The position numbers and the translations under genes are program-made. 64,000 nt of DNA, taken from assembly GCA_963930775.1 (NCBI GenBank), contig OZ005696.1, forward strand, positions 6,324,001 through 6,388,000. The letters run 5' to 3'. Every line of letters begins with the position of its first letter. Positions within the stretch are counted from its first letter, which is position 1. This stretch comes from Cliona cf. orientalis. Its lineage: Eukaryota; Porifera; Demospongiae; Clionaida; Clionaidae. The notes beneath the pieces are model-generated. The model was not told the DNA's origin. It worked only from the letters and a program-made list of their open reading frames with translations, and made no database searches. Of the stretch, positions 1-64,000 are shown one piece after another.

Positions 1-880
1 TGTGGAATTCCCTGCCATATTATGTTCTATATCTTCACCTTCCCTAGCCTCCCCTGTTATAAATCTCGTTTACCTCTAATAACCTTATTAGTCTTATTAT
101 ACTTGCTTACTTACTTTATATTATGTCCGGTTACGTGCTTGTATTAGCTATAATTCTAGCTACAGATCACTGTCATTATTATTGTACAGAAATAAATAAA
201 ACGAATGCTAGGGCACACATGCATGCACAGCAGCAGCGAGCCTTTCAGCTCCCCACAATAACCAGGATGTATATAATATTATATCTATCTCTGTGTGATC
301 CGTGACCAGTATATATAGTAGCCAGAGTTCAAATAAAATCAAATGGCAGGTCTGCATTTATTATTATGGGCAATTGCAGACTATTACAGCTCAGAGTCTA
401 TGCATTCCCATGCAAGTATGCAGGAAGCCACAATACCATGCGACTGAATTTGAAGCCATTTCAATGATGGAGGAGATTTTATTATATATACATCAAATTA
501 AGGGAAGATGGGAAGTGCATAAGCTCCCACAGTACACCTTGCCCTCTTAATTTGAATGAAGTAATGTTTATGCCACATACACCCAGACTGATGCAGCGCA
601 ATAGTAAACAGTAGTCTAAGACCTGTTTGGTACTATAATACTGTTATATTCAACACTGACAGAGAGCCTCTCAATGTTATAATTTTATGCAATTTCCTCC
701 TACTTAATTATGTTAGTTTACTCACACTCCATCCTCATAATGTGATTTACTTGCGTTAATGTGTGGGAACAAGGATGTAGACAATCGATCGCCTCACAAG
801 AAATGATTATTGGCAAGGCACGTACTGCATAACTATTCATAAGATCGCTGCATGACATGTGGCCTTGCAGGCTCATGCAC
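1..880. other. No gene recognised
   Basis: AT-rich sequence with only short unconvincing open frames. I see no family motif, RNA gene or clear repeat. It may be the distal upstream region of the secreted-protein gene that starts at 1094. Confidence 0.5.
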
Positions 881-886
881 AAGCAA

Positions 887-895
887 CTATAAAAG
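887..895 (+). promoter_or_regulatory. TATA box of secreted-protein gene
   Basis: The sequence CTATAAAAG lies about 200 bases upstream of the signal-peptide ATG at 1094, on the same strand. A start about 30 bases downstream would fall at the left edge of the hairpin at 925-978. Placement is inferred from motif and context only. Confidence 0.45.
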
Positions 896-924
896 CAAGA
901 CTTTAATATAGTGCTTGATGCAAG

Positions 925-978
925 CTAGTCTCGCAAGCCACACCCTTCAATCTTGAAGGGTGTGGCTTGCGAGACTAG
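925..978. repeat. Perfect 26-bp-arm hairpin in 5' leader
   Basis: Two perfectly complementary 26-base arms (925-950 and 953-978) are separated by two bases. Arms start with CTAGTCTCGCAAG. This is a fold-back repeat between the TATA box and the first ATG of the secreted-protein gene, so it would lie at the start of the transcript if the TATA box is used. Confidence 0.85.
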
Positions 979-1093
979 ATGCGGTTCCCTAGATGCAAGC
1001 TAGCATCCATCCATCGATTGGACACTGCAACCAAGCAAGGGACAAGTCAAGTCATCATCCGATTTTCATCTGATTTCAGATCATATTATCATC

Positions 1094-1195
1094 ATGAAGG
1101 TGTATACAAGTGTGGTGCTGCTGCTCCTTGGCAGTGTTTTTGCCATTGCTGCTGCCGGACCAATCTCCAAGGCCTCTCAGGACATTATTAGCGAT
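1094..1195 (+). CDS. Exon 1, signal peptide exon
   Basis: Starts ATG AAG GTG TAT and encodes a 21-residue signal peptide followed by a short linker. The first possible phase-0 donor is GTCCTT at 1196, which is weak. Reading on into the MITE reaches a stop at about 1267. Skipping the MITE, the frame continues to a better donor (GAG/GTACAG at 1473), which may be the ancestral exon end. Confidence 0.55.
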
Positions 1196-2888
1196 GTCCT
1201 TATGCACCTATCAATGCAAATCCCCACCCACCCCCTCCTGGGCACAAGTGGGGATTTGAGCGTCTCTTGATCCTCAAGCCCTGCCCCAGGGGTGGTGCTT
1301 TTGTATACTCAGAGTATCGTGTATTACATGCTCCGTATACTTATACTAGGGTTATTTGCCAAAATATTTGCCCCCCGGGGAGCGTCTTTTTCACTCCCTC
1401 CGTGGCAAATCCCCACCCATGCCCGGGAGGGGGTGGGTGGGGATTTGCATTGATAGGTGCATTAGTCAAGAGGTACAGAACAATGCAGGCATACATATAA
1501 TATACGAGCAATTCTCCATGAACCTTGTATTTAAGAGCAGGCCAGGATCATGAGCTATAGACAATGGCCAGCTCAGCTAAGGATGCATAATAATTATTAT
1601 TATTATAATATTATTTGCCCATTTAATACTTGCATGCAGCAGTGCTGTAATTATCTGGTCATGCAACTCTTCAAAGATATTTACTAGATTCTCCTCATTG
1701 CTCATAATAATTATTATAATATTATAGTTACCTGAAGCCAAGTATGCAACGTATGCAAGATGTCTTACACGTGTACACACCGTCAAGATTGACTTTGGAG
1801 GCTATGAATACATCTATAAATACAGAGCTTGCAAGAATGGTATGAAACACAGTGTCACACAAAAAAATGTTGTACTACTTCTGAATCAGTATTTGATTAT
1901 TGCAGATGGAATTTTGTGTTATGATGCTAGAGAGAACTTGCCCGAGCCATGTCCTGAGGGGTTTTATGGGGAAAACTGCTATGAAATTGAATGGAAAATT
2001 CAAGGACGAAAGTTTGAGCACTCCATCTGTGAAGACTGTAAGCAGCACTCCACAGTGAAATAATAACATACAACTAGAACCAGGATGCATTATTGAGCCT
2101 TGCTATAATAATTATATATTATTATAACAGGATTAAAATATTATTGGTATATCATAGACCCCTACATAACGATAATCGTGTGTGTACATCTATCAGTTCA
2201 AGTTATGATTATTGCATAATTAAATTTACAGATTGTTTGTCAATTGTGTTACATTATGCAGTTGAAGCTCCATGCCAAGGTCCCATCACATACAGCAGAG
2301 ATGGAATCAAAATTTACAGGCTTCTAAAAAGCGACAACTATGGAGTGTGCTATGGCCCCATCCCCATCATTGAAGGACGACCACCCAGACCATACGTTCA
2401 AAAGCAAGAGAATGTTAAGGCTGCAAACTCTATCAGCTTGTGCGAGGAGGATGAAGGCTGCAAGGAAATCCCAAATGTCACAGGTAGCTATAAGACTTTA
2501 TAATATGATAATAATTACCGGGGGATATGACATTGTACAAAAATTAATGCATTACAACAGCTGTATCACTCGGTTTTTTTTTATTGGGGGGGGGGGGGGG
2601 GGGGGGGTGGGGAATATAGTATAATCAGTCTTGTACAGGATTGATTTGAATCCACAGCTAGCTACATCAAATGCCTCAAAGAACAAGTGTGTATGTCATG
2701 TATGATGAAGGGGTGCTCCTTGGCTTACTGAACCTACGAGTGTGTTTAATCTCCCTCTAGCTACAGTCTTCAAACAAGATGACGATGACGATGATGATGA
2801 TGATGATGATGATGATGACTGCTTCTGTATTAGGTACGGAAAACATGGACATAAAGTTTGTGGCGGAGAGTGCTCCAGATCCGATTAA
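1094..2888 (+). CDS. Secreted cysteine-rich protein, unknown family (5 exons)
   Basis: Proposed exons 1094-1195, 1728-1839, 1906-2037, 2262-2483 and 2761-2888 join in phase (0,1,1,1) and give about 231 residues. Residues 1-21 are a classic signal peptide (basic start, a run of V and L, then AIAAAG). The mature part has 14 cysteines: two in exon 2, four each in exons 3 to 5. Exon 5 encodes 14 consecutive aspartates, followed by a CFC-C-C cluster and a stop at 2886-2888. The exon 3 donor (GTAAGC, 2038) is strong and removes an in-frame stop a few codons later. Exon 1 has only a weak donor (GTCCTT), because a MITE begins seven bases past the exon. The even cysteine count suggests a disulfide-bonded extracellular protein. 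I do not recognise the family. AATAAA signals near 3372-3385 could end the transcript. Confidence 0.65.
1203..1461. mobile_element. MITE with TTA target duplication
   Basis: A 259-bp element with about 40-bp terminal inverted repeats beginning TGCACCTATCAATGC and rich in CCCACCC. It is flanked by TTA on both sides (1200-1202 and 1462-1464). A 3-bp TTA duplication is typical of PIF/Harbinger elements (family knowledge); no transposase is encoded. It sits at the end of exon 1 of the secreted-protein gene. Confidence 0.8.
1728..1839 (+). CDS. Exon 2 of secreted cysteine-rich protein
   Basis: Acceptor TTATAG just before 1728; donor G/GTATG at 1840. Encodes 37 codons plus one base, with two cysteines and a run rich in tyrosine and glycine. 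Phase 0 in, phase 1 out. Confidence 0.6.
1906..2037 (+). CDS. Exon 3 of secreted cysteine-rich protein
   Basis: Acceptor TTGCAG; donor T/GTAAGC at 2038. Encodes four cysteines, including a PCPEGFYGENC segment that looks EGF-like locally but lacks the rest of an EGF module. Phase 1 in and out. Confidence 0.65.
2262..2483 (+). CDS. Exon 4 of secreted cysteine-rich protein
   Basis: Acceptor TATGCAG; donor G/GTAGC at 2484. Encodes 73 codons with four cysteines and a proline-rich middle. Phase 1 in and out. No family recognised. Confidence 0.65.
2587..2607 (+). repeat. Poly-G run
   Basis: About 20 consecutive G in the intron between exons 4 and 5. Similar G or C runs occur near 11551, 11737, 28986, 29080, 31749, 54434, 60066 and 60327, so this is a genome-wide habit rather than a local feature. 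Confidence 0.85.
2761..2888 (+). CDS. Exon 5, poly-Asp and terminal Cys cluster
   Basis: Acceptor CCCTCTAG. From phase 1 it encodes an ATVFKQ lead-in, 14 aspartates (2778-2819, mostly a GAT microsatellite), then four cysteines and a stop at 2886. The poly-Asp length may vary between individuals, because most of it is a pure trinucleotide repeat. Confidence 0.65.
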
Positions 2889-3567
2889 GCAGCTGAACCA
2901 CATCGATGCATTGACCCTTGATCTTCGACCCCCCTTTTTAAACTTTGAACTCACTGAAATTTCTCTAGTTTTCGTTTTGTCAATCATGTTCCTAGAATGC
3001 TGATGATTATAATCTCCACAATTAATCATTACTGAGTGATGAGAACACATAAGGATATGCGTAGCAACCAACAGCTACTCGACAGGGTACATTGTTTAGA
3101 CTATAGGGCAAGCCACTTGACTCACATACAAGGTGTGCTAGTGCATTATCTACCATACCAAGACCATACTCATAAAATGCACTACTCTGCTAAAGGTCAT
3201 CAATAGCTCAATATGTAAACGCCGCGAGAAATACTAATAATATTAATTAGATCATTTGTTCCTTTAGAATATACAAACCCATTATATAGTTGGTCAAGTC
3301 CTGCAACATACAAAGTGCTTCTTCATTATAATATAATTATTATTGCTTAGATCAAGTACAAAGCATACAGGGAAATAAAGAATAAAGCAAGTGCAGACAA
3401 ATAAAACTAGTGTGATTTATAATAATGGTGTACGTACAATTTAATAGTAATGTTATCATTAGGGTTGGGAAGTACATACATGTATGTAAATGTAGCTACG
3501 GTACTGTGACATTGGTGGGGGTAATTAACACAATGCACCAAAAGAGCTTTCCATATTAAAGTCAGTG
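2889..3567. other. Convergent 3' region
   Basis: Lies between the stop of the + strand secreted-protein gene and the stop of the - strand RRM gene. It holds AATAAA signals near 3372-3385 usable by the + strand gene. No other gene seen. Confidence 0.5.
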
Positions 3568-3827
3568 CTAGTAGTCGTATTTCCCGGACGAGCCCCGCCC
3601 ACTGTCTCTCCAGTCCCTCCTGTCTCTTCCTCCTCCGCCGCCGCCGTATCCCCCGCCACTCCGTCCTCCGTAGCCACCGCCCCCTCCCCCGTATCCACCT
3701 CCTCCGCTCCTCCCTCCGTAGCCGCCGCCCCCTCCGCCATATCCTCCTCCCCCTCCTCCATACCCACCTCCGCCGTAGCCACCGCCACCGCCGCCATAGC
3801 GACCACCACCTCCTCCTCCATAGCCAT
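3568..3827 (-). CDS. RRM gene exon 6: glycine-rich tail
   Basis: Acceptor TTCCCAG, phase 1 in. Encodes about 86 residues of G, Y and R repeats and then the stop TAG (3568-3570). Long open frames on both strands here are by-products of its GC-rich composition. Confidence 0.85.
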
Positions 3828-6623
3828 CTGGGAACGATGTTATCAGACATACGTTCAACAAGAACACGTGTGCATGTATAATGCCAAATAATATTGTGGT
3901 TAGAAAGTGCATGTGTGTGAGTCTGGCTATGGAGATTGAAAGACCAAAGAGTAGCTAAGTAAGCAAATAATAATATGATATATACATGTTTTACTGAATG
4001 ATCCAAAGTCATGAGAAATTCAGTAGCTAAAACTTTTATGGATCCAATTTAGCAACATAATTATACTTGCAGGCAAAGTACTGAATCTAAGCAGCACCCC
4101 ACCATAATTATTATTCTTTGCTCCTTAGATTCTAGAAGCCTCTGGTTCGTTCGTACCTGTACTCACAAACAACATGGACTAACCTCTGTCCCTGCCACGC
4201 CCCCAGTCGGAGCTCCTCCCACCTCCCCCTCCACTTCTCCTCTCCTCAGCAAACTTGAGGGAGATCTGAAAACCGTCCAAATCAGTTCCATCGTACTTCT
4301 CCAACATCCTTTCAGCAGTCCTGATGTCCTCAAATGTCACAAATCCAAATCTACATAATATTATATTATACGCATATATGAGACGCACGTACAATATTCC
4401 CACCACTTTTTTCAGACTTAGTAATGTAGTAACTTTGTCACTAAACCATAATGCTAAAAGTGTACCAAGTTTAACCTAAAATAACCTATTGTGACTTGTG
4501 TAGGCGGATCAATGCTCAGTGGCAATCAGGCATACTGGTGGGCTTTAATTAGAAACATAGCTACTTGAAAAGCACATAAAAATTTTTAAAGGGGGAATCT
4601 TTAATGGCAGGGACTTACCCTTTAGATTTGCCTGTGTCCCTATTGGTGGGAATAAAGACGTCAGTAGCCTCAGGGAAGAGATCTCGGAGGCCTTGGTCAT
4701 CAGTGTCAAAGCAAAGGTTGCCGACAAAGAGACGATTCGTTGGTTCATTGTCACCACGACCTGCACATTTATGTACACATATACATGTAGTACTTAGGTG
4801 GTACACGGAAATACCTACGTTTCACTAAACTACTATTTTGATAAAGCCATTGTTTGCAGAAAATTATTGGGATCAGCCTGAGCAAGCTCCACATAAATGG
4901 TACAACTATGCGCGAACTGCACATCGTTCACGTGAAATATGCCCTACATGGCTTTATGCATGGATATAAGCACGAAACAATAGTCTACTGCGTATTCTCA
5001 TGCCCGGGCCAATAGCCACTCTAATTGTAAATTTACACATGCGTAGTCTCGAGTTGAGTCTGAGTCAGTATGCATGTAATAGCACACACTAGAATAGAAC
5101 AGCACTGCACTGACCAAGGGAGAGGACAGAGCTGTGTGGGATGCACAGAAACTCGATGCTACTATAAACTTGAAGAATGTGTAGGTTGAGATCCAAAGGT
5201 TGAGCTTCGGTCAAGGCCATTATGTTTGGATGGTCAAAAATCCTGACCATGATTGCACCTCTAAACACAGCATTTTATATACCACACCCAAACTTGTACA
5301 CTACATACAAATTACCCACAACATTGATGTACTAGCAAGCAAACACAGCAGCAGTTATCAATAAATTCACTCACAAGGTCACACACACACTGGGCTGACA
5401 ACTCACCTCTCCCTCCCCCGCCTCCTCCTCTTCCTCCCCGTCTGTCATCCCCTCCCCCACCCCCTCCACTCCTGGGACCCTTGGCATAGTCCAGCCGCAC
5501 ATCACGACCATCCAGCTCCAACCCATTGACATTCTCCAAGGCGTCCTTGGCTTTACGCATCGAGCTGAACTCAACGTAACCAAATCTGTAGTTGAGAGAG
5601 ATAAAATTGAAAAATAAGTGGTAGTGAGCACTGGCATACACTGCAGTGGAACCCCTCTATTCTGAACACTCTAGGGGCCACTTAAAGTGTCCTAATTTCA
5701 GGGGTACTTTTCTACATGTCTCTGTGTAGCTAGGACCACAGGTGGTGTCCTGATTAAAGGAGATGTCCTCATTTCAGGTGTATCCTTATAGAGGGTTTCA
5801 CTGTACATGAAAATTCAGTAGGTTTATCTTCCACTACCAATCCTAAACCTAAGGGGTAACCATCCCACTGCCTGCAAAAGACAGAGCCACTTTGGTGCCT
5901 AGCCTGTGTATATTACTAACTAGAGAGTGCATAGAGGTATACTACATGTACATGCACACACCTCTAATTATAGCACACCGTGACCTACCCTTTTGAGCGG
6001 CCCCCCGGTTGAGTGATGACTCGAGCTGCTGTTGGCTTGAAACCTTCATTCGCAAAGAAATCCGACAGTTCATAGTCCTTCACATTAAATGATAGGTTAC
6101 CCACAAAAAGGGTTCCAGCTAGTATAGGAAAGCAACATAATAATTATGATGCCACACGGAATAAATAACAGTTTTAAATTATTAAATGTAACAGACAGAA
6201 ATTTTACGCTTGCACACCTCTTGGTTTTACAGCTGACGAAGGCTCCCAAGCTGAAACCTTTTGTTGGTTTCTTGTATATACATGTATCCCTCGTTTAAGT
6301 CGTCCAATAAATAACATGCATGTATAGCATTGAGCCTATACAGAATTAGTTTGTTTGAACTTAGCTTTGTCCAACATGAATCAATTTCAGCACTAATTCA
6401 CATCAGCTCCCCCAAAAGTTTTCTCAAGGCCATACCGAGTGTATTTTGGGAGGAGCTAACAATCACATCAAAGCTTTTAAGCTCCACCTACTTCAAGATC
6501 AAAGGAACTTATTCACTACAGGCCCTCAAAGTTACCATATGCACTGAAGGAGAGCACTACGTGAATGTACCCATGCAGATGTAGTACGAAAAGCTTACGT
6601 TCATCGTCTCTGCTTGAATCCAT
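3568..6623 (-). CDS. Nucleolin/gar2-like protein: two RRMs, Gly-rich tail
   Basis: Coding exons on the - strand: 6599-6623, 5989-6118, 5407-5585, 4619-4760, 4184-4350 and 3568-3827. They join in consistent phases (1,2,1,2,1) and total 903 bases, or 300 residues. RRM1 begins with RNP2 LFVGNLSF and has RNP1 KGFGYVEF; RRM2 has LFVGNLCF and KGFGFVTF. Both RNP1 motifs are split at the same point (K-G/F-G) by a phase-2 intron, so the two RRMs arose by exon duplication. The linker and C-terminus are arginine-glycine rich. The last 85 residues are mostly GYGGGG repeats with RDRRDW and end in KYDY. The architecture matches nucleolin/gar2/NSR1-type and related RGG-box RNA-binding proteins that act in RNA processing. 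There is no acidic N-terminal domain, so orthology to nucleolin is uncertain. Confidence 0.85.
4184..4350 (-). CDS. RRM gene exon 5: second half of RRM2
   Basis: Begins within RNP1 (F-G-F-V-T-F), runs to the end of RRM2 (FAEERR) and into an SGGGGGR linker. Phase 2 in, phase 1 out; donor GTTAGT. Confidence 0.85.
4619..4760 (-). CDS. RRM gene exon 4: first half of RRM2
   Basis: Encodes the linker GRGDNEPTN, RNP2 LFVGNLCF, and the region up to GKSKG of RNP1. Phase 1 in, phase 2 out; acceptor GTGCAG, donor GTAAGT. Confidence 0.87.
4865..4960. repeat. Degenerate copy of dispersed repeat
   Basis: GAGCAAGCTCCACATAAA and the following 50 or so bases resemble the sequence at about 47,360-47,460, the left end of an inverted-repeat element. 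This is intronic repeat debris in the RRM gene. Confidence 0.45.
5407..5585 (-). CDS. RRM gene exon 3: second half of RRM1
   Basis: Starts inside RNP1 (F-G-Y-V-E-F), ends RRM1 with LDYAKGPRSGG, and continues into a GGRGGGGGG linker. Phase 2 in, phase 1 out; donor GTGAGT. Confidence 0.87.
5644..5803. mobile_element. CAGTGGAACC MITE (pogo/Tigger-like), copy 1
   Basis: Ends are CAGTGGAACCCCTC and its imperfect complement, followed by TA. A second copy lies at 56563-56745 in mTOR intron 20. CAGTGGAACC-type ends with TA duplication are typical of pogo/Tigger elements (family knowledge). No transposase. Confidence 0.65.
5989..6118 (-). CDS. RRM gene exon 2: first half of RRM1
   Basis: Encodes GTLFVGNLSF (RNP2) through GRSKG, the start of RNP1. 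Phase 1 in, phase 2 out; acceptor ATACTAG, donor GTAGGT. Confidence 0.87.
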
Positions 6624-6632
6624 AGCAGTTCT
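6599..6632 (-). CDS. RRM gene exon 1 (start codon)
   Basis: The ATG (6623-6621) begins MDSSRDDE, and the donor GTAAGC follows at 6598. Nine leader bases precede the ATG after a CATCAG acceptor. This implies a non-coding upstream exon, probably 8922-9000. Confidence 0.75.
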
Positions 6633-6639
6633 CTGATGT

Positions 6640-8915
6640 TCTGTCTTGCTCTTACTCTTCAAAGTCTCTGGTGTACGACTCAACACACGTTAGTCCGCGT
6701 GTAGCAATATATACTCGTTTCAGTTTCAGGTAGGGACTAACAAGTGGGGAGGGGGTGGGGTAAGGGAAGGAGGAACACAATTTGACAACGAGATGAGGAT
6801 AAGCATGCTACGTATGGTATCAGAACAATTCACCTGTAAACCTTTTGATTGTCATAAAATGAAGTACTTATAACATACCTCATTGCCATAGCACGGCACT
6901 GTACTGTCATTGTCACAACATTCGCGCTTGTCAATCACAAGAATATTTTTTTAACACGCTTAGCAAAATCCACTCAACATTTAACACACACTGCATATGA
7001 AATTAACAAACATATTATACGTTTGTTAAGGCCATACTTTCGAAGGGTAGCGTAACTTACGTGATTGGATGACACACTACAGCCTCAAGAGTTGGGGTAA
7101 CTCTTTCGGGTTGCAGGTCTCTCCATCTCTCTACAATCCTTTGACTCTATATTGATGTGTGTTTTTCGAGTCAAACAGTCTAGAATGGAAGGCTTCAAGG
7201 GTCCATAGAGTATTTCTACTAAGTACTGCTCTCTATGTGTTCCCCCACCCCATACCAAGTCTCTCTCTCCCTTTCCTTCTAGCCCCCTTCTCTCGCTCCC
7301 TCTCTCGCCCTCCCTCCCTCCCTCCCTCCCCGCCCCCTCTCTCACTCTCTCTCCCCTCTTCCTTCTAGCCCCCTTCTCTCGCTCCCTCTCTCACCCTCCC
7401 TCCTTCCCAGCCCCCTTACTCTAATTCCCCCTCTCCTATCATAAACAAATACATACATAACATACATATGCAATACATAGATCATCATAATACATTCATA
7501 CACACAAAAGGAGACAACATACATGTACACACACACACACACACACTTTGTCAGACTCGGAACGATAGTAGCTGCCACGGTCAGCACATGGAGTAATAAT
7601 AGACGATACGTCGCAAGTGTTGACTATACTATGGTACAGGCAGAGGAAGGTCTGCTTGGGTATATGTGACCATGACAGCAGACAGTGCTCATCCAAACCG
7701 AGGATTGTATTAACCCCACACGAGATAATGGTGGCAAAGAGAAACGTGGTCACACGTGGCTTCATGAAAGTATTACCATCCACAAAATGATCAGGTGACT
7801 GTACGATCAATGTACGAGAACCAGAATGAGTTCATATGTACATGGCATAGGGACAAAACAGTTAAAATCAGGATCTCGGTATGGGGTATGGTTTCCAGAT
7901 CCCCAGTAGATGACTGAAGTCTGAATTGTGACAATGACGAGGAGGTGTCAAAAAATCGTGGCCACACTTGTACAATATGAATACGAGTTATGTCACATGA
8001 TTATACTGATAGCAAAAACCAGAGACAGATTGAAACATAACCAGCACGACCTCTGTGAGAAGCGACAGTTTCATGTTGTTTTCAAAGAGGAGGTGACACA
8101 AACACAAAGGGTGGCATTTTGTTGATAACTTACAAAATTTTGTGTTGTGAACTTACATTGGCTATTCCATCTAATGAGGAAGACAACTACATCTTTTAAG
8201 GGGGTGCTTATGACATTTTTGGGTTTATAAGGTTCAAGGGGTGGTATGCTTGTTATGAAGGTGTCCAAAGGGGTGGTGGTATGCATTTGATAAAGACATT
8301 TAAAGACTGCAAGCACTTAGGTTAGCTGTACAAATCACCACCACAGTTGTCACTAGTATCAAATACTACTTTGAGCACCTTTGTTGTTGATAGCTGACTT
8401 CAAAGAAAAAACTGACCACCACTCGCCCCTCAATATCACACCTGAATTTTGGTCTGGCCTTACACATTGAAAAGCTTGTGCACTACTAAAGGGGGTGGAG
8501 GGAAGCAAAGTTTTCAAGATACTTTAATAAAATCGTTGGCTACTAGCAAAACGTAAAGCACTTTCTGTTAATATTTTGAATTCTTTGCGATTTGAACACA
8601 ACCGAGGTGTGCAACTAAAGAATTTAATACCTCTGAACAGAAGACTGACTGAAGTTGAACAAAAACATACAAGCCTGCTTTGAAATCCCAATTAAGAGAG
8701 GTTGTTTATAGAACGAGGACAAGTTGCTCCTAGATCCTATGGGTCTATTTCTGGATATTTTTGTAAGCACGTGTTCACAGGTTGAGCGGTAAGACACACG
8801 TGTTTCAAGGTTCACGAAAATAGCTTTTCCTTTTCCAAAAGATAAAGACGTACAGAAATAATTCAGATGAGAAACATCAATATTTTAAATAAACAACCAA
8901 CGAACACTGATCAAC
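6640..8915 (-). other. Probable 5' leader intron of RRM gene
   Basis: 2.3 kb without a convincing coding region. It holds CT-rich simple sequence (about 7256-7433), a CA repeat near 7528-7547 and AT-rich sequence. Confidence 0.45.
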
Positions 8916-8921
8916 CCTTAC

Positions 8922-9000
8922 CTTTGAAATAACCGACTCCCAGTTTTTTATCGCCGATACATCACTGCCGCCATGTTTGCCAGGATATCGAATCGCGAAA
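8922..9000 (-). promoter_or_regulatory. Putative non-coding first exon with 8-residue upstream ORF
   Basis: The - strand ends in a good donor (CAAAG/GTAAGG at 8921). It carries a YY1-like AACATGGCGGC, whose ATG (8974-8972) opens an eight-codon ORF stopping at 8948. I infer it is the first exon of the RRM gene, since no other - strand gene accepts it. The 5' limit (given as 9000) is a guess. Confidence 0.45.
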
Positions 9001-9042
9001 ATCTGTACTGTAGCATGCACCACGTGATTTAGACCTTGTACT

Positions 9043-9131
9043 GGAAATGGTCGTCACATACACAAGTACAAGGCGCTACCTTGCGCCGCGCCTAGCCAGC
9101 CGGCCGGACCTGCCTAATGACGACCATTTCC
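9043..9131. mobile_element. Short MITE with GGAAATGGTCGTCA ends
   Basis: Perfect 14-bp terminal inverted repeats enclose a GC-rich 60-bp core. It lies just outside the RRM gene's presumed first exon. The word ATGGTCGTCA also recurs near 15951, 35790, 46171 and 47761. Confidence 0.65.
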
Positions 9132-9410
9132 TATAATTTGTAGCTTGCATAGCAGTGTAATAATATAGTATCAGTGCTCAGATTATTGCTCAACACAGTT
9201 GGCTTTTTCACATCACTGCTTCCCGATACCACCATTGGAATCATCACCCATCCTGTTAGAAACTCAGAGGCCAATCATAATGTTTGTATCATCAATATTC
9301 ATGATACCAACTGTAAATTTTTATGATGATTATTACATACGGATATATTATTATTATGATTCGTTGCATTATAATGTACAATCATTGAATGTCATAGGTA
9401 ATAGTTTACA

Positions 9411-9707
9411 TCACACATTTAATTTACTAAATATAAGTTCACCCTTGTCAGTTGATTTCTGTTGCACTGGTAAAAATCTAAAGATGTCAGCTTCCGAAAA
9501 TTTGCTCATACCAGTCACAAGGACTCCTCTAACTTTAGCACATTCTTCTATTGGGTAAACTGTCGGATGCCGTATTATGCTTGTTCTTCTTCTCCTTAGA
9601 ACATAATTAAGGTAGGCAGCTCCAATAATTATTGCCATTCCAGTCCAGATGATAACCGCTAGACAGTAACCGAATGATATCTCCTTCTCAAGATTGAAAG
9701 TGTTCAT
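9411..9707 (-). CDS. GELV-box membrane protein, member 1 (possibly a receptor tail)
   Basis: Frame from an internal ATG (9707) gives 98 residues. It has a short N-terminus (MNTFNLEKE), one hydrophobic span, RRRR as stop-transfer, then EECAKVRGVLV and PVQQKSTDKGELI near the end. The tail closely matches the ORF at 15019-15282. An upstream - strand frame at 9740-9920 (acceptor TTATAG) reads like the membrane-proximal end of a fibronectin-III or receptor-phosphatase ectodomain (RSYYVAIALVSG). If spliced on, this ORF would be the last exon of a larger receptor. The start is therefore uncertain. No function is known to me. Confidence 0.5.
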   Translation of the reverse strand: MNTFNLEKEISFGYCLAVIIWTGMAIIIGAAYLNYVLRRRRTSIIRHPTVYPIEECAKVRGVLVTGMSKFSEADIFRFLPVQQKSTDKGELIFSKLNV

Positions 9708-9739
9708 TAGATTTGTTGTTGCACAGTTCACCTTTCACT

Positions 9740-9920
9740 TTAAGATTTTCCTTCAGTAGCTGCTCTCCCACTAACAAGTGCTATTGCTACGTAGTATGAT
9801 CGATCTTCATTAAATAGAGCAGACACAGGAAGTGACTGTTTGCGGTGGTATACTGGTATTATTATACTTCCTGTGTCTGTCATGGCATAAGGTGCTTGCA
9901 AATTAATGTTTTGTGCCTCT
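9740..9920 (-). CDS. Possible ectodomain exon upstream of GELV-box member 1
   Basis: Open - strand frame after an acceptor-like TTATTATAG. The translation has the alternating hydrophobic pattern of the last strands of a fibronectin-III-like domain (SLPVSALFNEDRSYYVAIAL). A GTTAGT donor follows the last L. Part of the DNA is a 14-bp inverted repeat (9820-9833 and 9866-9879). Weak evidence. Confidence 0.3.
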
Positions 9921-10181
9921 ATAATAATAATCAATTATATTATCATGGTGGTCACTTATCTAATTTTGGCTTTGTGTACCACAACCACATGCCTCTTGTA
10001 ATCTAATCACGTACATCACCACTTGAAAGACTATGTACCCAGTCCTGCACCATGCAGCCACTAAAGGGGTGACCATTAAACCAAAAACATTCCCATAATT
10101 TTACTAGTTAGTACACATAGTGCAGAAAGGAGCCTCGCGCCAAGATTTATAGTAATAATATTAATTGTTAAGATTTTAAAT

Positions 10182-10548
10182 TGGGCTTTTCCATTTTATA
10201 AGCAAACACCCCCTATTGAGGAGCGAATTGTGAAAATTAATGACCCCCCAGGAACTAATTAACTCATTTTGCCCCCTAAGAATAATTAATTTGGACAGTT
10301 GAACCCCCTAAGATCAATTAAATTTATCTGAAATACCCTCTGGAAATTAATAAGTGGTTGCTTGACCCCTCCGGAATCTGCTTTTTGATAGAAAATACCC
10401 CACAAGATTAATTAAAATCGCCAAAAGAGCCCCATAAGAACCAATTAAATTGCCAAAAGGACCCTCAAGAAACTCATAAAAAAGACCCCTCAGGATGTAA
10501 TTATCACTCCTCAATGGGGGGTGTATGCCTATTAAATGGAAGAGCCCA
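10182..10548. mobile_element. MITE with ACCCCCTATTGAGGAG ends
   Basis: Terminal inverted repeats of about 40 bp start TGGGCTTTTCCATTT on the left; the right end is its imperfect complement. The interior is a degenerate tandem array of CCCC-TAAG-AATTAA units of about 30-35 bp. Clear target duplication not found. Confidence 0.65.
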
Positions 10549-11329
10549 TTGTTGACAATTGATATAATCAAGTTAAGAATACTTTTATTATTAAGTGATG
10601 ATCAAAGCAGAGTTCAGTATAATTTACTCAGGCTGCACCAGTCAGTAAAAATGATGAAAAGTAGCTATATTATAGAATCTGATAGAGTTTTCTTTTTTAC
10701 CTCTTGTGCCTGCAGTAACACTTTCGACAGCCTCCTCTTCATGCAATAGCTACAGCAGTTGTAAGAACGTGTGCACGTTGCATTGCTAAAAAGTGCCAGT
10801 ACAAAAATGTCGACTGTGAAGAGGTACAGCGCATGCGCATAATGCGCATTCGCTATAAAAGAGTGTAAAATTAGAAAATGCAAAGTACTAAGCAGTTCCA
10901 GAGAACGCCAAAACTTTTGGGACACAAACGGCAGTGAAGAACTTGCGGCGGTTCATGGGTGAGGTCTTTCATGCCGCATAGTCATCACGTAGAGTTTGAA
11001 GAAAGTAAGGTTCAAGATTTAGTGAGAAAATCGGGATAATTAGAAAAAAACAATTAAAATAACTGGTAATCGGAAACAAAAAATAATCATAATAAGTAGT
11101 AATCGGAAGTTAATAACTGGTAATCGGAAACAAAAAGTAATTATAATAATCGCAACTCAACAGCGAACGGGATTATTATGCCTCGCGCTAATGCGCTCGG
11201 CAATTATAGCTATACTACAGGCCAGGATATTCTTGTGCACCAGCCCCTCCTATAGGCTGAAGCACAAGCCTAAGTACAGGAGTGGAATGTGCCTCGGCAT
11301 AATTATGGCTGGAAGATAAGTCCATATAT

Positions 11330-11966
11330 GGGCAGGGGCACCCACTCAAGATTGATCCCCTCTTTGATGTGTGCATGGCCACCCTCTCTCATCCGATGGC
11401 AAATTTCCTCATGCATCCTTTATCAACCTTTTTCTACACAGATTATTCTGTCTCTCTTTCTCCTTAATCAAAATTGCATGCTTCTGTTGTGTAGGAGAGT
11501 GTAACCAAGTATAATAGTCTAATTCATAGGTAGAGGAAGACGTTGGGAGTGGGGGGGGGGGGGGGGGGAACTAGGTAGCATATTATGCAGAATTATTGTC
11601 CGTAAAATTATTAATCATTCATTCTTTTGTTTGGATACTGTGACCAAGGTTTTTGTCTAGATACCAGAATCAAACAGCAATGATGGTCATAATACATTTA
11701 ATTTATTATTTGCATGGCTTCAGTGGCTCTGGAAGGGGGGGGGGGGGGGGGGCACTGTCCCTACTTCAGGATGGTTGGGGGGGGGATGTAATCCTGGTGC
11801 TCCCCTGCTTCCGCCACCTATGTAATTAAGAGTGCTAGGAGCAGAGGTCCCTACAGGGTGGTAAGTTTGTGGTTGACAGTAGTCTTTTAGTCTCCATAGG
11901 CTACTATAATATTATTATATTATAGTACGGTATACTGCTTGAAAAACTTATAGTTGAGCTCTCCCC

Positions 11967-12048
<82 letters not shown>

Positions 12049-12770
12049 TTCTGATGCCAGATAAGTGACCACCATAATGATAAAGGAACAGTATACAATG
12101 TCAGCTTGGAGGGGGAAACCACCCTATATGTCACACTGTACATGTTCAAAACACCACAAACTTGTAGCATCTCAATCAGTCACTTCCAAATCACAAGTCT
12201 TAATGCAGATCAATGTATGTAATAATACACCACTTTATTAGTGGGAGAGCAGCTACTGTAAGAAAATAATTTTAGTACTAACTGCATGCTCTCCCAGTAA
12301 GTTAGTAACTCTTAAAGTGCTAAAATTTAATTGATCCATGCAGGGAAAGATCATCTTCCCCTCTCTGACGTGTGCGTGGCCACCCTCCCTTATCAAGTCT
12401 CCTCATTCTTTGTCTTTAAGCTTTTTCTGCATAGGTTAGCTACTCTCTCTACTCTCCTTCTGCTTAAGTTGTCCGGCTCTCCCTTATCATCAAAACATGC
12501 ATGCTTCTGTTGTGTAGGGGAGTACAGTCTATAGCTAACAGTGTTAGGAGCACTGCTTATGATCAGACACTGGGCTTTTGGCCATTAAAAAGCACCAGGC
12601 CTATGATCACAGTTGCCAGGTCCCTACAGAGTAATACTGTACGTATTATACTATATAGGTGCGTGGATCATTGATGATCTCTCTCTTTCTTTCCCACTCT
12701 CAGTCTCTCACCCACCACTCCTTCCCTCCCCTCCTCTCTCTCTCCGTCTTTTTGATGGCATACTGATGGA
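11330..12770. repeat. Diverged tandem duplication plus long CT array
   Basis: The stretch around 11371-11500 (TGGCCACCCTC ... TGCTTCTGTTGTGTAGG) recurs at about 12371-12520. A pure CT array at 11973-12044 produces meaningless Arg-Glu or Ser-Leu frames. No gene supported. Confidence 0.55.
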
Positions 12771-12779
12771 TCAACACAT

Positions 12780-15000
12780 GGTCATAATATTATAGATTAC
12801 CCCTAATACCTTCACCTCCTGTTCCTGTGTACATAAGTTCCAGCCACAATTACTCCAGTTCTGTTTTTTTTTTTTGTGGGTAGAGTATTAGTTTAATTAT
12901 GGTCATTTTGGTCACTCCTTCCATAGTTGCACGGTGGCTGCATGTGTTCATTAGTGAACTATAACAGTGGTGCATGGTTTGTTCATCTATTAGCCATCTA
13001 ACTTCACTTCAGCCAAAACAAATTCATTCGTGTACTGACTTAATAAGTACATCAGAATTGGATCAGAACATGGTTATAATAATATTATCTTCTCCACTGT
13101 GGGTGTATATTAATATTTTAGGGGGTCTCCCTATCTGATGATTTGGGATATTATAATTATTGAGGAAAGATGAAATTATGATTGTGCTGTATGGCATTAA
13201 TTCTTCCTACTCTCACACTAACTATACTGCTCACCGCATAAACAATGAAATGTGGATGCACAAACTGTGCACTTGCAATACACACGTAGCAATATTAAAT
13301 GCTGTGCTCAATCCAGAGACAGCACTGCAGCTGTTTGATTAGGCATGCAATAAAATCATGAAACGAAAACAATCACTATAATATCTATATATGTGGCAGT
13401 CCCATGTAGAAAACAAACATTATTCCTATCACATTTTGACCACTATTTCTACTTTACATGTTTGTAACTCTGCTGCGGAATCTCCCAGAAAGCTCAAATT
13501 TAGGTTTTAGTAACGTCAATCTATCTGCTATTATAGGGATGAGCCAACTTCTGGCTTAAACTATCACAGCATAGTATTAGGAGAGCTAATTGAATTAAGC
13601 TAATTAAATGGGAATAATATTCATTTTGTATGCCCTCAGTCAACTTGCAAACACCTGGGAATTCCTTTGAGCAATGACGTATCCTGATCTGTTTACGTGG
13701 ATAAAATATTATGCTCCTGAGCCTGGGCCCTTGAGGCACTTGGTTTACTCTTTAAAAGTATACCCATAATATTATATGCATGTCCCTGAATAGTTTAAAA
13801 TCATGGGAACTTTTTACTGCCCTCTATACCACGATTACAGTGAATTTAATTTTTTTTTTTGGATTCACATTCACATAATATATGAGCCATATATTATATT
13901 ATTATAATAATATTATTATTGTGCTAACTGCTTGTGTGTCCTTTCCTATTAATTTTTCTATAGCCATTAGCTATTATGGAGAACAAAAATTGTGAGTATA
14001 CAAATTCCAAGAACTACAATCAGAAGTGCATGCGTGTAGCTATATCTGAAATGGTGGTTACATGCAACATTGCTGCAGAAAACGTCAGTTAATATAGTGT
14101 TTGCACTGCTAGTAACCTATTATACGCAAAACAATGCCTTTATTAGTCACTAGAGCACTTTCAATATATGAATGTATTGAATAACAGATCCAATTGGGAT
14201 CACACATATCACGGTGGCATAATAATAAAGTACACAATGTCATGTTAAGTACAGGTTGAACTTGTGATATTATCTTGCCCATGTAGTTCTAAACTTTATG
14301 CTACTCTATATAGTGATATCTCTCAACTGAGAATTTATGTATGCACTTCAATAGATCTAATTTATCTTCCATGTATCTGTTATACTTTCCCTATAATATG
14401 AAATCCTATTCTTTTCTCTCCGTCTCTCTCTCTGAGTCTCTCTCTCTCTCTGTAGCTAGCTACATGTCTCTTTCTTTTGTGTCCCTCCTGAGTCTTCCCC
14501 CTTCTCTCCGGCCCTTTGAGTAGATTTCATATTCTCCAGCCGTTCAAGAATCCCATTGCAACTATTTTTGGCTTAAAATTCCTGCTGTCCCTTTTATTTC
14601 ACCCTGTATTATTATTAATTTTATGTGCACTATGTATATATAGCAGCTATATGCCTTTTCGATCCCCATTGAAGTATAATATATAATTATTATTCGTTTT
14701 TATATATAGCTCTATTCCCATTTTGAGATTTGGATAGTAGTATAGTAGCTAGCCGCATGGTTATATATACCATTATTCACGGTTGTAGCTTGTATAGATA
14801 TAGTTATACACCTAACACACCATCATGTATTATATCACTGCACATGACATTGTGTATATGTACTTACTGACAGAGTTGTATTCTAGCTAACTTGCACGCG
14901 TGAATTGAAAGCAAAGAATTACATTAATTATTTCAAACTCAGTCTACATATAGCATAACAATAATTATGGGCAGTTAATGTCTGATTATTCAGTACTGTA
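12780..15000. other. No gene recognised
   Basis: AT-rich intergenic sequence with TAATATTATTA palindromes, a short T run and scattered CT tracts. No open frame shows a family pattern. Confidence 0.5.
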
Positions 15001-15018
15001 ACAGTGCACATGTATGCA

Positions 15019-15282
15019 CTAATATACAAGTTCGCCCTTGTCAGTTGATTTCTGCTGCACTGGTGGTGAAGGGAACTCACTGCTGATCACAAGTGCACCT
15101 CTCACTTTTGCACATTCTTCAGTACTGGTCATGATGTGCACATGGCCGTAGGTCTTAAAATGCTTCTTTAAAAGAATGCAGATTGCTACAATCATCATTA
15201 TTCCTATCGGGATGATGATTTTGAACGGGAAAGAGGCCTGCTCCTCCACACTGTTAATATTGTCCAGGCTGCAAGTATCCAT
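15019..15282 (-). CDS. GELV-box membrane protein, member 2
   Basis: From ATG GAT ACT TGC AGC (15282) the ORF encodes 87 residues: MDTCS N-terminus, acidic stretch, span PFKIIIPIGIMMIVAICILL, KKHFK stop-transfer, then EECAKVRGALV and [14 protein letters not shown] at the end. The DNA of the start (ATGGATACTTGCAG) is almost identical in members B and B'. A longer frame starts at 15405, but the shared MDxCS start favours 15282. Because TTGCAG is also an acceptor consensus, an exon boundary here cannot be excluded. Function unknown. Confidence 0.6.
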   Translation of the reverse strand: MDTCSLDNINSVEEQASFPFKIIIPIGIMMIVAICILLKKHFKTYGHVHIMTSTEECAKVRGALVISSEFPSPPVQQKSTDKGELVY

Positions 15283-15467
15283 ATATAAGTATCCAATACT
15301 CACTGCTAGATTTATTCCGTGAAATACTATAAATCTTAAGCTGAACTTGGATTTGTCCACTATCTCTATCAATACTCTGATTGGAAAATTTAAAGTTGCA
15401 TGCACCTCCCACCTGCATGCACCTTCCTGTATGAATCCTATTATAATAATTATTATGCATCACATGA

Positions 15468-15478
15468 GGTGATTCCCC
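15468..15478 (-). promoter_or_regulatory. kappaB-like GGGGAATCACC upstream of member 2
   Basis: Read on the - strand this is GGGGAATCACC, 186 bases upstream of the member 2 ATG. It resembles the GGGGACTTCACC element shared by the four nested members. Rel/NF-kappaB binding is inference. Confidence 0.35.
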
Positions 15479-15861
15479 TCAAGTTTAGTCCTGACTAATA
15501 ATTTATTTTGTGAAGTCCATTTGATGATATTTGTGAGCCTTGAGGAGGAAATATTATAGTTAGCTCATTTGGGGGTATTGATTAGCCCAGTGAGTTGGCC
15601 GCATGATAAGTTTTAATATGGAAGATTTGATGGGGCCGGCATAGCTACTAAGTTCAAAAGAGCAGAAACTATAACTGTTATAATCAGTTAAGGAGTAGGT
15701 GGAGCTGGGGTAAGGAATGGTTCAAGCAACTTCCTTGCTAGCTATGCATTGTATGCATACCATGCAGTCCTATTAATAAGAGCTAATAAGTGTTAACTTC
15801 TTCTCTGCTCAGCTCGCTATAGCTATAGTTGCAGTGGTATTCCTGATTTATATATATCTGC

Positions 15862-17006
15862 CAGGATTTTGGGCAAGTGGATTTAGCGGAAACGGACGAA
15901 AACGGAAACGAAAACGAACGCGAAAACGAAAACGAAAAGGGAAATGGTCGTCAAGAAGGTTACAATTTTGGTATAGGTCGACGAACTTATAAGTCTACAA
16001 GATAATGTGGTGCATCCAGAGACTTGTCAAGGCAGGCTGCTCATATCCTGGGCCAACATACACTGAAAGTTTGCCTATCTGGAGTCCGGCAGGACCTTCC
16101 TGATCTTTGTAGCTATTTTGCCAGGTGGCTATAGCTATCTGACAGGGGATTGAATGTCTATTCGTCTATGATAATTTGCACTGTCAGATGCAGTTATTAT
16201 GTTATGTCAGATGTTAACTTTTTAACTTTATAATTATTATTGATAAGCCAGGGGTGGGTAGCTAGTAACACGCTGGTAGCACGCACGCCATGAGAGTCAT
16301 GGCCCACCTAGCTTTTATAAGCTGAGTGAATCTGGGACTGGGAGGGCACCCCGGGTCTGGGATGAGGCTGGACTAGATGCATCACTGACGCCCTGTCATG
16401 GGATTCTATAATCGCCCAGAGTTAGTAGATACCTTCAACTAAATACATGTAGCTAGCCTTATCATAGGTCAGTAGAGGACTACCAGATGAGCCTCAAATA
16501 TTGTTGAGTATCTGGTCACGGTTCTGTATTAAAATACTAGTATTGAAGTAATCATGAATGATGACAGTACTGTACATAGTACTGTTTAGCCATGATTAGG
16601 GGTGACTCTAAGTGCTCCAGTATCAGTATGGCTGCATAGCTAGCTGAGTCATTTTTCAGCTCATGTTGAACCCTGAAGGCAGGTAGCTAGCTAGCTAGCT
16701 ACCTGCGGCTAATTACAAAGACCAGGAAGGTCCTGCTGGACTCCAGACTGGCAAACTTTCAGTGTATGTTGGCCCAGTGCACTACATAATATATAGCTGG
16801 CATGAGAGGCCTGCCTGTGACATGTCTCTGGATGCACCACACTACTTTGCACGATAAAGCAGCTTACAAGATCGTCGACCTATACCACAATGTGAACCTT
16901 CTTGACGACCCTTTCCTTGTTCGTTTTCGTTTCCGTTTTCGTTTCCGCGTTCGTTTTCGTTTTCGCTTTCGTCCGTTTCCGCTAAATCCACTTGCCCCAG
17001 GATTTT
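15862..17006. mobile_element. Mutator-like (MULE) non-autonomous element
   Basis: The element spans 15871-16997 (1,127 bp) between two exact copies of CAGGATTTT (15862-15870 and 16998-17006). The arms begin GGGCAAGTGGATTTAGCGG and stay complementary for about 250-290 bp (to about 16112 on the left and from about 16714 on the right), with a GAAAACG-rich subterminal stretch. Long inverted repeats with a 9-bp duplication define Mutator-like elements (family knowledge). No transposase ORF is visible. The core holds a perfect 28-bp palindrome (16679-16706). Confidence 0.9.
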
Positions 17007-17129
17007 CTTCATATTAAAACTTCAGAATTTCTCATCACAAATTTAATATTGGCAGCATTGTCCATGAAGTTAGAAAGTACTGAGTCAGTGAATGCATGCG
17101 CACGCTTGCGCTGCGCGCGCTAGAACAGA

Positions 17130-17156
17130 TCACGTGAGGAATCTGCTGACTCGGCA
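17130..17156 (+). promoter_or_regulatory. Proximal mTOR promoter: TCACGTGA and MARE/ARE-like sites
   Basis: TCACGTGA (17130-17137) matches the core of the CLEAR/TFEB-MITF E-box. TGCTGACTCGGCA (17144-17156) differs by one base from the Maf recognition element and contains a TGACnnnGC antioxidant-response core. Both lie 36-62 bases before the mTOR ATG. Motifs are seen; factor binding is inference. Confidence 0.45.
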
Positions 17157-17191
17157 AACGATATATCGATAGCAGAGAACTAGAGAAAAGC

Positions 17192-17414
17192 ATGGCTCAG
17201 CAGCCATCTTTTCCCGGCTATGCTGGTCTTAGGAGTCGCGTTGACGAGGTACGACTGAAGGCCGCCAGAGATCTGCAGAGGTATGTGTCGACCGAGCTAC
17301 GAGAGCTTCCGGCTGAGCGCTACAGCAGTTCCCTGGACGATATCAACCAGACCATCTACTCCCTGATATCCAGCCAGGAGGTACACGAGAAGAAGGGAGG
17401 CATACTTGCCATAG
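17192..17414 (+). CDS. MTOR: mTOR exon 1 (residues 1-75)
   Basis: Start exon. Encodes the first HEAT helices ([19 protein letters not shown]). Donor GTGAGT at 17415, phase 1. Confidence 0.96.
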
Positions 17415-20400
17415 GTGAGTGCTCGAAGCGTTTTAAACGAGTAGGAAAGAGTGAGGGAGAAGGTGTGGCCATATTATTAAAGAAGCTGGAAACTACTTTA
17501 ATACATGTACATGTCACAAATTTATACTATAAAACCTCTAAATTATTGAGGTGACACCTAGGGGTAGACTACATGTACAGTGTAGGTGCAATCCTCGCCT
17601 AGTGTAGGGTCTTATTCCCAGATCCCATGTGCTTGTTATACTGCGCTGTGTACTCATACACAAACATTCTCCCATATAAATTCTGATTGAAACTATACAC
17701 CTAAACTCCACCCCCCTCCCCCCTGCACATACATGTACACACATTATTTTGTCATCTCAGTGAGTCTAGTTGGTCTTGAGGGTGGAGGTACGACGCGCCT
17801 GAGTCGCTATGCCCACTACCTTCGCTCCATCCTGCCCCACGCTGATGTGACCCTCACCTTGATGACGGCCAAGGCCATTGGTCAGCTGGCTCTCGCCGAG
17901 GGTACCTACACAGCAGAGTATGTAGAATTTGAGATGAAGAGAGCTCTGGAATGGATAGCCGGCAACGAGCACAAAAAACTGGCTGCTGTGAGTTTACTAG
18001 CGTACTTATATCTTTCATACCCCTGTGTGACTTCGTGTGACTTTCAATGTGTGTGTGTGTGTGTCAATTATAAATTTTCGTGATCATTACGTGTAGTTGA
18101 CTGGCTGAATATCATTTGCATTAATTGTGTGATAGTTCAACCTAAGGAATTTACTTATATTTAGACTATGGTATGCATAATATGCTTTGATCTTTTGAAT
18201 TTAATGAGGTATTTAAAATAGTGTAGATACTCAGAATGGAGTAGTTAAATTTCGTTAGAAGACCTGACATGAATTTGAATTGTATATTAAACAAAACGCA
18301 TCAAAAAGGAAGAAGATTAGGCAGAAATTGAGTTTTAATTATTGTCTGCATGATTGATGGTAAAATTTGTAGCTTTATTAAGGTTTAAATTAGCAAAAAT
18401 CTTGCTTTCTGGCAAAATTCAAATGGGGACTGAGCTGAGCCCACTGACACGCGGCACGAGTGCTAGTACTGGTGGCTCTTTTGAGCGCCATGTAGTCTCT
18501 CCTACCACTAAAAACTGTTGTGAGACGAGTCTTGCACGTGTAGAAGGGGGTGTCGCATGAGACCCGGCTGAGACAGTTGCTCCTCAGCTGCTTGAACCAT
18601 AGAATCACCTTCATTCCCAGCGCAGTCCAGATATCACAGTCAAAAGGTCCTAGAAAAATTTTCCTCTGGCTTTATAGCCAAGCTTTGGGTGTCTCGAACA
18701 GTTTAGTAGCAAATAGGAGACCATACCATGGCATACGTGGCGGTCAATAGATCTACAGAGCCACCAGCACTAGCACTACGATACACAGGCATTGCATACT
18801 GAATAACGCACATGGCTGCCTTGTTAGCTTATATACGTGAAGGAAGTGTGACATCATTGCTGCATACTTCCTGCTCTGCAACATGAATCTGATTGGTCAC
18901 TTTTCAATGCAGCACGGTTACTAAGCAACTACCCACAAAACCACGCTCACACAGCTGATTGGTAACCTAGCAACAGGATGCACTATAGCAGACCACAAAT
19001 GCACAGCGCCGCGCGCCCCATAGTCTAAGCCGGTTATCGCCCACGCCTCGGCTCTACGGCTATTAGAAACCACTCGGGATGTTGCATAATCGCCTCGGGC
19101 TCCGCCCTCGGCGATTATGCAACATCCCTCGGGTTTCTAAAACGCCGTAGAGCCTCGGCTTAGGGCAATAACCTATACTTATCTGTATTCGTAAATATAC
19201 GCCAGTGTCCCTGCCTAGCTTTGTATGTATAATATTATGTACATGTGTTCCCTAATACGGTTGAAGACATTGTTGGGAAATTTTCCATATCGTTACACAT
19301 TGTTCATTGTACATACTGTACATTGTAGGTTCTGATTCTGCGTGAGTTGGCCATCCACACCCCAACACTCTTCTACCAGCAGATACAGCAGTTCTTCGAC
19401 AACATCTTCATTGCTGTCAGAGACTCAAAGGTGAGTGGGAAATCATTATTATGCATATATAACTCTTAGAAGTTATTTAATCTGCGAAATTGTCATTGCC
19501 AGCCAATGGTTAAAATTTATGTTTTTCCACTCGTTTCAGCCGCTGATTCGTGAGCATGCAGTGTCGGCACTGAGGGCCTGCCTCAGACTGACTGCTCAGA
19601 GGGAGTCCAAGGAGGACGTAAACTCACTCAACTATCAGGTAAAGGTCGTCAGGTTTTATTAGTCTTTTTCTCTCTTCCCTCTCTCTCTCTGTTTTCTTAT
19701 CTCATTTCTTCTCTCTCTCTCTCTCTCCCCCCTTCCTCCCCCCTCTCTTTCCTTCCCTCCCTCTCTCCCTCCCTTACCTGGCCTTTTTTCCCCTGTGCAG
19801 CGGTCCTATACTGAAGCCATCAATGGTATGACGGAAGGTTCTTCCCAGCGTGACCGAGGCACTAACCTTGGTCGTGATGATCGTATCCATGGCTCTCTTC
19901 TCATTATCAATGAACTCATCATGAACAGTGCCTGGTCTGATGAGGTATGGATTCGAGCGAAAATTATTTTTTTGATGAAGTGGTCCCTCTTCTCATATCC
20001 TACCACATAATATATGACAATATTGTACTACCAATGAAATGAGCCATGGTACCTTTTTAATTCTACTGGGAGGTATATGATATGGTAAGGGTCATCAATT
20101 AAAACACCGACTCTTCGGTACATGGTCGTCAAATGAATAAGTGCTATCTCCTTGCTCTGCATGTATGCGCATGGGATGCAGGATCATTTCTGGAATAATA
20201 CCACTAAAATTGTGCACTAAATTTAATAGAGCTTCCTCCGACTTTTAATAATATTACTGTCAAATTATTATGGTATTATTGATGCTAGTTGGTGTGTACA
20301 TGTATCTTGTGTATTGCAGGCAGTTCGTCTTGAGCTTGCTGACAAGGATGAGCATGAGGACCAGACTGGGCTGGAGTCACTGATGGAGGGAGACCAGAAA

Positions 20401-23400
20401 CACCACACACAACTCCCAGGAGCAACCACAGATGGTACGCCTGAATGTACATGCACAAGCCTTAGATTGGCCTGTGTACAATTCTGCATGCAGAGCCCTA
20501 GTGCAAATATGTAAAGAGCATAATTCAAGTGACAGAAAATATGCCACTGTTCTGTGATGCTCGTGTATATGTGTTACTAAGAGAGAAGTTAAAGCAAGAA
20601 TAAAAAAACACCTTATTTTCTCTCAATTATGCACAATGTCATGTTATATTATGTGAGTATACCAAACATACCCTCTCTCTCTTGTGCTAGATGTGAAGCC
20701 GTACTTCTCTCATGGTGGTTCTACTGTTCATCGATTCCCTGGCTTTGCGCAGGGCTATGCCGGGGGTAAGAGGGTGGAGATCAAGAGCAGTCCCAGCCGA
20801 GTCTGCCGCCAGTTCATGATGAGGAACTTTGATGAAGTGTGCAAGCTGGTCCTAAAGAACAAGAACAGCCGTAACCCTCTCATCCAGCAGACTTTGCTCA
20901 CCCTCCTGCCACGCATCGCAGCTCTCAACCAAGAGCTCTTCGCACTCAAGTAAAATTTAATATTGTCATTTGTTGGTAGTTGCCTAGCAACCGAAGTTTT
21001 TATAGGCAATTTGCCGGCTATGGGAAGGGGGTGGGTCATCATAAAGTAGGCCAATGATGAACAGAGGTCAACTACCAATAAAATAGTTATCTGACAGTAA
21101 TTGGGGTACATTCGACCATGCATCTCATGCACCCCAATTACTGTCAGATGACTATTATTTGTTGTGTACACATGTATACCCTGCATGATGCATTATGTGC
21201 ACTAGATAGACAATTTATGTGAATTAATCGAACAATATACAGTAATACGTACATTATAACAGATGAAACAGAAATAAAGATTGCCATGCATGTAAATAAT
21301 ATTAATTCTTGATAGGCTCGTTCTGATAGTTAGGTAATACTTTTGCACCCTTACTTGTGCTATTTTACACTATGCACTTGTGATATTTTATGTATCCTAT
21401 GTACATGATGAGCCTAATGTTCCCCCCCCCTCCCTTCTCCCCCTTAGCTACCTGAGTGATGGAGTTGGTTACCTGCTCCACTGCCTGAAGAGAGAGAAGG
21501 AGCGGCCGGTGGCATTCAGAGCCATGGGGCAGATGGTCTATGTCCTCAAGGACAGGATGGACCTTGACCCGGTACTCAGCACCATCAAGAACAACCTACC
21601 CACTGGCAGAGAAGTCGTCGGAAAGTAAGAGAACACATAGTATTATAGTTATAATATTGATGAGAGGGGGGAGCTGGAGTATCTCCCCTAAAAGGAGGCT
21701 GTTGGAAAGCAAGGGAGCATAAATTTGGGAGGCGGGGGCGGGGGCGGGGGTGAGGGAGCTGGAATATCTCCCCTTAACATCTTAAGTGTAATAATAATGC
21801 CAACTAACTTAAAGCGTGATCACAAACTATAAAGAGGCTTCCCTATCGCCTCGTTTTTGGTCAAAATGCCGTCGTAAATAATATTGCTAATTTTTTCTGG
21901 GGAGGTCATTTCCTTAGATTCGCGAAGAGAAATGGACTATTGTTATTTGATCATATTGAATCATGCCCCCCCCTCCCTCCCTCCCTCCCTCCCTCCCTCC
22001 CTCCCAACTAGTAATCCTGTATGAAACCTGTGTGAAGAGAGAAAAATTAATGGAAAATTTACAGTGTGGGTGATAGTTTGATACAAATGTCTACATAAGG
22101 CCAGACAAATTTAATAAGTTGTTGCATGGATTTGCTCGCTCCAATTTTTGGGCAAACAAAAGAAAAAAAAATTAATTAAGTTGGGTGGAGCTTATGTACA
22201 GTTGAGTGGTTTTTGTATTCTATCTTGATTCCCTGGTCCTAGGATAGTCAGATTAGTCTGTCTTAATTAGATCGTGGTCCATAACCACACCCTAATTGAT
22301 TGCTTTTTTTTTTCTTTTTTTTTCGATTGCTCGGTCCAATTTTTACTTCACAATATCCGAGCAACAACAAATTAAATTGGTCTGGCCTAATTATAATATT
22401 ATTATGATTATGGAGCTACATGTACTTTGGCTCCTGTATAACTAAGTTAGTTCTTCGTGGATGAAAAAACACTTAAAGTATTATTGTAGTCTTCGCCCCC
22501 CCCCCCCTTAGCTCTGCAATTGTTGCATTTGTTCCATCCTAAATGAAATCCACAGTATATGTAAAAGTAACAAGTATTAATCGTAGTGCCATTACTCCAG
22601 AAAGACGTGTGTGCGTGTGTGTGTGTGCATATAGTGCTTATTGTGCCAAGTGTCAGGGTAGTGGTACAAAGGTACCAGTGATCGTGAGGCGGATCCATCT
22701 TAGTGATATGTTTAAAATGGTATATAACATAATAATTATGCATGTACATGTACATGTAATTAGTCCATTAATGCCAGGGAGGAGGGAAGTGTGGAAAACC
22801 ATGTTTTCTACTAGGGTCATAGTCTACTAATCAATCTATGGTATAAAACCAGAGCGGATTGAGAGCCGGGAAGTGGGAAGTGGAGAGATGAAAGGTAGCT
22901 GATAGCTGAATAATTGGATTGTCTCCATGAGGTCCACTCAACTCAAGGGGATAATCAGTCTGGCAGACTGTAGAGGCATGATGCTGAGTAGAGTATTATT
23001 GAGTTATCTATCAGTTTGGCAATTTAACCATAATGTTTATGCATTCCTAAGATTTGTAAGTAGCACAGGATGTGCAACTGCCAAGGATGCAGTATACATG
23101 TAATTAAATTTTCAATAGAAGATTGAGAGGAAAAACACTTTGACCTAGGAAAGTAGGAATAGGAATAGATGATGGTAGATAATAATGATAACTAGATAAT
23201 CAGATTTGTTATTGAGAATGTGAGGTCCTTTCAACTTGAGAGGGTGAATCACTGAGACAGGAAGATGCATCACAAAACAATAATAATATTATTTATATTA
23301 TTATAATTTTAGTCTAGTAGCCGGATTAAAGGATATTTGTAGCATTCCTAAAGGGGGAGGTGGGATGATACGTAAGATTTTAGATAGGAGATAGCACAAT

Positions 23401-26400
23401 AATGACCTTGTATGTGCATGCATGACATGCGTATATGTGTGTGTCTGTATGCACACCAGTACGATCCTTCAACCACAAGCTCCGAGAAGTACTATATCTG
23501 CCAGTTGCGCTGATGACCCCTTTAATTGAATAAATTAATTAGCAGCTAGTACAATAATTTATTTCTATTAACACAGCCATCCACTTATGCACCTATAGTA
23601 CATTTCTAAAGGCTGCCACTTAACTAAAAGTTAATCATGAGGTGTTGCCAATGTATTGTGTGAAGTGCTGAAGGTTGTTGAAAGATGTGTATGCATTGAT
23701 GATTACGTGTGCATATGTACAACCAGAGAGTTACTGCAGACCTTGAAATTTTTTTCTGATAAATGCAGGGTGTGGTTGGAAGAAAAGTTTATCAATCCCT
23801 ACAAAAAATTGTGTTTGAGCTGAATTTGGCAAACTACGTAATGTAATATTTATGAAATTCTTAGGCTATATAGTGCCTGTTACATGTAGATAATTTCACA
23901 TGTACATGCATGGGGCCATGAATTGTTGGCTATCAAAATATACGGTTCATTCATGATCATAGTCAAATATTACATTTGTAAATGTACTGACGAGGCCCAG
24001 CTTGGCTGAAACTGCTGTCTGTAGTTGCACTTTTGGTACTTGCATACTTTTTTGAAGTTTCAAAGTTTGAAGTGTTTAGAATGGTATGTTGCATGTAAGT
24101 CCATTTATGCCAGGAAGGAGGAAAACCATGCTTTCTATTAGGGTCAGAGTCTACTAATCAACCTGTAGCATTTATAGTTCAGAGAGGATGTTGGGAAGTG
24201 GAGAGCTAGAGACCAAAGGTGGCTGCAAGAGTAGATTAGGATAGGTAGCTTATAGCTGGGATAATTAGGTAATTGGATTGTCTCAACTCAAGGAGGATAA
24301 CCATGCTGTCTGGCAGACATGGCAACAGGAAAGTGCTTAACAACAGGTAGTCTGCCAAACAGTAATGTTTATGCATTCCTGAGATCTGTAGCACATGTAA
24401 TTATAATTATAGAAGATTGAGAAGAAAAGCACATGACCTACAAAGGTTAGGGATTGGAATAGATATTTGTAGGATCGCAGCTAATTAGATAATCAGATTT
24501 GTTATAATTGAGAACGTGACCACTCAACTTGAGAGGGTAAATCACTGCCCCAGAGGCAGGAAGATGCATCACAAATAATAGCAATAATAATAATAGTTAG
24601 TACTAGTGTGATCGATAGAAGGATGTTTATGTCGTTCCTAGAGGGGCAGGTGGATCGATGCATGTTCGTTGGTCCTTGTGAACGTTGGCTGGTGAAGGGA
24701 AGTGGGACAAAGGTTGACTCAGAGTGTGTGCATGGGTGCATTACACGAAATTGGATTTTCAGCATTGGAACAAGAGGAAGTATAATGGGTACTATATACC
24801 TTAACCTTCTTTCAACTTTAAATTTTGTGAAAATATAAAATGCTGACAGTGCAGGGAGGGTGGGATGATATGTACATGTATGTACTTCCACTAAAGGTTT
24901 CAGACAGGAGATACCAAATACATGAAATTTAATTTTGCTAGATAAAAATTTCACCAAGTCAGGTTTGTAGATACATGTAGTTATCCCTAGAATCTAAGGT
25001 GGAGCGGTGCACATGCCCTTATGCTGAATCTGCCTACACGTATGCTGATGAGGACCAATTTAGCTGAAATAGCTGTCTGCAGTTGTACCTCCGTACTTTT
25101 TGAAGTTTCATGTCCAGCGCTAGCCATGCATACATATACATGTACATGTGTATGTATATGTACATGTGACTACTCATGCATGTACGTTAATTTAGTTTAC
25201 TTTGCTTTCTCTTGTGTACAGGCGAGCCTCTCGCACTAACATCACTCAGGATTCATCAGTGTTCATCTGCATCAGCATGTTGGCACGCGCAGTGGGTCCC
25301 CAGGTAGAGAAGGACATCAAAGCTCTACTCGATCAGATGTTCAGCGTCGGACTCAGCTTGGATTTGACCTCTGCCCTCCGCGTCATTGCTCAGGAGGTGC
25401 CCCAGCTGCAGAGGGACATACAAGGTCAGTGGTTTGTACATACGTAATTTAAGTGTAGGATCTACATGTGTACATGCATGTACATGTATGTATAATATAT
25501 GTGTACGCATGATCAATGAATGAAGGAACCCTCTTTATGTGTAGTGGTCCTTTAAAGTGAGTACATGTACATATATTATTTTAATACTATGTACATGTAC
25601 CAAGGTATATACCATGCAAGACATGCATGTATTCACCAGTGAAAGTATCTGCAGTATCATATACACTGTACATGTATGTACTCTGCTTGCAACTAAGCAC
25701 TTCAGAGCCACTAATTGTTTACTCTACAATTGACCAGCAAAGCAGGGTACACTGTAAAAGAGAGGAAAAGTTGGAATAAACCAACACCACCTGCAGATTC
25801 TAACCTCAGTGGTTGGATAATACTAAATAGGTCTCCAACTGGGACACTAGTCTAAGAGCTAGCAGACTGTGGTAGTAATTTTACAGGTACTAACCTCAGT
25901 GGTTGCCTTGATAGGTCTCCAATTGAGTTATAGCTGATAGCAGACTGTGGTAGTGGGTGGAGCTCATGTCCATAGTTCCTTCCCAGATTAGGAGTACACC
26001 AACCTGCCCTCCCACTGGCCACTGGGCTATGCTAGCTATGCATATATAGTGCTGGTGATGTTGTTGATAATAATTCCTCCATCTCTGATCTGTGAGAGAG
26101 ACACTTGCTTGGCTCCACCTGTACAATTCACTTGGTGCCTTCAAGTCTGGGACTAACCTGCTGAGCTCCTCCTTTGGGGTCCCCTTAGGTTTGTTAGTCC
26201 AGTTAATTTTAGTCTTATCATTATCTTTGTGTGCAATAGTGAGGGTGCTTTTGTGCCCCAGATGGAGACACTTGGCTTTACAGTGTTTATGCTAATACAA
26301 GATCTAAGGTAGGGCAGGAAAAATTAATCGTGGTTTAGGACCTTTCATAATGGAGTGTGACACCTTCACCAGAAAATTACGTGGAAGTATTTAGCTTAAA

Positions 26401-26474
26401 TCCATTCTATTAGAATTAAATTAAATTAAGAATTGTGTATAAATTTGAAATTTTTTATGACACCCTCTCCCTCA

Positions 26475-26562
<88 letters not shown>

Positions 26563-29500
26563 TCTCTCCAATTTCCCTCTCCCACCACCGATTAGATGGT
26601 CTCCTGAAGATGCTCTACATGATTCTCCTTCACCAGGCGATGCGTCACCCCGGAGCTCCCCGGTCTGCCCCTCATGCTCCCCCTCCTGCTCCATCCGCTG
26701 GCTCCCTCCCCGAGGCCGACATCGGCAGTGTTACCCTGGCCCTACAGACACTCGGCTCCTTTAATTTTGGAGGTAATCAATCACTTAAATTAATCAGTAC
26801 CTTCCAATGTGAGACTATTAATGAATAAATCGTGCAAATTAGAAAGCAGGTAACTTATTGCTATGATTATTTGCAGGTACAAATCTTAGCGAATTTTAGA
26901 ATAGTACGTTTAGCGGGTACTCATTTTAGCAATTTTTCAAAATTAACATTCTATTTATTCGAAAATGTTGAAAATTTTAATATTTGCTGGTACAAATATT
27001 AGCGAAAATCGTGCAAATCGCTAATTTCTCTGAAGTTAGTACCCCCAAACAAAAGTGTCCTTAAGGTATGCTACATTTATGTAAATAATATAGTACAGTA
27101 ACTTTTAGCGACAGAGTTCTCATTCATATGAAGATAGGAGACAAAAAACATTCCATTGCCCGATTTCTCTACATGTACATGTACATGACATTGTACGTAC
27201 ATGTACATGTACAATGTATGTACATGTATGGGCTACATGTAGCTAGGGATGATTTGCTATCCCATAAATAGGAAGGATTATAATATACATGTAATTCTGA
27301 TCAGCACCAGTAGTCTGCAGTATGTGTGTGTGACTTTGTGGAATAGTCTGGTTATTTTTGGTGAAAACCAGATCTTTCCTGAGAGTAGCCATTATTCTTC
27401 CTGCGTCACATATGTTGCACCCCTTGGGAGAGTGCAGCATCTCAATGCCGCCATAAACCAGATGCAGACAGGTTCAAGTAGACATATATCTTAATGGTAT
27501 TCCTCATGAAAGCCATAATAATTATTGATTCATACATGGAAGCTACATGTAACCATTTCCATGGATGATAGCTGCAGGCAGGTTGGCTGGCCGGTTGATT
27601 TTTGTGGTGATGCATGTGCAGGCCTGGATTTTTTCCAGAGGCCTTGATCCTCCCCATTGCCCCTTGCCCCCTATAGCTACATACCTACATGTGTGTATAC
27701 CTCCGCCTCCTCATTTTTTGTAGCACATGTATGTGTGCACTGCATCTCCCACACCTACACTCTCTCTGCCAACATGTGTGTGTGTGTTGATACTATTGTG
27801 GGTAGGTGGCTGTGAGAGCTAGCCACGCTCATCTACTGTTGCTGTGGGCGGGAAATTGAGCATTCATTCTTGTGGTGGTTGTGTTCTTGCTTTGTTACAT
27901 ATCCTGTTGGGTAGGGCTAGGTAAACTTGCTGGCTATAGGAGGGTAGTGTGGGCGATTGTACTATAATTATACATGTAGGTGGAAATGGAGCCATGGTTA
28001 TTGGTGGACAGAAGTATTTATTGATGATTCGGGTGCATCTTGTCATTTCCTGTGCTAGTGCCGTAAATCATGAATATTTTTTGGGATAAAATTTTGTGCT
28101 AAATCATTTTCGGAAAAACGACCTGCGTTAATAATGTGGATAATCTTTGCATTGCCCATGCTATCTGAAAATATTCTTTGTAATAAAAACTTTATCATTA
28201 TGTGTAAGGTCTTACAAATCTAGTTGTACAGGTATCGTAGGACAGGTTTTGATTGTGTACTTTAATGATTGCGTTCAAGTCAAGTCAGGCCAGATTGCGA
28301 ATCCAATAATTGCGATGGACAACCCCGTACCGTACTATAGTATACTTGCACGTTTATGTTTGCGAATCTATTAATTGCGAAACATAGAAATTTAAACTCA
28401 AAATTCACAGTTAATGGATACTCGCAATTAAAACCCGACCTATGGTATGTGTAACAATAATTTTTGTATAATGCATTATGCATACTTTGTATATAATGCT
28501 ATTTAATTTTCATCCCCACTCTGCAGCTCACCCTCCCCTTCAGCTGGTGCAGAACTGTGCCGAGCACTACCTGACCTCTGAGCACCGTTCCATTCGCATG
28601 GAGGCTGTCCGTACATGTGCCGCTCTCCTCGTTCCTAACCTCCTCCCTCCGACCATCTTTACCAACCCCTTCGTCACCTTCAGTGCCGCCTCAGCCCAAG
28701 TAGTGGGAGATGTGCTCGGGAAGCTACTGACAGTTGGAATCACTGATCAGGGTGAGCACTATATAGCTCTTCATTCATTGTAACAGTTGCCAGTGAGCGC
28801 TATTGATTCATTGTTGTCAGTGAGTCTATTACATGTACATGTATGTTTTGCAGGGTTTTATCTGGCCTAACAATTTTGGGGGGTAAACAAGTGAGGTACA
28901 TGTATGCTAGATGAATGGGCCACCTTGGCGGCCCAAGAGGGTGGGTGTGGGAGGGGGATGTGCCCCTTCCCTGGAAAGCTAAAGTATTAATTGACGTTAG
29001 TGTCCCCCCCCCCCCCCCCCCCCCCCCCCCAAAATTTAAGCAACACTTTATGAATTTCAATTAAGTTTCTGTAAATTTGGGGGGGGGGGGGGACACACCC
29101 TGTTGGGCTCTATGCAGATAAAATAAACCTAGGGGAACCCCCTTTATGCGCTTAGACACACCTCTGTATCTAGGTGAACCACAAGCTTTAATATGAGTTT
29201 GTGGACCTCTGCATCCCAGCCAAGTCCAAACCTTCAGATACCTAGGGGAACTCCCTTTAAGTTAGTGTATGGGTTTGCGCTGTATATAGGGGAAACCACC
29301 TTAGCATGTGCTTACATATAGCTTTATATTATCTAGGGGTAGATTCCCAAACATGTTTATACATGTATAAGCATAATTATACATGTGTTAAGATAAGCGA
29401 TGTGCCAGTTAGGAAAGTTTTACTGTCAACTGTTAATGGTGTCTATATAACAAACATTGAGCTCCATAATTCCCCTTATCTGCAGAAAAAAGTACAACTA

Positions 29501-32500
29501 ACTTGATTTGGTATCAAGCTCTTGTGCTAACTATTTACAATGATGTTCTCAATAGTACATGGTTGACTTTCCACCACAATTAGCTGCTAAAGATAACCTT
29601 GCACCAGAGCTCTTAGGCTAATGATATCATTAATTATTGGTGAAGGTACAAGCACATGTTATTGTACACTGTGGATGTGAAGGTGATCCTTATGTCGTGC
29701 TAAAACTTGTTTTTGATGTTTCTGTTAGTTTGTTCCACAAGCTGCATCATCATTTCTCCGCTGCTATAGGCCTTCATATTCATTTGTAATGAAGGCACTC
29801 ATGATCAGATAGACAAATGGACTTTGGATAGTATCTATGCTTCTACCCTGAACTAACACGCTTACCACTAGGGACATGCACATTATGCTTTTTAAAGTTC
29901 CTATTATGCTATGCTCCAATTCCCAACACCAAGCCAATTATGCTCATTGTTTTGTATCTAATAATATGCTCTCGATTTCTCTCAATTCTTCAATATTTTT
30001 CATACTATTCTGTGATAATTCGTTCAGAAACTTGTATATACCTTATGATAGTTTTATTTCATAGAAAAGGCAAGCTACGGCTGTACTAGACTACACTACT
30101 CACTAAACATTAGAAAAGTACTATGTACTTGATTGATTACCTTATATTTTAACCCAATTATGCCAGAATTATGCTGGCATGACAAAATCACCTATAATGT
30201 CCAAAGCAATGCCAGCATATTATTGTGTTTGTCTCTATTAATTTTACCACTTAATTACGATTGATCATGGCCACATCCCACCCAGCCCATCCCTTCAGTC
30301 TTTGAAGTATTTAATGTTTGATAAGCCACGAACTTGGGGACCATAACAGGCCTACTAGTACTGTAACATGCATATTGTCTTGATAGTACTACACATGACT
30401 ATAATGTTCATCGTAATTGCATGTACATGTAAGTTCTAATAACATGCATGTGCATGTTACAGAGGCTAGTTGTAAGGCAGACTGCAGATTGCAGGTTGGA
30501 GGTTGTTTGCTTGAGGTGGTGTAGTGTCCCTGTAGCCCAGCGGTGTACATGTAGCTTATGGAAGAATAATATTATTGGTGGTCAGGTGTTTGAATGTGGC
30601 AGTTTGAGGTGGGTGGGGGAGGGGAGGGGGCGTGGCAGTGACTCCTGTAATGCTGATTCCAACTTCATTTCTCCAGTATTCTGTTGAAAATTATTCTTAG
30701 GGAGCTCAATAATTAAATATCAGTATGTGTGGAATTTTTTCCTTCATCTATCTAATTACATGTATATAATATGCGTGCATAATTGTGCAACTGTTACCTG
30801 TGGATAAAGTATTCTTCTGTGTACGTACATGTATATCAGTATTAAGTCTTAAATTTCTATTCCTTCTGCAGATGATGAAATTCGTGAGTGTGTGTTTCTG
30901 TCCCTGGATGAGCGCTTTGACCCCCACCTTGCCCAGGCTGAGAGCCTCACCACTCTCTTTGTCGCCATGCACGATGGGGTGAGTTAACTATTACACATTG
31001 CCAATCAGCAGTGGTATAGGGTAACACGTACTACAGAAGGAGCTATTGTTATTGTTCAGAAATACTATAAATGTTTATTTGGCCAGCTTGCCATCTTTTA
31101 AATCCCAAGTTCTTATCTAATGTTTTGTGTGTATACTACATACGTATGTACATCTACATGTAGCTCGTTCCCGGGCCGGCTGCTCCCAATTTTTCATGAT
31201 TAAAAATTGGGAGCGGCCTGGGAACAAGGCTATGTATGCAGGAGGATGGATGGGTGTCTATAGCCATATTTTCATGAATATATTTTTAGTAGGATTGAGT
31301 GTAATCGATAATATTATAGCTATCATAGCTATTGCACATATGCATCTAACACTAAGAGGTACGGATGATAGGCTAAATGGAACCCCCCTTTCTGGCTATA
31401 AAACTACTGCTATGGCTCACCTTAGATTACTTTAGAAGAACATTCATTTGAAAACAGATCGATTGGATTGGTAAGGCTGGTAGTTTGTCTCAAAAAAAAA
31501 AAGCGATTGAAATGGGCATGGTTTTTCCCCAAAGTGGGCGTGGCTCCTAATACTAACCCAATTTTCACCTCCAGTAGTATGCGCCACACCACATATATGT
31601 GTATGATAATAATTATTATGGTCCAATGAATGTGTCAGTGATTCGAGTGTGGTCTAGAGTGCAGTTTCAGTGTTTGTGCTAGTGGCAATTTAGTCCATCT
31701 CCTTGAATACCTGAGTGCCCCGTTTCGTGCACAAGAGTGTACCACAATCCCCCCCCCCCCCCCCCCCCCCCTCTAGAAATTCTGGATCCACCACTGATGC
31801 ATGTGCATGTATGAACATGATTTAGCACAAAATAGCTACAGTATGCACCCCCTCTCCTTTGTACACCTTTCTAAAGCATGGGCTCTTACCTGAAAGTGGG
31901 TGCTTGCCTGGGATGCTATGGTATTTGGATATTCAGGTATTTGTGATGGCCTTTCTGCCTGAACTAAATTACAGTGCATTATTTATCTCTCCTTCTAGTG
32001 GGTAGCTAGTGTACACTTAGCATTCAAAAACATTGACCATGCTTAGTATAATAACAGCTAGATGTTCAAAAAGTTATGCAACACATTGACATTCAAAATT
32101 ATGTACATGTAACAGCAATAAAATCTGAGCAGTCAGTGAGTAGTTTGTAAGAGTATAATAGTGTCGTACTTGCAGAATACAATTGCACAAAGTCTTTTAG
32201 AGTAGGCACACTTGAATGCATGTAACTAGTGATATGTACATGTACACTGTACCAGTGACTTAAACAGTCAGAACACAAAAAAACTACACTGAAATCATGA
32301 GCCAAAAAAAAAAAAAAAAAAGCTGACACTATACAAAAAAAAGGACTGCACCTGCTGCAAGTTTAGGAGACCACTAGTTCACCTTTGTCCGTGGACTGTG
32401 ACTGCACTGGTGTGATGGTGGTTGTGCAGCTAGCTGCGAGGTTGCTCAGCTCTCCTGGCACGTAGGTTCTGGTGCTTCTGTTGTGAAGGACTAGCTCTCC

Positions 32501-35500
32501 TCTACTTTTGCAGATCTCCTTCACAGGACTTTTCAGCAACTTTGGTGGGAATCCATTTCTCCCCTCCTGCAAACATTTGCAGCTTGCAACTGCAAAGCTG
32601 ATGATGGCTGCAGCCAGTAGAGATAGAAGCACTCCAGTCAGTGCTGTTAGCAGTGACAACTGCTGCCCCAAGTGGTCCAGTGTAGCTGCCATGCTGCAAG
32701 GATCCATAGCTATGTATACTCACAGAGCAATTTTTGTTCACTTGGCAAGTTTGTCTGAGACAGTGCTCTGATCTGCCAGCTGTTTTTATGCCTGTAGATC
32801 ACATCCTGTTTAGGAATTAAATTTATAGGTGAAGTCCCCTTGTGGTCCACATTTCAATTTTGATGGCTTCAGCACATTTTTCACATGCAGCCACTGCCAC
32901 AATATAAGAGGAATAGAGGGCACTAATTATTAATAATATTCACAGCTCAAGCACATTCCATGAGCTCATGAGCTGTAAATATTATTACTGCACTATTCTT
33001 TTTTGTTGCAAAATGGCATTGCACATGACATATATTATGTTGGCTTATAATGCACTCAACTAATATTATAGTATATGATCTTAATTTCCTTGTGATCATA
33101 TTATGTAAGCAGTCTATTGTGATCTGTCATAGTCCTTAGGTGTCTTGTGAGGATAGCATTTTTATTGCTACTTGGGTATTTCCATGTGTAGTAAGTCCCA
33201 TTTTATTGCTGCTTGTGTATTACTAGTATTATGTTTAGTGATTGGTATCTATAGATATGTAGTAAGTTACGTATTTGATCCCACTATGTATGCAGTATGT
33301 ATAGTTATTCATTTGTCTTGTGCTGTATCATCGTCTATGGATCAGCTATGATCATTGCACCGTAAATCTGGAAATTTTCGTTGTAAAAATATTTTCGTAG
33401 TCAGTGGCGGCTACGAAAATTAATCTTACAAAAATTAGTATGCACTATTACGCTAATGTGGTAAGGGGTCGTTCCTACGAAAATATTTTTACATGAAAAT
33501 TTATCATACAAAAGTTTCTGTACACGAAAATTTCCAGATCTACGGTATATTTTGATAATTATTATGAGGGTATGTGTACTTTCAGTCACATCAAGTAGTC
33601 TAGACCAGATGCACATTATGCACTGCTTGCATATAATATTATGGCACGAGAGCTGCATGGAGAGCTGCATGTCTAGAGTAATACATGCCTGTATGCCACG
33701 CTCACCTAGTGCTACCTTACCTATTTTTTTTGCGGGTACGTATTTCTGCGGATTGGCCCAATTTTTTAGCTATACATGTACTATAATATGCACTATAATT
33801 ACCGTAGTGTCCTGGGCAAGCACCCACTCCCGGGTAAACACCCATGTACCTCATTTCAAGGGGTCGATGTAGCAGCTTCTTAGCATCTATATTATAGTAT
33901 AATTGAGTTTCCAGACTACAGGATATGCATATATATATGTATGAATAGCTTTCGATTCTGCTACAGCTAGTATACAGTCCCTAAATCCATGCTCTCCATG
34001 AGTGACGACTGCAAAAGTCGTGGCACTGCTATACATTTAGTGGGCCATGCCATTGGACTATGGCACGAGCATACGCGACCTGATAGAGGCAGTTACGTTG
34101 AAGTTCTGTATGAGAATATCAACGAGACAGATTGGGCCAAGTTTGGAAAGATTGGTCAGGAACAGTTTAACCTCGTGCCAGATGTTGGCTATGATGTGTA
34201 GAGGGTCATGCACTACAGTCCGGATGATTTCACAAAGAATGGCGGAGAGACTCTCTTTCAATGGGTCAATGTAGCAGCTTCTTTACAAATGTATGGAAAT
34301 TATATCCCGGGTAATTAGTACCCATGCGGGCCAAAATCACTATGCATGTTTAAACACTATGGTAATAGAATTGTCGACCCTGTAGTATTTCTTGCTAATT
34401 AAATCAAAATTTTGGCAGATATATGTGCAAATAGTTATCATCTAAGGTGCATATGCATGGAGCCTTATTAATTGTTTGACAACACTTACATATTTTATTA
34501 TTACAAGCTTGAGTGTATCCAATCGAGGTAGCTCTTGATATACCTGGGTGTGGTCAGTAGGTGTGGCCAAAACAAAAGCATGATTTATAATGTACGTTCT
34601 CTAATCTATAGAAGTAAGTTGCAAAATGGTTGTTTATTGTACATATATACCGTATCCTCCCGAAAATAAGCCCCCCCTTTTTCAGCAGTAGACATGACCT
34701 AGACTGGGGAGGGGGCTTATTTTCGAATATGCACTTTCCCTCGAATATAAGCCCCCCTTAGCCACCATCGTTGGTCACGTACCGCGGGAAATATCTAGAG
34801 TTTGCTTGTCTTTTCTCCAAAAAAGCGGCAACACGAGGATCAGCGGTAGTAAAATATGGAAAAGGACTTGTTGTTCCGTGTGTGTACGTCTTTAGAGGAA
34901 AGTAAAAGCATCTTGACCGGCTCGTAAGTGTCTTCGCCAAGCTAGAAGTGCCATCATAATAGAATGACTTCAAAACAGGCTTTTCTAAAAGCCAGCACCA
35001 TCTTTGTACTCGTAGTCAATTGAAGGGCGGGGTTACGTACGTACGTACGTGCTCGCGCGCGTGTATATTATTTGCAGTCTATCTACTTGGTGGGAGGGGG
35101 GCTTATAATCGAGGCAAACATACCTGTGCAAGAACTTGAAGGTCAAAGAGGGGAGGGGGCTTATTTTCGAAGGGGGCTTATTTTCGGGAGGATACGGTAC
35201 ATGTATAGCTGACGCTTTTGGATGAACTATTGCAATTAATATACTGCCAAAAGCACATACACCTCCCTTCACTTTTAGCTCAAGTTCCTACATAGATAGT
35301 TCTGTCTTGTGTATATATAAGCTGACTGGAGAATGTAGATACTGTATGGCGGGTAATTTTCGTGGGGTCTAATTTTCGTGGAAAGTCCGAAAAGACCCTC
35401 AAAAATAATTTTTGTGGTTTAAATTTCGTGACAGCAACCAGTCTAGGGGCGTGGCACTGCTGCACAAGCGATGATGTAATCGATACACGCGCTCGCGATC

Positions 35501-38500
35501 TTCTTTGTTACTAAGCCATACCTACAGAGACTTGGACAAAAGGCATGAGATAGAAGAATATTAGTGTCGAAGATGCTATCAGCTGGCTACTGTTGCTTGC
35601 TAACACTGGACAGTATTGGCCGCACTGCCACGAAGTTTATGGCCACGCCCATCATCATGGACTCGCATAATACCATATCACCGTAGGCATTAATTTTCGT
35701 GGGTGGGAAAATTTCGTGACTGCCAAGTCAACCACGAAAACAGACAGCCAGAGCTTGAGATCATGCGCCCAGGATGCGTTTGACGGTCGGTAATGGTCGT
35801 CACATGGAAATGTAATGATCCTGTGTATAAACCCCCTCCCCCAATATTAGCATGAAGGCGAGATTCTATGGTAATAATTATTTCATCAAATTTTCCAATG
35901 TACGGTTGTGATACGTAATTAAGATACTTGTTATATATATACAATGAAAAATATTTTTCAGAGCGACAATTTTCTTATATAGTCCGTGTCCTAACCTGGA
36001 GGGCATAAAAGATGCGCTCTCCTACAAGTTCAGAAGACTCACAATTGGTCAGAATTGTTGTGCCGTGTGCACAAACGAGGTTGCCAGGGCCTAGGATGCA
36101 TTCTCGAGCTCGAGCGAGCGGCGCAAGTGCCGCGCGTTTCGACAGGCCTGCTCGGCAGGCTGCCGAGCCTCGAGCGAAGCGAGAGGCGATGTCTGCTCTT
36201 TGTCATGGTCTGGTAATAGATTCGACGTTCGAACGGAGTGAGAACGTCACCATTACATGGTGAGTTTGATCAGCTACTCTTGGCCTGCATTGAGGGGTAC
36301 GTGTGGTCTTCATCTGCGCATGCGCGATGTACGAACTGGCACTGAATTGTACTATAGCATGCTGTTAGTAGTGTTCAATCACATTATCCCATGATTGTGA
36401 CATCAAACATACTTGTATACATCAACAGATGATATTCAGAACTAATAATAATAATAATATAATATTATTATACGCAAGTTATTGGTGTCAGTTTACATGG
36501 CACACACTGTTTATATACATACATGAATCAGCAGTGGTGTACTACATCACAATAGATGAAGAAACTACTGACTATGATAAACATTGACATCACTCAAAGC
36601 ATAAAATTAATAGTCTTAGACTAGTATGACAACTATTTAATACTGTTTAAAAACACACATGCATGCATGTATATAACTGTTCACCTGCTAGAAGGTTAGG
36701 ATACTACCAATTCACCTTCGTCTTCCACTGGCACTATCTGCATTGGCATGGTGGTTGTGATGCTAGTACAGTACTTGACCAGCTCTCTTGAGACATCTGA
36801 CTGCACTGCATGACTGCTAGCGCTGGTGGGACCAATTCTCCTCTCTCTCTGCCCCTTTCTTCCATGGGGCTTTTTAGTGACTCTATCGTTTTCTCTCGTT
36901 TTTCTAGCCTTATTTTGCAACCTATAACTGCAGCAACTGCAAGTGCAACAATCGCAGCAATCAGTAGTGTAGTAAGTAGAGCAGCAAGCAGTGCTAGTGA
37001 TGGCTTCTCATCCAGGCTGCATAGTGTAGCTGCTGCAACTTCCATACTGCAAGTATCCATCGTCTGTCTGCATGCATTCATCAGAAGGGAATATATTAGT
37101 TGTCAGCTTGTTATGTATGAATTTGCTCTCTCTATTGCACTGACTGAGGAAGCTGTGTTTTTATGCCCCTGCACTATCACTAAGCCACTTCCTGGTGGAT
37201 TTAGGTGAAGTCCCCATTGCACAAAAGAACACATAATATTATGAATAATTATGGTTTATAGTTTACTCCCTAGTGTTCCTTGTATGGCAGCCAGTTGGGG
37301 GATAGGGATTTAGTGTTCATTATCCCTCGCCTACGCTGTAGTAATGAATGTAGTGTGCTGAACTGTCTAGTATTGTTGAAAACATATACATGTATGAAAT
37401 GCTGAGAGTATGATGTGTCATAATGAGGGGCGATTGCGTACGCTTGTCCATCATGGCAGACTTATATGTCCAACCTTGGAGCCATTGTGTGGGGTTTGTC
37501 TGAGTACGTAACTACCGGTATCTACTATTTTACCATGTTTTCCAACACTGACGTTTCTGTACTAGTAATAATAGTACCATAATTATTTCCCGGTCAACTG
37601 TGAGCTTGTCCATGTCTTGCTGGTGTCTTTGTATTCATGTGTTTTGCTAATTAGGTTGCCGTTATTGGACTACCCTTCTTAAATTAACTACCATATCTGT
37701 TTTGATTACTCACAATAATTGTCATGCATGCGTGCTAATAGCAGTTAATGTTCTTGGCTCCTGTACATGCAATGCCAAATATGTAATTATGTTATGATCG
37801 AGTTACAGGGCATATTTTGTGGAGATTTCACATATGGAAATCTTTGTATCATATGTACTTGATATACTTTATTAACCCTCGGTGCATGCGCGAGGGTTAC
37901 GGTAGTTGGTTTGTCTGTCTGTCTGCTACCATGCTAGCTGCTACATACCTCGTTTGCGAGTCCAATTTTCGATGTTGTAAGGCTCCTTATGGCGTTCCAA
38001 ATGCATGATTTGTATGGATTTCTCTGAAAACGCTTTGTTCGCCAGTTTTGGCGTCATTTGCCGATTCTAAGCTTCTTGACTTTGCCCGAGCTAGCGATAG
38101 CATCACTTAACGTATAAATAGGTTGCGCGCTATATACGGTATGTACGCCTATTAACACTCAGCGCATGCGCGGTTGCATCAATCCCTCCGCCAGTCCACT
38201 GGCAAACTTTTGACAATCGTGGGATGACAGTGGCTTCTTTTCAACTCCAAGGCTTAGCTGCCTGTATTCTTGTGGTACCCTTGGACTCTCTGGCTTGTAT
38301 GCATGCATGGCATTTAATACAGTGCTTGAACCCAAGTGAGTTGCGATAATATTGGACATGCAATATTTCTCAGTGTACTTCAGTCTTGTGCCAAGGCCCA
38401 AGAATTGGAGGTTAGGCTACAGTGAGGGAAGTTGAGTTGATGTCGACACCACAGTATGGACTTCGATACAACACACTAGGGTTATTGCTGCTTTGTGGGC

Positions 38501-41500
38501 CATTGAACCTTGAATAACACTGCTGTGCAAGTATAACATTAGCCTCATCCCTGTCTCGCCCCAGCCCCAGCCCCAGCCCTTTAGCTACCCCCTTTTTTGC
38601 GTGCAACTGTTGAAGCATGTAGCTAATGCCATGCAACGCACCGAGGGTTTTGTGCTCGAGAGAGCTCTAGATATAAACAGTGGCCTTTCCCTCATTATGT
38701 GGTCACGCAAAGGAAGGATACTTTGGAGTTAAGAAAGTATCTATGCATGCATATGTGTTTGCATATGACCAGAAGTTGGACAGAGAGAGAGAGAGAGAGA
38801 TCTATCCTCCTTGAATAAAGCAATAGTTATCACAACATCTCAAACATGATACCCAGCTGTGGCGGCATGGCAACAAATCAATTCCCATTACATGCTGCAT
38901 TGATCGTAACTGAACCACCAGGAAGTGCATACTACAGCCATGCAAGGGAACTACCTTTTCCAACAAAAGATACACTTATTGGTCTTCAGGGGGGGGGGGG
39001 GCTTCATGTAATAATGTGATTAATCCAAGTTGGAAGTGGCCTATTCTCTTACCATGCAAATGTTTCATAACGCAATGAATTTCCAATTGACAAATGGTCG
39101 ACACTTGTTGGACATAATATTATTTAATGGGTAAGCCTTAATCCATGTCCCTCACTTGTAGTGCTACCTTAATTATTTTTTGCGAGGTACTAAAGTTTGA
39201 TATTTCTGTGGATTTTCCCAATTTTTTACCCACAAATGCATGCTTTATATGCCCACATCTTATTATTTGCTGTAGTAAATAAACTACAATGAGAGTTTCT
39301 AGAGCTATTAAGGAGCGCTCTACATATCCCGAGTAGCCCAGACCCTTTATTACAAAGGGTCTGGGCTACTCCGGATGTTACAAAGGGTCTGGGCTATATA
39401 CTCTGGATGTTACAAAGGGTCTGGGCTACTCCGGATGTTACAAAGGGTCTGGGCTATATACTCTGGATGTTACAAAGGGTCTGGGCTACTCCGGATGTTG
39501 CAAAGGGGCTCTGGATGTTACAAAGGGTCTGGGCTACTCTGGATGTTACAAAGGGTCTGGGCTACTCCGGATGTTGCAAAGGGGCTCTGGATGTTACAAA
39601 GGGTCTGGGCTACTCTGGATATGTAGCCCAGACCCTTTGTTACAAAGTTTATATGTCAAGCCTATGGGCATTGTTGCTAGGGTCTAAAGTTGTTAGACAT
39701 TGTTTAGTCGGTTTCTGTGTGATTTAGAAGACCTCCTAAAGAGTGTCTATTATCTGTATGGCAAGAATTAAACTACTCTTAGCACTAAAATAATATTAAT
39801 ATTCACAATCTGTGTACATGTATATATAATTATATTATTATAATATTATAATACCATTTATCTATTTGGCAGTTGGGTAGCAATGTCGCATAATATGCTT
39901 TAGCATGTACTGTTCATACAATAAATTAATCTAGTTATTACATTACATCAGATTCCATAGGGCACATAGCTCTTTGAATTAATCCCTTGGAGCTTTACAT
40001 CACTACTCGAGTATATGGCACTCTAGCCCATATATTAGCTATTATTGCAAGCTATACACACAAATAACATGTATACTCATAACCAGGAAAGGCTTTGGAG
40101 GACATGCACAATGATAGTGACAACTGAAAACAATGCTATGATGTGATAACTAATGTAGTTACATAATATGTATCAATAAAACTTGTAGTTTCATGCTTTA
40201 CATTATGAGTGAGTGCACAGTAATATCACTCACCATTGATTCATTCTGCCAGCCCATAATATTAGCTACAATACCAATATCACCTTTTCCACCTGTGTAC
40301 ATACAAAAATAATTTTCACCAGCAGAAAATTTCGTCGATTTTGCCACCCACTCTCAATAGTTCATTATTATTATTATTATACTCATATTTTGCCCTACAT
40401 GTATGTTAAAGATTACGTAGAGGATATGGTGACCTTTACTGCATGATGTGATGGTGCATGGAATGCGCATGCGTGCGGCATGCTGACATCAGAGGGTGAG
40501 ACTGACATACGGAAATGAAAGTAAGATTATGACAGAAAAAAGAGGGCAGAAACAGACAGCTACTGTTTCTGATCAGGGAGCAGTATATAAGTGGAAGAGA
40601 TAGTATATAGGTTGTGCACCATCACAAGTTATCTCTTAATATTAACCCCAGTTTCATTTTTATTTCTCCCATTCCCTGATGATGATGCTTGAATGAGCGT
40701 CAAAACGTTGGAATAATAATTCTTCTGTTGAATTGCCACGGCTAGCGCTGTTTTAAATCATGTCGTCGGATAACTGTTCACCTACAATGTAGCCACACAG
40801 GACTATACAAGATTATATACATAATATTATTATGGTGAAAGGAAAGTTTGCTGCATCCTTTGGGCATTACATATTATTGTACAACGATCAATATAGCCCA
40901 TCATATCACTGTGCTTAGCTTTCCGACTCATGGGTTAATCTTGCTGTTACACAAACAGATGATAGTCAACGTGTGCGTGAACAAGGGTGCAACTCCCGGT
41001 ACAATTAGTGCCTCAGGCGATGTACGCACGTACATAGGTATGTATAATAGCTTTTCCGTACAAACTAACATGCAGAAAATTTTTAGAAACAAGCTAACTA
41101 CCAAGTAGTTAATGTAGCAGCTTCCATATACATTAATTTTAATAAATGTGTACATGTACATGTATATATACATGTAGTACCATCTTGATTCCCCCATTTC
41201 CAGTTATTTGTAACGTTATACATTGCATTATTAGACTATCATAACTTAAGGATTCTATACAGTGGTAGTTCATATCGACCAATGAATATATACTAAGCCT
41301 ATGCAAACTTTACTGACCAGGCAAGTGGCTATTATAATAGTGTGAGCAGTGAGGGGCCCACAGGTGACAATTAAGATAGGAAACTTATCTCTAGAACTGT
41401 TACAATTCAGATTCTAAGCCAAGCAAGACAATAGCTAACTACATGTTAATGCTACGTATGTGACGCATTTGTGGTACCAATTTTTCTAGCATAGGATGTG

Positions 41501-44500
41501 ATTGACCATCCCTTACCACATTAATTATGCCGGGTTTGTGCCTACCTTAAAATTAGATGTGCATTTAATAGTACAACTAATAGTACGCCTCATTCTCAGC
41601 ATCATCATAACATTATAATAATAATAGTTAGCAAGTTAATTAGTTATTCAGTTCCTGTTCACTTTCGGGAGCATTACGCATGTGCATATATGAGCATGAT
41701 TTAGCACAAGATAGCTATGCACCCCTTCTTCTTTGTACACCTTTCTAAAGCATGGGCTCTTACCTGAGAGTGGGTGCTTGCCCGGGATGCTATGATATTC
41801 GGATATTTGGGTATTTGTTATGGCCTTTCTACCTGAGCTTAATTACAGTGCATTATTTGTGCTTGACTCTCTCATTCTACTGGGTGCCCAACCGATGTAC
41901 ATGTACATGTGTACACTTCGCATTCAAAAACATTGACCATGCTTAGTTTAATAACAGATGTTCAAAGAATTATGCAGCAGATGGCATTCAAAATTATGTA
42001 CATGTAACAATAAAATCCTGAACAGTGAGTGAGTGAAGTTTGTATGATGTCACACTTGCATAATGCAATTGCACAAAGTCTTTTAGAACAGGCACACTTG
42101 AATGTAACTAATAATTTTTACATGTACCATGCAGTGACTTGAACGGTCAGAACAAAAAAAAAAAAACTACGTTGAAATCATGAGAAAGCTGACACTATAC
42201 AAAAAAACGTACTGCACCTGCTGCAAGTTTAGGAGACCACTAGTTCACCTTTGTCCGTGGACTGTGACTGCACTGGTGTGATGGTGGTTATGCAGCTAGC
42301 GGCTAGGTTGCTCAGCTCTCCTGGCACGTGGGTTCTGGTGCTTCTGCTGTGAAGGACTAGCTCTCCTCCACTTTTGCAGATCTCCTTCACAGGACTTTTC
42401 AGCAACTTTGGTGGGAATCCATTTCTCCCCTCCTGCAAACATTTGCAGCTTGCAACTGCAAAGCTGATGGTGGCTGCAGCCAGTAGAGATAGAAGCACTC
42501 CAGTCAGTGCTGTTAGCAGTGACAATTGCTGCTCCAAGTGGTCCAGTGTAGCTGCCATGCTGCAAGAGTCCATAGCTATGTATACTCACAGAGCAATTTT
42601 TGTTCACTTGATATGCTACAAGTCTGACTGAGACAATGCTCTGATGTGCTAGCTATTTTTATGCCTGTAGATCACATCCTGTTTGGAAGGTGAAGTCCCC
42701 TTGTGGTCCACATTTCAATTTTGATGGTTCAGCACAATTTCACATGCACTGCCACAATAAAAGAGGAATAAAGGGCAGTAATAATATTCACAGCTCAAGC
42801 ACATTCCATGAGCTGTGAATATTATTACTGCACTCCAGTCTTTTTTGTTGCAAAATAGCATTGCACATGACATAATATGTTGGCTTGCAATGCACTCTTA
42901 ACTAATATTATGACTGTGTGATCTTAATTTCCTTGTGATCACATTATGTAAGCAGTCTATTGTGATCTGTCATAGTTATGTCCTTAAGTGTCTTGTGAGG
43001 ATAGCATAGCATTTTTATTGCTACTTGGGTATTTCCATGTTTAGTAAGTCCCATTTTATTGCTGCTTATGTATTGCTAGTATGTGTTTGTTGGTTGATGT
43101 CTATGGAGTAAGTTACAATAATCGCCAGCTACTTTGGTCACCTGACCACTTAATATTTAAGCTACACCTTCATACCTCGAGCTGTCCACCCCACATGGTA
43201 TATCCACTGCATACGTTGAGTCCTGAATCTGCTGTGTTAGGTGATAGTGGGCTGTGGTTAAACTGATATTGCCATGAGAGGTCCTCTAACCTTAGCCAAA
43301 GAGGGCCTTGTAGATACATATTCCATGTTTGATAAATCCCATTTTATTGCTGCTTGTGTATTGCAAGTATGTGTTTATTGATTGGTGTCTATGAAGCGAT
43401 TGGTGAGTCCTATTTATTATACTATATACAGCGAAAATCTTTTTCAGAGCGACAATTTTCTTGTATTATAGTCCGTGTCCTAACCTGGAGGGTACAAAAG
43501 ATGCGCTCTGCTGCAAGTTCAGAAGGCCCACGATTGGTCAGAATTGCAGTGCACAAACAAGGGTGGCCATATAGAGATACATTCTCGAATGAATGGCACG
43601 AAGCGCCGCGTATTTCAAGAGGCCTGCTCAACATGCAGGCCATGTGCCACAAAGCCTTGAGCGAAGCGAGGGATGAGGTCTGCTCTTTATCATAGTGTGG
43701 TGGTAGATTCGACGTTCGAGCAGAGCAAGAACGTTGCCATTACAGTGATGAGTACAAGCAGCAACTATTGACCTGCATCGAAGGGTGTGGTCTACGAAGT
43801 AATAGGTTCAAAGTTCGTGCTGCTGCATGTGCACTGTACTAACGGTTGACATACAGCTAGGGAGATGATGCTGTTCAGATTTTCTCTGAGTATGTGAGCT
43901 TAATACTGTGAGTCATAATATTATCCATGATTGTGACATCACACAATGTCATACTTGTATGCAATTTAATTAAATTTTTGACAACTTTTGAGATTGATAT
44001 TTCATGACATTAATAATATAGCTATGGCACCTGTCCGAGCTACACTAAATTTGTACCTGTGTGCTTCCTGGACACAATCCACTCATGCTAAAACTAACTT
44101 ATATGTACATCTTTCCAAGAGTGAGAATGCATGTGCTCAATGTAAACCAGTCAATGATAATAAATGTGATCAATTGCAAATAGGGACAATTGTAAGTCTT
44201 AGAATATAATATTATCAATGAATATGCCCATATCCAAGGGCGTATCTACCATTGAGGCAACCGAGGCAGCTGCCTCGGTCATCAGTTCAGCCAGCTATTA
44301 TACTAAAATACACACCAACACTCACCGTGCCGCGTGCATGCCATGACAAATTTGTTTGCTGACTAAGCACTCAAACTTTTACTATGGCAGAAGTTATAGC
44401 TCTGATCTCTAAGAGAGCTAGACAGATGTTTCTCTCTGTGATGATATAAGTAATGTCATATGACCTTGACAAAACGGCTTTGTGCACCGTTCTAGACTCA

Positions 44501-47500
44501 AGAAGACTTTCTATGTTATTACGATCGTGGTAGACACCCGAAAATGGGCGTGGTTTGACCCCTAAGGGGCGTGGCTAAAAATTCGCACGCAATCTTTATC
44601 TGCCTCAGTATAAAAAAAATTTCTAGCTACGCCCTTGATATCTATATAGCTAGTATCTTTAATTGTCTCCTCCAGCAGAAATGGCTATAAGAACTGCATG
44701 CATGCATGTAAAGCTTTCAATAATCTGCAGCTGATGTACATGTATAATAATAATGCTTTCTTTACATACCACAATATCATAGGAGTTTTATCCATGGCAG
44801 CTACTTGATCAATTCCTAGATCATTATAATTATTAGCTTGAGCTGATTGAAGTGATCCTTGCTTTCAATCACCTTTCCCAATCCTGCATGCATAAGCAAT
44901 TACTGTAATTGGTATACTGTAAATCGTGAATATACTGTAAATCGTGAACCCTTTGGACAGCCTGGTTTGTGCAAAAATTAAATGCGTGAAAATACATACG
45001 TAATATTTATGATAACGCAGTACAGGGTTGTTTGTCCGAAAATATTTAACGTGAAAAATTATTGCACAAAATATTTTAGACACGAAATATTCACAATTTA
45101 CGGTACATAATATGCTTCAGTTGTTATTAATTAATATAATTAGGTATTGCTTTTTTCCAGATTTAGCTATTATTAACATTTAGTGACTAATCGAGTTATG
45201 CTTGAGAGATTATAACAGCAAACACAATATTGATTACTTCCTAATAAGAAATTCGGTACTGATCATAGATTGTACCAATAATATATCTCATGTCCTTATT
45301 GGTGTTTCAATAGTGAGATCACTTATCATTTAAGAGGTTACATAAACAAGCAGAATAATGGGCTTAAATCCTACAGGAAGTGGTGTACTGACAACACACA
45401 AATATTCTTATAATGGCAGGTATCTCTAGCTCATTTGACACACCACGTATTAATGTTTTATTGCCGTATATGGTCTTGTGGTCAGTCTGCCACACTTGTT
45501 GTGTAACAACTTTTTGATAACAATATCGTGTACCAGTATGTATGCAATATGTATTTTTGTTTATTTGTCTTGCACTGTGTCATCATCTATGGATCAGCTA
45601 TCATTGTACATTATGATAATATTATGAGGGTGTGTGTACTTTCAGTCACATCAAGTACAGACCAGATGTGCATTATGTACTGCTTGCATCATAGAGTTGA
45701 GCTTGATATTTCTGCTGATTCGCCCAATTTTTTATCCACAAATATTAGCTATACATGTACTATATACATTGTAATCAATAGAATTGGCGACCCTGTAAAA
45801 TTTCTTGCAAATTGAATCAAAATTTTGGCAAATATATGTGTAAATAGTTATCACCTATGGTGCATGTACATGCACATATGGAGCCTTATTAATTGTTTGA
45901 CCAATACTTACATATTATAAGCTCAAGTGTACCCAATCGAGGCAGCTCTTGGTATACCTGGGTGTGGTCAATAGGCATGGCCAAAACAAAAGTATGACTT
46001 ATAGTGTATGTGGGTCACCCCTTCCCTGACTGCAAAATGTAGATATCAGAACCCATAAACAGTAGCTACAGCTAGCAAACTAGCTGTTTTGTGTCATATT
46101 ATGCCTTACTTTGTCGATTTTCTCGAGTTTTACCCATCAAACAGCCGCACCCACGAGGTATTTGATGGTCAGTAATGGTCGTCACACAGAAATGTAAGGA
46201 TCCCGCATATAAGCCCCCTTCCCACTTTTTGCCCAATGCTAGCATGCACAGGGGGGGTCGTAATCATGGGATTCTATGATAATAATTAATTCATCAATTT
46301 TATAATGCATATTTATTAAGATATTATACATCAGCAGATGATATTCAGAACTAAATTATTGATGTCAGTTTACATAGTACACACTGTTTATATGCATACA
46401 TGAATTGGCAGTGGTGTGTACTACATCTCCACAATAGATAAAGAAACTACTGACTATGATAATCATTGAAAACGGTCAAAGCATAAAATTAATAGTATGA
46501 CAATAATCATAAATTATGAACAACTATTTAATACTGTTTAAAAACATACATGCACATGTATAACTGTTCACCTGATACAATGTTAGGATACTACCAATTC
46601 ACCTTCGTCATCCACTGACACTATCTGCGTTGGCATGGTGGTTGTGATGCTAGTACAGTACTTGACCAGCTCTCTTGAGACGTCTGACTGTACTGCATCA
46701 CTGCTAGCGCTGGTGGGACCAGTTCTCCTCTCTCTGTGCATTTTTCTTCCATGGGGCTTACTAGTGACTCCGTCTTGTTCTCTCGTTTTTCTAGCCTTAT
46801 TTTGCAACCTATAACTGTAGCAACTGCAAGTGCAATGAAGACCACAATCAGTAGCGCAGTAAGTATAGCAGCAAGCAGTGATGGCTTCTCATCCAGGCTG
46901 CATAGTGTAGCTGCTGCAACTTCCATACTGCAAGTATCCATCGCCTGTCTGCATTCATCAGAAGGGAATATCATTTGTTAGCTTGTTATGTATGCAATTG
47001 CTCTTTCTGCTGCACTGACTGATTCAGTAGTGGAAGCTGTACTTTTATGCTCCGGCCTGCACTATCACGAAGCCACTTCCTGTGGATTTAGGTGAAGTCC
47101 CCATTGCATAAAGGAATACATGACTGGGGTATGAATAATTATGGCTTATAGTTTACTCCCTAGTGTTCCTTTTTATGGCAGCCAGTTGGGGGATAGGTTC
47201 ATTGTTCTTCGCCTACACTGTAGTAATGAATGCAGTGTGCTGAACTGTCTAGTATTGTTGAAATAATATAATATTATCTGAGAGTATGATGTGTCATAAT
47301 GAGGGACTAATGTGTACGCTTGTCCATAGTGGCAGACTTTTATTATTATTTGGGGCGAGCCTAAGTGAGCCCCACATAAACAGTACAGCTGTGCGTGAAT
47401 TGTATATATATAATATTATATAATATGGTATGTCGGTCACACAAAATATATGCCCAGCGGTTAGTAGCTCAGTGACTAATATTACCGTAGAATCCCGCAA

Positions 47501-50500
47501 TTACGCCCCCCCTCGCGCATAAGCCCCCCCTGCATTTTTTGCTCAAGTTCCTGCATAGGTAGTTTTGTCTCGCGTATAAGCCCCCCCCCCTCCCTGACTG
47601 TAAAATGGGATCCATAAGTCAATAAAAACAGTAGCTACAGCTAGCAAACTAGCTATTTGTGTCACAGTATGCCTTACTTTGTCGTTTTTCTCGAGTTTTG
47701 CCCACCAAACAGCCAGAGAAAGTACAGAGATCGCGCGCCCACGTGATATTCGGCGGTCGGTAATGGTCGTCACACGGAACTGTTAGGATCCCGCGTATAA
47801 GCCCCCTCCCCACTTTTACCCAATCCTAACATGCACAAAGGGGGGGGCGTAATCGCGGGATTCTACGGTATTACTGATAATCAATGACTGGCAGCTACTA
47901 CCAGCAATAAACTTACTGGCCTCTAAAATTCACTCCTTAAACAGCAGTTCTCATTGCTACCAGCCTTCTTTGTACAGCCAGCTACCACGTTTAATTAGGG
48001 GCGTAATCAACATTTTGGGGGCGTGGCTAAAAATTTTGCGCGTGCGAAGTGTGCCATACCATATCATATTTGCTAGCTACGCCATTGCGCTGAACCAAGG
48101 ACCCTGGTTGAACCAAGTGTAAACTAGAGACTGCAAAGAATGCTAGAGGGAGACAGAAGTCGTCTTCAATCACAGTCAGCTCAACTGCACGAGAAGCGGC
48201 TATTTGATAAAGAAAGCAATAGAGATAGCTAGGATAAACGTGCTGCTCACCGAGCTGTACAATCGTGAGCCTGGCAGCTATGCGGCTGTCCCACCAGACT
48301 ATTAAAAAATTTGACTGTTAGCATAGAATAGACACTATGTGGAGAGGACTATCAGGTAGGTGCACAGCAACTATGACTATCATGCTTGGATTCATTGTCC
48401 ATGGTCTTCACGATCTATGGCTTCAGTCTCTACTCCAGTGCATAGATCTATGTCCAATCCGACAGAGACTTGCTCAGCTAAGGCTCGCCCCAAACAGGCC
48501 CTGCATGTCACTAGTAATATAATAATATTATATGTCCCACCTTGGAGACATTGTGTGGGAGTTTGTCTAAGTAACTACCGGTATTTACTATACCATGTTT
48601 TCCAATACTGATATTTCTTGTACTAGTAATAATATGGTGGAGTAATTGTGAGCTTATCCATATCTGGCCAGCTCCCTTGTATGTACAATGTATATGTATA
48701 TGTATGTTGTGCTAATTAGGTTCCCACTGTATTGGACTACCCTTAGCTAAGTTTGACTGCAGACCGTTGTATCTCCTTTGTCATCTTGCTGGTGTCCTTG
48801 TATTCATGTGTTCTGCTAATTAGGTTACAGTGTATTGGACTACCCTTCTTAGAATATTTATTATGACTACTCACAATTATCGTCATGCATGTGTGCTAAT
48901 ATTAGCAGTTAATGTTCTTTGATCTTGCATTAGTTATGTATGTGCCGTGCCAAATACATAATTATGTTATAATCAAACTACAGAGTATATTTTGTGGAGA
49001 TTTCGCATATGGAAATCTTTGTATCATACGTACTTGATACAGACTTTACCTTGGGAGTGTTGTGTGAAACTTCACAAAGTTCAATCCATCAACGAAATGG
49101 AGTTTATTGGAGCCATTCCAGTTTTATTTCCTATAATAAATTTTATATCATGACTTAGCCTTGTATCCTAGGTAACAGCCATCCCGTATACCCCAGCCCT
49201 CAGGCATTATAACTCCCTACCCCTGAAAATAGTCCAATAACACAGTTGCACTGGCATGCCAAATTTGTGTTGTAGCTACTAGCTTTTCACTAGCTATAGC
49301 CAGTAGCTCCCACACATAATAGGAGGGTTCCAGCTTGACACACTAACTATTGTACAGATTGTCATTATGATAGAATCCAGCTACCTACTACTCCAACTCT
49401 TCAAGTTTCAAATATGAAAAAGCAAACAGTCTGCTGATTACACTGACCAATCACGGTCAAGATATTAAACAGATAAACTATGTTTGCCCAGGATATACCG
49501 TTCATATACCACCCTGAGTTCGAGGGCGTAGCCCGAGAGCGAAGGTGGTATATGAACGGTGTATCCTGGGCAAACATAGTTTATCTATTACTTATAATTT
49601 CTTTCCATAGGTATTTCGTATCCGTGAGCTGGCGATGTGCATCATTGGTCGCCTTAGCAACCTCAACCCTGCCTTTGTCATGCCCACCCTTCGAAAAGTG
49701 CTGATTCAGATCCTGACGGAGCTCGAATACAGCGGCATTGGACGCAACAAGGAGCAGAGTGCCAAGTTGCTTGGTCACCTCATCGCCAACGCTCCCAAGC
49801 TCGTCAGGCCCTACCAGGAGCCCATACTCAAGGTCAGCCTGTTCTAGCTCTCCCCTCCTCATTATAATGTGCATGTATGTCTAATATTTACACATGTACA
49901 TGTACCTGCACTGCCTGGTGAACGATACATGTACATGACCGCATGGTTTGCACATGCACAAGGCCTAGGCTGGCCTGTATATTGCTATATGTATGTGCAG
50001 CAGCTTCGCCAAGAATTTATCAACTCAGGAAATGAGAAGGATGGGCATCTTTTATACAGGGCGTAGCTTGACTGCCATAAGGGGCGGGTGCAGTAGTGGA
50101 TTACGCCTCGTGATATGTACTTTAGCACTCCAGTGTTTACTATCAAAATTTTAAGCGTAGCTACATCAAATGGGACTCATTAAGCCCAGCTACCTTTGTA
50201 TTATAAGAATATAACTTGTCGCCAATACAGTATAGGTTGCCACGCCACCTAAAAAATTTGTGGACAATTTTTTACCAGTGAGGGTACATGTAGGTATCAA
50301 ATTGGTAAAACGTTTATACGATATGGTCATGATGAATGTATTGGATAGTCATAAAGTAATACGAATTAATCATTGCATTTATTACATAGGTTCTGATTCC
50401 GAAGCTGAAGGAGCCTGACCCCAACCCTAGCGTTGTCATCAACATCATGGCGGCCATTGGAGAGCTGGCACAGGTGGCAAGGGAGGAGATGAAGTACTGC

Positions 50501-53500
50501 GTTGATGACCTTTGCCCCATTGTGATGGACATGCTGCAGGACTCTAGCTCCCTGGCCAAGAGGGAGGTTGCTCTATGGACCTTTGGTCAGCTGGTCGAGA
50601 ACACGGGGTGAGCACGCAGGAGTGTATGGTTGCATGCAATAGGCATATATAGGCCACTCTGCATGGGTGTGATTAAAGGATTGCTAATAGGAGGGCAATT
50701 ACACACATGTGCATTGAAATTTTCTGCATATGGTAAAAATCTCAATTATTATACTATATACATGTACATATATCATGTACAACAAAAAAATATTTTTCAG
50801 ACAGTCATACATGTATATGCATTTTTTATGTAGTCTGGTCTTAACCTGGAGGGCATAAAAGATGCGCTCAGCTACAAGTTCAGAAGGCTCACGATTGGTC
50901 GGAATTGCAGCGCCATATATGTATGCACATACAAGGGTGGCCATAGAGATGCATTCTCGAACGAATGGCGTGAAGTGTCGCGTGTTACGAGATACCTGCT
51001 CAGCTGGCCACGTACATGTATTAACCTCTGGCCATTTTGGTTTTCCAGTAGCCCATACCGTAGGTCGGGTTTTAATTGCGAGTATCTATTAAATGCGAAT
51101 TGCGAGTTTTTCTACGTTTCGCAATTAATAGATTCGCAAACATAAACGTTCACATATACTACAGTACGGTACGGGGTCGTCCATCGCAATTATTGGATTC
51201 GCAATTTGGCCTGACTTGACTAGAACGCATTTATTAAACTACGCAATTAAAACCCGTCCTACGGTATTTGGGTTACGAACTGTTATAGACAAAAATATAC
51301 AATATTTCGGTATCACAGTATGGATGGTATATGGCCCATTACTAACTTTTAGTGACATACTCCAAACATTCACCTCACAGGAGTTATGTCTACGATATAG
51401 AAGATGAAAACAATCAATCCAGAATTGTATAATTAATGCCATAATATCCATTCATTTTGTTATTTGTGATGACTGGTCAATTTCTGTTCAAACAGCTGCT
51501 GCACTGTGTGGCAAAACACTGGCTATAACATGGCATACAGACTGATAAGCCATTTTTGCATGTTTATAGTATGATACGGATCGATATCATACAAACCCTG
51601 CATATATTATATACTTACATGCATGCATACCCATGTATTAACTAATACATTAAGAAACATATTTACCTACCAGTTATCTACAACATCTATTCATGTGCAA
51701 TCCACCTGCAGCTATGTGATTGAGCCCTACTTCAAGTACCCCAATCTCCTGGAGATTCTATTCTCATTCCTGAAGACCGAACAAACGGCTGGAATCCGTC
51801 GTGAGGTTATTCGAGTTCTGGGTCTCCTTGGAGCTCTGGACCCTTACAAGAGAAAACAGCACCAGAGAAGTAGCAAGAGAAGCAAGATGGGTACACCTAT
51901 CAGCAAACCAATGGATAAAAAGACACAGGGAACTGGTGAGGAGGGAGGGAGAGGGGGAGGAGGGGGAAAGGAAGAAAAGAGAGTGGGGGTGAGGAGGGAG
52001 GGAGGAAGGATAAAGAGAGAGAGGGGGTGAGGAGGGAGGGAGAGGGTGAGGAGAGGGAGAGGAAGAAGAGAGAGGGAGGGAGGGAGGGAGAAAGAGGAGA
52101 GAGAGGGAGGAAGAGGGGGTGGGGGGAGGGGAGAAATATGGAATGCATATGGGGAAGTAGAGAGCACAGTTCACTTTGTATACATGCTTTCATTACTCTC
52201 TCCATTTACATGTACATTATTGTAATAATCATGTTCATGTACATGTACACTTCCAGGAAGTGGTGACACAGCCAGTGAGCTTCTTGTGTCTATGGGCAGT
52301 GGTACCAGCCTGGAGGACTTCTACCCCTCCATTGCCATCAACTCCCTGATGAGGATCCTCAAGGACCAGTCTCTCTCCCAGCACCACACCATGGCCATCC
52401 AGGCCCTCGGATTCATCTTCAAGAGCCTCGGGATAAAGTCTGTCCCATATTTACCACAGGTATGTATATGTGTTGCTGCAGCATACACAACTACACCAAA
52501 CCTACATGTACAAGTACAAGTAGGTACATTGTATTGTTATGGGTTCATTAGCATTAGTAGGTACATCGATTAAAGCAAGTGTAGGGGTGTATAGTGTACA
52601 TGTATGTGATTATTGTGATTATCCCTACAATTCTTGTTTGTGTACTTTTTGGGCCTGTCATCCCTACTTCATCCTTCAATTTTATTTATGCTTGTAAAGT
52701 GACGATGATGAATGTTTTACTAGGAACCTTGCAAAGGAACCTTGCAAGATATTGGTCACTATAACTGAGTGTTATCAGTTGCATACCTACACCGGTCACT
52801 AACTCTATTCTGTAAAGCCACATAAAATAGTTGTTTATATTAAATTTAATGCATGTCGGCAGACATAGCATCAATGATACTATGTAAACAATATGATGTA
52901 GGTACATACCTCATTTAATTGCTCAGTCATCAATATACTATAGTTACAATTACACTGTTGGTAAGGTCATGTTACATTGCTATGACATTTTTTAGAGAGT
53001 TGGAAAGATTGCTTTTGATGCAATTCCACACAGGTTCCCTATACGAAATCTTGTGCATGTAACATGCATGTTACATGCATATTTCAGGTGATGACATGCA
53101 CTCACCTTGGTGCATGTTATATGCAGGTTCCATTTGTATCTACATGCATGCAGCACGCATGTTTCATGTAACATGCATGAATTTGGGATGTTTTCCATGC
53201 ATGCTACATGCATGTTTCATAACATGCATGTAACATGCGTAAAACAACTAAGGATTAAAACAGGCCACTGAGAAGTTAAAAATCGCTTTCCTCATCTGTG
53301 TACACGTACATGGTACGCATATAGATCTAGGTGGGATGGGGTCAGCATATGTTTAAACGTCGAGAGATTCAGAACGAATACCTATAAAATATACTTAGCA
53401 CATACACTTTTTTCAACATGCATCAGACATGTCATATCACTTACATAAAACATGCATGCCACTTGCCTGTTATATGCCTGTTACTCCTGCTACATGCGCT

Positions 53501-56500
53501 GTGTATGCTACCCTTATTTTGACATGCATACAACATGCATTTTGCCCCTACTGTAACATGCATGTTGTCTTGACATGCACTACACATGAATATAATATTC
53601 ATGTTACAGGCATGTTTGGGTCAACATGCATGTAAGTGCTAGTAACATGCATGTTACATGCATAAGATTTCGTATAGGGTTACTCCTGTTTCTGGCCATC
53701 ATGATGTAACTTTTATCTCCCCAGCTTGTATCATTATAATTAACATACAGAAGGCAGAGCTGACCCTTGACCCCTACCTATAGGTGATGCCGCCTTTCCT
53801 GAGTGTGATCCGTACATGTGACCGAGGGATGAGGGAGTACCTGTTCAAGCAGCTTGGGCAGATCATATCCATCATCAAACAGCATGCAAGGAACTACATG
53901 CCAGAGATATTCAGCATCATAAGAGTAGGTTCACGTACATGTATGTACTGGAAAATTTTTATGGTACAATTAATGCATGAAAGTTTGAGGTTATGATATG
54001 GAATTGTAATTATGTACGTGTAGGATGCTTGAATGTATGCATGGATATTTGTTAGCATCCATGATTGTGTCCTGGGATATCAGGATAATTTTTATTAGAC
54101 AAAATACAAGCTCAAAGTATATGTACACTGTACATCCTCTAGTTGAAATTTTTGTGAAGTACGTATAAGATGTGTAAGTCATCTTTCAATAATTAATTTG
54201 TGTCGTTTTCTCCCTTATTTGCAGGAATTTTGGAATCCCACTAGTCCAATCCAGAACACCATCATTCTGCTGATAGAGAAGATAGTGGTTGCCATGGGCG
54301 ACGAGCTGAAGGTGTACATTCCCCCTATGGTGCAGCCGATGCTCCGCCTCTTCCTCCAGGACTCCAGCGAACAGAACATGACTACACAAAAGGTCTGATG
54401 ATTATCATTTTGTGTAGAAATTTCTTAATATTGGGGGGGGGGGGGGGGGGGGGGGGTGGTTCCCCCTCCTTTGCTGTCCTGCTTTTCTACTTTTAATAAT
54501 ATGGATTTACACCCACTCTCCTCCCCCTGAACTTTGGACTTGAGGCATTACCCCCCTCTTGAGTGATTTCTCGACATAAATATTGCTTGCTACGTGTGTG
54601 CTAGTTTGGTTGCACTCCAGATGCATGATCACGATATTACTGTAACTTGTACATGTATGTATACCGATATCGCAGGATATTAGCGTCTAGATTCCACTTA
54701 ATCTTGTATTTGACTAACAACCATATTATTATGTTTCTTTCCAGATGCTGTGTGCCCTCCAGCTGTGTGGTGCCAGCCTGGATGACTACCTCCACCTGCT
54801 AGTTCCACCGATAGTCAAGACATTCAAGACTCAGACCAACTCTACCGAGTGTAGAAAGTAAGTATTATAGTTAGACACTGTTTAGGAGGTTCTACATGAT
54901 TTAGAAGACTGAAGGGGTGTATGTATTTATATTTGGTGATCTAAGTACTTAATACCAATTTGGCAAAATTCGCCAAATCTCTGAATTAAAATCCTTGCCA
55001 AAGTTTCCGGTATATTCTATTGGATTAAGTACGGTATGGGAGATTTTTGTGCAGTGGACCTGATAATACACTTTTTTTTTATTTTGCTGGAATAAAAGTT
55101 CCCCGGGACTGATCCCTGTGAAAATCAGCCAGTAGTCCATAACTTTGAACAGAAAGCCAGACAAATATCATTAGCGTCCTTCCAGCTGTCCTCTCCCTGC
55201 AGTATCTCTCATCTCTCATATTCATCCCCTCAATAGTACTGGACCCAAAACACAGCAAATTAATAAAATTTGCCAAAGACAAATCTTATTATACATTTGG
55301 CATCCTGCGTAGGTCCATACCTTTACCTTTAATTAGCATAATTATGTATAGGCGACAGCATGTGCCCTCAGTGCAAGCCTATTAACTATAGTTCCTGTGG
55401 TGTCTATTTGAGTCATTAGTATCAAAGTGAATGAGAGCTTCCGTTTCTTGCATAATCAGCAGGCTTCTGTGCTGGCCAATTAACTCATAATGGAAGGCAT
55501 TTTAGTATGACCACAGCTAGGGATATCCAGTGTCCTTCCCTCCCCCACATGCACACTGGCTAAGTGCATTAAACTTAATTATTTAACCATAGTAGCACAC
55601 AGGGGTGCTCACATGACACTAACTTTCTACATGTACATCCTGTCCTGTCTACTACATGTACATGTGCCTGCACTTGCACATGTCTGAGAATGTAACTATA
55701 TTATGATAAGCAGCCTGTACCATAATCATCCCGTCAGACAATATTAATACAGTTTTCACCACCAACAGTTGTTAACCACTTCACAGCGTAGGGTAGTGCA
55801 GTCCCTGCCATGGGGACGGAGAGGGATGGGAGCAGAGACAAGAGAGAGAATGACCAGATAACGGAAAGACGCACATTGTCATGTTTGCTGAGTGTGGTTA
55901 TTGCACGGACATGCAGCTCCAACAACCAGCCCTGTATTTGATTATCTTTAGCTGGGTCCCCCGGACACATCCTGTTCGTTCACTCACCAAATGGCAGGTA
56001 CATGTAGCTAGCTGCACTCTAATGCTTACTTGAGCTGTAGGGCTTCCGATACACGGCTTGGCATTCATACGGAATTATGCAGCTGCAATGTGTTCTAAGT
56101 ATGGAAGAGGGATTGGGGGGAAGATTGCCTTGCTGGTTGCATGGCTAATGTAGCAGAACACGAGGGAACCAAAACCCGAGCTGTAGAGCTGTGTAGTGAG
56201 GCAAACACCCTACTCTCCCTCTTCAGTTTGTGGAGCTAACGCAGTCACGCTTTAGTACTGCATGGTGGCAGTTCTGTGGATGCCATGTATATATAGCTAT
56301 TATAATAAAGGTCTATTTGATGTACATAGTTACTATACTGTACATGTATGTGCCAATTACATGTACATGTGTATGTATTGATGTGTATTGATGTATATTA
56401 AATGTTGTGCTCACCCGATTATCCACATGCATGAATTCCCATTATCAATTCCAGGACAGCCCTAGAGACCATTGAAAAGTTGAGCCATACTCTTGACTTC

Positions 56501-59500
56501 AGTGACTATGCCTCTCAGATCATCCATGCCATCATACAGGTACACACATAATTTGCATATTACAGTGGAATGCCTCTATTCTGGAGGCCCTTGGGACAGC
56601 TTCAAATGTCCGAATCAAGGAGGTGTATCATTTTGGGGATAGTTTTGTACACGTCTTTATGTAGCTGGGGTCATTCGTGGTGTCCTGATTAAGGGACATG
56701 TCCTCATTTCAGTGGACCAGGTGTCCTTATGGAGGGGTTCCACTGTATTGCCATTGTACATCTAATTCTCCCCCAAAAAGTAATGTAATGGCTTAAATCT
56801 GCAGCTCTGTGTATTCGTTTTATGTGATTATAGTAGTGATATTATTATGTTCATGTGATCAGGTGCTCGATACCTCGCCAGAGCTTCGCCCAGCTGCCAT
56901 GGAGACGCTCATTTGCATGGTGACACAGTTGGGTCAGCGCTACAAGATATTCATCCCAGCGGTCAAGAAGGTAAGGCTGTCTCCCCCTCAAAATTTAACA
57001 ATGTTTTCAAATGTTATTTGAGAGGTATTACGTTTACATTCAGTACATACATATTTATTGATAGTTGCCTAGCAACCAAAGTTTTTATAGGCAATTTGCC
57101 GGCTATGGGAAGGGGTGGGTCATCATAAAGTAGGCCAATGATGAACAGAGGTCAACTACCAACAAAAATAGTTAAGATAATTATTATAATTATGTTACAT
57201 AATACTACTGTAATACCAGTGTAATATTATGCAATGTGTATCAGACTGGATGGTGCATAGATAACCATTCCATTCATTCAGGTTATGACGAAGCATCGCT
57301 ACAACTACATGATGTATGAGCTGCTTCTCTGCCGGCTCATCAAGGTATCTACATGTATGTACATGTTGATGATATTGATAGCTGCGAGCATGATCTTGCT
57401 TGCAGCTATCAATATAATGATGAACACCCAATCAAGAAGTTCGCTGAAATGTACAATGTCATGTACATGTTGATGTGTATATATTAGTTTTGTACATTGT
57501 ATGACTCATTGTGGAGCTATGGATAATTAATGTACTGCTAGTTTCTTCCTCCCTAGGATGAACCTTTGACCCCTGACGATGACGTGGAGAGGCAGCTGCG
57601 CAGTAGGAAACAGCAGTCTTCCGATGATGACTCAGCAGAAATTGAGGCAGCTTCATTCAAGAAGTTTCCAGTTGAAGTCAACAGTCTTGCCAGGGTAAGT
57701 TTATCCTGATGGTCGTGGTAAGATATCTGTGGTTTACATCCGCCCACTGTAAAGATTTCATGGCCCAAGCTATATAGAGCCTATTAGTGGTTTATTCTAC
57801 TACCATAAATCACGAATATTTCGTGCTATAATTTTAGGTGTTAAATAATGCTCAGATAAACTACCCTAGCCTGTACCACAATTACCGTATTTTCTCGCTA
57901 TTAAGCGCATGCGCTTATATCTCCACAGGAAGAAAACCTGCGCTTAATAACGAAGTGCACCTAACAGCGAGATGCACCTAACAAAAAATAGCTACATCAA
58001 GAACGCATGCGCGTTCGCGGTATCATTTAAGGGGCGTGGCCAATCGATCGATCGCACGTTGCTACATTCTGCCCAGGTCGAAATGGCGTTCATTACTGGA
58101 AGAACCTGAGAATCGACAGTAGCCATCGTACTTTCGACTAACTTGAAAAGGTGGGAGCCCTGGGCAAGCTAGCAAGCGTGCAGATATCGAGGTCAACGGT
58201 CACATAACATTAGTATGCGCTTATATGCGAAATGCGCCTAATAACGAGTGCTTAGGCCAACAAAATTGCATGCGCTTAATAACGAATATGCGCTTATAAG
58301 CGAAATGCGCCTAATAACGAGAAAATACGGTATTTATCGTTAATATTGCGCATGTATTTTTGCACGGTTAATTTTCACATATGCCAGGCTGTTTGAAAAT
58401 ATCTAAAAATTCGGCATGAAATAATAATATTGCTTTAGCTTCACCGAATTTTTAAAGGTTAATATTTAACATTCTGTCTGCGTGCGCATTCCATTCCCGT
58501 TTATAGCATATGCATGACGACCTTTGCCGAAAATTAGGGACTATTTTCAATCATTCGGTAAAGGGTGCCGAATAATTAGAAGAGCCGAATTTTTAGAAGA
58601 AATACGGAATTTTAATTATGATTTAGGTATGCTGCAATTTACATTGCAGTTTTATTGGTGAGTGGGTGGAGCTCAGTTTTACTATGGAGATTTCCCCTGG
58701 GACTTTCCCTGTGGATACTCTCATAGTATACGGAATGTTGTCCACTGTTCCACAACTGGCTACCATTGAGCTGCCTTAGGTTAGCAGGTGTCCTTTCTAG
58801 TACTGCCACGATGTGTATTGCTAGCTATCTTCTTACCTCATCCATCTATCAGTATACGGTTTATCTGCCCAGTATACTCACCGCGGTTGGAGCTCTTCCC
58901 TTTCTTGTTGTTGCAGATGGTATACGGTTTATCAATCTCCCGACTGTTTTTGAGTATACGGTTTATCAAACCCACCGTACTCCATAGATTGTCAGCAGTT
59001 GCTCTTTTGGGTGCTAGTATACGGTTTCTTGGTTGTTGTGACACAGCAAACGGCCTCGAATTGTCTGGAAACGTACGGTTTATCTGCCCAGTATACTCTC
59101 CGCGGTTGCAGTTCTTATCTATTTTGATTGTTGCTGTCCTTTGTGTTGCAGATGGTATACTGTTTATCCATCTCCCAACTGTTTTTGAGTATACGGTTTA
59201 TCAAATCCACCGTACTCCATAGGGTGTCAGCAGTTGTTCTTTTGGGTGCTAGTATACGGTTTCTTGGTTGCTGTGACACAGCAAACGGCCTCGAATTGTC
59301 TGGAAACGTAAAGCTTATCTGCCCAGTATATTTTCCGTGGTTGCAGCTCCTGCCTGTTTAGTGGTACTCATTTGTTATCCAATCTATGTAGTGTTTGGCT
59401 CAAGCTTGTGGCAGTTTTCTGAGTTGCCATAAAAGTAATTATGTGTCTAATAATTCTGTAGGCGTGGTCTTCAGTTGGGCGTGTCTCTAAGGATGATTGG

Positions 59501-62500
59501 ATGGAGTGGCTGCGTCGTTTGGGGGTGGAGCTACTGAAGGAATCCCCCTCCCCCTCCCTCCGCTCCTGCTGGGCCCTGGCTCAGGCATACAACCAACTAG
59601 CAAGGTATATAAATAAAACTTATGTGTAGATACGTACATATTCTACTAGTTGTCTTGCTCTCTCCATGCAACTTATCAAATATAAATTAGCTATTATAAG
59701 CTCCGTATACAATCATTGTATGCATATTTCATGTGTGCACTCTGTATGTACATTTGTTGGTAGTTGCTTAGCAACCGAAGTTTTTATAGGCAATTTGCTG
59801 GCTATGGGAAGGGGTTGGGTCATCATAAAGTTGGCCAATGATGAACAGAGGTCAACTACCAACAAAATAGTTATCTGCCAGTAATTGGGGTGCATTCGAC
59901 CATGCATCTCATGCACCCCAATTACTGGCAGATAACTATTATGTACATATGTGGTTGTAAATTATTTAACTGATGAATCAAATCAGCATTGAATACTTGT
60001 GGAACAATGCATACATGTACATGTACATATACATACACGCTGTAGTAGTCAGGCCTTCATTTAGAAAGTTTCCCGGGGGGGGGGGGGGGGGGGTGGGGGG
60101 CACTATAAAATCAAGGGGGCAAGACTATTTTCCGTGTACGTACATGTATATGTAAGCATACAATTTCTAGGGGGGTCTGGGTGGCATGCTCCCCCAGGAA
60201 ATTTTTGCATTTTGGACTCCCTCTGGTGCACTCTCAGACACTACATACTCTTAGTACTTGCTTTCGTATACATTAAGGTGATTTCTTGGCTTTATGCATA
60301 TGATATGCACCCCCTGCCCCCCCTTCCCCCCCCCCCCCCCCCCCCCCAAATGAAGCCCTGGTAGTGACTGTGTGCATAACATTTTGCTTTTGATACTGTC
60401 TCACAGGGAACTGTTCAATGCTGCATTTGTGTCTTGCTGGATGGAGCTTCGTCCCATCCACCAGGAGGACCTGGTCACTAGTCTCAAGCAGGCGCTGACT
60501 CTGCAGAACATCCCTGAGATCACCCAGACCATCCTCAACCTGGCAGAGTTCATGGAGCACTGCGAGGAGTTCACCGTAAGTAGTTTCATGTAACTCATAC
60601 TGCCGTGGGAAAAATGTTACATGTACATGTGCATTAGCCTTGGCATACCATAAACAAACAACTCAAAATTGGTGTACTAATACATGTATATAGGTACAGC
60701 AGTAGTAGTACAGTGACACTGTAATGCAATGTTGTCCCCTATAATTATTGTGAATGCTTCAATTTGAGGAGGGTCTTGCATTTGACGTTGAATTTTATTT
60801 CCTAAAATTCACCCTCCTTAAGGGAACTTCGTGGTATATCGACTTCTATAAGTACTATCTTCTTTTTTCTATTTCTATTAGGGTCGTCTTCCGCTGAGTA
60901 GTGAACTGCTGGGAGAGTGTGCTATCAAGTGCAGGGCTTATGCCAAGGCTCTGCACTATAAGGTTAGCTATACCACACTGCAGCTCTGCATCATGAGTGG
61001 TATAAGGCAGCGTAGCTGTGTAATGTGCATAATGTTGAATTCTTGTGTCCATTTCTGTCTCCCATAGGAGGAGGAGTTTCATCGTGGACTGACCACCAAG
61101 ACACTCGAGTCGCTCATCTCCATCAACAACAAGCTGCAGCAGCCTGACGCTGCCAGTGGAGTACTCACCTTCGCTCAGAAGCACCACCATGGAGACTTTG
61201 TAAGTTAAATCGATGACCTTTACCACTCCACATCGACGACCATTACCGAACTAACAGCACGTTTAATTGGCGACCTTTACCATGTTTGTGCTCTTGCAGA
61301 AAGTTCAGGAGGAGTGGTATGAGAGTCTTCATGACTGGGATGCAGCATACAAGCTCTACCAGAACAAGTTTTACCTCCACCCTGAGGATGTGAACCTGAC
61401 TCTCGGCAGGATGAGGTGTCTGCAGGCGATGGGAGAGTGGTAAGGAAGGGTGATGCTAGTGAGACTTTTTATGGCAAGACCTCCTTGGTGGCCCTCAGAC
61501 TACCCTGTACCAGTTAGTACAGTACATTAATTTTGTAGCTTCTTTTTTTGGTACCATTGCTATAATTTGACAGATTTACTGACTGTATAGTGGGAAACTT
61601 TGGTAAGCTTGGGTAAGGATCACAAAATGTTGCCAAGGTTAAACACATGCACACATACATGTACATGTATTATGATGCTGATCATTCAATTTAACAGTTA
61701 CTGATTACATAGCATTATACATTGCAATTTATGTACTATACTCATCTGTGCATATCCATGCATGTGTTTCTTTCCCTCCACCTGCTGCAGGACAAAGCTT
61801 TACGAGATAGCGTGTGAGAGCTGGGGCATGGGTGATGACGACACCAGACACAGGATGTCAGTGATGGTGTCGGCTGCGGCCTGGGGGCTGGGGCAGTGGG
61901 ACAGCATGGATGAGTATGTGAGGAGCATACCACAGGGGACCATGGACGGAGCCTTCTTCCAGTCACTGATGCACATTCACCACAGGCAGTTCACCAGCGC
62001 CCAGAAGGTACACATCATGTGACATACATGTATATAAGACTAACACCTTGCTAGCTAAGATTGTATAGTTCTAGTGATGGAGATCTCATTTGGGAGATAT
62101 AAGTAACAATGTACTAGATTGTGATATAATAAAATACTACACATACATTTTTTTTCAATTTATAGCGTTGTGTTAGTGTATCTAGCTACATGTATATACA
62201 TACAAGTACAATATTAATGTGATCGTGATCCCCACTTCTCTGTGGTAGTCACTACATGTAGCCTCATCCGTACATGTAGCCTCATTCGTGAATTCATGCA
62301 TTTGTATATATGTGTACCTACATGTACTTGTACCTGCATTAATTTTGCTGATAATACAGTGTATCAATGAAGCTCGTGACATTCTGGACACTGAGCTATC
62401 AGCACTAGTCGGGGAGAGCTATAGCCGTGCCTATGGGGTCATGGTCTCCATACAGCTGCTCTCAGAGCTCGAGGAGATCATACTCTGCCTCACTGCACCA

Positions 62501-63747
62501 GACAGGAAACAACAGCTGCAGAGGACGTGGTGGAACAGGCTACTGGTAAGTAGAGGCTCTCTGAGATTCTCTCTCTCCTTTTCTTTGTCCCTCTCCCTCT
62601 CTCTCCACATGACTTACTTTGTGATTTAATCTGCAGGGTTGTCAAAGGAATGTAGAGGACTGGCAGAAAATACTTCAAGTGAGATCACTTGTTCTCACAC
62701 AGAAGGTAGGCGTATTATACACTAAGTACTGCATATCCATTGGCCTGTGCGATATTTTGTACATTGTGATAACGCTGTAGTATTACATCTACTGTAGAGC
62801 ACACAAGTACTATCTGATAGCCACATGCATGTACATGTACATGTACATGTACTATAACTTGTAGCAAGCTATCAGATAGTACTTGTGTGCTCGAATGTTC
62901 ATTTTAGGAGGGGATTACATGTCCATGCATGTAACTGCATATTGTATGTTACTGCAGGAGGAGATTACCTCGTGGGTAAAGTTTGCCTCCATCTGCCGTA
63001 AATCTGGTAAGATGGCTCTCTCTGAGCGCACCCTCCTCTCCCTGCTCAGCAACGACCCTGCCTGCAACCAGGCCCAGCCCATCTCGGAGAAATATCCCCA
63101 GGTCACGTTTGCCTACATGAAGCACTTGTGGCAAGGAGGACAGAAGCAGCAGGCATTCAGCCTCCTCTCTGAGTTTGTGATGACCCACCAGAGACCACTT
63201 CTGGCAACAGCTGAGGACGAGGACAACACTAAACTGCTATCAAGGTACATGTACATATGCATAGATGTATGGGGACGCTGGGCAACAGATAGGAGAGAGA
63301 AGAGAGATATACTACATTTGTACTGTGCATATGGCTAGATTTATTCAGGAGGATATTAATTTGTGTTCACGTGTTTTCTTGTCGAGGGTGCACATTACTT
63401 TTATGTGGCACCAGAGTATTTAATGATGCAAGGGTAATTTTTCTACTTATTTGAACTAGCAGATGTACAATGTACAATGTACATAGCACTCAATCTCTCT
63501 CATACTACAATTATATTTTCCAGGTGCTACTTGAAGCTGGGTGACTGGTGCACTAACCTGGAGGAGAAGAACCTGACCAGCTCCACAATCTCCACGATCC
63601 TAGAGTACTACAAGAAGGCCACTGAGCATGACACCAGCTGGTACAAGGCTTGGCATGCATGGGCGTACATGAACTTTCAGGCTCTGCTTCAGCACAAACA
63701 GCAACCTGCAGGAGCTGCAGCCGGCGGAGGAGGGGCAACAGCAGGAG
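17192..63747 (+). CDS. MTOR: mTOR serine/threonine kinase, N-terminal ~1,796 residues (33 exons)
   Basis: mTOR is the PIKK-family catalytic subunit of TORC1 and TORC2, which couples nutrients and growth factors to translation, autophagy and growth. All 33 exons seen align in order to the animal protein, with matching splice phases at every junction. Hallmarks include [131 protein letters not shown] and [14 protein letters not shown]. The segment covers the HEAT-repeat solenoid (about residues 1-1250) and most of the FAT domain. FRB, kinase and FATC lie past the window. Intron 12 (30979-49610) is 18.6 kb and houses four antisense genes; the next largest intron is 3.6 kb. The start is chosen because the first ATG gives the conserved LRSR..E.R.KAA..LQ segment. 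Confidence 0.97.
17761..17987 (+). CDS. MTOR: mTOR exon 2 (75-150)
   Basis: Contains [15 protein letters not shown], one of the best conserved N-terminal stretches. Acceptor ATCTCAG, donor GTGAGT, phase 1 to 0. Confidence 0.96.
17988..19328. repeat. mTOR intron 2 with fold-back repeats
   Basis: 1.3-kb intron. About 18458-18780 is an imperfect inverted repeat (ends GCTAGTACTGGTGGCTC and its complement). About 19027-19180 is a strong fold-back whose arms carry CCTCGGCTCTACGG and ATGTTGCATAATCGCC. No gene. Confidence 0.6.
19329..19430 (+). CDS. MTOR: mTOR exon 3 (151-184)
   Basis: Encodes [13 protein letters not shown] and [11 protein letters not shown], matching human HAAVLVLRELAI onward. Phase 0 at both ends. 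Confidence 0.96.
19540..19638 (+). CDS. MTOR: mTOR exon 4 (185-217)
   Basis: Encodes [16 protein letters not shown], a conserved HEAT helix. Acceptor TTTCAG, donor GTAAAG, phase 0. Confidence 0.96.
19801..19944 (+). CDS. MTOR: mTOR exon 5 (218-265)
   Basis: Encodes [17 protein letters not shown], equivalent to human NRDDRIHGALLILNELV. A long pyrimidine tract precedes the acceptor. Confidence 0.95.
20320..20434 (+). CDS. MTOR: mTOR exon 6 (266-304)
   Basis: A poorly conserved, acidic loop segment rich in D, E, H and Q. Assigned because phase 0 to 1 joins exons 5 and 7 exactly. The acceptor could shift by one codon (GCAGGCAG). Confidence 0.8.
20691..20949 (+). CDS. MTOR: mTOR exon 7 (304-390)
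   Basis: Encodes [18 protein letters not shown] and [12 protein letters not shown], aligned to human EKFDQVCQWVLKCRNSKN. Donor GTAAAA at 20950, phase 2 out. Confidence 0.94.
20971..21165. repeat. X-box-bearing repeat, copy 1
   Basis: A 106-bp unit with TTGGTAGTTG/CAACTACCAA ends, followed by a long hairpin (CAGTAATTGGGGT arms). It carries GTTGCCTAGCAAC (20979-20991), a perfect RFX X-box-type palindrome. Other copies lie at about 57058-57176 and 59755-59944. Confidence 0.75.
21448..21624 (+). CDS. MTOR: mTOR exon 8 (390-449)
   Basis: Encodes [20 protein letters not shown], matching human VLSCVKKEKERTAAFQALG. Phase 2 in and out. Confidence 0.95.
21717..22015. repeat. Simple G-rich and CCCT tracts in intron 8
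   Basis: GGGGGC repeats near 21731-21750 and a (CCCT)n array near 21971-22003. Confidence 0.7.
22740..25125. repeat. Tandem duplication within mTOR intron 8
   Basis: About 22740-24090 and 24095-25125 share ordered blocks: CTACTAATCAA, GGAAGTGGAGAG, CAACTTGAGAGGGT, CAGGAAGATGCATCACAAA and GCTGAAA-GCTGTCTG. The copies are clearly diverged and contain no convincing ORF. Confidence 0.7.
25222..25424 (+). CDS. MTOR: mTOR exon 9 (449-517)
   Basis: Encodes [14 protein letters not shown] and [15 protein letters not shown], almost the human sequence. Phase 2 in, phase 1 out. Confidence 0.96.
25801..25955. repeat. Short tandem duplication in intron 9
   Basis: CTAACCTCAGTGGTTG followed by TAGGTCTCCAA and GCAGACTGTGGTAGT occurs twice about 90 bp apart. 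Confidence 0.6.
26480..26555 (+). repeat. CT microsatellite before mTOR exon 10
   Basis: About 37 CT units end roughly 40 bases before the exon 10 acceptor, so they extend its polypyrimidine tract. Length changes here could affect splicing (inference). Confidence 0.85.
26596..26772 (+). CDS. MTOR: mTOR exon 10 (517-576)
   Basis: Encodes [19 protein letters not shown] and [15 protein letters not shown], separated by a proline-alanine loop. Phase 1 in and out. Confidence 0.96.
28235..28445. mobile_element. CCGTA-ended MITE family 1, copy 1
   Basis: Ends TCGTAGGACAGGTTTTGA and the complement of CCATAGGTCGGGTTTTAATT, with TA on both sides. Inverted orientation copy at 51058-51264, which has better preserved ends. 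In mTOR intron 10. Confidence 0.75.
28527..28751 (+). CDS. MTOR: mTOR exon 11 (576-651)
   Basis: Encodes [17 protein letters not shown] and [16 protein letters not shown]. Phase 1 in and out; donor GTGAGC. Confidence 0.96.
28752..30871. other. mTOR intron 11 filler
   Basis: 2.1 kb with C and G homopolymer runs (28986-29030, 29080-29092). A diverged set of CTAGGGGAA-CCCCTTT repeats spans about 29128-29345. No gene recognised. Confidence 0.5.
30872..30978 (+). CDS. MTOR: mTOR exon 12 (651-686)
   Basis: Encodes [20 protein letters not shown], close to human CVLASLDERFDAHLAQAENL. Ends in phase 0 before the giant intron. Confidence 0.96.
31167..31229. repeat. Hairpin in intron 12
   Basis: TTCCCGGGCC and GGCTGCTCCCAATTTTT pair with AAAAATTGGGAGC and GGCCTGGGAA across a short loop. 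Confidence 0.7.
32363..32707 (-). CDS. GELV-box membrane protein A
   Basis: 114 residues from MDPCS. A short N-terminus is followed by one long hydrophobic span (about residues 17-43, [15 protein letters not shown] then [10 protein letters not shown]), a CKC juxtamembrane pair and a basic-polar tail. The tail repeats the box three times: [17 protein letters not shown] and TDKGELVVS (C-terminus). Predicted single-pass protein with its tail in the cytosol, by the positive-inside rule. No enzyme motif. Paralogous to A' (42229-42573, about seven differences) and to B. It lies antisense inside mTOR intron 12 with its own TATA-type promoter. Function unknown; family not recognised. Confidence 0.7.
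   Translation of the reverse strand: MDPCSMAATLDHLGQQLSLLTALTGVLLSLLAAAIISFAVASCKCLQEGRNGFPPKLLKSPVKEICKSRGELVLHNRSTRTYVPGELSNLAASCTTTITPVQSQSTDKGELVVS
32782..32839 (-). promoter_or_regulatory. Promoter module of gene A
   Basis: On the - strand, in order: GGGGACTTCACC (32839-32828), CAGGATGT ETS-like site (about 32818-32811), then GGCATAAAAACA TATA box (about 32792-32782). The ATG follows about 75 bases later. The same order occurs before A', B and B'. Confidence 0.6.
33360..33545. mobile_element. CCGTA-ended MITE family 2 (CCGTAAATCTGG)
   Basis: Inverted ends CCGTAAATCTGGAAATTTTC and complement, with TA at 33546-33547 and CA (mutated TA) at 33358-33359. The matching site in block 2 (TA at 45607-45608) lacks it. 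That gives a direct filled/empty pair. Confidence 0.85.
33989..34317 (+). pseudogene. Astacin metalloprotease remnant
   Basis: The frame reads [24 protein letters not shown], then YDV, a stop (34199-34201), and [10 protein letters not shown]. This matches the astacin zinc signature HExxHxxGxxHExxRxDR and the downstream Met-turn region. The catalytic glutamate of HExxH is leucine here, and an in-frame TAG sits before the MHYS motif. No signal peptide, propeptide or flanking exon is visible. It is therefore a dead fragment, present only in duplication block 1. Confidence 0.8.
34650..35197. mobile_element. CCGTA-ended MITE family 3 (CCGTATCCTCCCG)
   Basis: 548-bp element with ends CCGTATCCTCCCGAAAATAA and complement, TA on each side (34648-34649 and 35198-35199). 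The interior has further AATAAGCCCCCC inverted motifs. No transposase ORF. Confidence 0.88.
35935..36280. repeat. Dispersed repeat (GCGCTC...ACAAGTTCAGAAG), copy 1
   Basis: GATGCGCTC, CTACAAGTTCAGAAG and TTGGTCAGAATTG recur at about 43425-43770 and 50795-51010. The right part is rich in palindromic GAGCGAGCG and GCCTCGAGCGAAGCGAG motifs. Open frames across it are not conserved. Confidence 0.7.
36734..37060 (-). CDS. GELV-box membrane protein B (frame-shifted tail)
   Basis: From MDTCSMEV the frame gives 108 residues: N-terminus, a long Ala/Leu/Ile span ([20 protein letters not shown]), [10 protein letters not shown] stop-transfer, then [12 protein letters not shown]. After this first box the frame runs into a short unrelated end (SQPPCQCR, stop 36734). 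The overlapping - strand frame down to 36696 keeps the ancestral tail, ending [11 protein letters not shown] one-base shift therefore separates the membrane part from the terminal box, and B' shares it. Either B proteins now have a new short tail, or expression involves a frameshift. No intron of sensible size fits. Confidence 0.55.
   Translation of the reverse strand: MDTCSMEVAAATLCSLDEKPSLALLAALLTTLLIAAIVALAVAAVIGCKIRLEKREKTIESLKSPMEERGRERGELVPPALAVMQCSQMSQESWSSTVLASQPPCQCR
37156..37215 (-). promoter_or_regulatory. Promoter module of gene B
   Basis: GGGGACTTCACC (37215-37204), CAGGAAGTGG ETS-like site (about 37194-37186) and GGCATAAAAACA TATA box (37167-37156), all on the - strand. Confidence 0.6.
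37874..38649. mobile_element. Element with AACCCTCGGTGC inverted ends
   Basis: Short inverted ends (AACCCTCGGTGC and GCACCGAGGGTT) about 0.78 kb apart, with several GCATGCGC palindromes inside. It starts right at the end of duplication block 1. No ORF of note. Confidence 0.5.
38650..41676. other. Spacer between duplication blocks
   Basis: Contains a GA run near 38780, a G run at 38990 and a minisatellite at 39331-39647. The remainder is AT-rich sequence without a recognisable gene. A fragment near 41105-41130 resembles the end of the astacin remnant's frame, but is too short to call. Confidence 0.5.
39331..39647. repeat. Minisatellite bounded by inverted units
   Basis: About nine units of roughly 28 bp (GGATGTTACAAAGGGTCTGGG plus CTACTC or CTATATACTC variants). 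The array is closed on both sides by inverted units containing GTAGCCCAGACCCTTT. Repeating open frames here are artefacts. Not CRISPR: there are no unique spacers. Confidence 0.85.
42229..42573 (-). CDS. GELV-box membrane protein A'
   Basis: 114 residues starting MDSCS, differing from A at about seven positions and with no gap or stop. The conserved membrane span and three tail boxes ([26 protein letters not shown]) are intact. Both copies kept open after duplication, which supports a working coding gene. Antisense inside mTOR intron 12. Confidence 0.7.
   Translation of the reverse strand: MDSCSMAATLDHLEQQLSLLTALTGVLLSLLAAATISFAVASCKCLQEGRNGFPPKLLKSPVKEICKSGGELVLHSRSTRTHVPGELSNLAASCITTITPVQSQSTDKGELVVS
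42654..42700 (-). promoter_or_regulatory. Promoter module of gene A'
   Basis: GGGGACTTCACC (42700-42689), CAGGATGTGATC ETS-like site just downstream, and GGCATAAAAA TATA box (about 42664-42654) on the - strand. Confidence 0.6.
43425..43770. repeat. Dispersed repeat (GCGCTC...ACAAGTTCAGAAG), copy 2
   Basis: Shares GATGCGCTCTGCTGCAAG, CAGAAGGCCCACGATTGG and the GAGCGAAGCGAG motif with copies at 35935 and 50795. It is not at the position equivalent to copy 1 in block 1, so it inserted independently or was rearranged. Confidence 0.65.
44235..44637. mobile_element. hAT-like MITE (CAAGGGCGTA ends)
   Basis: Ends CAAGGGCGTA and TACGCCCTTG about 0.4 kb apart, with an imperfect ATATC repeat on both sides. 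Similar GGGGCGTA-type ends occur near 47997 and 50058. hAT assignment is by end sequence only. Confidence 0.55.
44935..45103. mobile_element. CCGTA-ended MITE family 4 (CTGTAAATCGTGAA)
   Basis: Left end CTGTAAATCGTGAA (also repeated directly at 44917), right end complement of CCGTAAATTGTGAATATTTC, TA on both sides (44933-44934 and 45104-45105). Confidence 0.7.
46621..46941 (-). CDS. GELV-box membrane protein B' (frame-shifted tail)
   Basis: 106 residues from MDTCSMEV: span [30 protein letters not shown], then [12 protein letters not shown]. The same one-base shift as in B follows, ending SQPPCQRR at 46621. The other frame, down to 46583, still reads [10 protein letters not shown]. The shift therefore predates the block duplication, and both frames stayed largely open in both copies. 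Confidence 0.55.
   Translation of the reverse strand: MDTCSMEVAAATLCSLDEKPSLLAAILTALLIVVFIALAVATVIGCKIRLEKRENKTESLVSPMEEKCTERGELVPPALAVMQYSQTSQESWSSTVLASQPPCQRR
47042..47102 (-). promoter_or_regulatory. Promoter module of gene B'
   Basis: GGGGACTTCACC (47102-47091), ETS-like CAGGAAGTGG (about 47082-47073) and GCATAAAAGT TATA box (about 47050-47042) on the - strand. Confidence 0.55.
47350..48500. mobile_element. Inverted-repeat element inserted in block 2
   Basis: Left TTTGGGGCGAGCCTAAG and right complement (AAGGCTCGCCCCAAA) bound about 1.15 kb that block 1 lacks near 37470. A CCGTA MITE (47485-47868) is nested inside. The left end is also found near 4865. Confidence 0.55.
47485..47868. mobile_element. 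CCGTA-ended MITE family 5 (CCGTAGAATCCCGC)
   Basis: Ends CCGTAGAATCCCGCAATTAC and complement, exact TA duplication (47483-47484 and 47869-47870). The interior CGGTCGGTAATGGTCGTCAC segment recurs in decayed copies near 35780 and 46165. Confidence 0.88.
49471..49586. repeat. Long hairpin just before mTOR exon 13
   Basis: Arms of about 43 bp (GATAAACTATGTTTGCCCAG ... with one or two mismatches) around a short loop (GAGGGCGTAGCCCGAGAG). The right arm ends 25 bases before exon 13, where the branch point and acceptor lie. Confidence 0.85.
49611..49832 (+). CDS. MTOR: mTOR exon 13 (687-760)
   Basis: First exon after the 18.6-kb intron. Encodes [19 protein letters not shown] and [18 protein letters not shown], nearly the human sequence. 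Phase 0 in and out. Confidence 0.97.
50390..50607 (+). CDS. MTOR: mTOR exon 14 (761-833)
   Basis: Encodes [20 protein letters not shown] and [20 protein letters not shown]. Phase 0 in, phase 2 out. Confidence 0.97.
50795..51010. repeat. Dispersed repeat (GCGCTC...ACAAGTTCAGAAG), copy 3
   Basis: Partial copy in mTOR intron 14 with GATGCGCTCAGCTACAAG and CAGAAGGCTCACGATTGG. Confidence 0.65.
51058..51264. mobile_element. CCGTA-ended MITE family 1, copy 2
   Basis: Ends CCGTAGGTCGGGTTTTAATT and its complement, with TA on both sides (51056-51057 and 51265-51266). Inverted relative to the copy at 28235-28445. Confidence 0.85.
51712..51935 (+). CDS. MTOR: mTOR exon 15 (833-908)
   Basis: Encodes [20 protein letters not shown] and GALDPYK, then a very basic loop ([13 protein letters not shown]) where the human protein has a serine-rich acidic loop. 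Phase 2 in, phase 1 out. The next intron opens with a GA-rich tract. Confidence 0.95.
52257..52459 (+). CDS. MTOR: mTOR exon 16 (908-975)
   Basis: Encodes [20 protein letters not shown] and [16 protein letters not shown]. Phase 1 in, phase 0 out. Confidence 0.97.
53037..53679. mobile_element. Inverted-repeat element packed with ACATGCATG words
   Basis: Ends CCCTATACGAAATCTTGTGC and complement enclose about 640 bp with more than fifteen ACATGCATG or GCATGTTAC words, many self-complementary. No ORF of interest and no clear target duplication. Located in mTOR intron 16. Confidence 0.75.
53784..53924 (+). CDS. MTOR: mTOR exon 17 (976-1022)
   Basis: Encodes [20 protein letters not shown] and [13 protein letters not shown]. 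Phase 0. Confidence 0.97.
54225..54392 (+). CDS. MTOR: mTOR exon 18 (1023-1078)
   Basis: Encodes [20 protein letters not shown], matching human EFWVMNTSIQSTIILLIEQI. Phase 0. Confidence 0.97.
54745..54857 (+). CDS. MTOR: mTOR exon 19 (1079-1116)
   Basis: Encodes [19 protein letters not shown]. Phase 0 in, phase 2 out. Confidence 0.97.
54858..56454. other. mTOR intron 19
   Basis: 1.6 kb of non-repetitive-looking sequence with short open frames on the - strand (for example 55734-55970). None has a recognisable pattern. Confidence 0.5.
56455..56539 (+). CDS. MTOR: mTOR exon 20 (1116-1144)
   Basis: Encodes [20 protein letters not shown], matching human AALETVDRLTESLDFTDYAS. Phase 2 in, phase 0 out. 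Confidence 0.97.
56563..56745. mobile_element. CAGTGGAACC MITE (pogo/Tigger-like), copy 2
   Basis: CAGTGGAATGCCTCTATT at the left, GGGGTTCCACTG at the right, exact TA on both sides (56561-56562 and 56746-56747). Internal TGTCCTGATTAA and ATGTCCTCATTTCA are shared with copy 1 at 5644. Confidence 0.8.
56863..56970 (+). CDS. MTOR: mTOR exon 21 (1145-1180)
   Basis: Encodes [20 protein letters not shown] and [13 protein letters not shown]. Phase 0. Confidence 0.97.
57058..57176. repeat. X-box-bearing repeat, copy 2
   Basis: Same unit as 20971-21078 with GTTGCCTAGCAAC at 57064-57076, but without the trailing hairpin. In mTOR intron 21. Confidence 0.75.
57282..57344 (+). CDS. MTOR: mTOR exon 22 (1181-1201)
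   Basis: A 21-residue exon: [20 protein letters not shown], aligned to human VLVRHRINHQRYDVLICRIV. Phase 0. Confidence 0.96.
57557..57694 (+). CDS. MTOR: mTOR exon 23 (1202-1247)
   Basis: Encodes the acidic, variable loop [20 protein letters not shown] and [11 protein letters not shown] that ends the HEAT solenoid, then VNSLAR. Phase 0. Confidence 0.93.
57895..58330. mobile_element. CCGTA-ended MITE family 6 (CCGTATTTTCTCGC)
   Basis: Ends CCGTATTTTCTCGCTATTAA and complement, exact TA on both sides (57893-57894 and 58331-58332). The interior has many GCGCTTATA and GCGCATTTCG motifs in both directions. Confidence 0.88.
58855..59345. repeat. Tandem repeat of ~220-235 bp in intron 23
   Basis: About 2.2 units, each with TATCTGCCCAGTATACTC, CTCCATAG-GTGTCAGCAGTTG and CAAACGGCCTCGAATTGTC. 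The word GTATACGGTTT occurs several times per unit. Open frames across it simply follow the repeat. Confidence 0.8.
59462..59604 (+). CDS. MTOR: mTOR exon 24 (1248-1295), start of FAT domain
   Basis: Encodes [20 protein letters not shown] and [15 protein letters not shown], nearly identical to human. Phase 0 in, phase 2 out. Confidence 0.97.
59755..59944. repeat. X-box-bearing repeat, copy 3
   Basis: Same as copy 1, including the hairpin (CAGTAATTGGGGTGCATTC arms). X-box variant GTTGCTTAGCAAC at 59763-59775. Confidence 0.75.
60407..60575 (+). CDS. MTOR: mTOR exon 25 (1295-1351)
   Basis: Encodes [35 protein letters not shown] and MEHCEEF. Phase 2 in, phase 0 out. Confidence 0.97.
60882..60962 (+). 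CDS. MTOR: mTOR exon 26 (1352-1378)
   Basis: Encodes [20 protein letters not shown] and AKALHYK. Phase 0. Confidence 0.97.
61068..61199 (+). CDS. MTOR: mTOR exon 27 (1379-1422)
   Basis: Encodes [20 protein letters not shown]. Phase 0; donor GTAAGT. Confidence 0.97.
61300..61439 (+). CDS. MTOR: mTOR exon 28 (1423-1469)
   Basis: Encodes [17 protein letters not shown] and [15 protein letters not shown]. Phase 0 in, phase 2 out. Confidence 0.97.
61791..62007 (+). CDS. MTOR: mTOR exon 29 (1469-1541)
   Basis: Encodes [17 protein letters not shown] and [15 protein letters not shown]. Phase 2 in, phase 0 out. Confidence 0.97.
62360..62545 (+). CDS. MTOR: mTOR exon 30 (1542-1603)
   Basis: Encodes [20 protein letters not shown] and [19 protein letters not shown]. 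Phase 0. Confidence 0.97.
62637..62705 (+). CDS. MTOR: mTOR exon 31 (1604-1626)
   Basis: Encodes [20 protein letters not shown]. Phase 0. Confidence 0.96.
62797..62892. repeat. 24-bp-arm perfect hairpin in intron 31
   Basis: GAGCACACAAGTACTATCTG plus ATAG (62797-62820) pairs perfectly with 62869-62892; the loop contains a TGTACA array. A small MITE or fold-back. Confidence 0.85.
62958..63244 (+). CDS. MTOR: mTOR exon 32 (1627-1722)
   Basis: Encodes [20 protein letters not shown] and [18 protein letters not shown]. Phase 0 in, phase 2 out. Confidence 0.97.
63524..63747 (+). CDS. MTOR: mTOR exon 33 (1722-1797), last in window
   Basis: Encodes [28 protein letters not shown] and an AGAAAGGGGATAG loop at the position of the human low-complexity linker. 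A GTGAGG donor at 63748 would end it in phase 1. The downstream GA-rich sequence also stays open, so the exon could be longer. Confidence 0.9.
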
Positions 63748-64000
63748 GTGAGGCGGAGGATGGAAGGGAAGTGGGGATATGGAGAGAAAGAGAAAGAGAG
63801 GAAGAGGGAGTTGGGGAGAGAAAGGGGGAGGGGCAGAGAGAGAGAGGGAGAGGGAAGAAGAGGGAGTTGGGGAGAGAAAGGGGGAGGGGCAGAGAGAGAG
63901 AGAGAGAGAGGGAGAGGGAAGAAGAGGGAGTTGGGGAGAGAAAGGGAGAGGGGCAGAGAGAGAGAGAGAGAGGGAAGAAGAGGGAGTTGGGGAGAGAAAG
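63748..64000 (+). repeat. GA-rich tandem array at window end
   Basis: Units of about 55-64 bp with GGAGTTGGGGAGAGAAAGGG and (GA)n. Probably intron 33 of mTOR, cut by the window edge. Confidence 0.7.

Follow-up and report, generated by a model that had tools for sequence, protein, structure and literature searches.

A family of small single-span membrane proteins with a conserved terminal tail box, at and beyond the mTOR locus of a sponge

Six short minus-strand open reading frames lie around and inside the mTOR gene of the sponge Cliona cf. orientalis, and they raise the question of whether they belong to one family of membrane proteins and, if so, what their tails might do. The window analysed here is a stretch of 64,000 nucleotides (contig OZ005696.1, positions 6,324,001 to 6,388,000, called C8 below), and its six ORFs are labelled A, A', B, B', C and E in Table 1. 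An earlier note on this DNA had ascribed one plan to all six, and most of that description was borne out: all six translate at the coordinates tabulated, to 87 to 114 amino acids, five of the six start with MDxCS, a single hydrophobic span is found in every one (best 19-residue Kyte-Doolittle mean 2.12-3.16), and, in line with the basic stop-transfer that had been described, net charge is more positive past the span than ahead of it in all six. When three relatives on contig C16 (L017, L018 and L019) are counted as well, 9/9 ORFs have a net charge past the span equal to or above the one ahead of it, the equal case being L018 (0/0).

The tails follow the description less closely. A D-[K/E]-G-E-L-[V/I] ending is present in A, A', C and E; in B and B' the box lies in another frame. 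Two or three boxes per tail can be counted only loosely, as the first box reads RGALV in C and RGVLV in E, and B and B' have one box each. Internal boxes are present in the C8 proteins and in a further copy on contig C17 (RGALV) and absent from the three C16 proteins. The general shared element is the single terminal box, not the internal boxes.

Table 1. Features of the window and their coordinates
Feature	Position	Strand	Description
A	32363..32707	-	114 aa; MDPCSM start, span, in-frame terminal box
A'	42229..42573	-	tandem-duplicate partner of A; terminal box intact
B	36734..37060	-	108 aa; intact span; ERGELV as internal box; frameshift removes the terminal box
B'	46621..46941	-	duplicate partner of B; frameshift as in B
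C	15019..15282	-	87 aa; RGALV box and terminal box; upstream of mTOR
E	9411..9707	-	98 aa; without MDxCS start; terminal box PVQQKSTDKGELI, then six residues
A upstream	32708..32839	-	GGGGACTTCACC at -132, CAGGATG, CATAAAA at -83 from ATG
A' upstream	42574..42700	-	GGGGACTTCACC at -127, CAGGATG, CATAAAA at -90
B upstream	37061..37215	-	GGGGACTTCACC at -155, CAGGAAGTG, CATAAAA at -105
B' upstream	46942..47102	-	GGGGACTTCACC at -161, CAGGAAGTG, CATAAAA at -108
Out-of-frame tail of B	36699..36794	-	VSREL...DEGELVVS; homologous to A tail
Out-of-frame tail of B'	46586..46681	-	arranged as in B
Part of mTOR gene	17150..63335	+	exons matched in PDB; start at 17150 read by eye

The placement of the ORFs relative to mTOR was examined by matching exons to PDB sequences, which located exons at 28472-28780 (E 7.5e-15), 49611-49844 (E 9.7e-36) and 62880-63335 (E 5.2e-20). 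The six had been placed around and inside mTOR; the inside position holds for A, B, A' and B', which lie between the first two of these exons, and C and E lie upstream of the putative start, all six being antisense. Some 35 residues of mTOR that belong between those two exons could not be placed, and the DNA between them may accordingly hold one intron or two. The ORF at 17150, taken by eye as the putative mTOR N-terminus, had no Pfam match. Because an exon near the C16 copies (C16:6116707) matches KNTC1, nesting in mTOR is not a trait of the family. An Astacin metalloprotease fragment is also found between mTOR exons (33971-34198, plus strand; Pfam E 1.1e-17); at what we take to be its zinc site, HExxH, the glutamate reads L, and the fragment therefore looks inactive.

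We searched the genome (216.8 Mb, 149 contigs) and found that the family comprises at least ten loci, namely the six in the window, the C16 three and a damaged one on C17 (L021), and that it is not confined to the mTOR locus. With C as genome query the C17 copy was recovered (73% identity over 77 residues) along with a weak match on C16; with an E of 0.6 for this C16 relative, the family is recognisable by one tail motif though the remainder has drifted so far that pairwise search almost fails. Scanning the genome with a DNA pattern that encodes T-D-x-G-E-L-[V/I] gave 13 matches, and its reversed form gave 0. Eight of the 13 belong to the family (E, C, A, A', the three on C16 and the one on C17), and the other five are a kinase-like ORF (by eye) present in two copies, two related 22-residue ORFs and one other; B and B' are not matched by this pattern. 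The C16 proteins start with M[EK]NCN, have one span and end in [ST]PVQ..STDDGELVI. A profile built from A, A', C and E only was run against 6041 ORFs of at least 25 residues from stretches of C8, C16 and C17, and it recovered the C17 copy (E 1.6e-22), B' (5.8e-9), B (4.6e-8) and the three C16 members (1.7e-6 to 4.4e-4), the best E being 0.12 when the same 6041 ORFs were reversed as a control. Profile-profile comparison of the same four C8 proteins with the three from C16 gave a probability of 95.5 and an E of 1.5e-8. We conclude that these ORFs form a family, and a genuine one, with likeness beyond chance, is well supported by the sequence comparisons.

Searches with A, L018, B', E, the tail of A and the C17 fragment yielded no extra family locus in the genome. 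The 27-residue tail-only query recovered just A and A', which indicates that short queries under-detect, and ten loci is thus a lower bound. The C17 copy (C17:6946551-6946955, minus strand) reads GEFV where others have GELV, and it looks damaged; it has an N-terminal insertion bounded, by eye, by inverted GGCCACTCCAATATGATT repeats. The C16 members are 31 and 42 kb apart and align over only about 400-600 bases. Similar large ORFs recur on the minus strand of the region C16 6030001-6140000 at 6031874, 6070044 and 6108236, ~38 kb apart, which suggests segmental repeats around these members.

Seven members carry the terminal box in frame (A, A', C, E and L017-L019, with close copies among them, namely A/A' and the trio from C16), with the consensus PVQ-x-x-STD-[KD]-GEL-[VI] at 0-6 residues from the C-terminus. 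The conserved block is 13 residues long, and within it PVQ and STD vary as little as GEL does. Codon positions 1 and 2 are variable at 6/26 sites in the 13-codon box versus 107/122 in the remaining aligned protein (P 1.3e-10, a value inflated by the choice of box columns for looking conserved), and third positions are variable at 11/13 sites in the box versus 52/61 elsewhere (P 1.0). Since the first two positions are nearly frozen and third positions are as variable inside the box as outside it, the box is conserved at the protein level; variable third positions inside it would be hard to explain by DNA-level conservation or by recent copying. The proposal that selection acts on the tail motif, and not on the span, stands for the terminal box; internal boxes are lacking in the C16 proteins. 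Closeness to the C-terminus in all seven members might also suggest a C-terminal PDZ ligand, but such a ligand needs a conserved hydrophobic last residue, and the final residue here is S, Y, V or I, so that we regard this reading as most improbable.

The window also contains two pairs of close duplicates. Amino-acid identity is 94% for A/A' and 84% for B/B', and since the DNA aligns in two blocks (31799-33270 with 41678-43116, and 36476-37467 with 46353-47343) at offsets of ~9.88 kb, the A-B unit was duplicated in tandem. Substitutions between A and A' number 11/345 in the coding sequence versus 101/1042 in their own flanks (P 5e-5), and 0 indels fall in the 345 coding bases versus 25 events in the flanks, where 7.3 would have been expected in coding DNA (P 7e-4). 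The coding DNA of this pair has clearly changed less than the sequence on either side of it. The A/A' dN/dS comparison that the earlier note had proposed gave a Nei-Gojobori ratio of 0.57 (4 synonymous and 7 nonsynonymous changes), which is compatible with 1, yet the coding DNA is constrained relative to the flanks. In B/B' the substitutions are 26/321 coding versus 74/639 outside (P 0.12), and there is one indel, in-frame, versus 5.6 expected (P 0.024). The ratio was 0.79 for B/B' and 1.38, 0.92 and 0.56 for the C16 pairs; no single dN/dS value demonstrates purifying selection, and those from C16 allow that evolution outside the box may be relaxed or fast.

B and B' have lost the terminal box from their reading frame, the spacing from first box to tail being 35 bases in both versus 27 in A and A'. 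The two ORFs end in [C/R]-R, and the shifted tail reads VSRELVKYC...DEGELVVS. As both copies carry the shift, it most simply predates their duplication. Between B and B' the shifted tail differs at 3/96 bases, all nonsynonymous in the shifted frame, and in the ORF frame the final 26 codons have 1 synonymous and 3 nonsynonymous changes, so that clear selection is evident in neither frame. By-eye inspection for a programmed frameshift or a tiny intron that would restore the terminal box found nothing convincing. A second long open frame on the minus strand overlaps each of these ORFs (36696-37007, 103 codons, and 46583-46888, 101 codons) and ends in DEGELVVS.

These observations bear on whether the ORFs could be functionless, that is, decayed or chance frames or fragments of mobile elements whose conservation reflects recent duplication. 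The weak constraint on B/B', their shared frameshift, the uniformly nonsynonymous changes in their shifted tails, the interruption of the C17 copy and dN/dS near 1 in several pairs speak for such decay. Against it, old copies share the terminal motif although its third positions are no less variable than those outside it, the coding DNA of A/A' is under constraint, and B/B' show fewer indels than expected. There was also no sign of a repeat or transposon, as seven protein queries and one pattern found only ten loci, a lower bound, in 217 Mb. Decay suits B, B' and the C17 copy better than it suits A, A', C, E or the C16 members, and as an account of the whole family we consider it very unlikely.

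Upstream of the ORFs, A, A', B and B' share one order of elements: an exact GGGGACTTCACC (-127 to -161), then CAGGAWG, then CATAAAA (-83 to -108). TATA-like sites are present ahead of most members examined, those of L017, L018, L019 and E lying at -89, -118, -77 and -109 from the ATG; C has no TATA-like site within 400 bases upstream. A and A' have just four in-frame codons ahead of the ATG, and this, together with the TATA-like sites 77-118 bases before the ATG in A, A', B, B' and L017-L019, means that a larger multi-exon gene is not favoured. The frame upstream of C is open for 59 codons and, with no TATA-like site, C may have a further exon. A putative hairpin with arms ATTCACAGCTCA at -247 and TGAGCTGTGAAT at -224 from the A' ATG (42573) is complete only at A'; upstream of A only the right arm was matched exactly.

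The GGGGACTTCACC probe was derived from A, A', B and B', which are two pairs of duplicates, and the other members serve as outside tests. Mismatches to it number one upstream of L017 (shuffle P 0.002), two for L019 (P 0.029), three for L018 (P 0.144), three for C (P 0.149) and four, on the other strand, for E (P 0.676); a related element in C, E and L018 is, on these counts, not convincing. By consensus, GGGGACTTCACC resembles a kappaB site, with departures, and CAGGAWG an ETS core. In another sponge, Amphimedon, NF-kappaB is described as an active, regulated factor (PMC13042239).

One reading that would make use of such a promoter is that PVQ-x-x-STD binds a TRAF-like or other cytosolic adaptor, the proteins being small inducible signalling scaffolds and the kappaB-like element closing a feedback loop. 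PVQ and STD are as unchanging as GEL in the seven in-frame tails, and PVQ contains the PxQ core of TRAF1/2/3/5 motifs, for which PMC6125299 gives the consensus forms PxQE, PxQxxD and PxQxT; a PVQ or PxQ core is likewise what the tails of CD40, LMP1 and TANK have in common with the family. Against this, TRAF-binding tails require E at +1, T at position +2 or D at position +3, which 7/7 in-frame family tails lack, and by the definitions in PMC6125299 the three forms occur in 0/7. The promoter element is exact ahead of A, A', B and B' and one mismatch away ahead of one C16 member, but it departs from the kappaB consensus and is unconvincing in C, E and L018. We regard a signalling role of this kind as unlikely.

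The earlier note knew of no described family of this type, and database searches agree, with no Pfam, NCBIfam or PDB-sequence match at cut-off. Seven family proteins gave two Pfam matches far below cut-off (E 0.05 and 0.17), nine gave no NCBIfam match at cut-off (one at E 0.058), and the family profile had none among PDB sequences at E 1; no account of such a family was found in the titles and abstract starts of open-licence papers. The family is undescribed in Pfam, NCBIfam and PDB sequences. A viral or bacterial origin was considered and set aside, as no relative was found in the viral or prokaryote contig collections: 16 pattern stretches in viral contigs searched with the tail alignment and 492 stretches in prokaryote genome contigs searched with protein A (a search for close relatives only) gave 0 confirmed in each case. 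An AlphaFold model places residues 3-51 in a helix, whose span part is confident, and gives the tail a block-mean pLDDT of 46-52; at an overall mean of 61.2 the model was too weak to support a fold search. The tail is thus predicted to be disordered, as expected of a linear-motif tail.

We tentatively favour, as quite possible, a reading in which the proteins are small adaptors for membrane trafficking, whose tail carries a variant acidic-dileucine motif comparable to the ExxxLV of HIV-1 Vpu. The docking or adaptor role suggested earlier is again one that we infer, now narrowed to sorting by clathrin adaptors. The family would consist of small one-span proteins (85-114 aa), apparently single-exon, oriented N-out and C-in by the positive-inside rule. 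Their probably disordered cytoplasmic tail would end in PVQ-x-x-STD-[KD]-GEL-[VI], with no more than six residues after it, and the D-[KD]-G-E-L-[VI] part of this box may act as a variant acidic-dileucine signal ([DE]xxxL[L/I/V]) for the sigma subunits of clathrin adaptors such as AP-1 and AP-2. The divergent span would pair with a client protein in the membrane; the tail would route the complex to endosomes or lysosomes, or recycle it.

A [DE]xxxL[V/I] motif lies past the span in 9/9 ORFs examined, the C17 copy having been left out. In B and B' the [DE]xxxLV is the internal ERGELV; in A, C and E the internal box has no acidic residue and the terminal box has one. Strict [DE]xxxL[L/I] occurs in the tail of E only (DKGELI), and the V variant in A, A', C and the three C16 members. 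In membrane proteins, acidic-dileucine motifs sit nearly always on the cytosolic face and often close to the termini (ELM; PMC8728146). The family resembles ELM TRG_DiLeu in having an acidic residue four before L and a hydrophobic residue next, near the C-terminus of a likely cytosolic tail; it differs in having V instead of L/I in 6/7 in-frame terminal boxes and in a conserved block that reaches further upstream.

HIV-1 Vpu is a small, single-span protein. Its ExxxLV is a working variant for both AP-1 and AP-2, assisted by upstream phosphoserines and by contact of the span with tetherin (PMC4552633). The proposed likeness lies in a cytoplasmic ExxxLV tail, AP-1/AP-2, span contact with a client and acidic or phospho-acceptor residues upstream of the motif (Vpu features from PMC4552633). 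Vpu is nevertheless offered as an analogue of mechanism, and no sequence kinship is claimed; the present family consists of animal genes with their own TATA-like sites. The adaptor chains DAP10 and DAP12 also combine a tiny ectodomain with a cysteine (found in 8/9 family ORFs), one span and a docking tail, but by eye the family spans show no acidic residue and the tails no tyrosine-based motif.

Several points count against sorting. The [DE]xxxL[LIV] motif is short and would often be met by chance, the conservation of PVQ and STD goes beyond what a dileucine signal would need, and dN/dS, as estimated here, is not clearly below 1. The restriction of the strict form to the tail of E, the equal charges on either side of the L018 span, and the insertion and GEFV of the C17 copy weigh the same way. 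A 13-residue block exceeding the needs of either known motif would better suit binding to some other cytosolic partner, which the proteins would tether to the membrane through an uncatalogued linear motif. That account names no partner, and the position of the box, the likely topology and [DE]xxxLV fit a sorting signal; we think it somewhat unlikely, while keeping it in view.

If the sorting reading were true, the family would be a host-encoded case, in an early-branching animal, of the small-adaptor strategy of viral Vpu. In its widest form, which strikes us as speculative and rather improbable, this would be an animal family of small inducible trafficking adaptors in which a drifting span selects clients and a frozen D-x-G-E-L-V tail passes them on to clathrin adaptors, a host-encoded counterpart of Vpu with copies antisense between mTOR exons. 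Gene annotation readily overlooks small membrane proteins that have a single exon. The terminal motif provides a ready profile for other animal proteomes and a simple cell test.

The window has some further features. At ~3400-5640 on the minus strand, ORFs resemble, by eye, an RRM/RGG RNA-binding protein gene, and the ORF at 3407-4012 in this region had no Pfam match. Inverted repeat arms of 98 and 74 nt, 84% and 92% complementary, lie within 15871-16997, between C and the mTOR start. Short repeats that have TATA-like cores are also dispersed here and fall into two families, the first at 35978-36063, 43467-43552 and 50828-50913 and the second at 35764-35847, 46146-46229 and 47734-47817.
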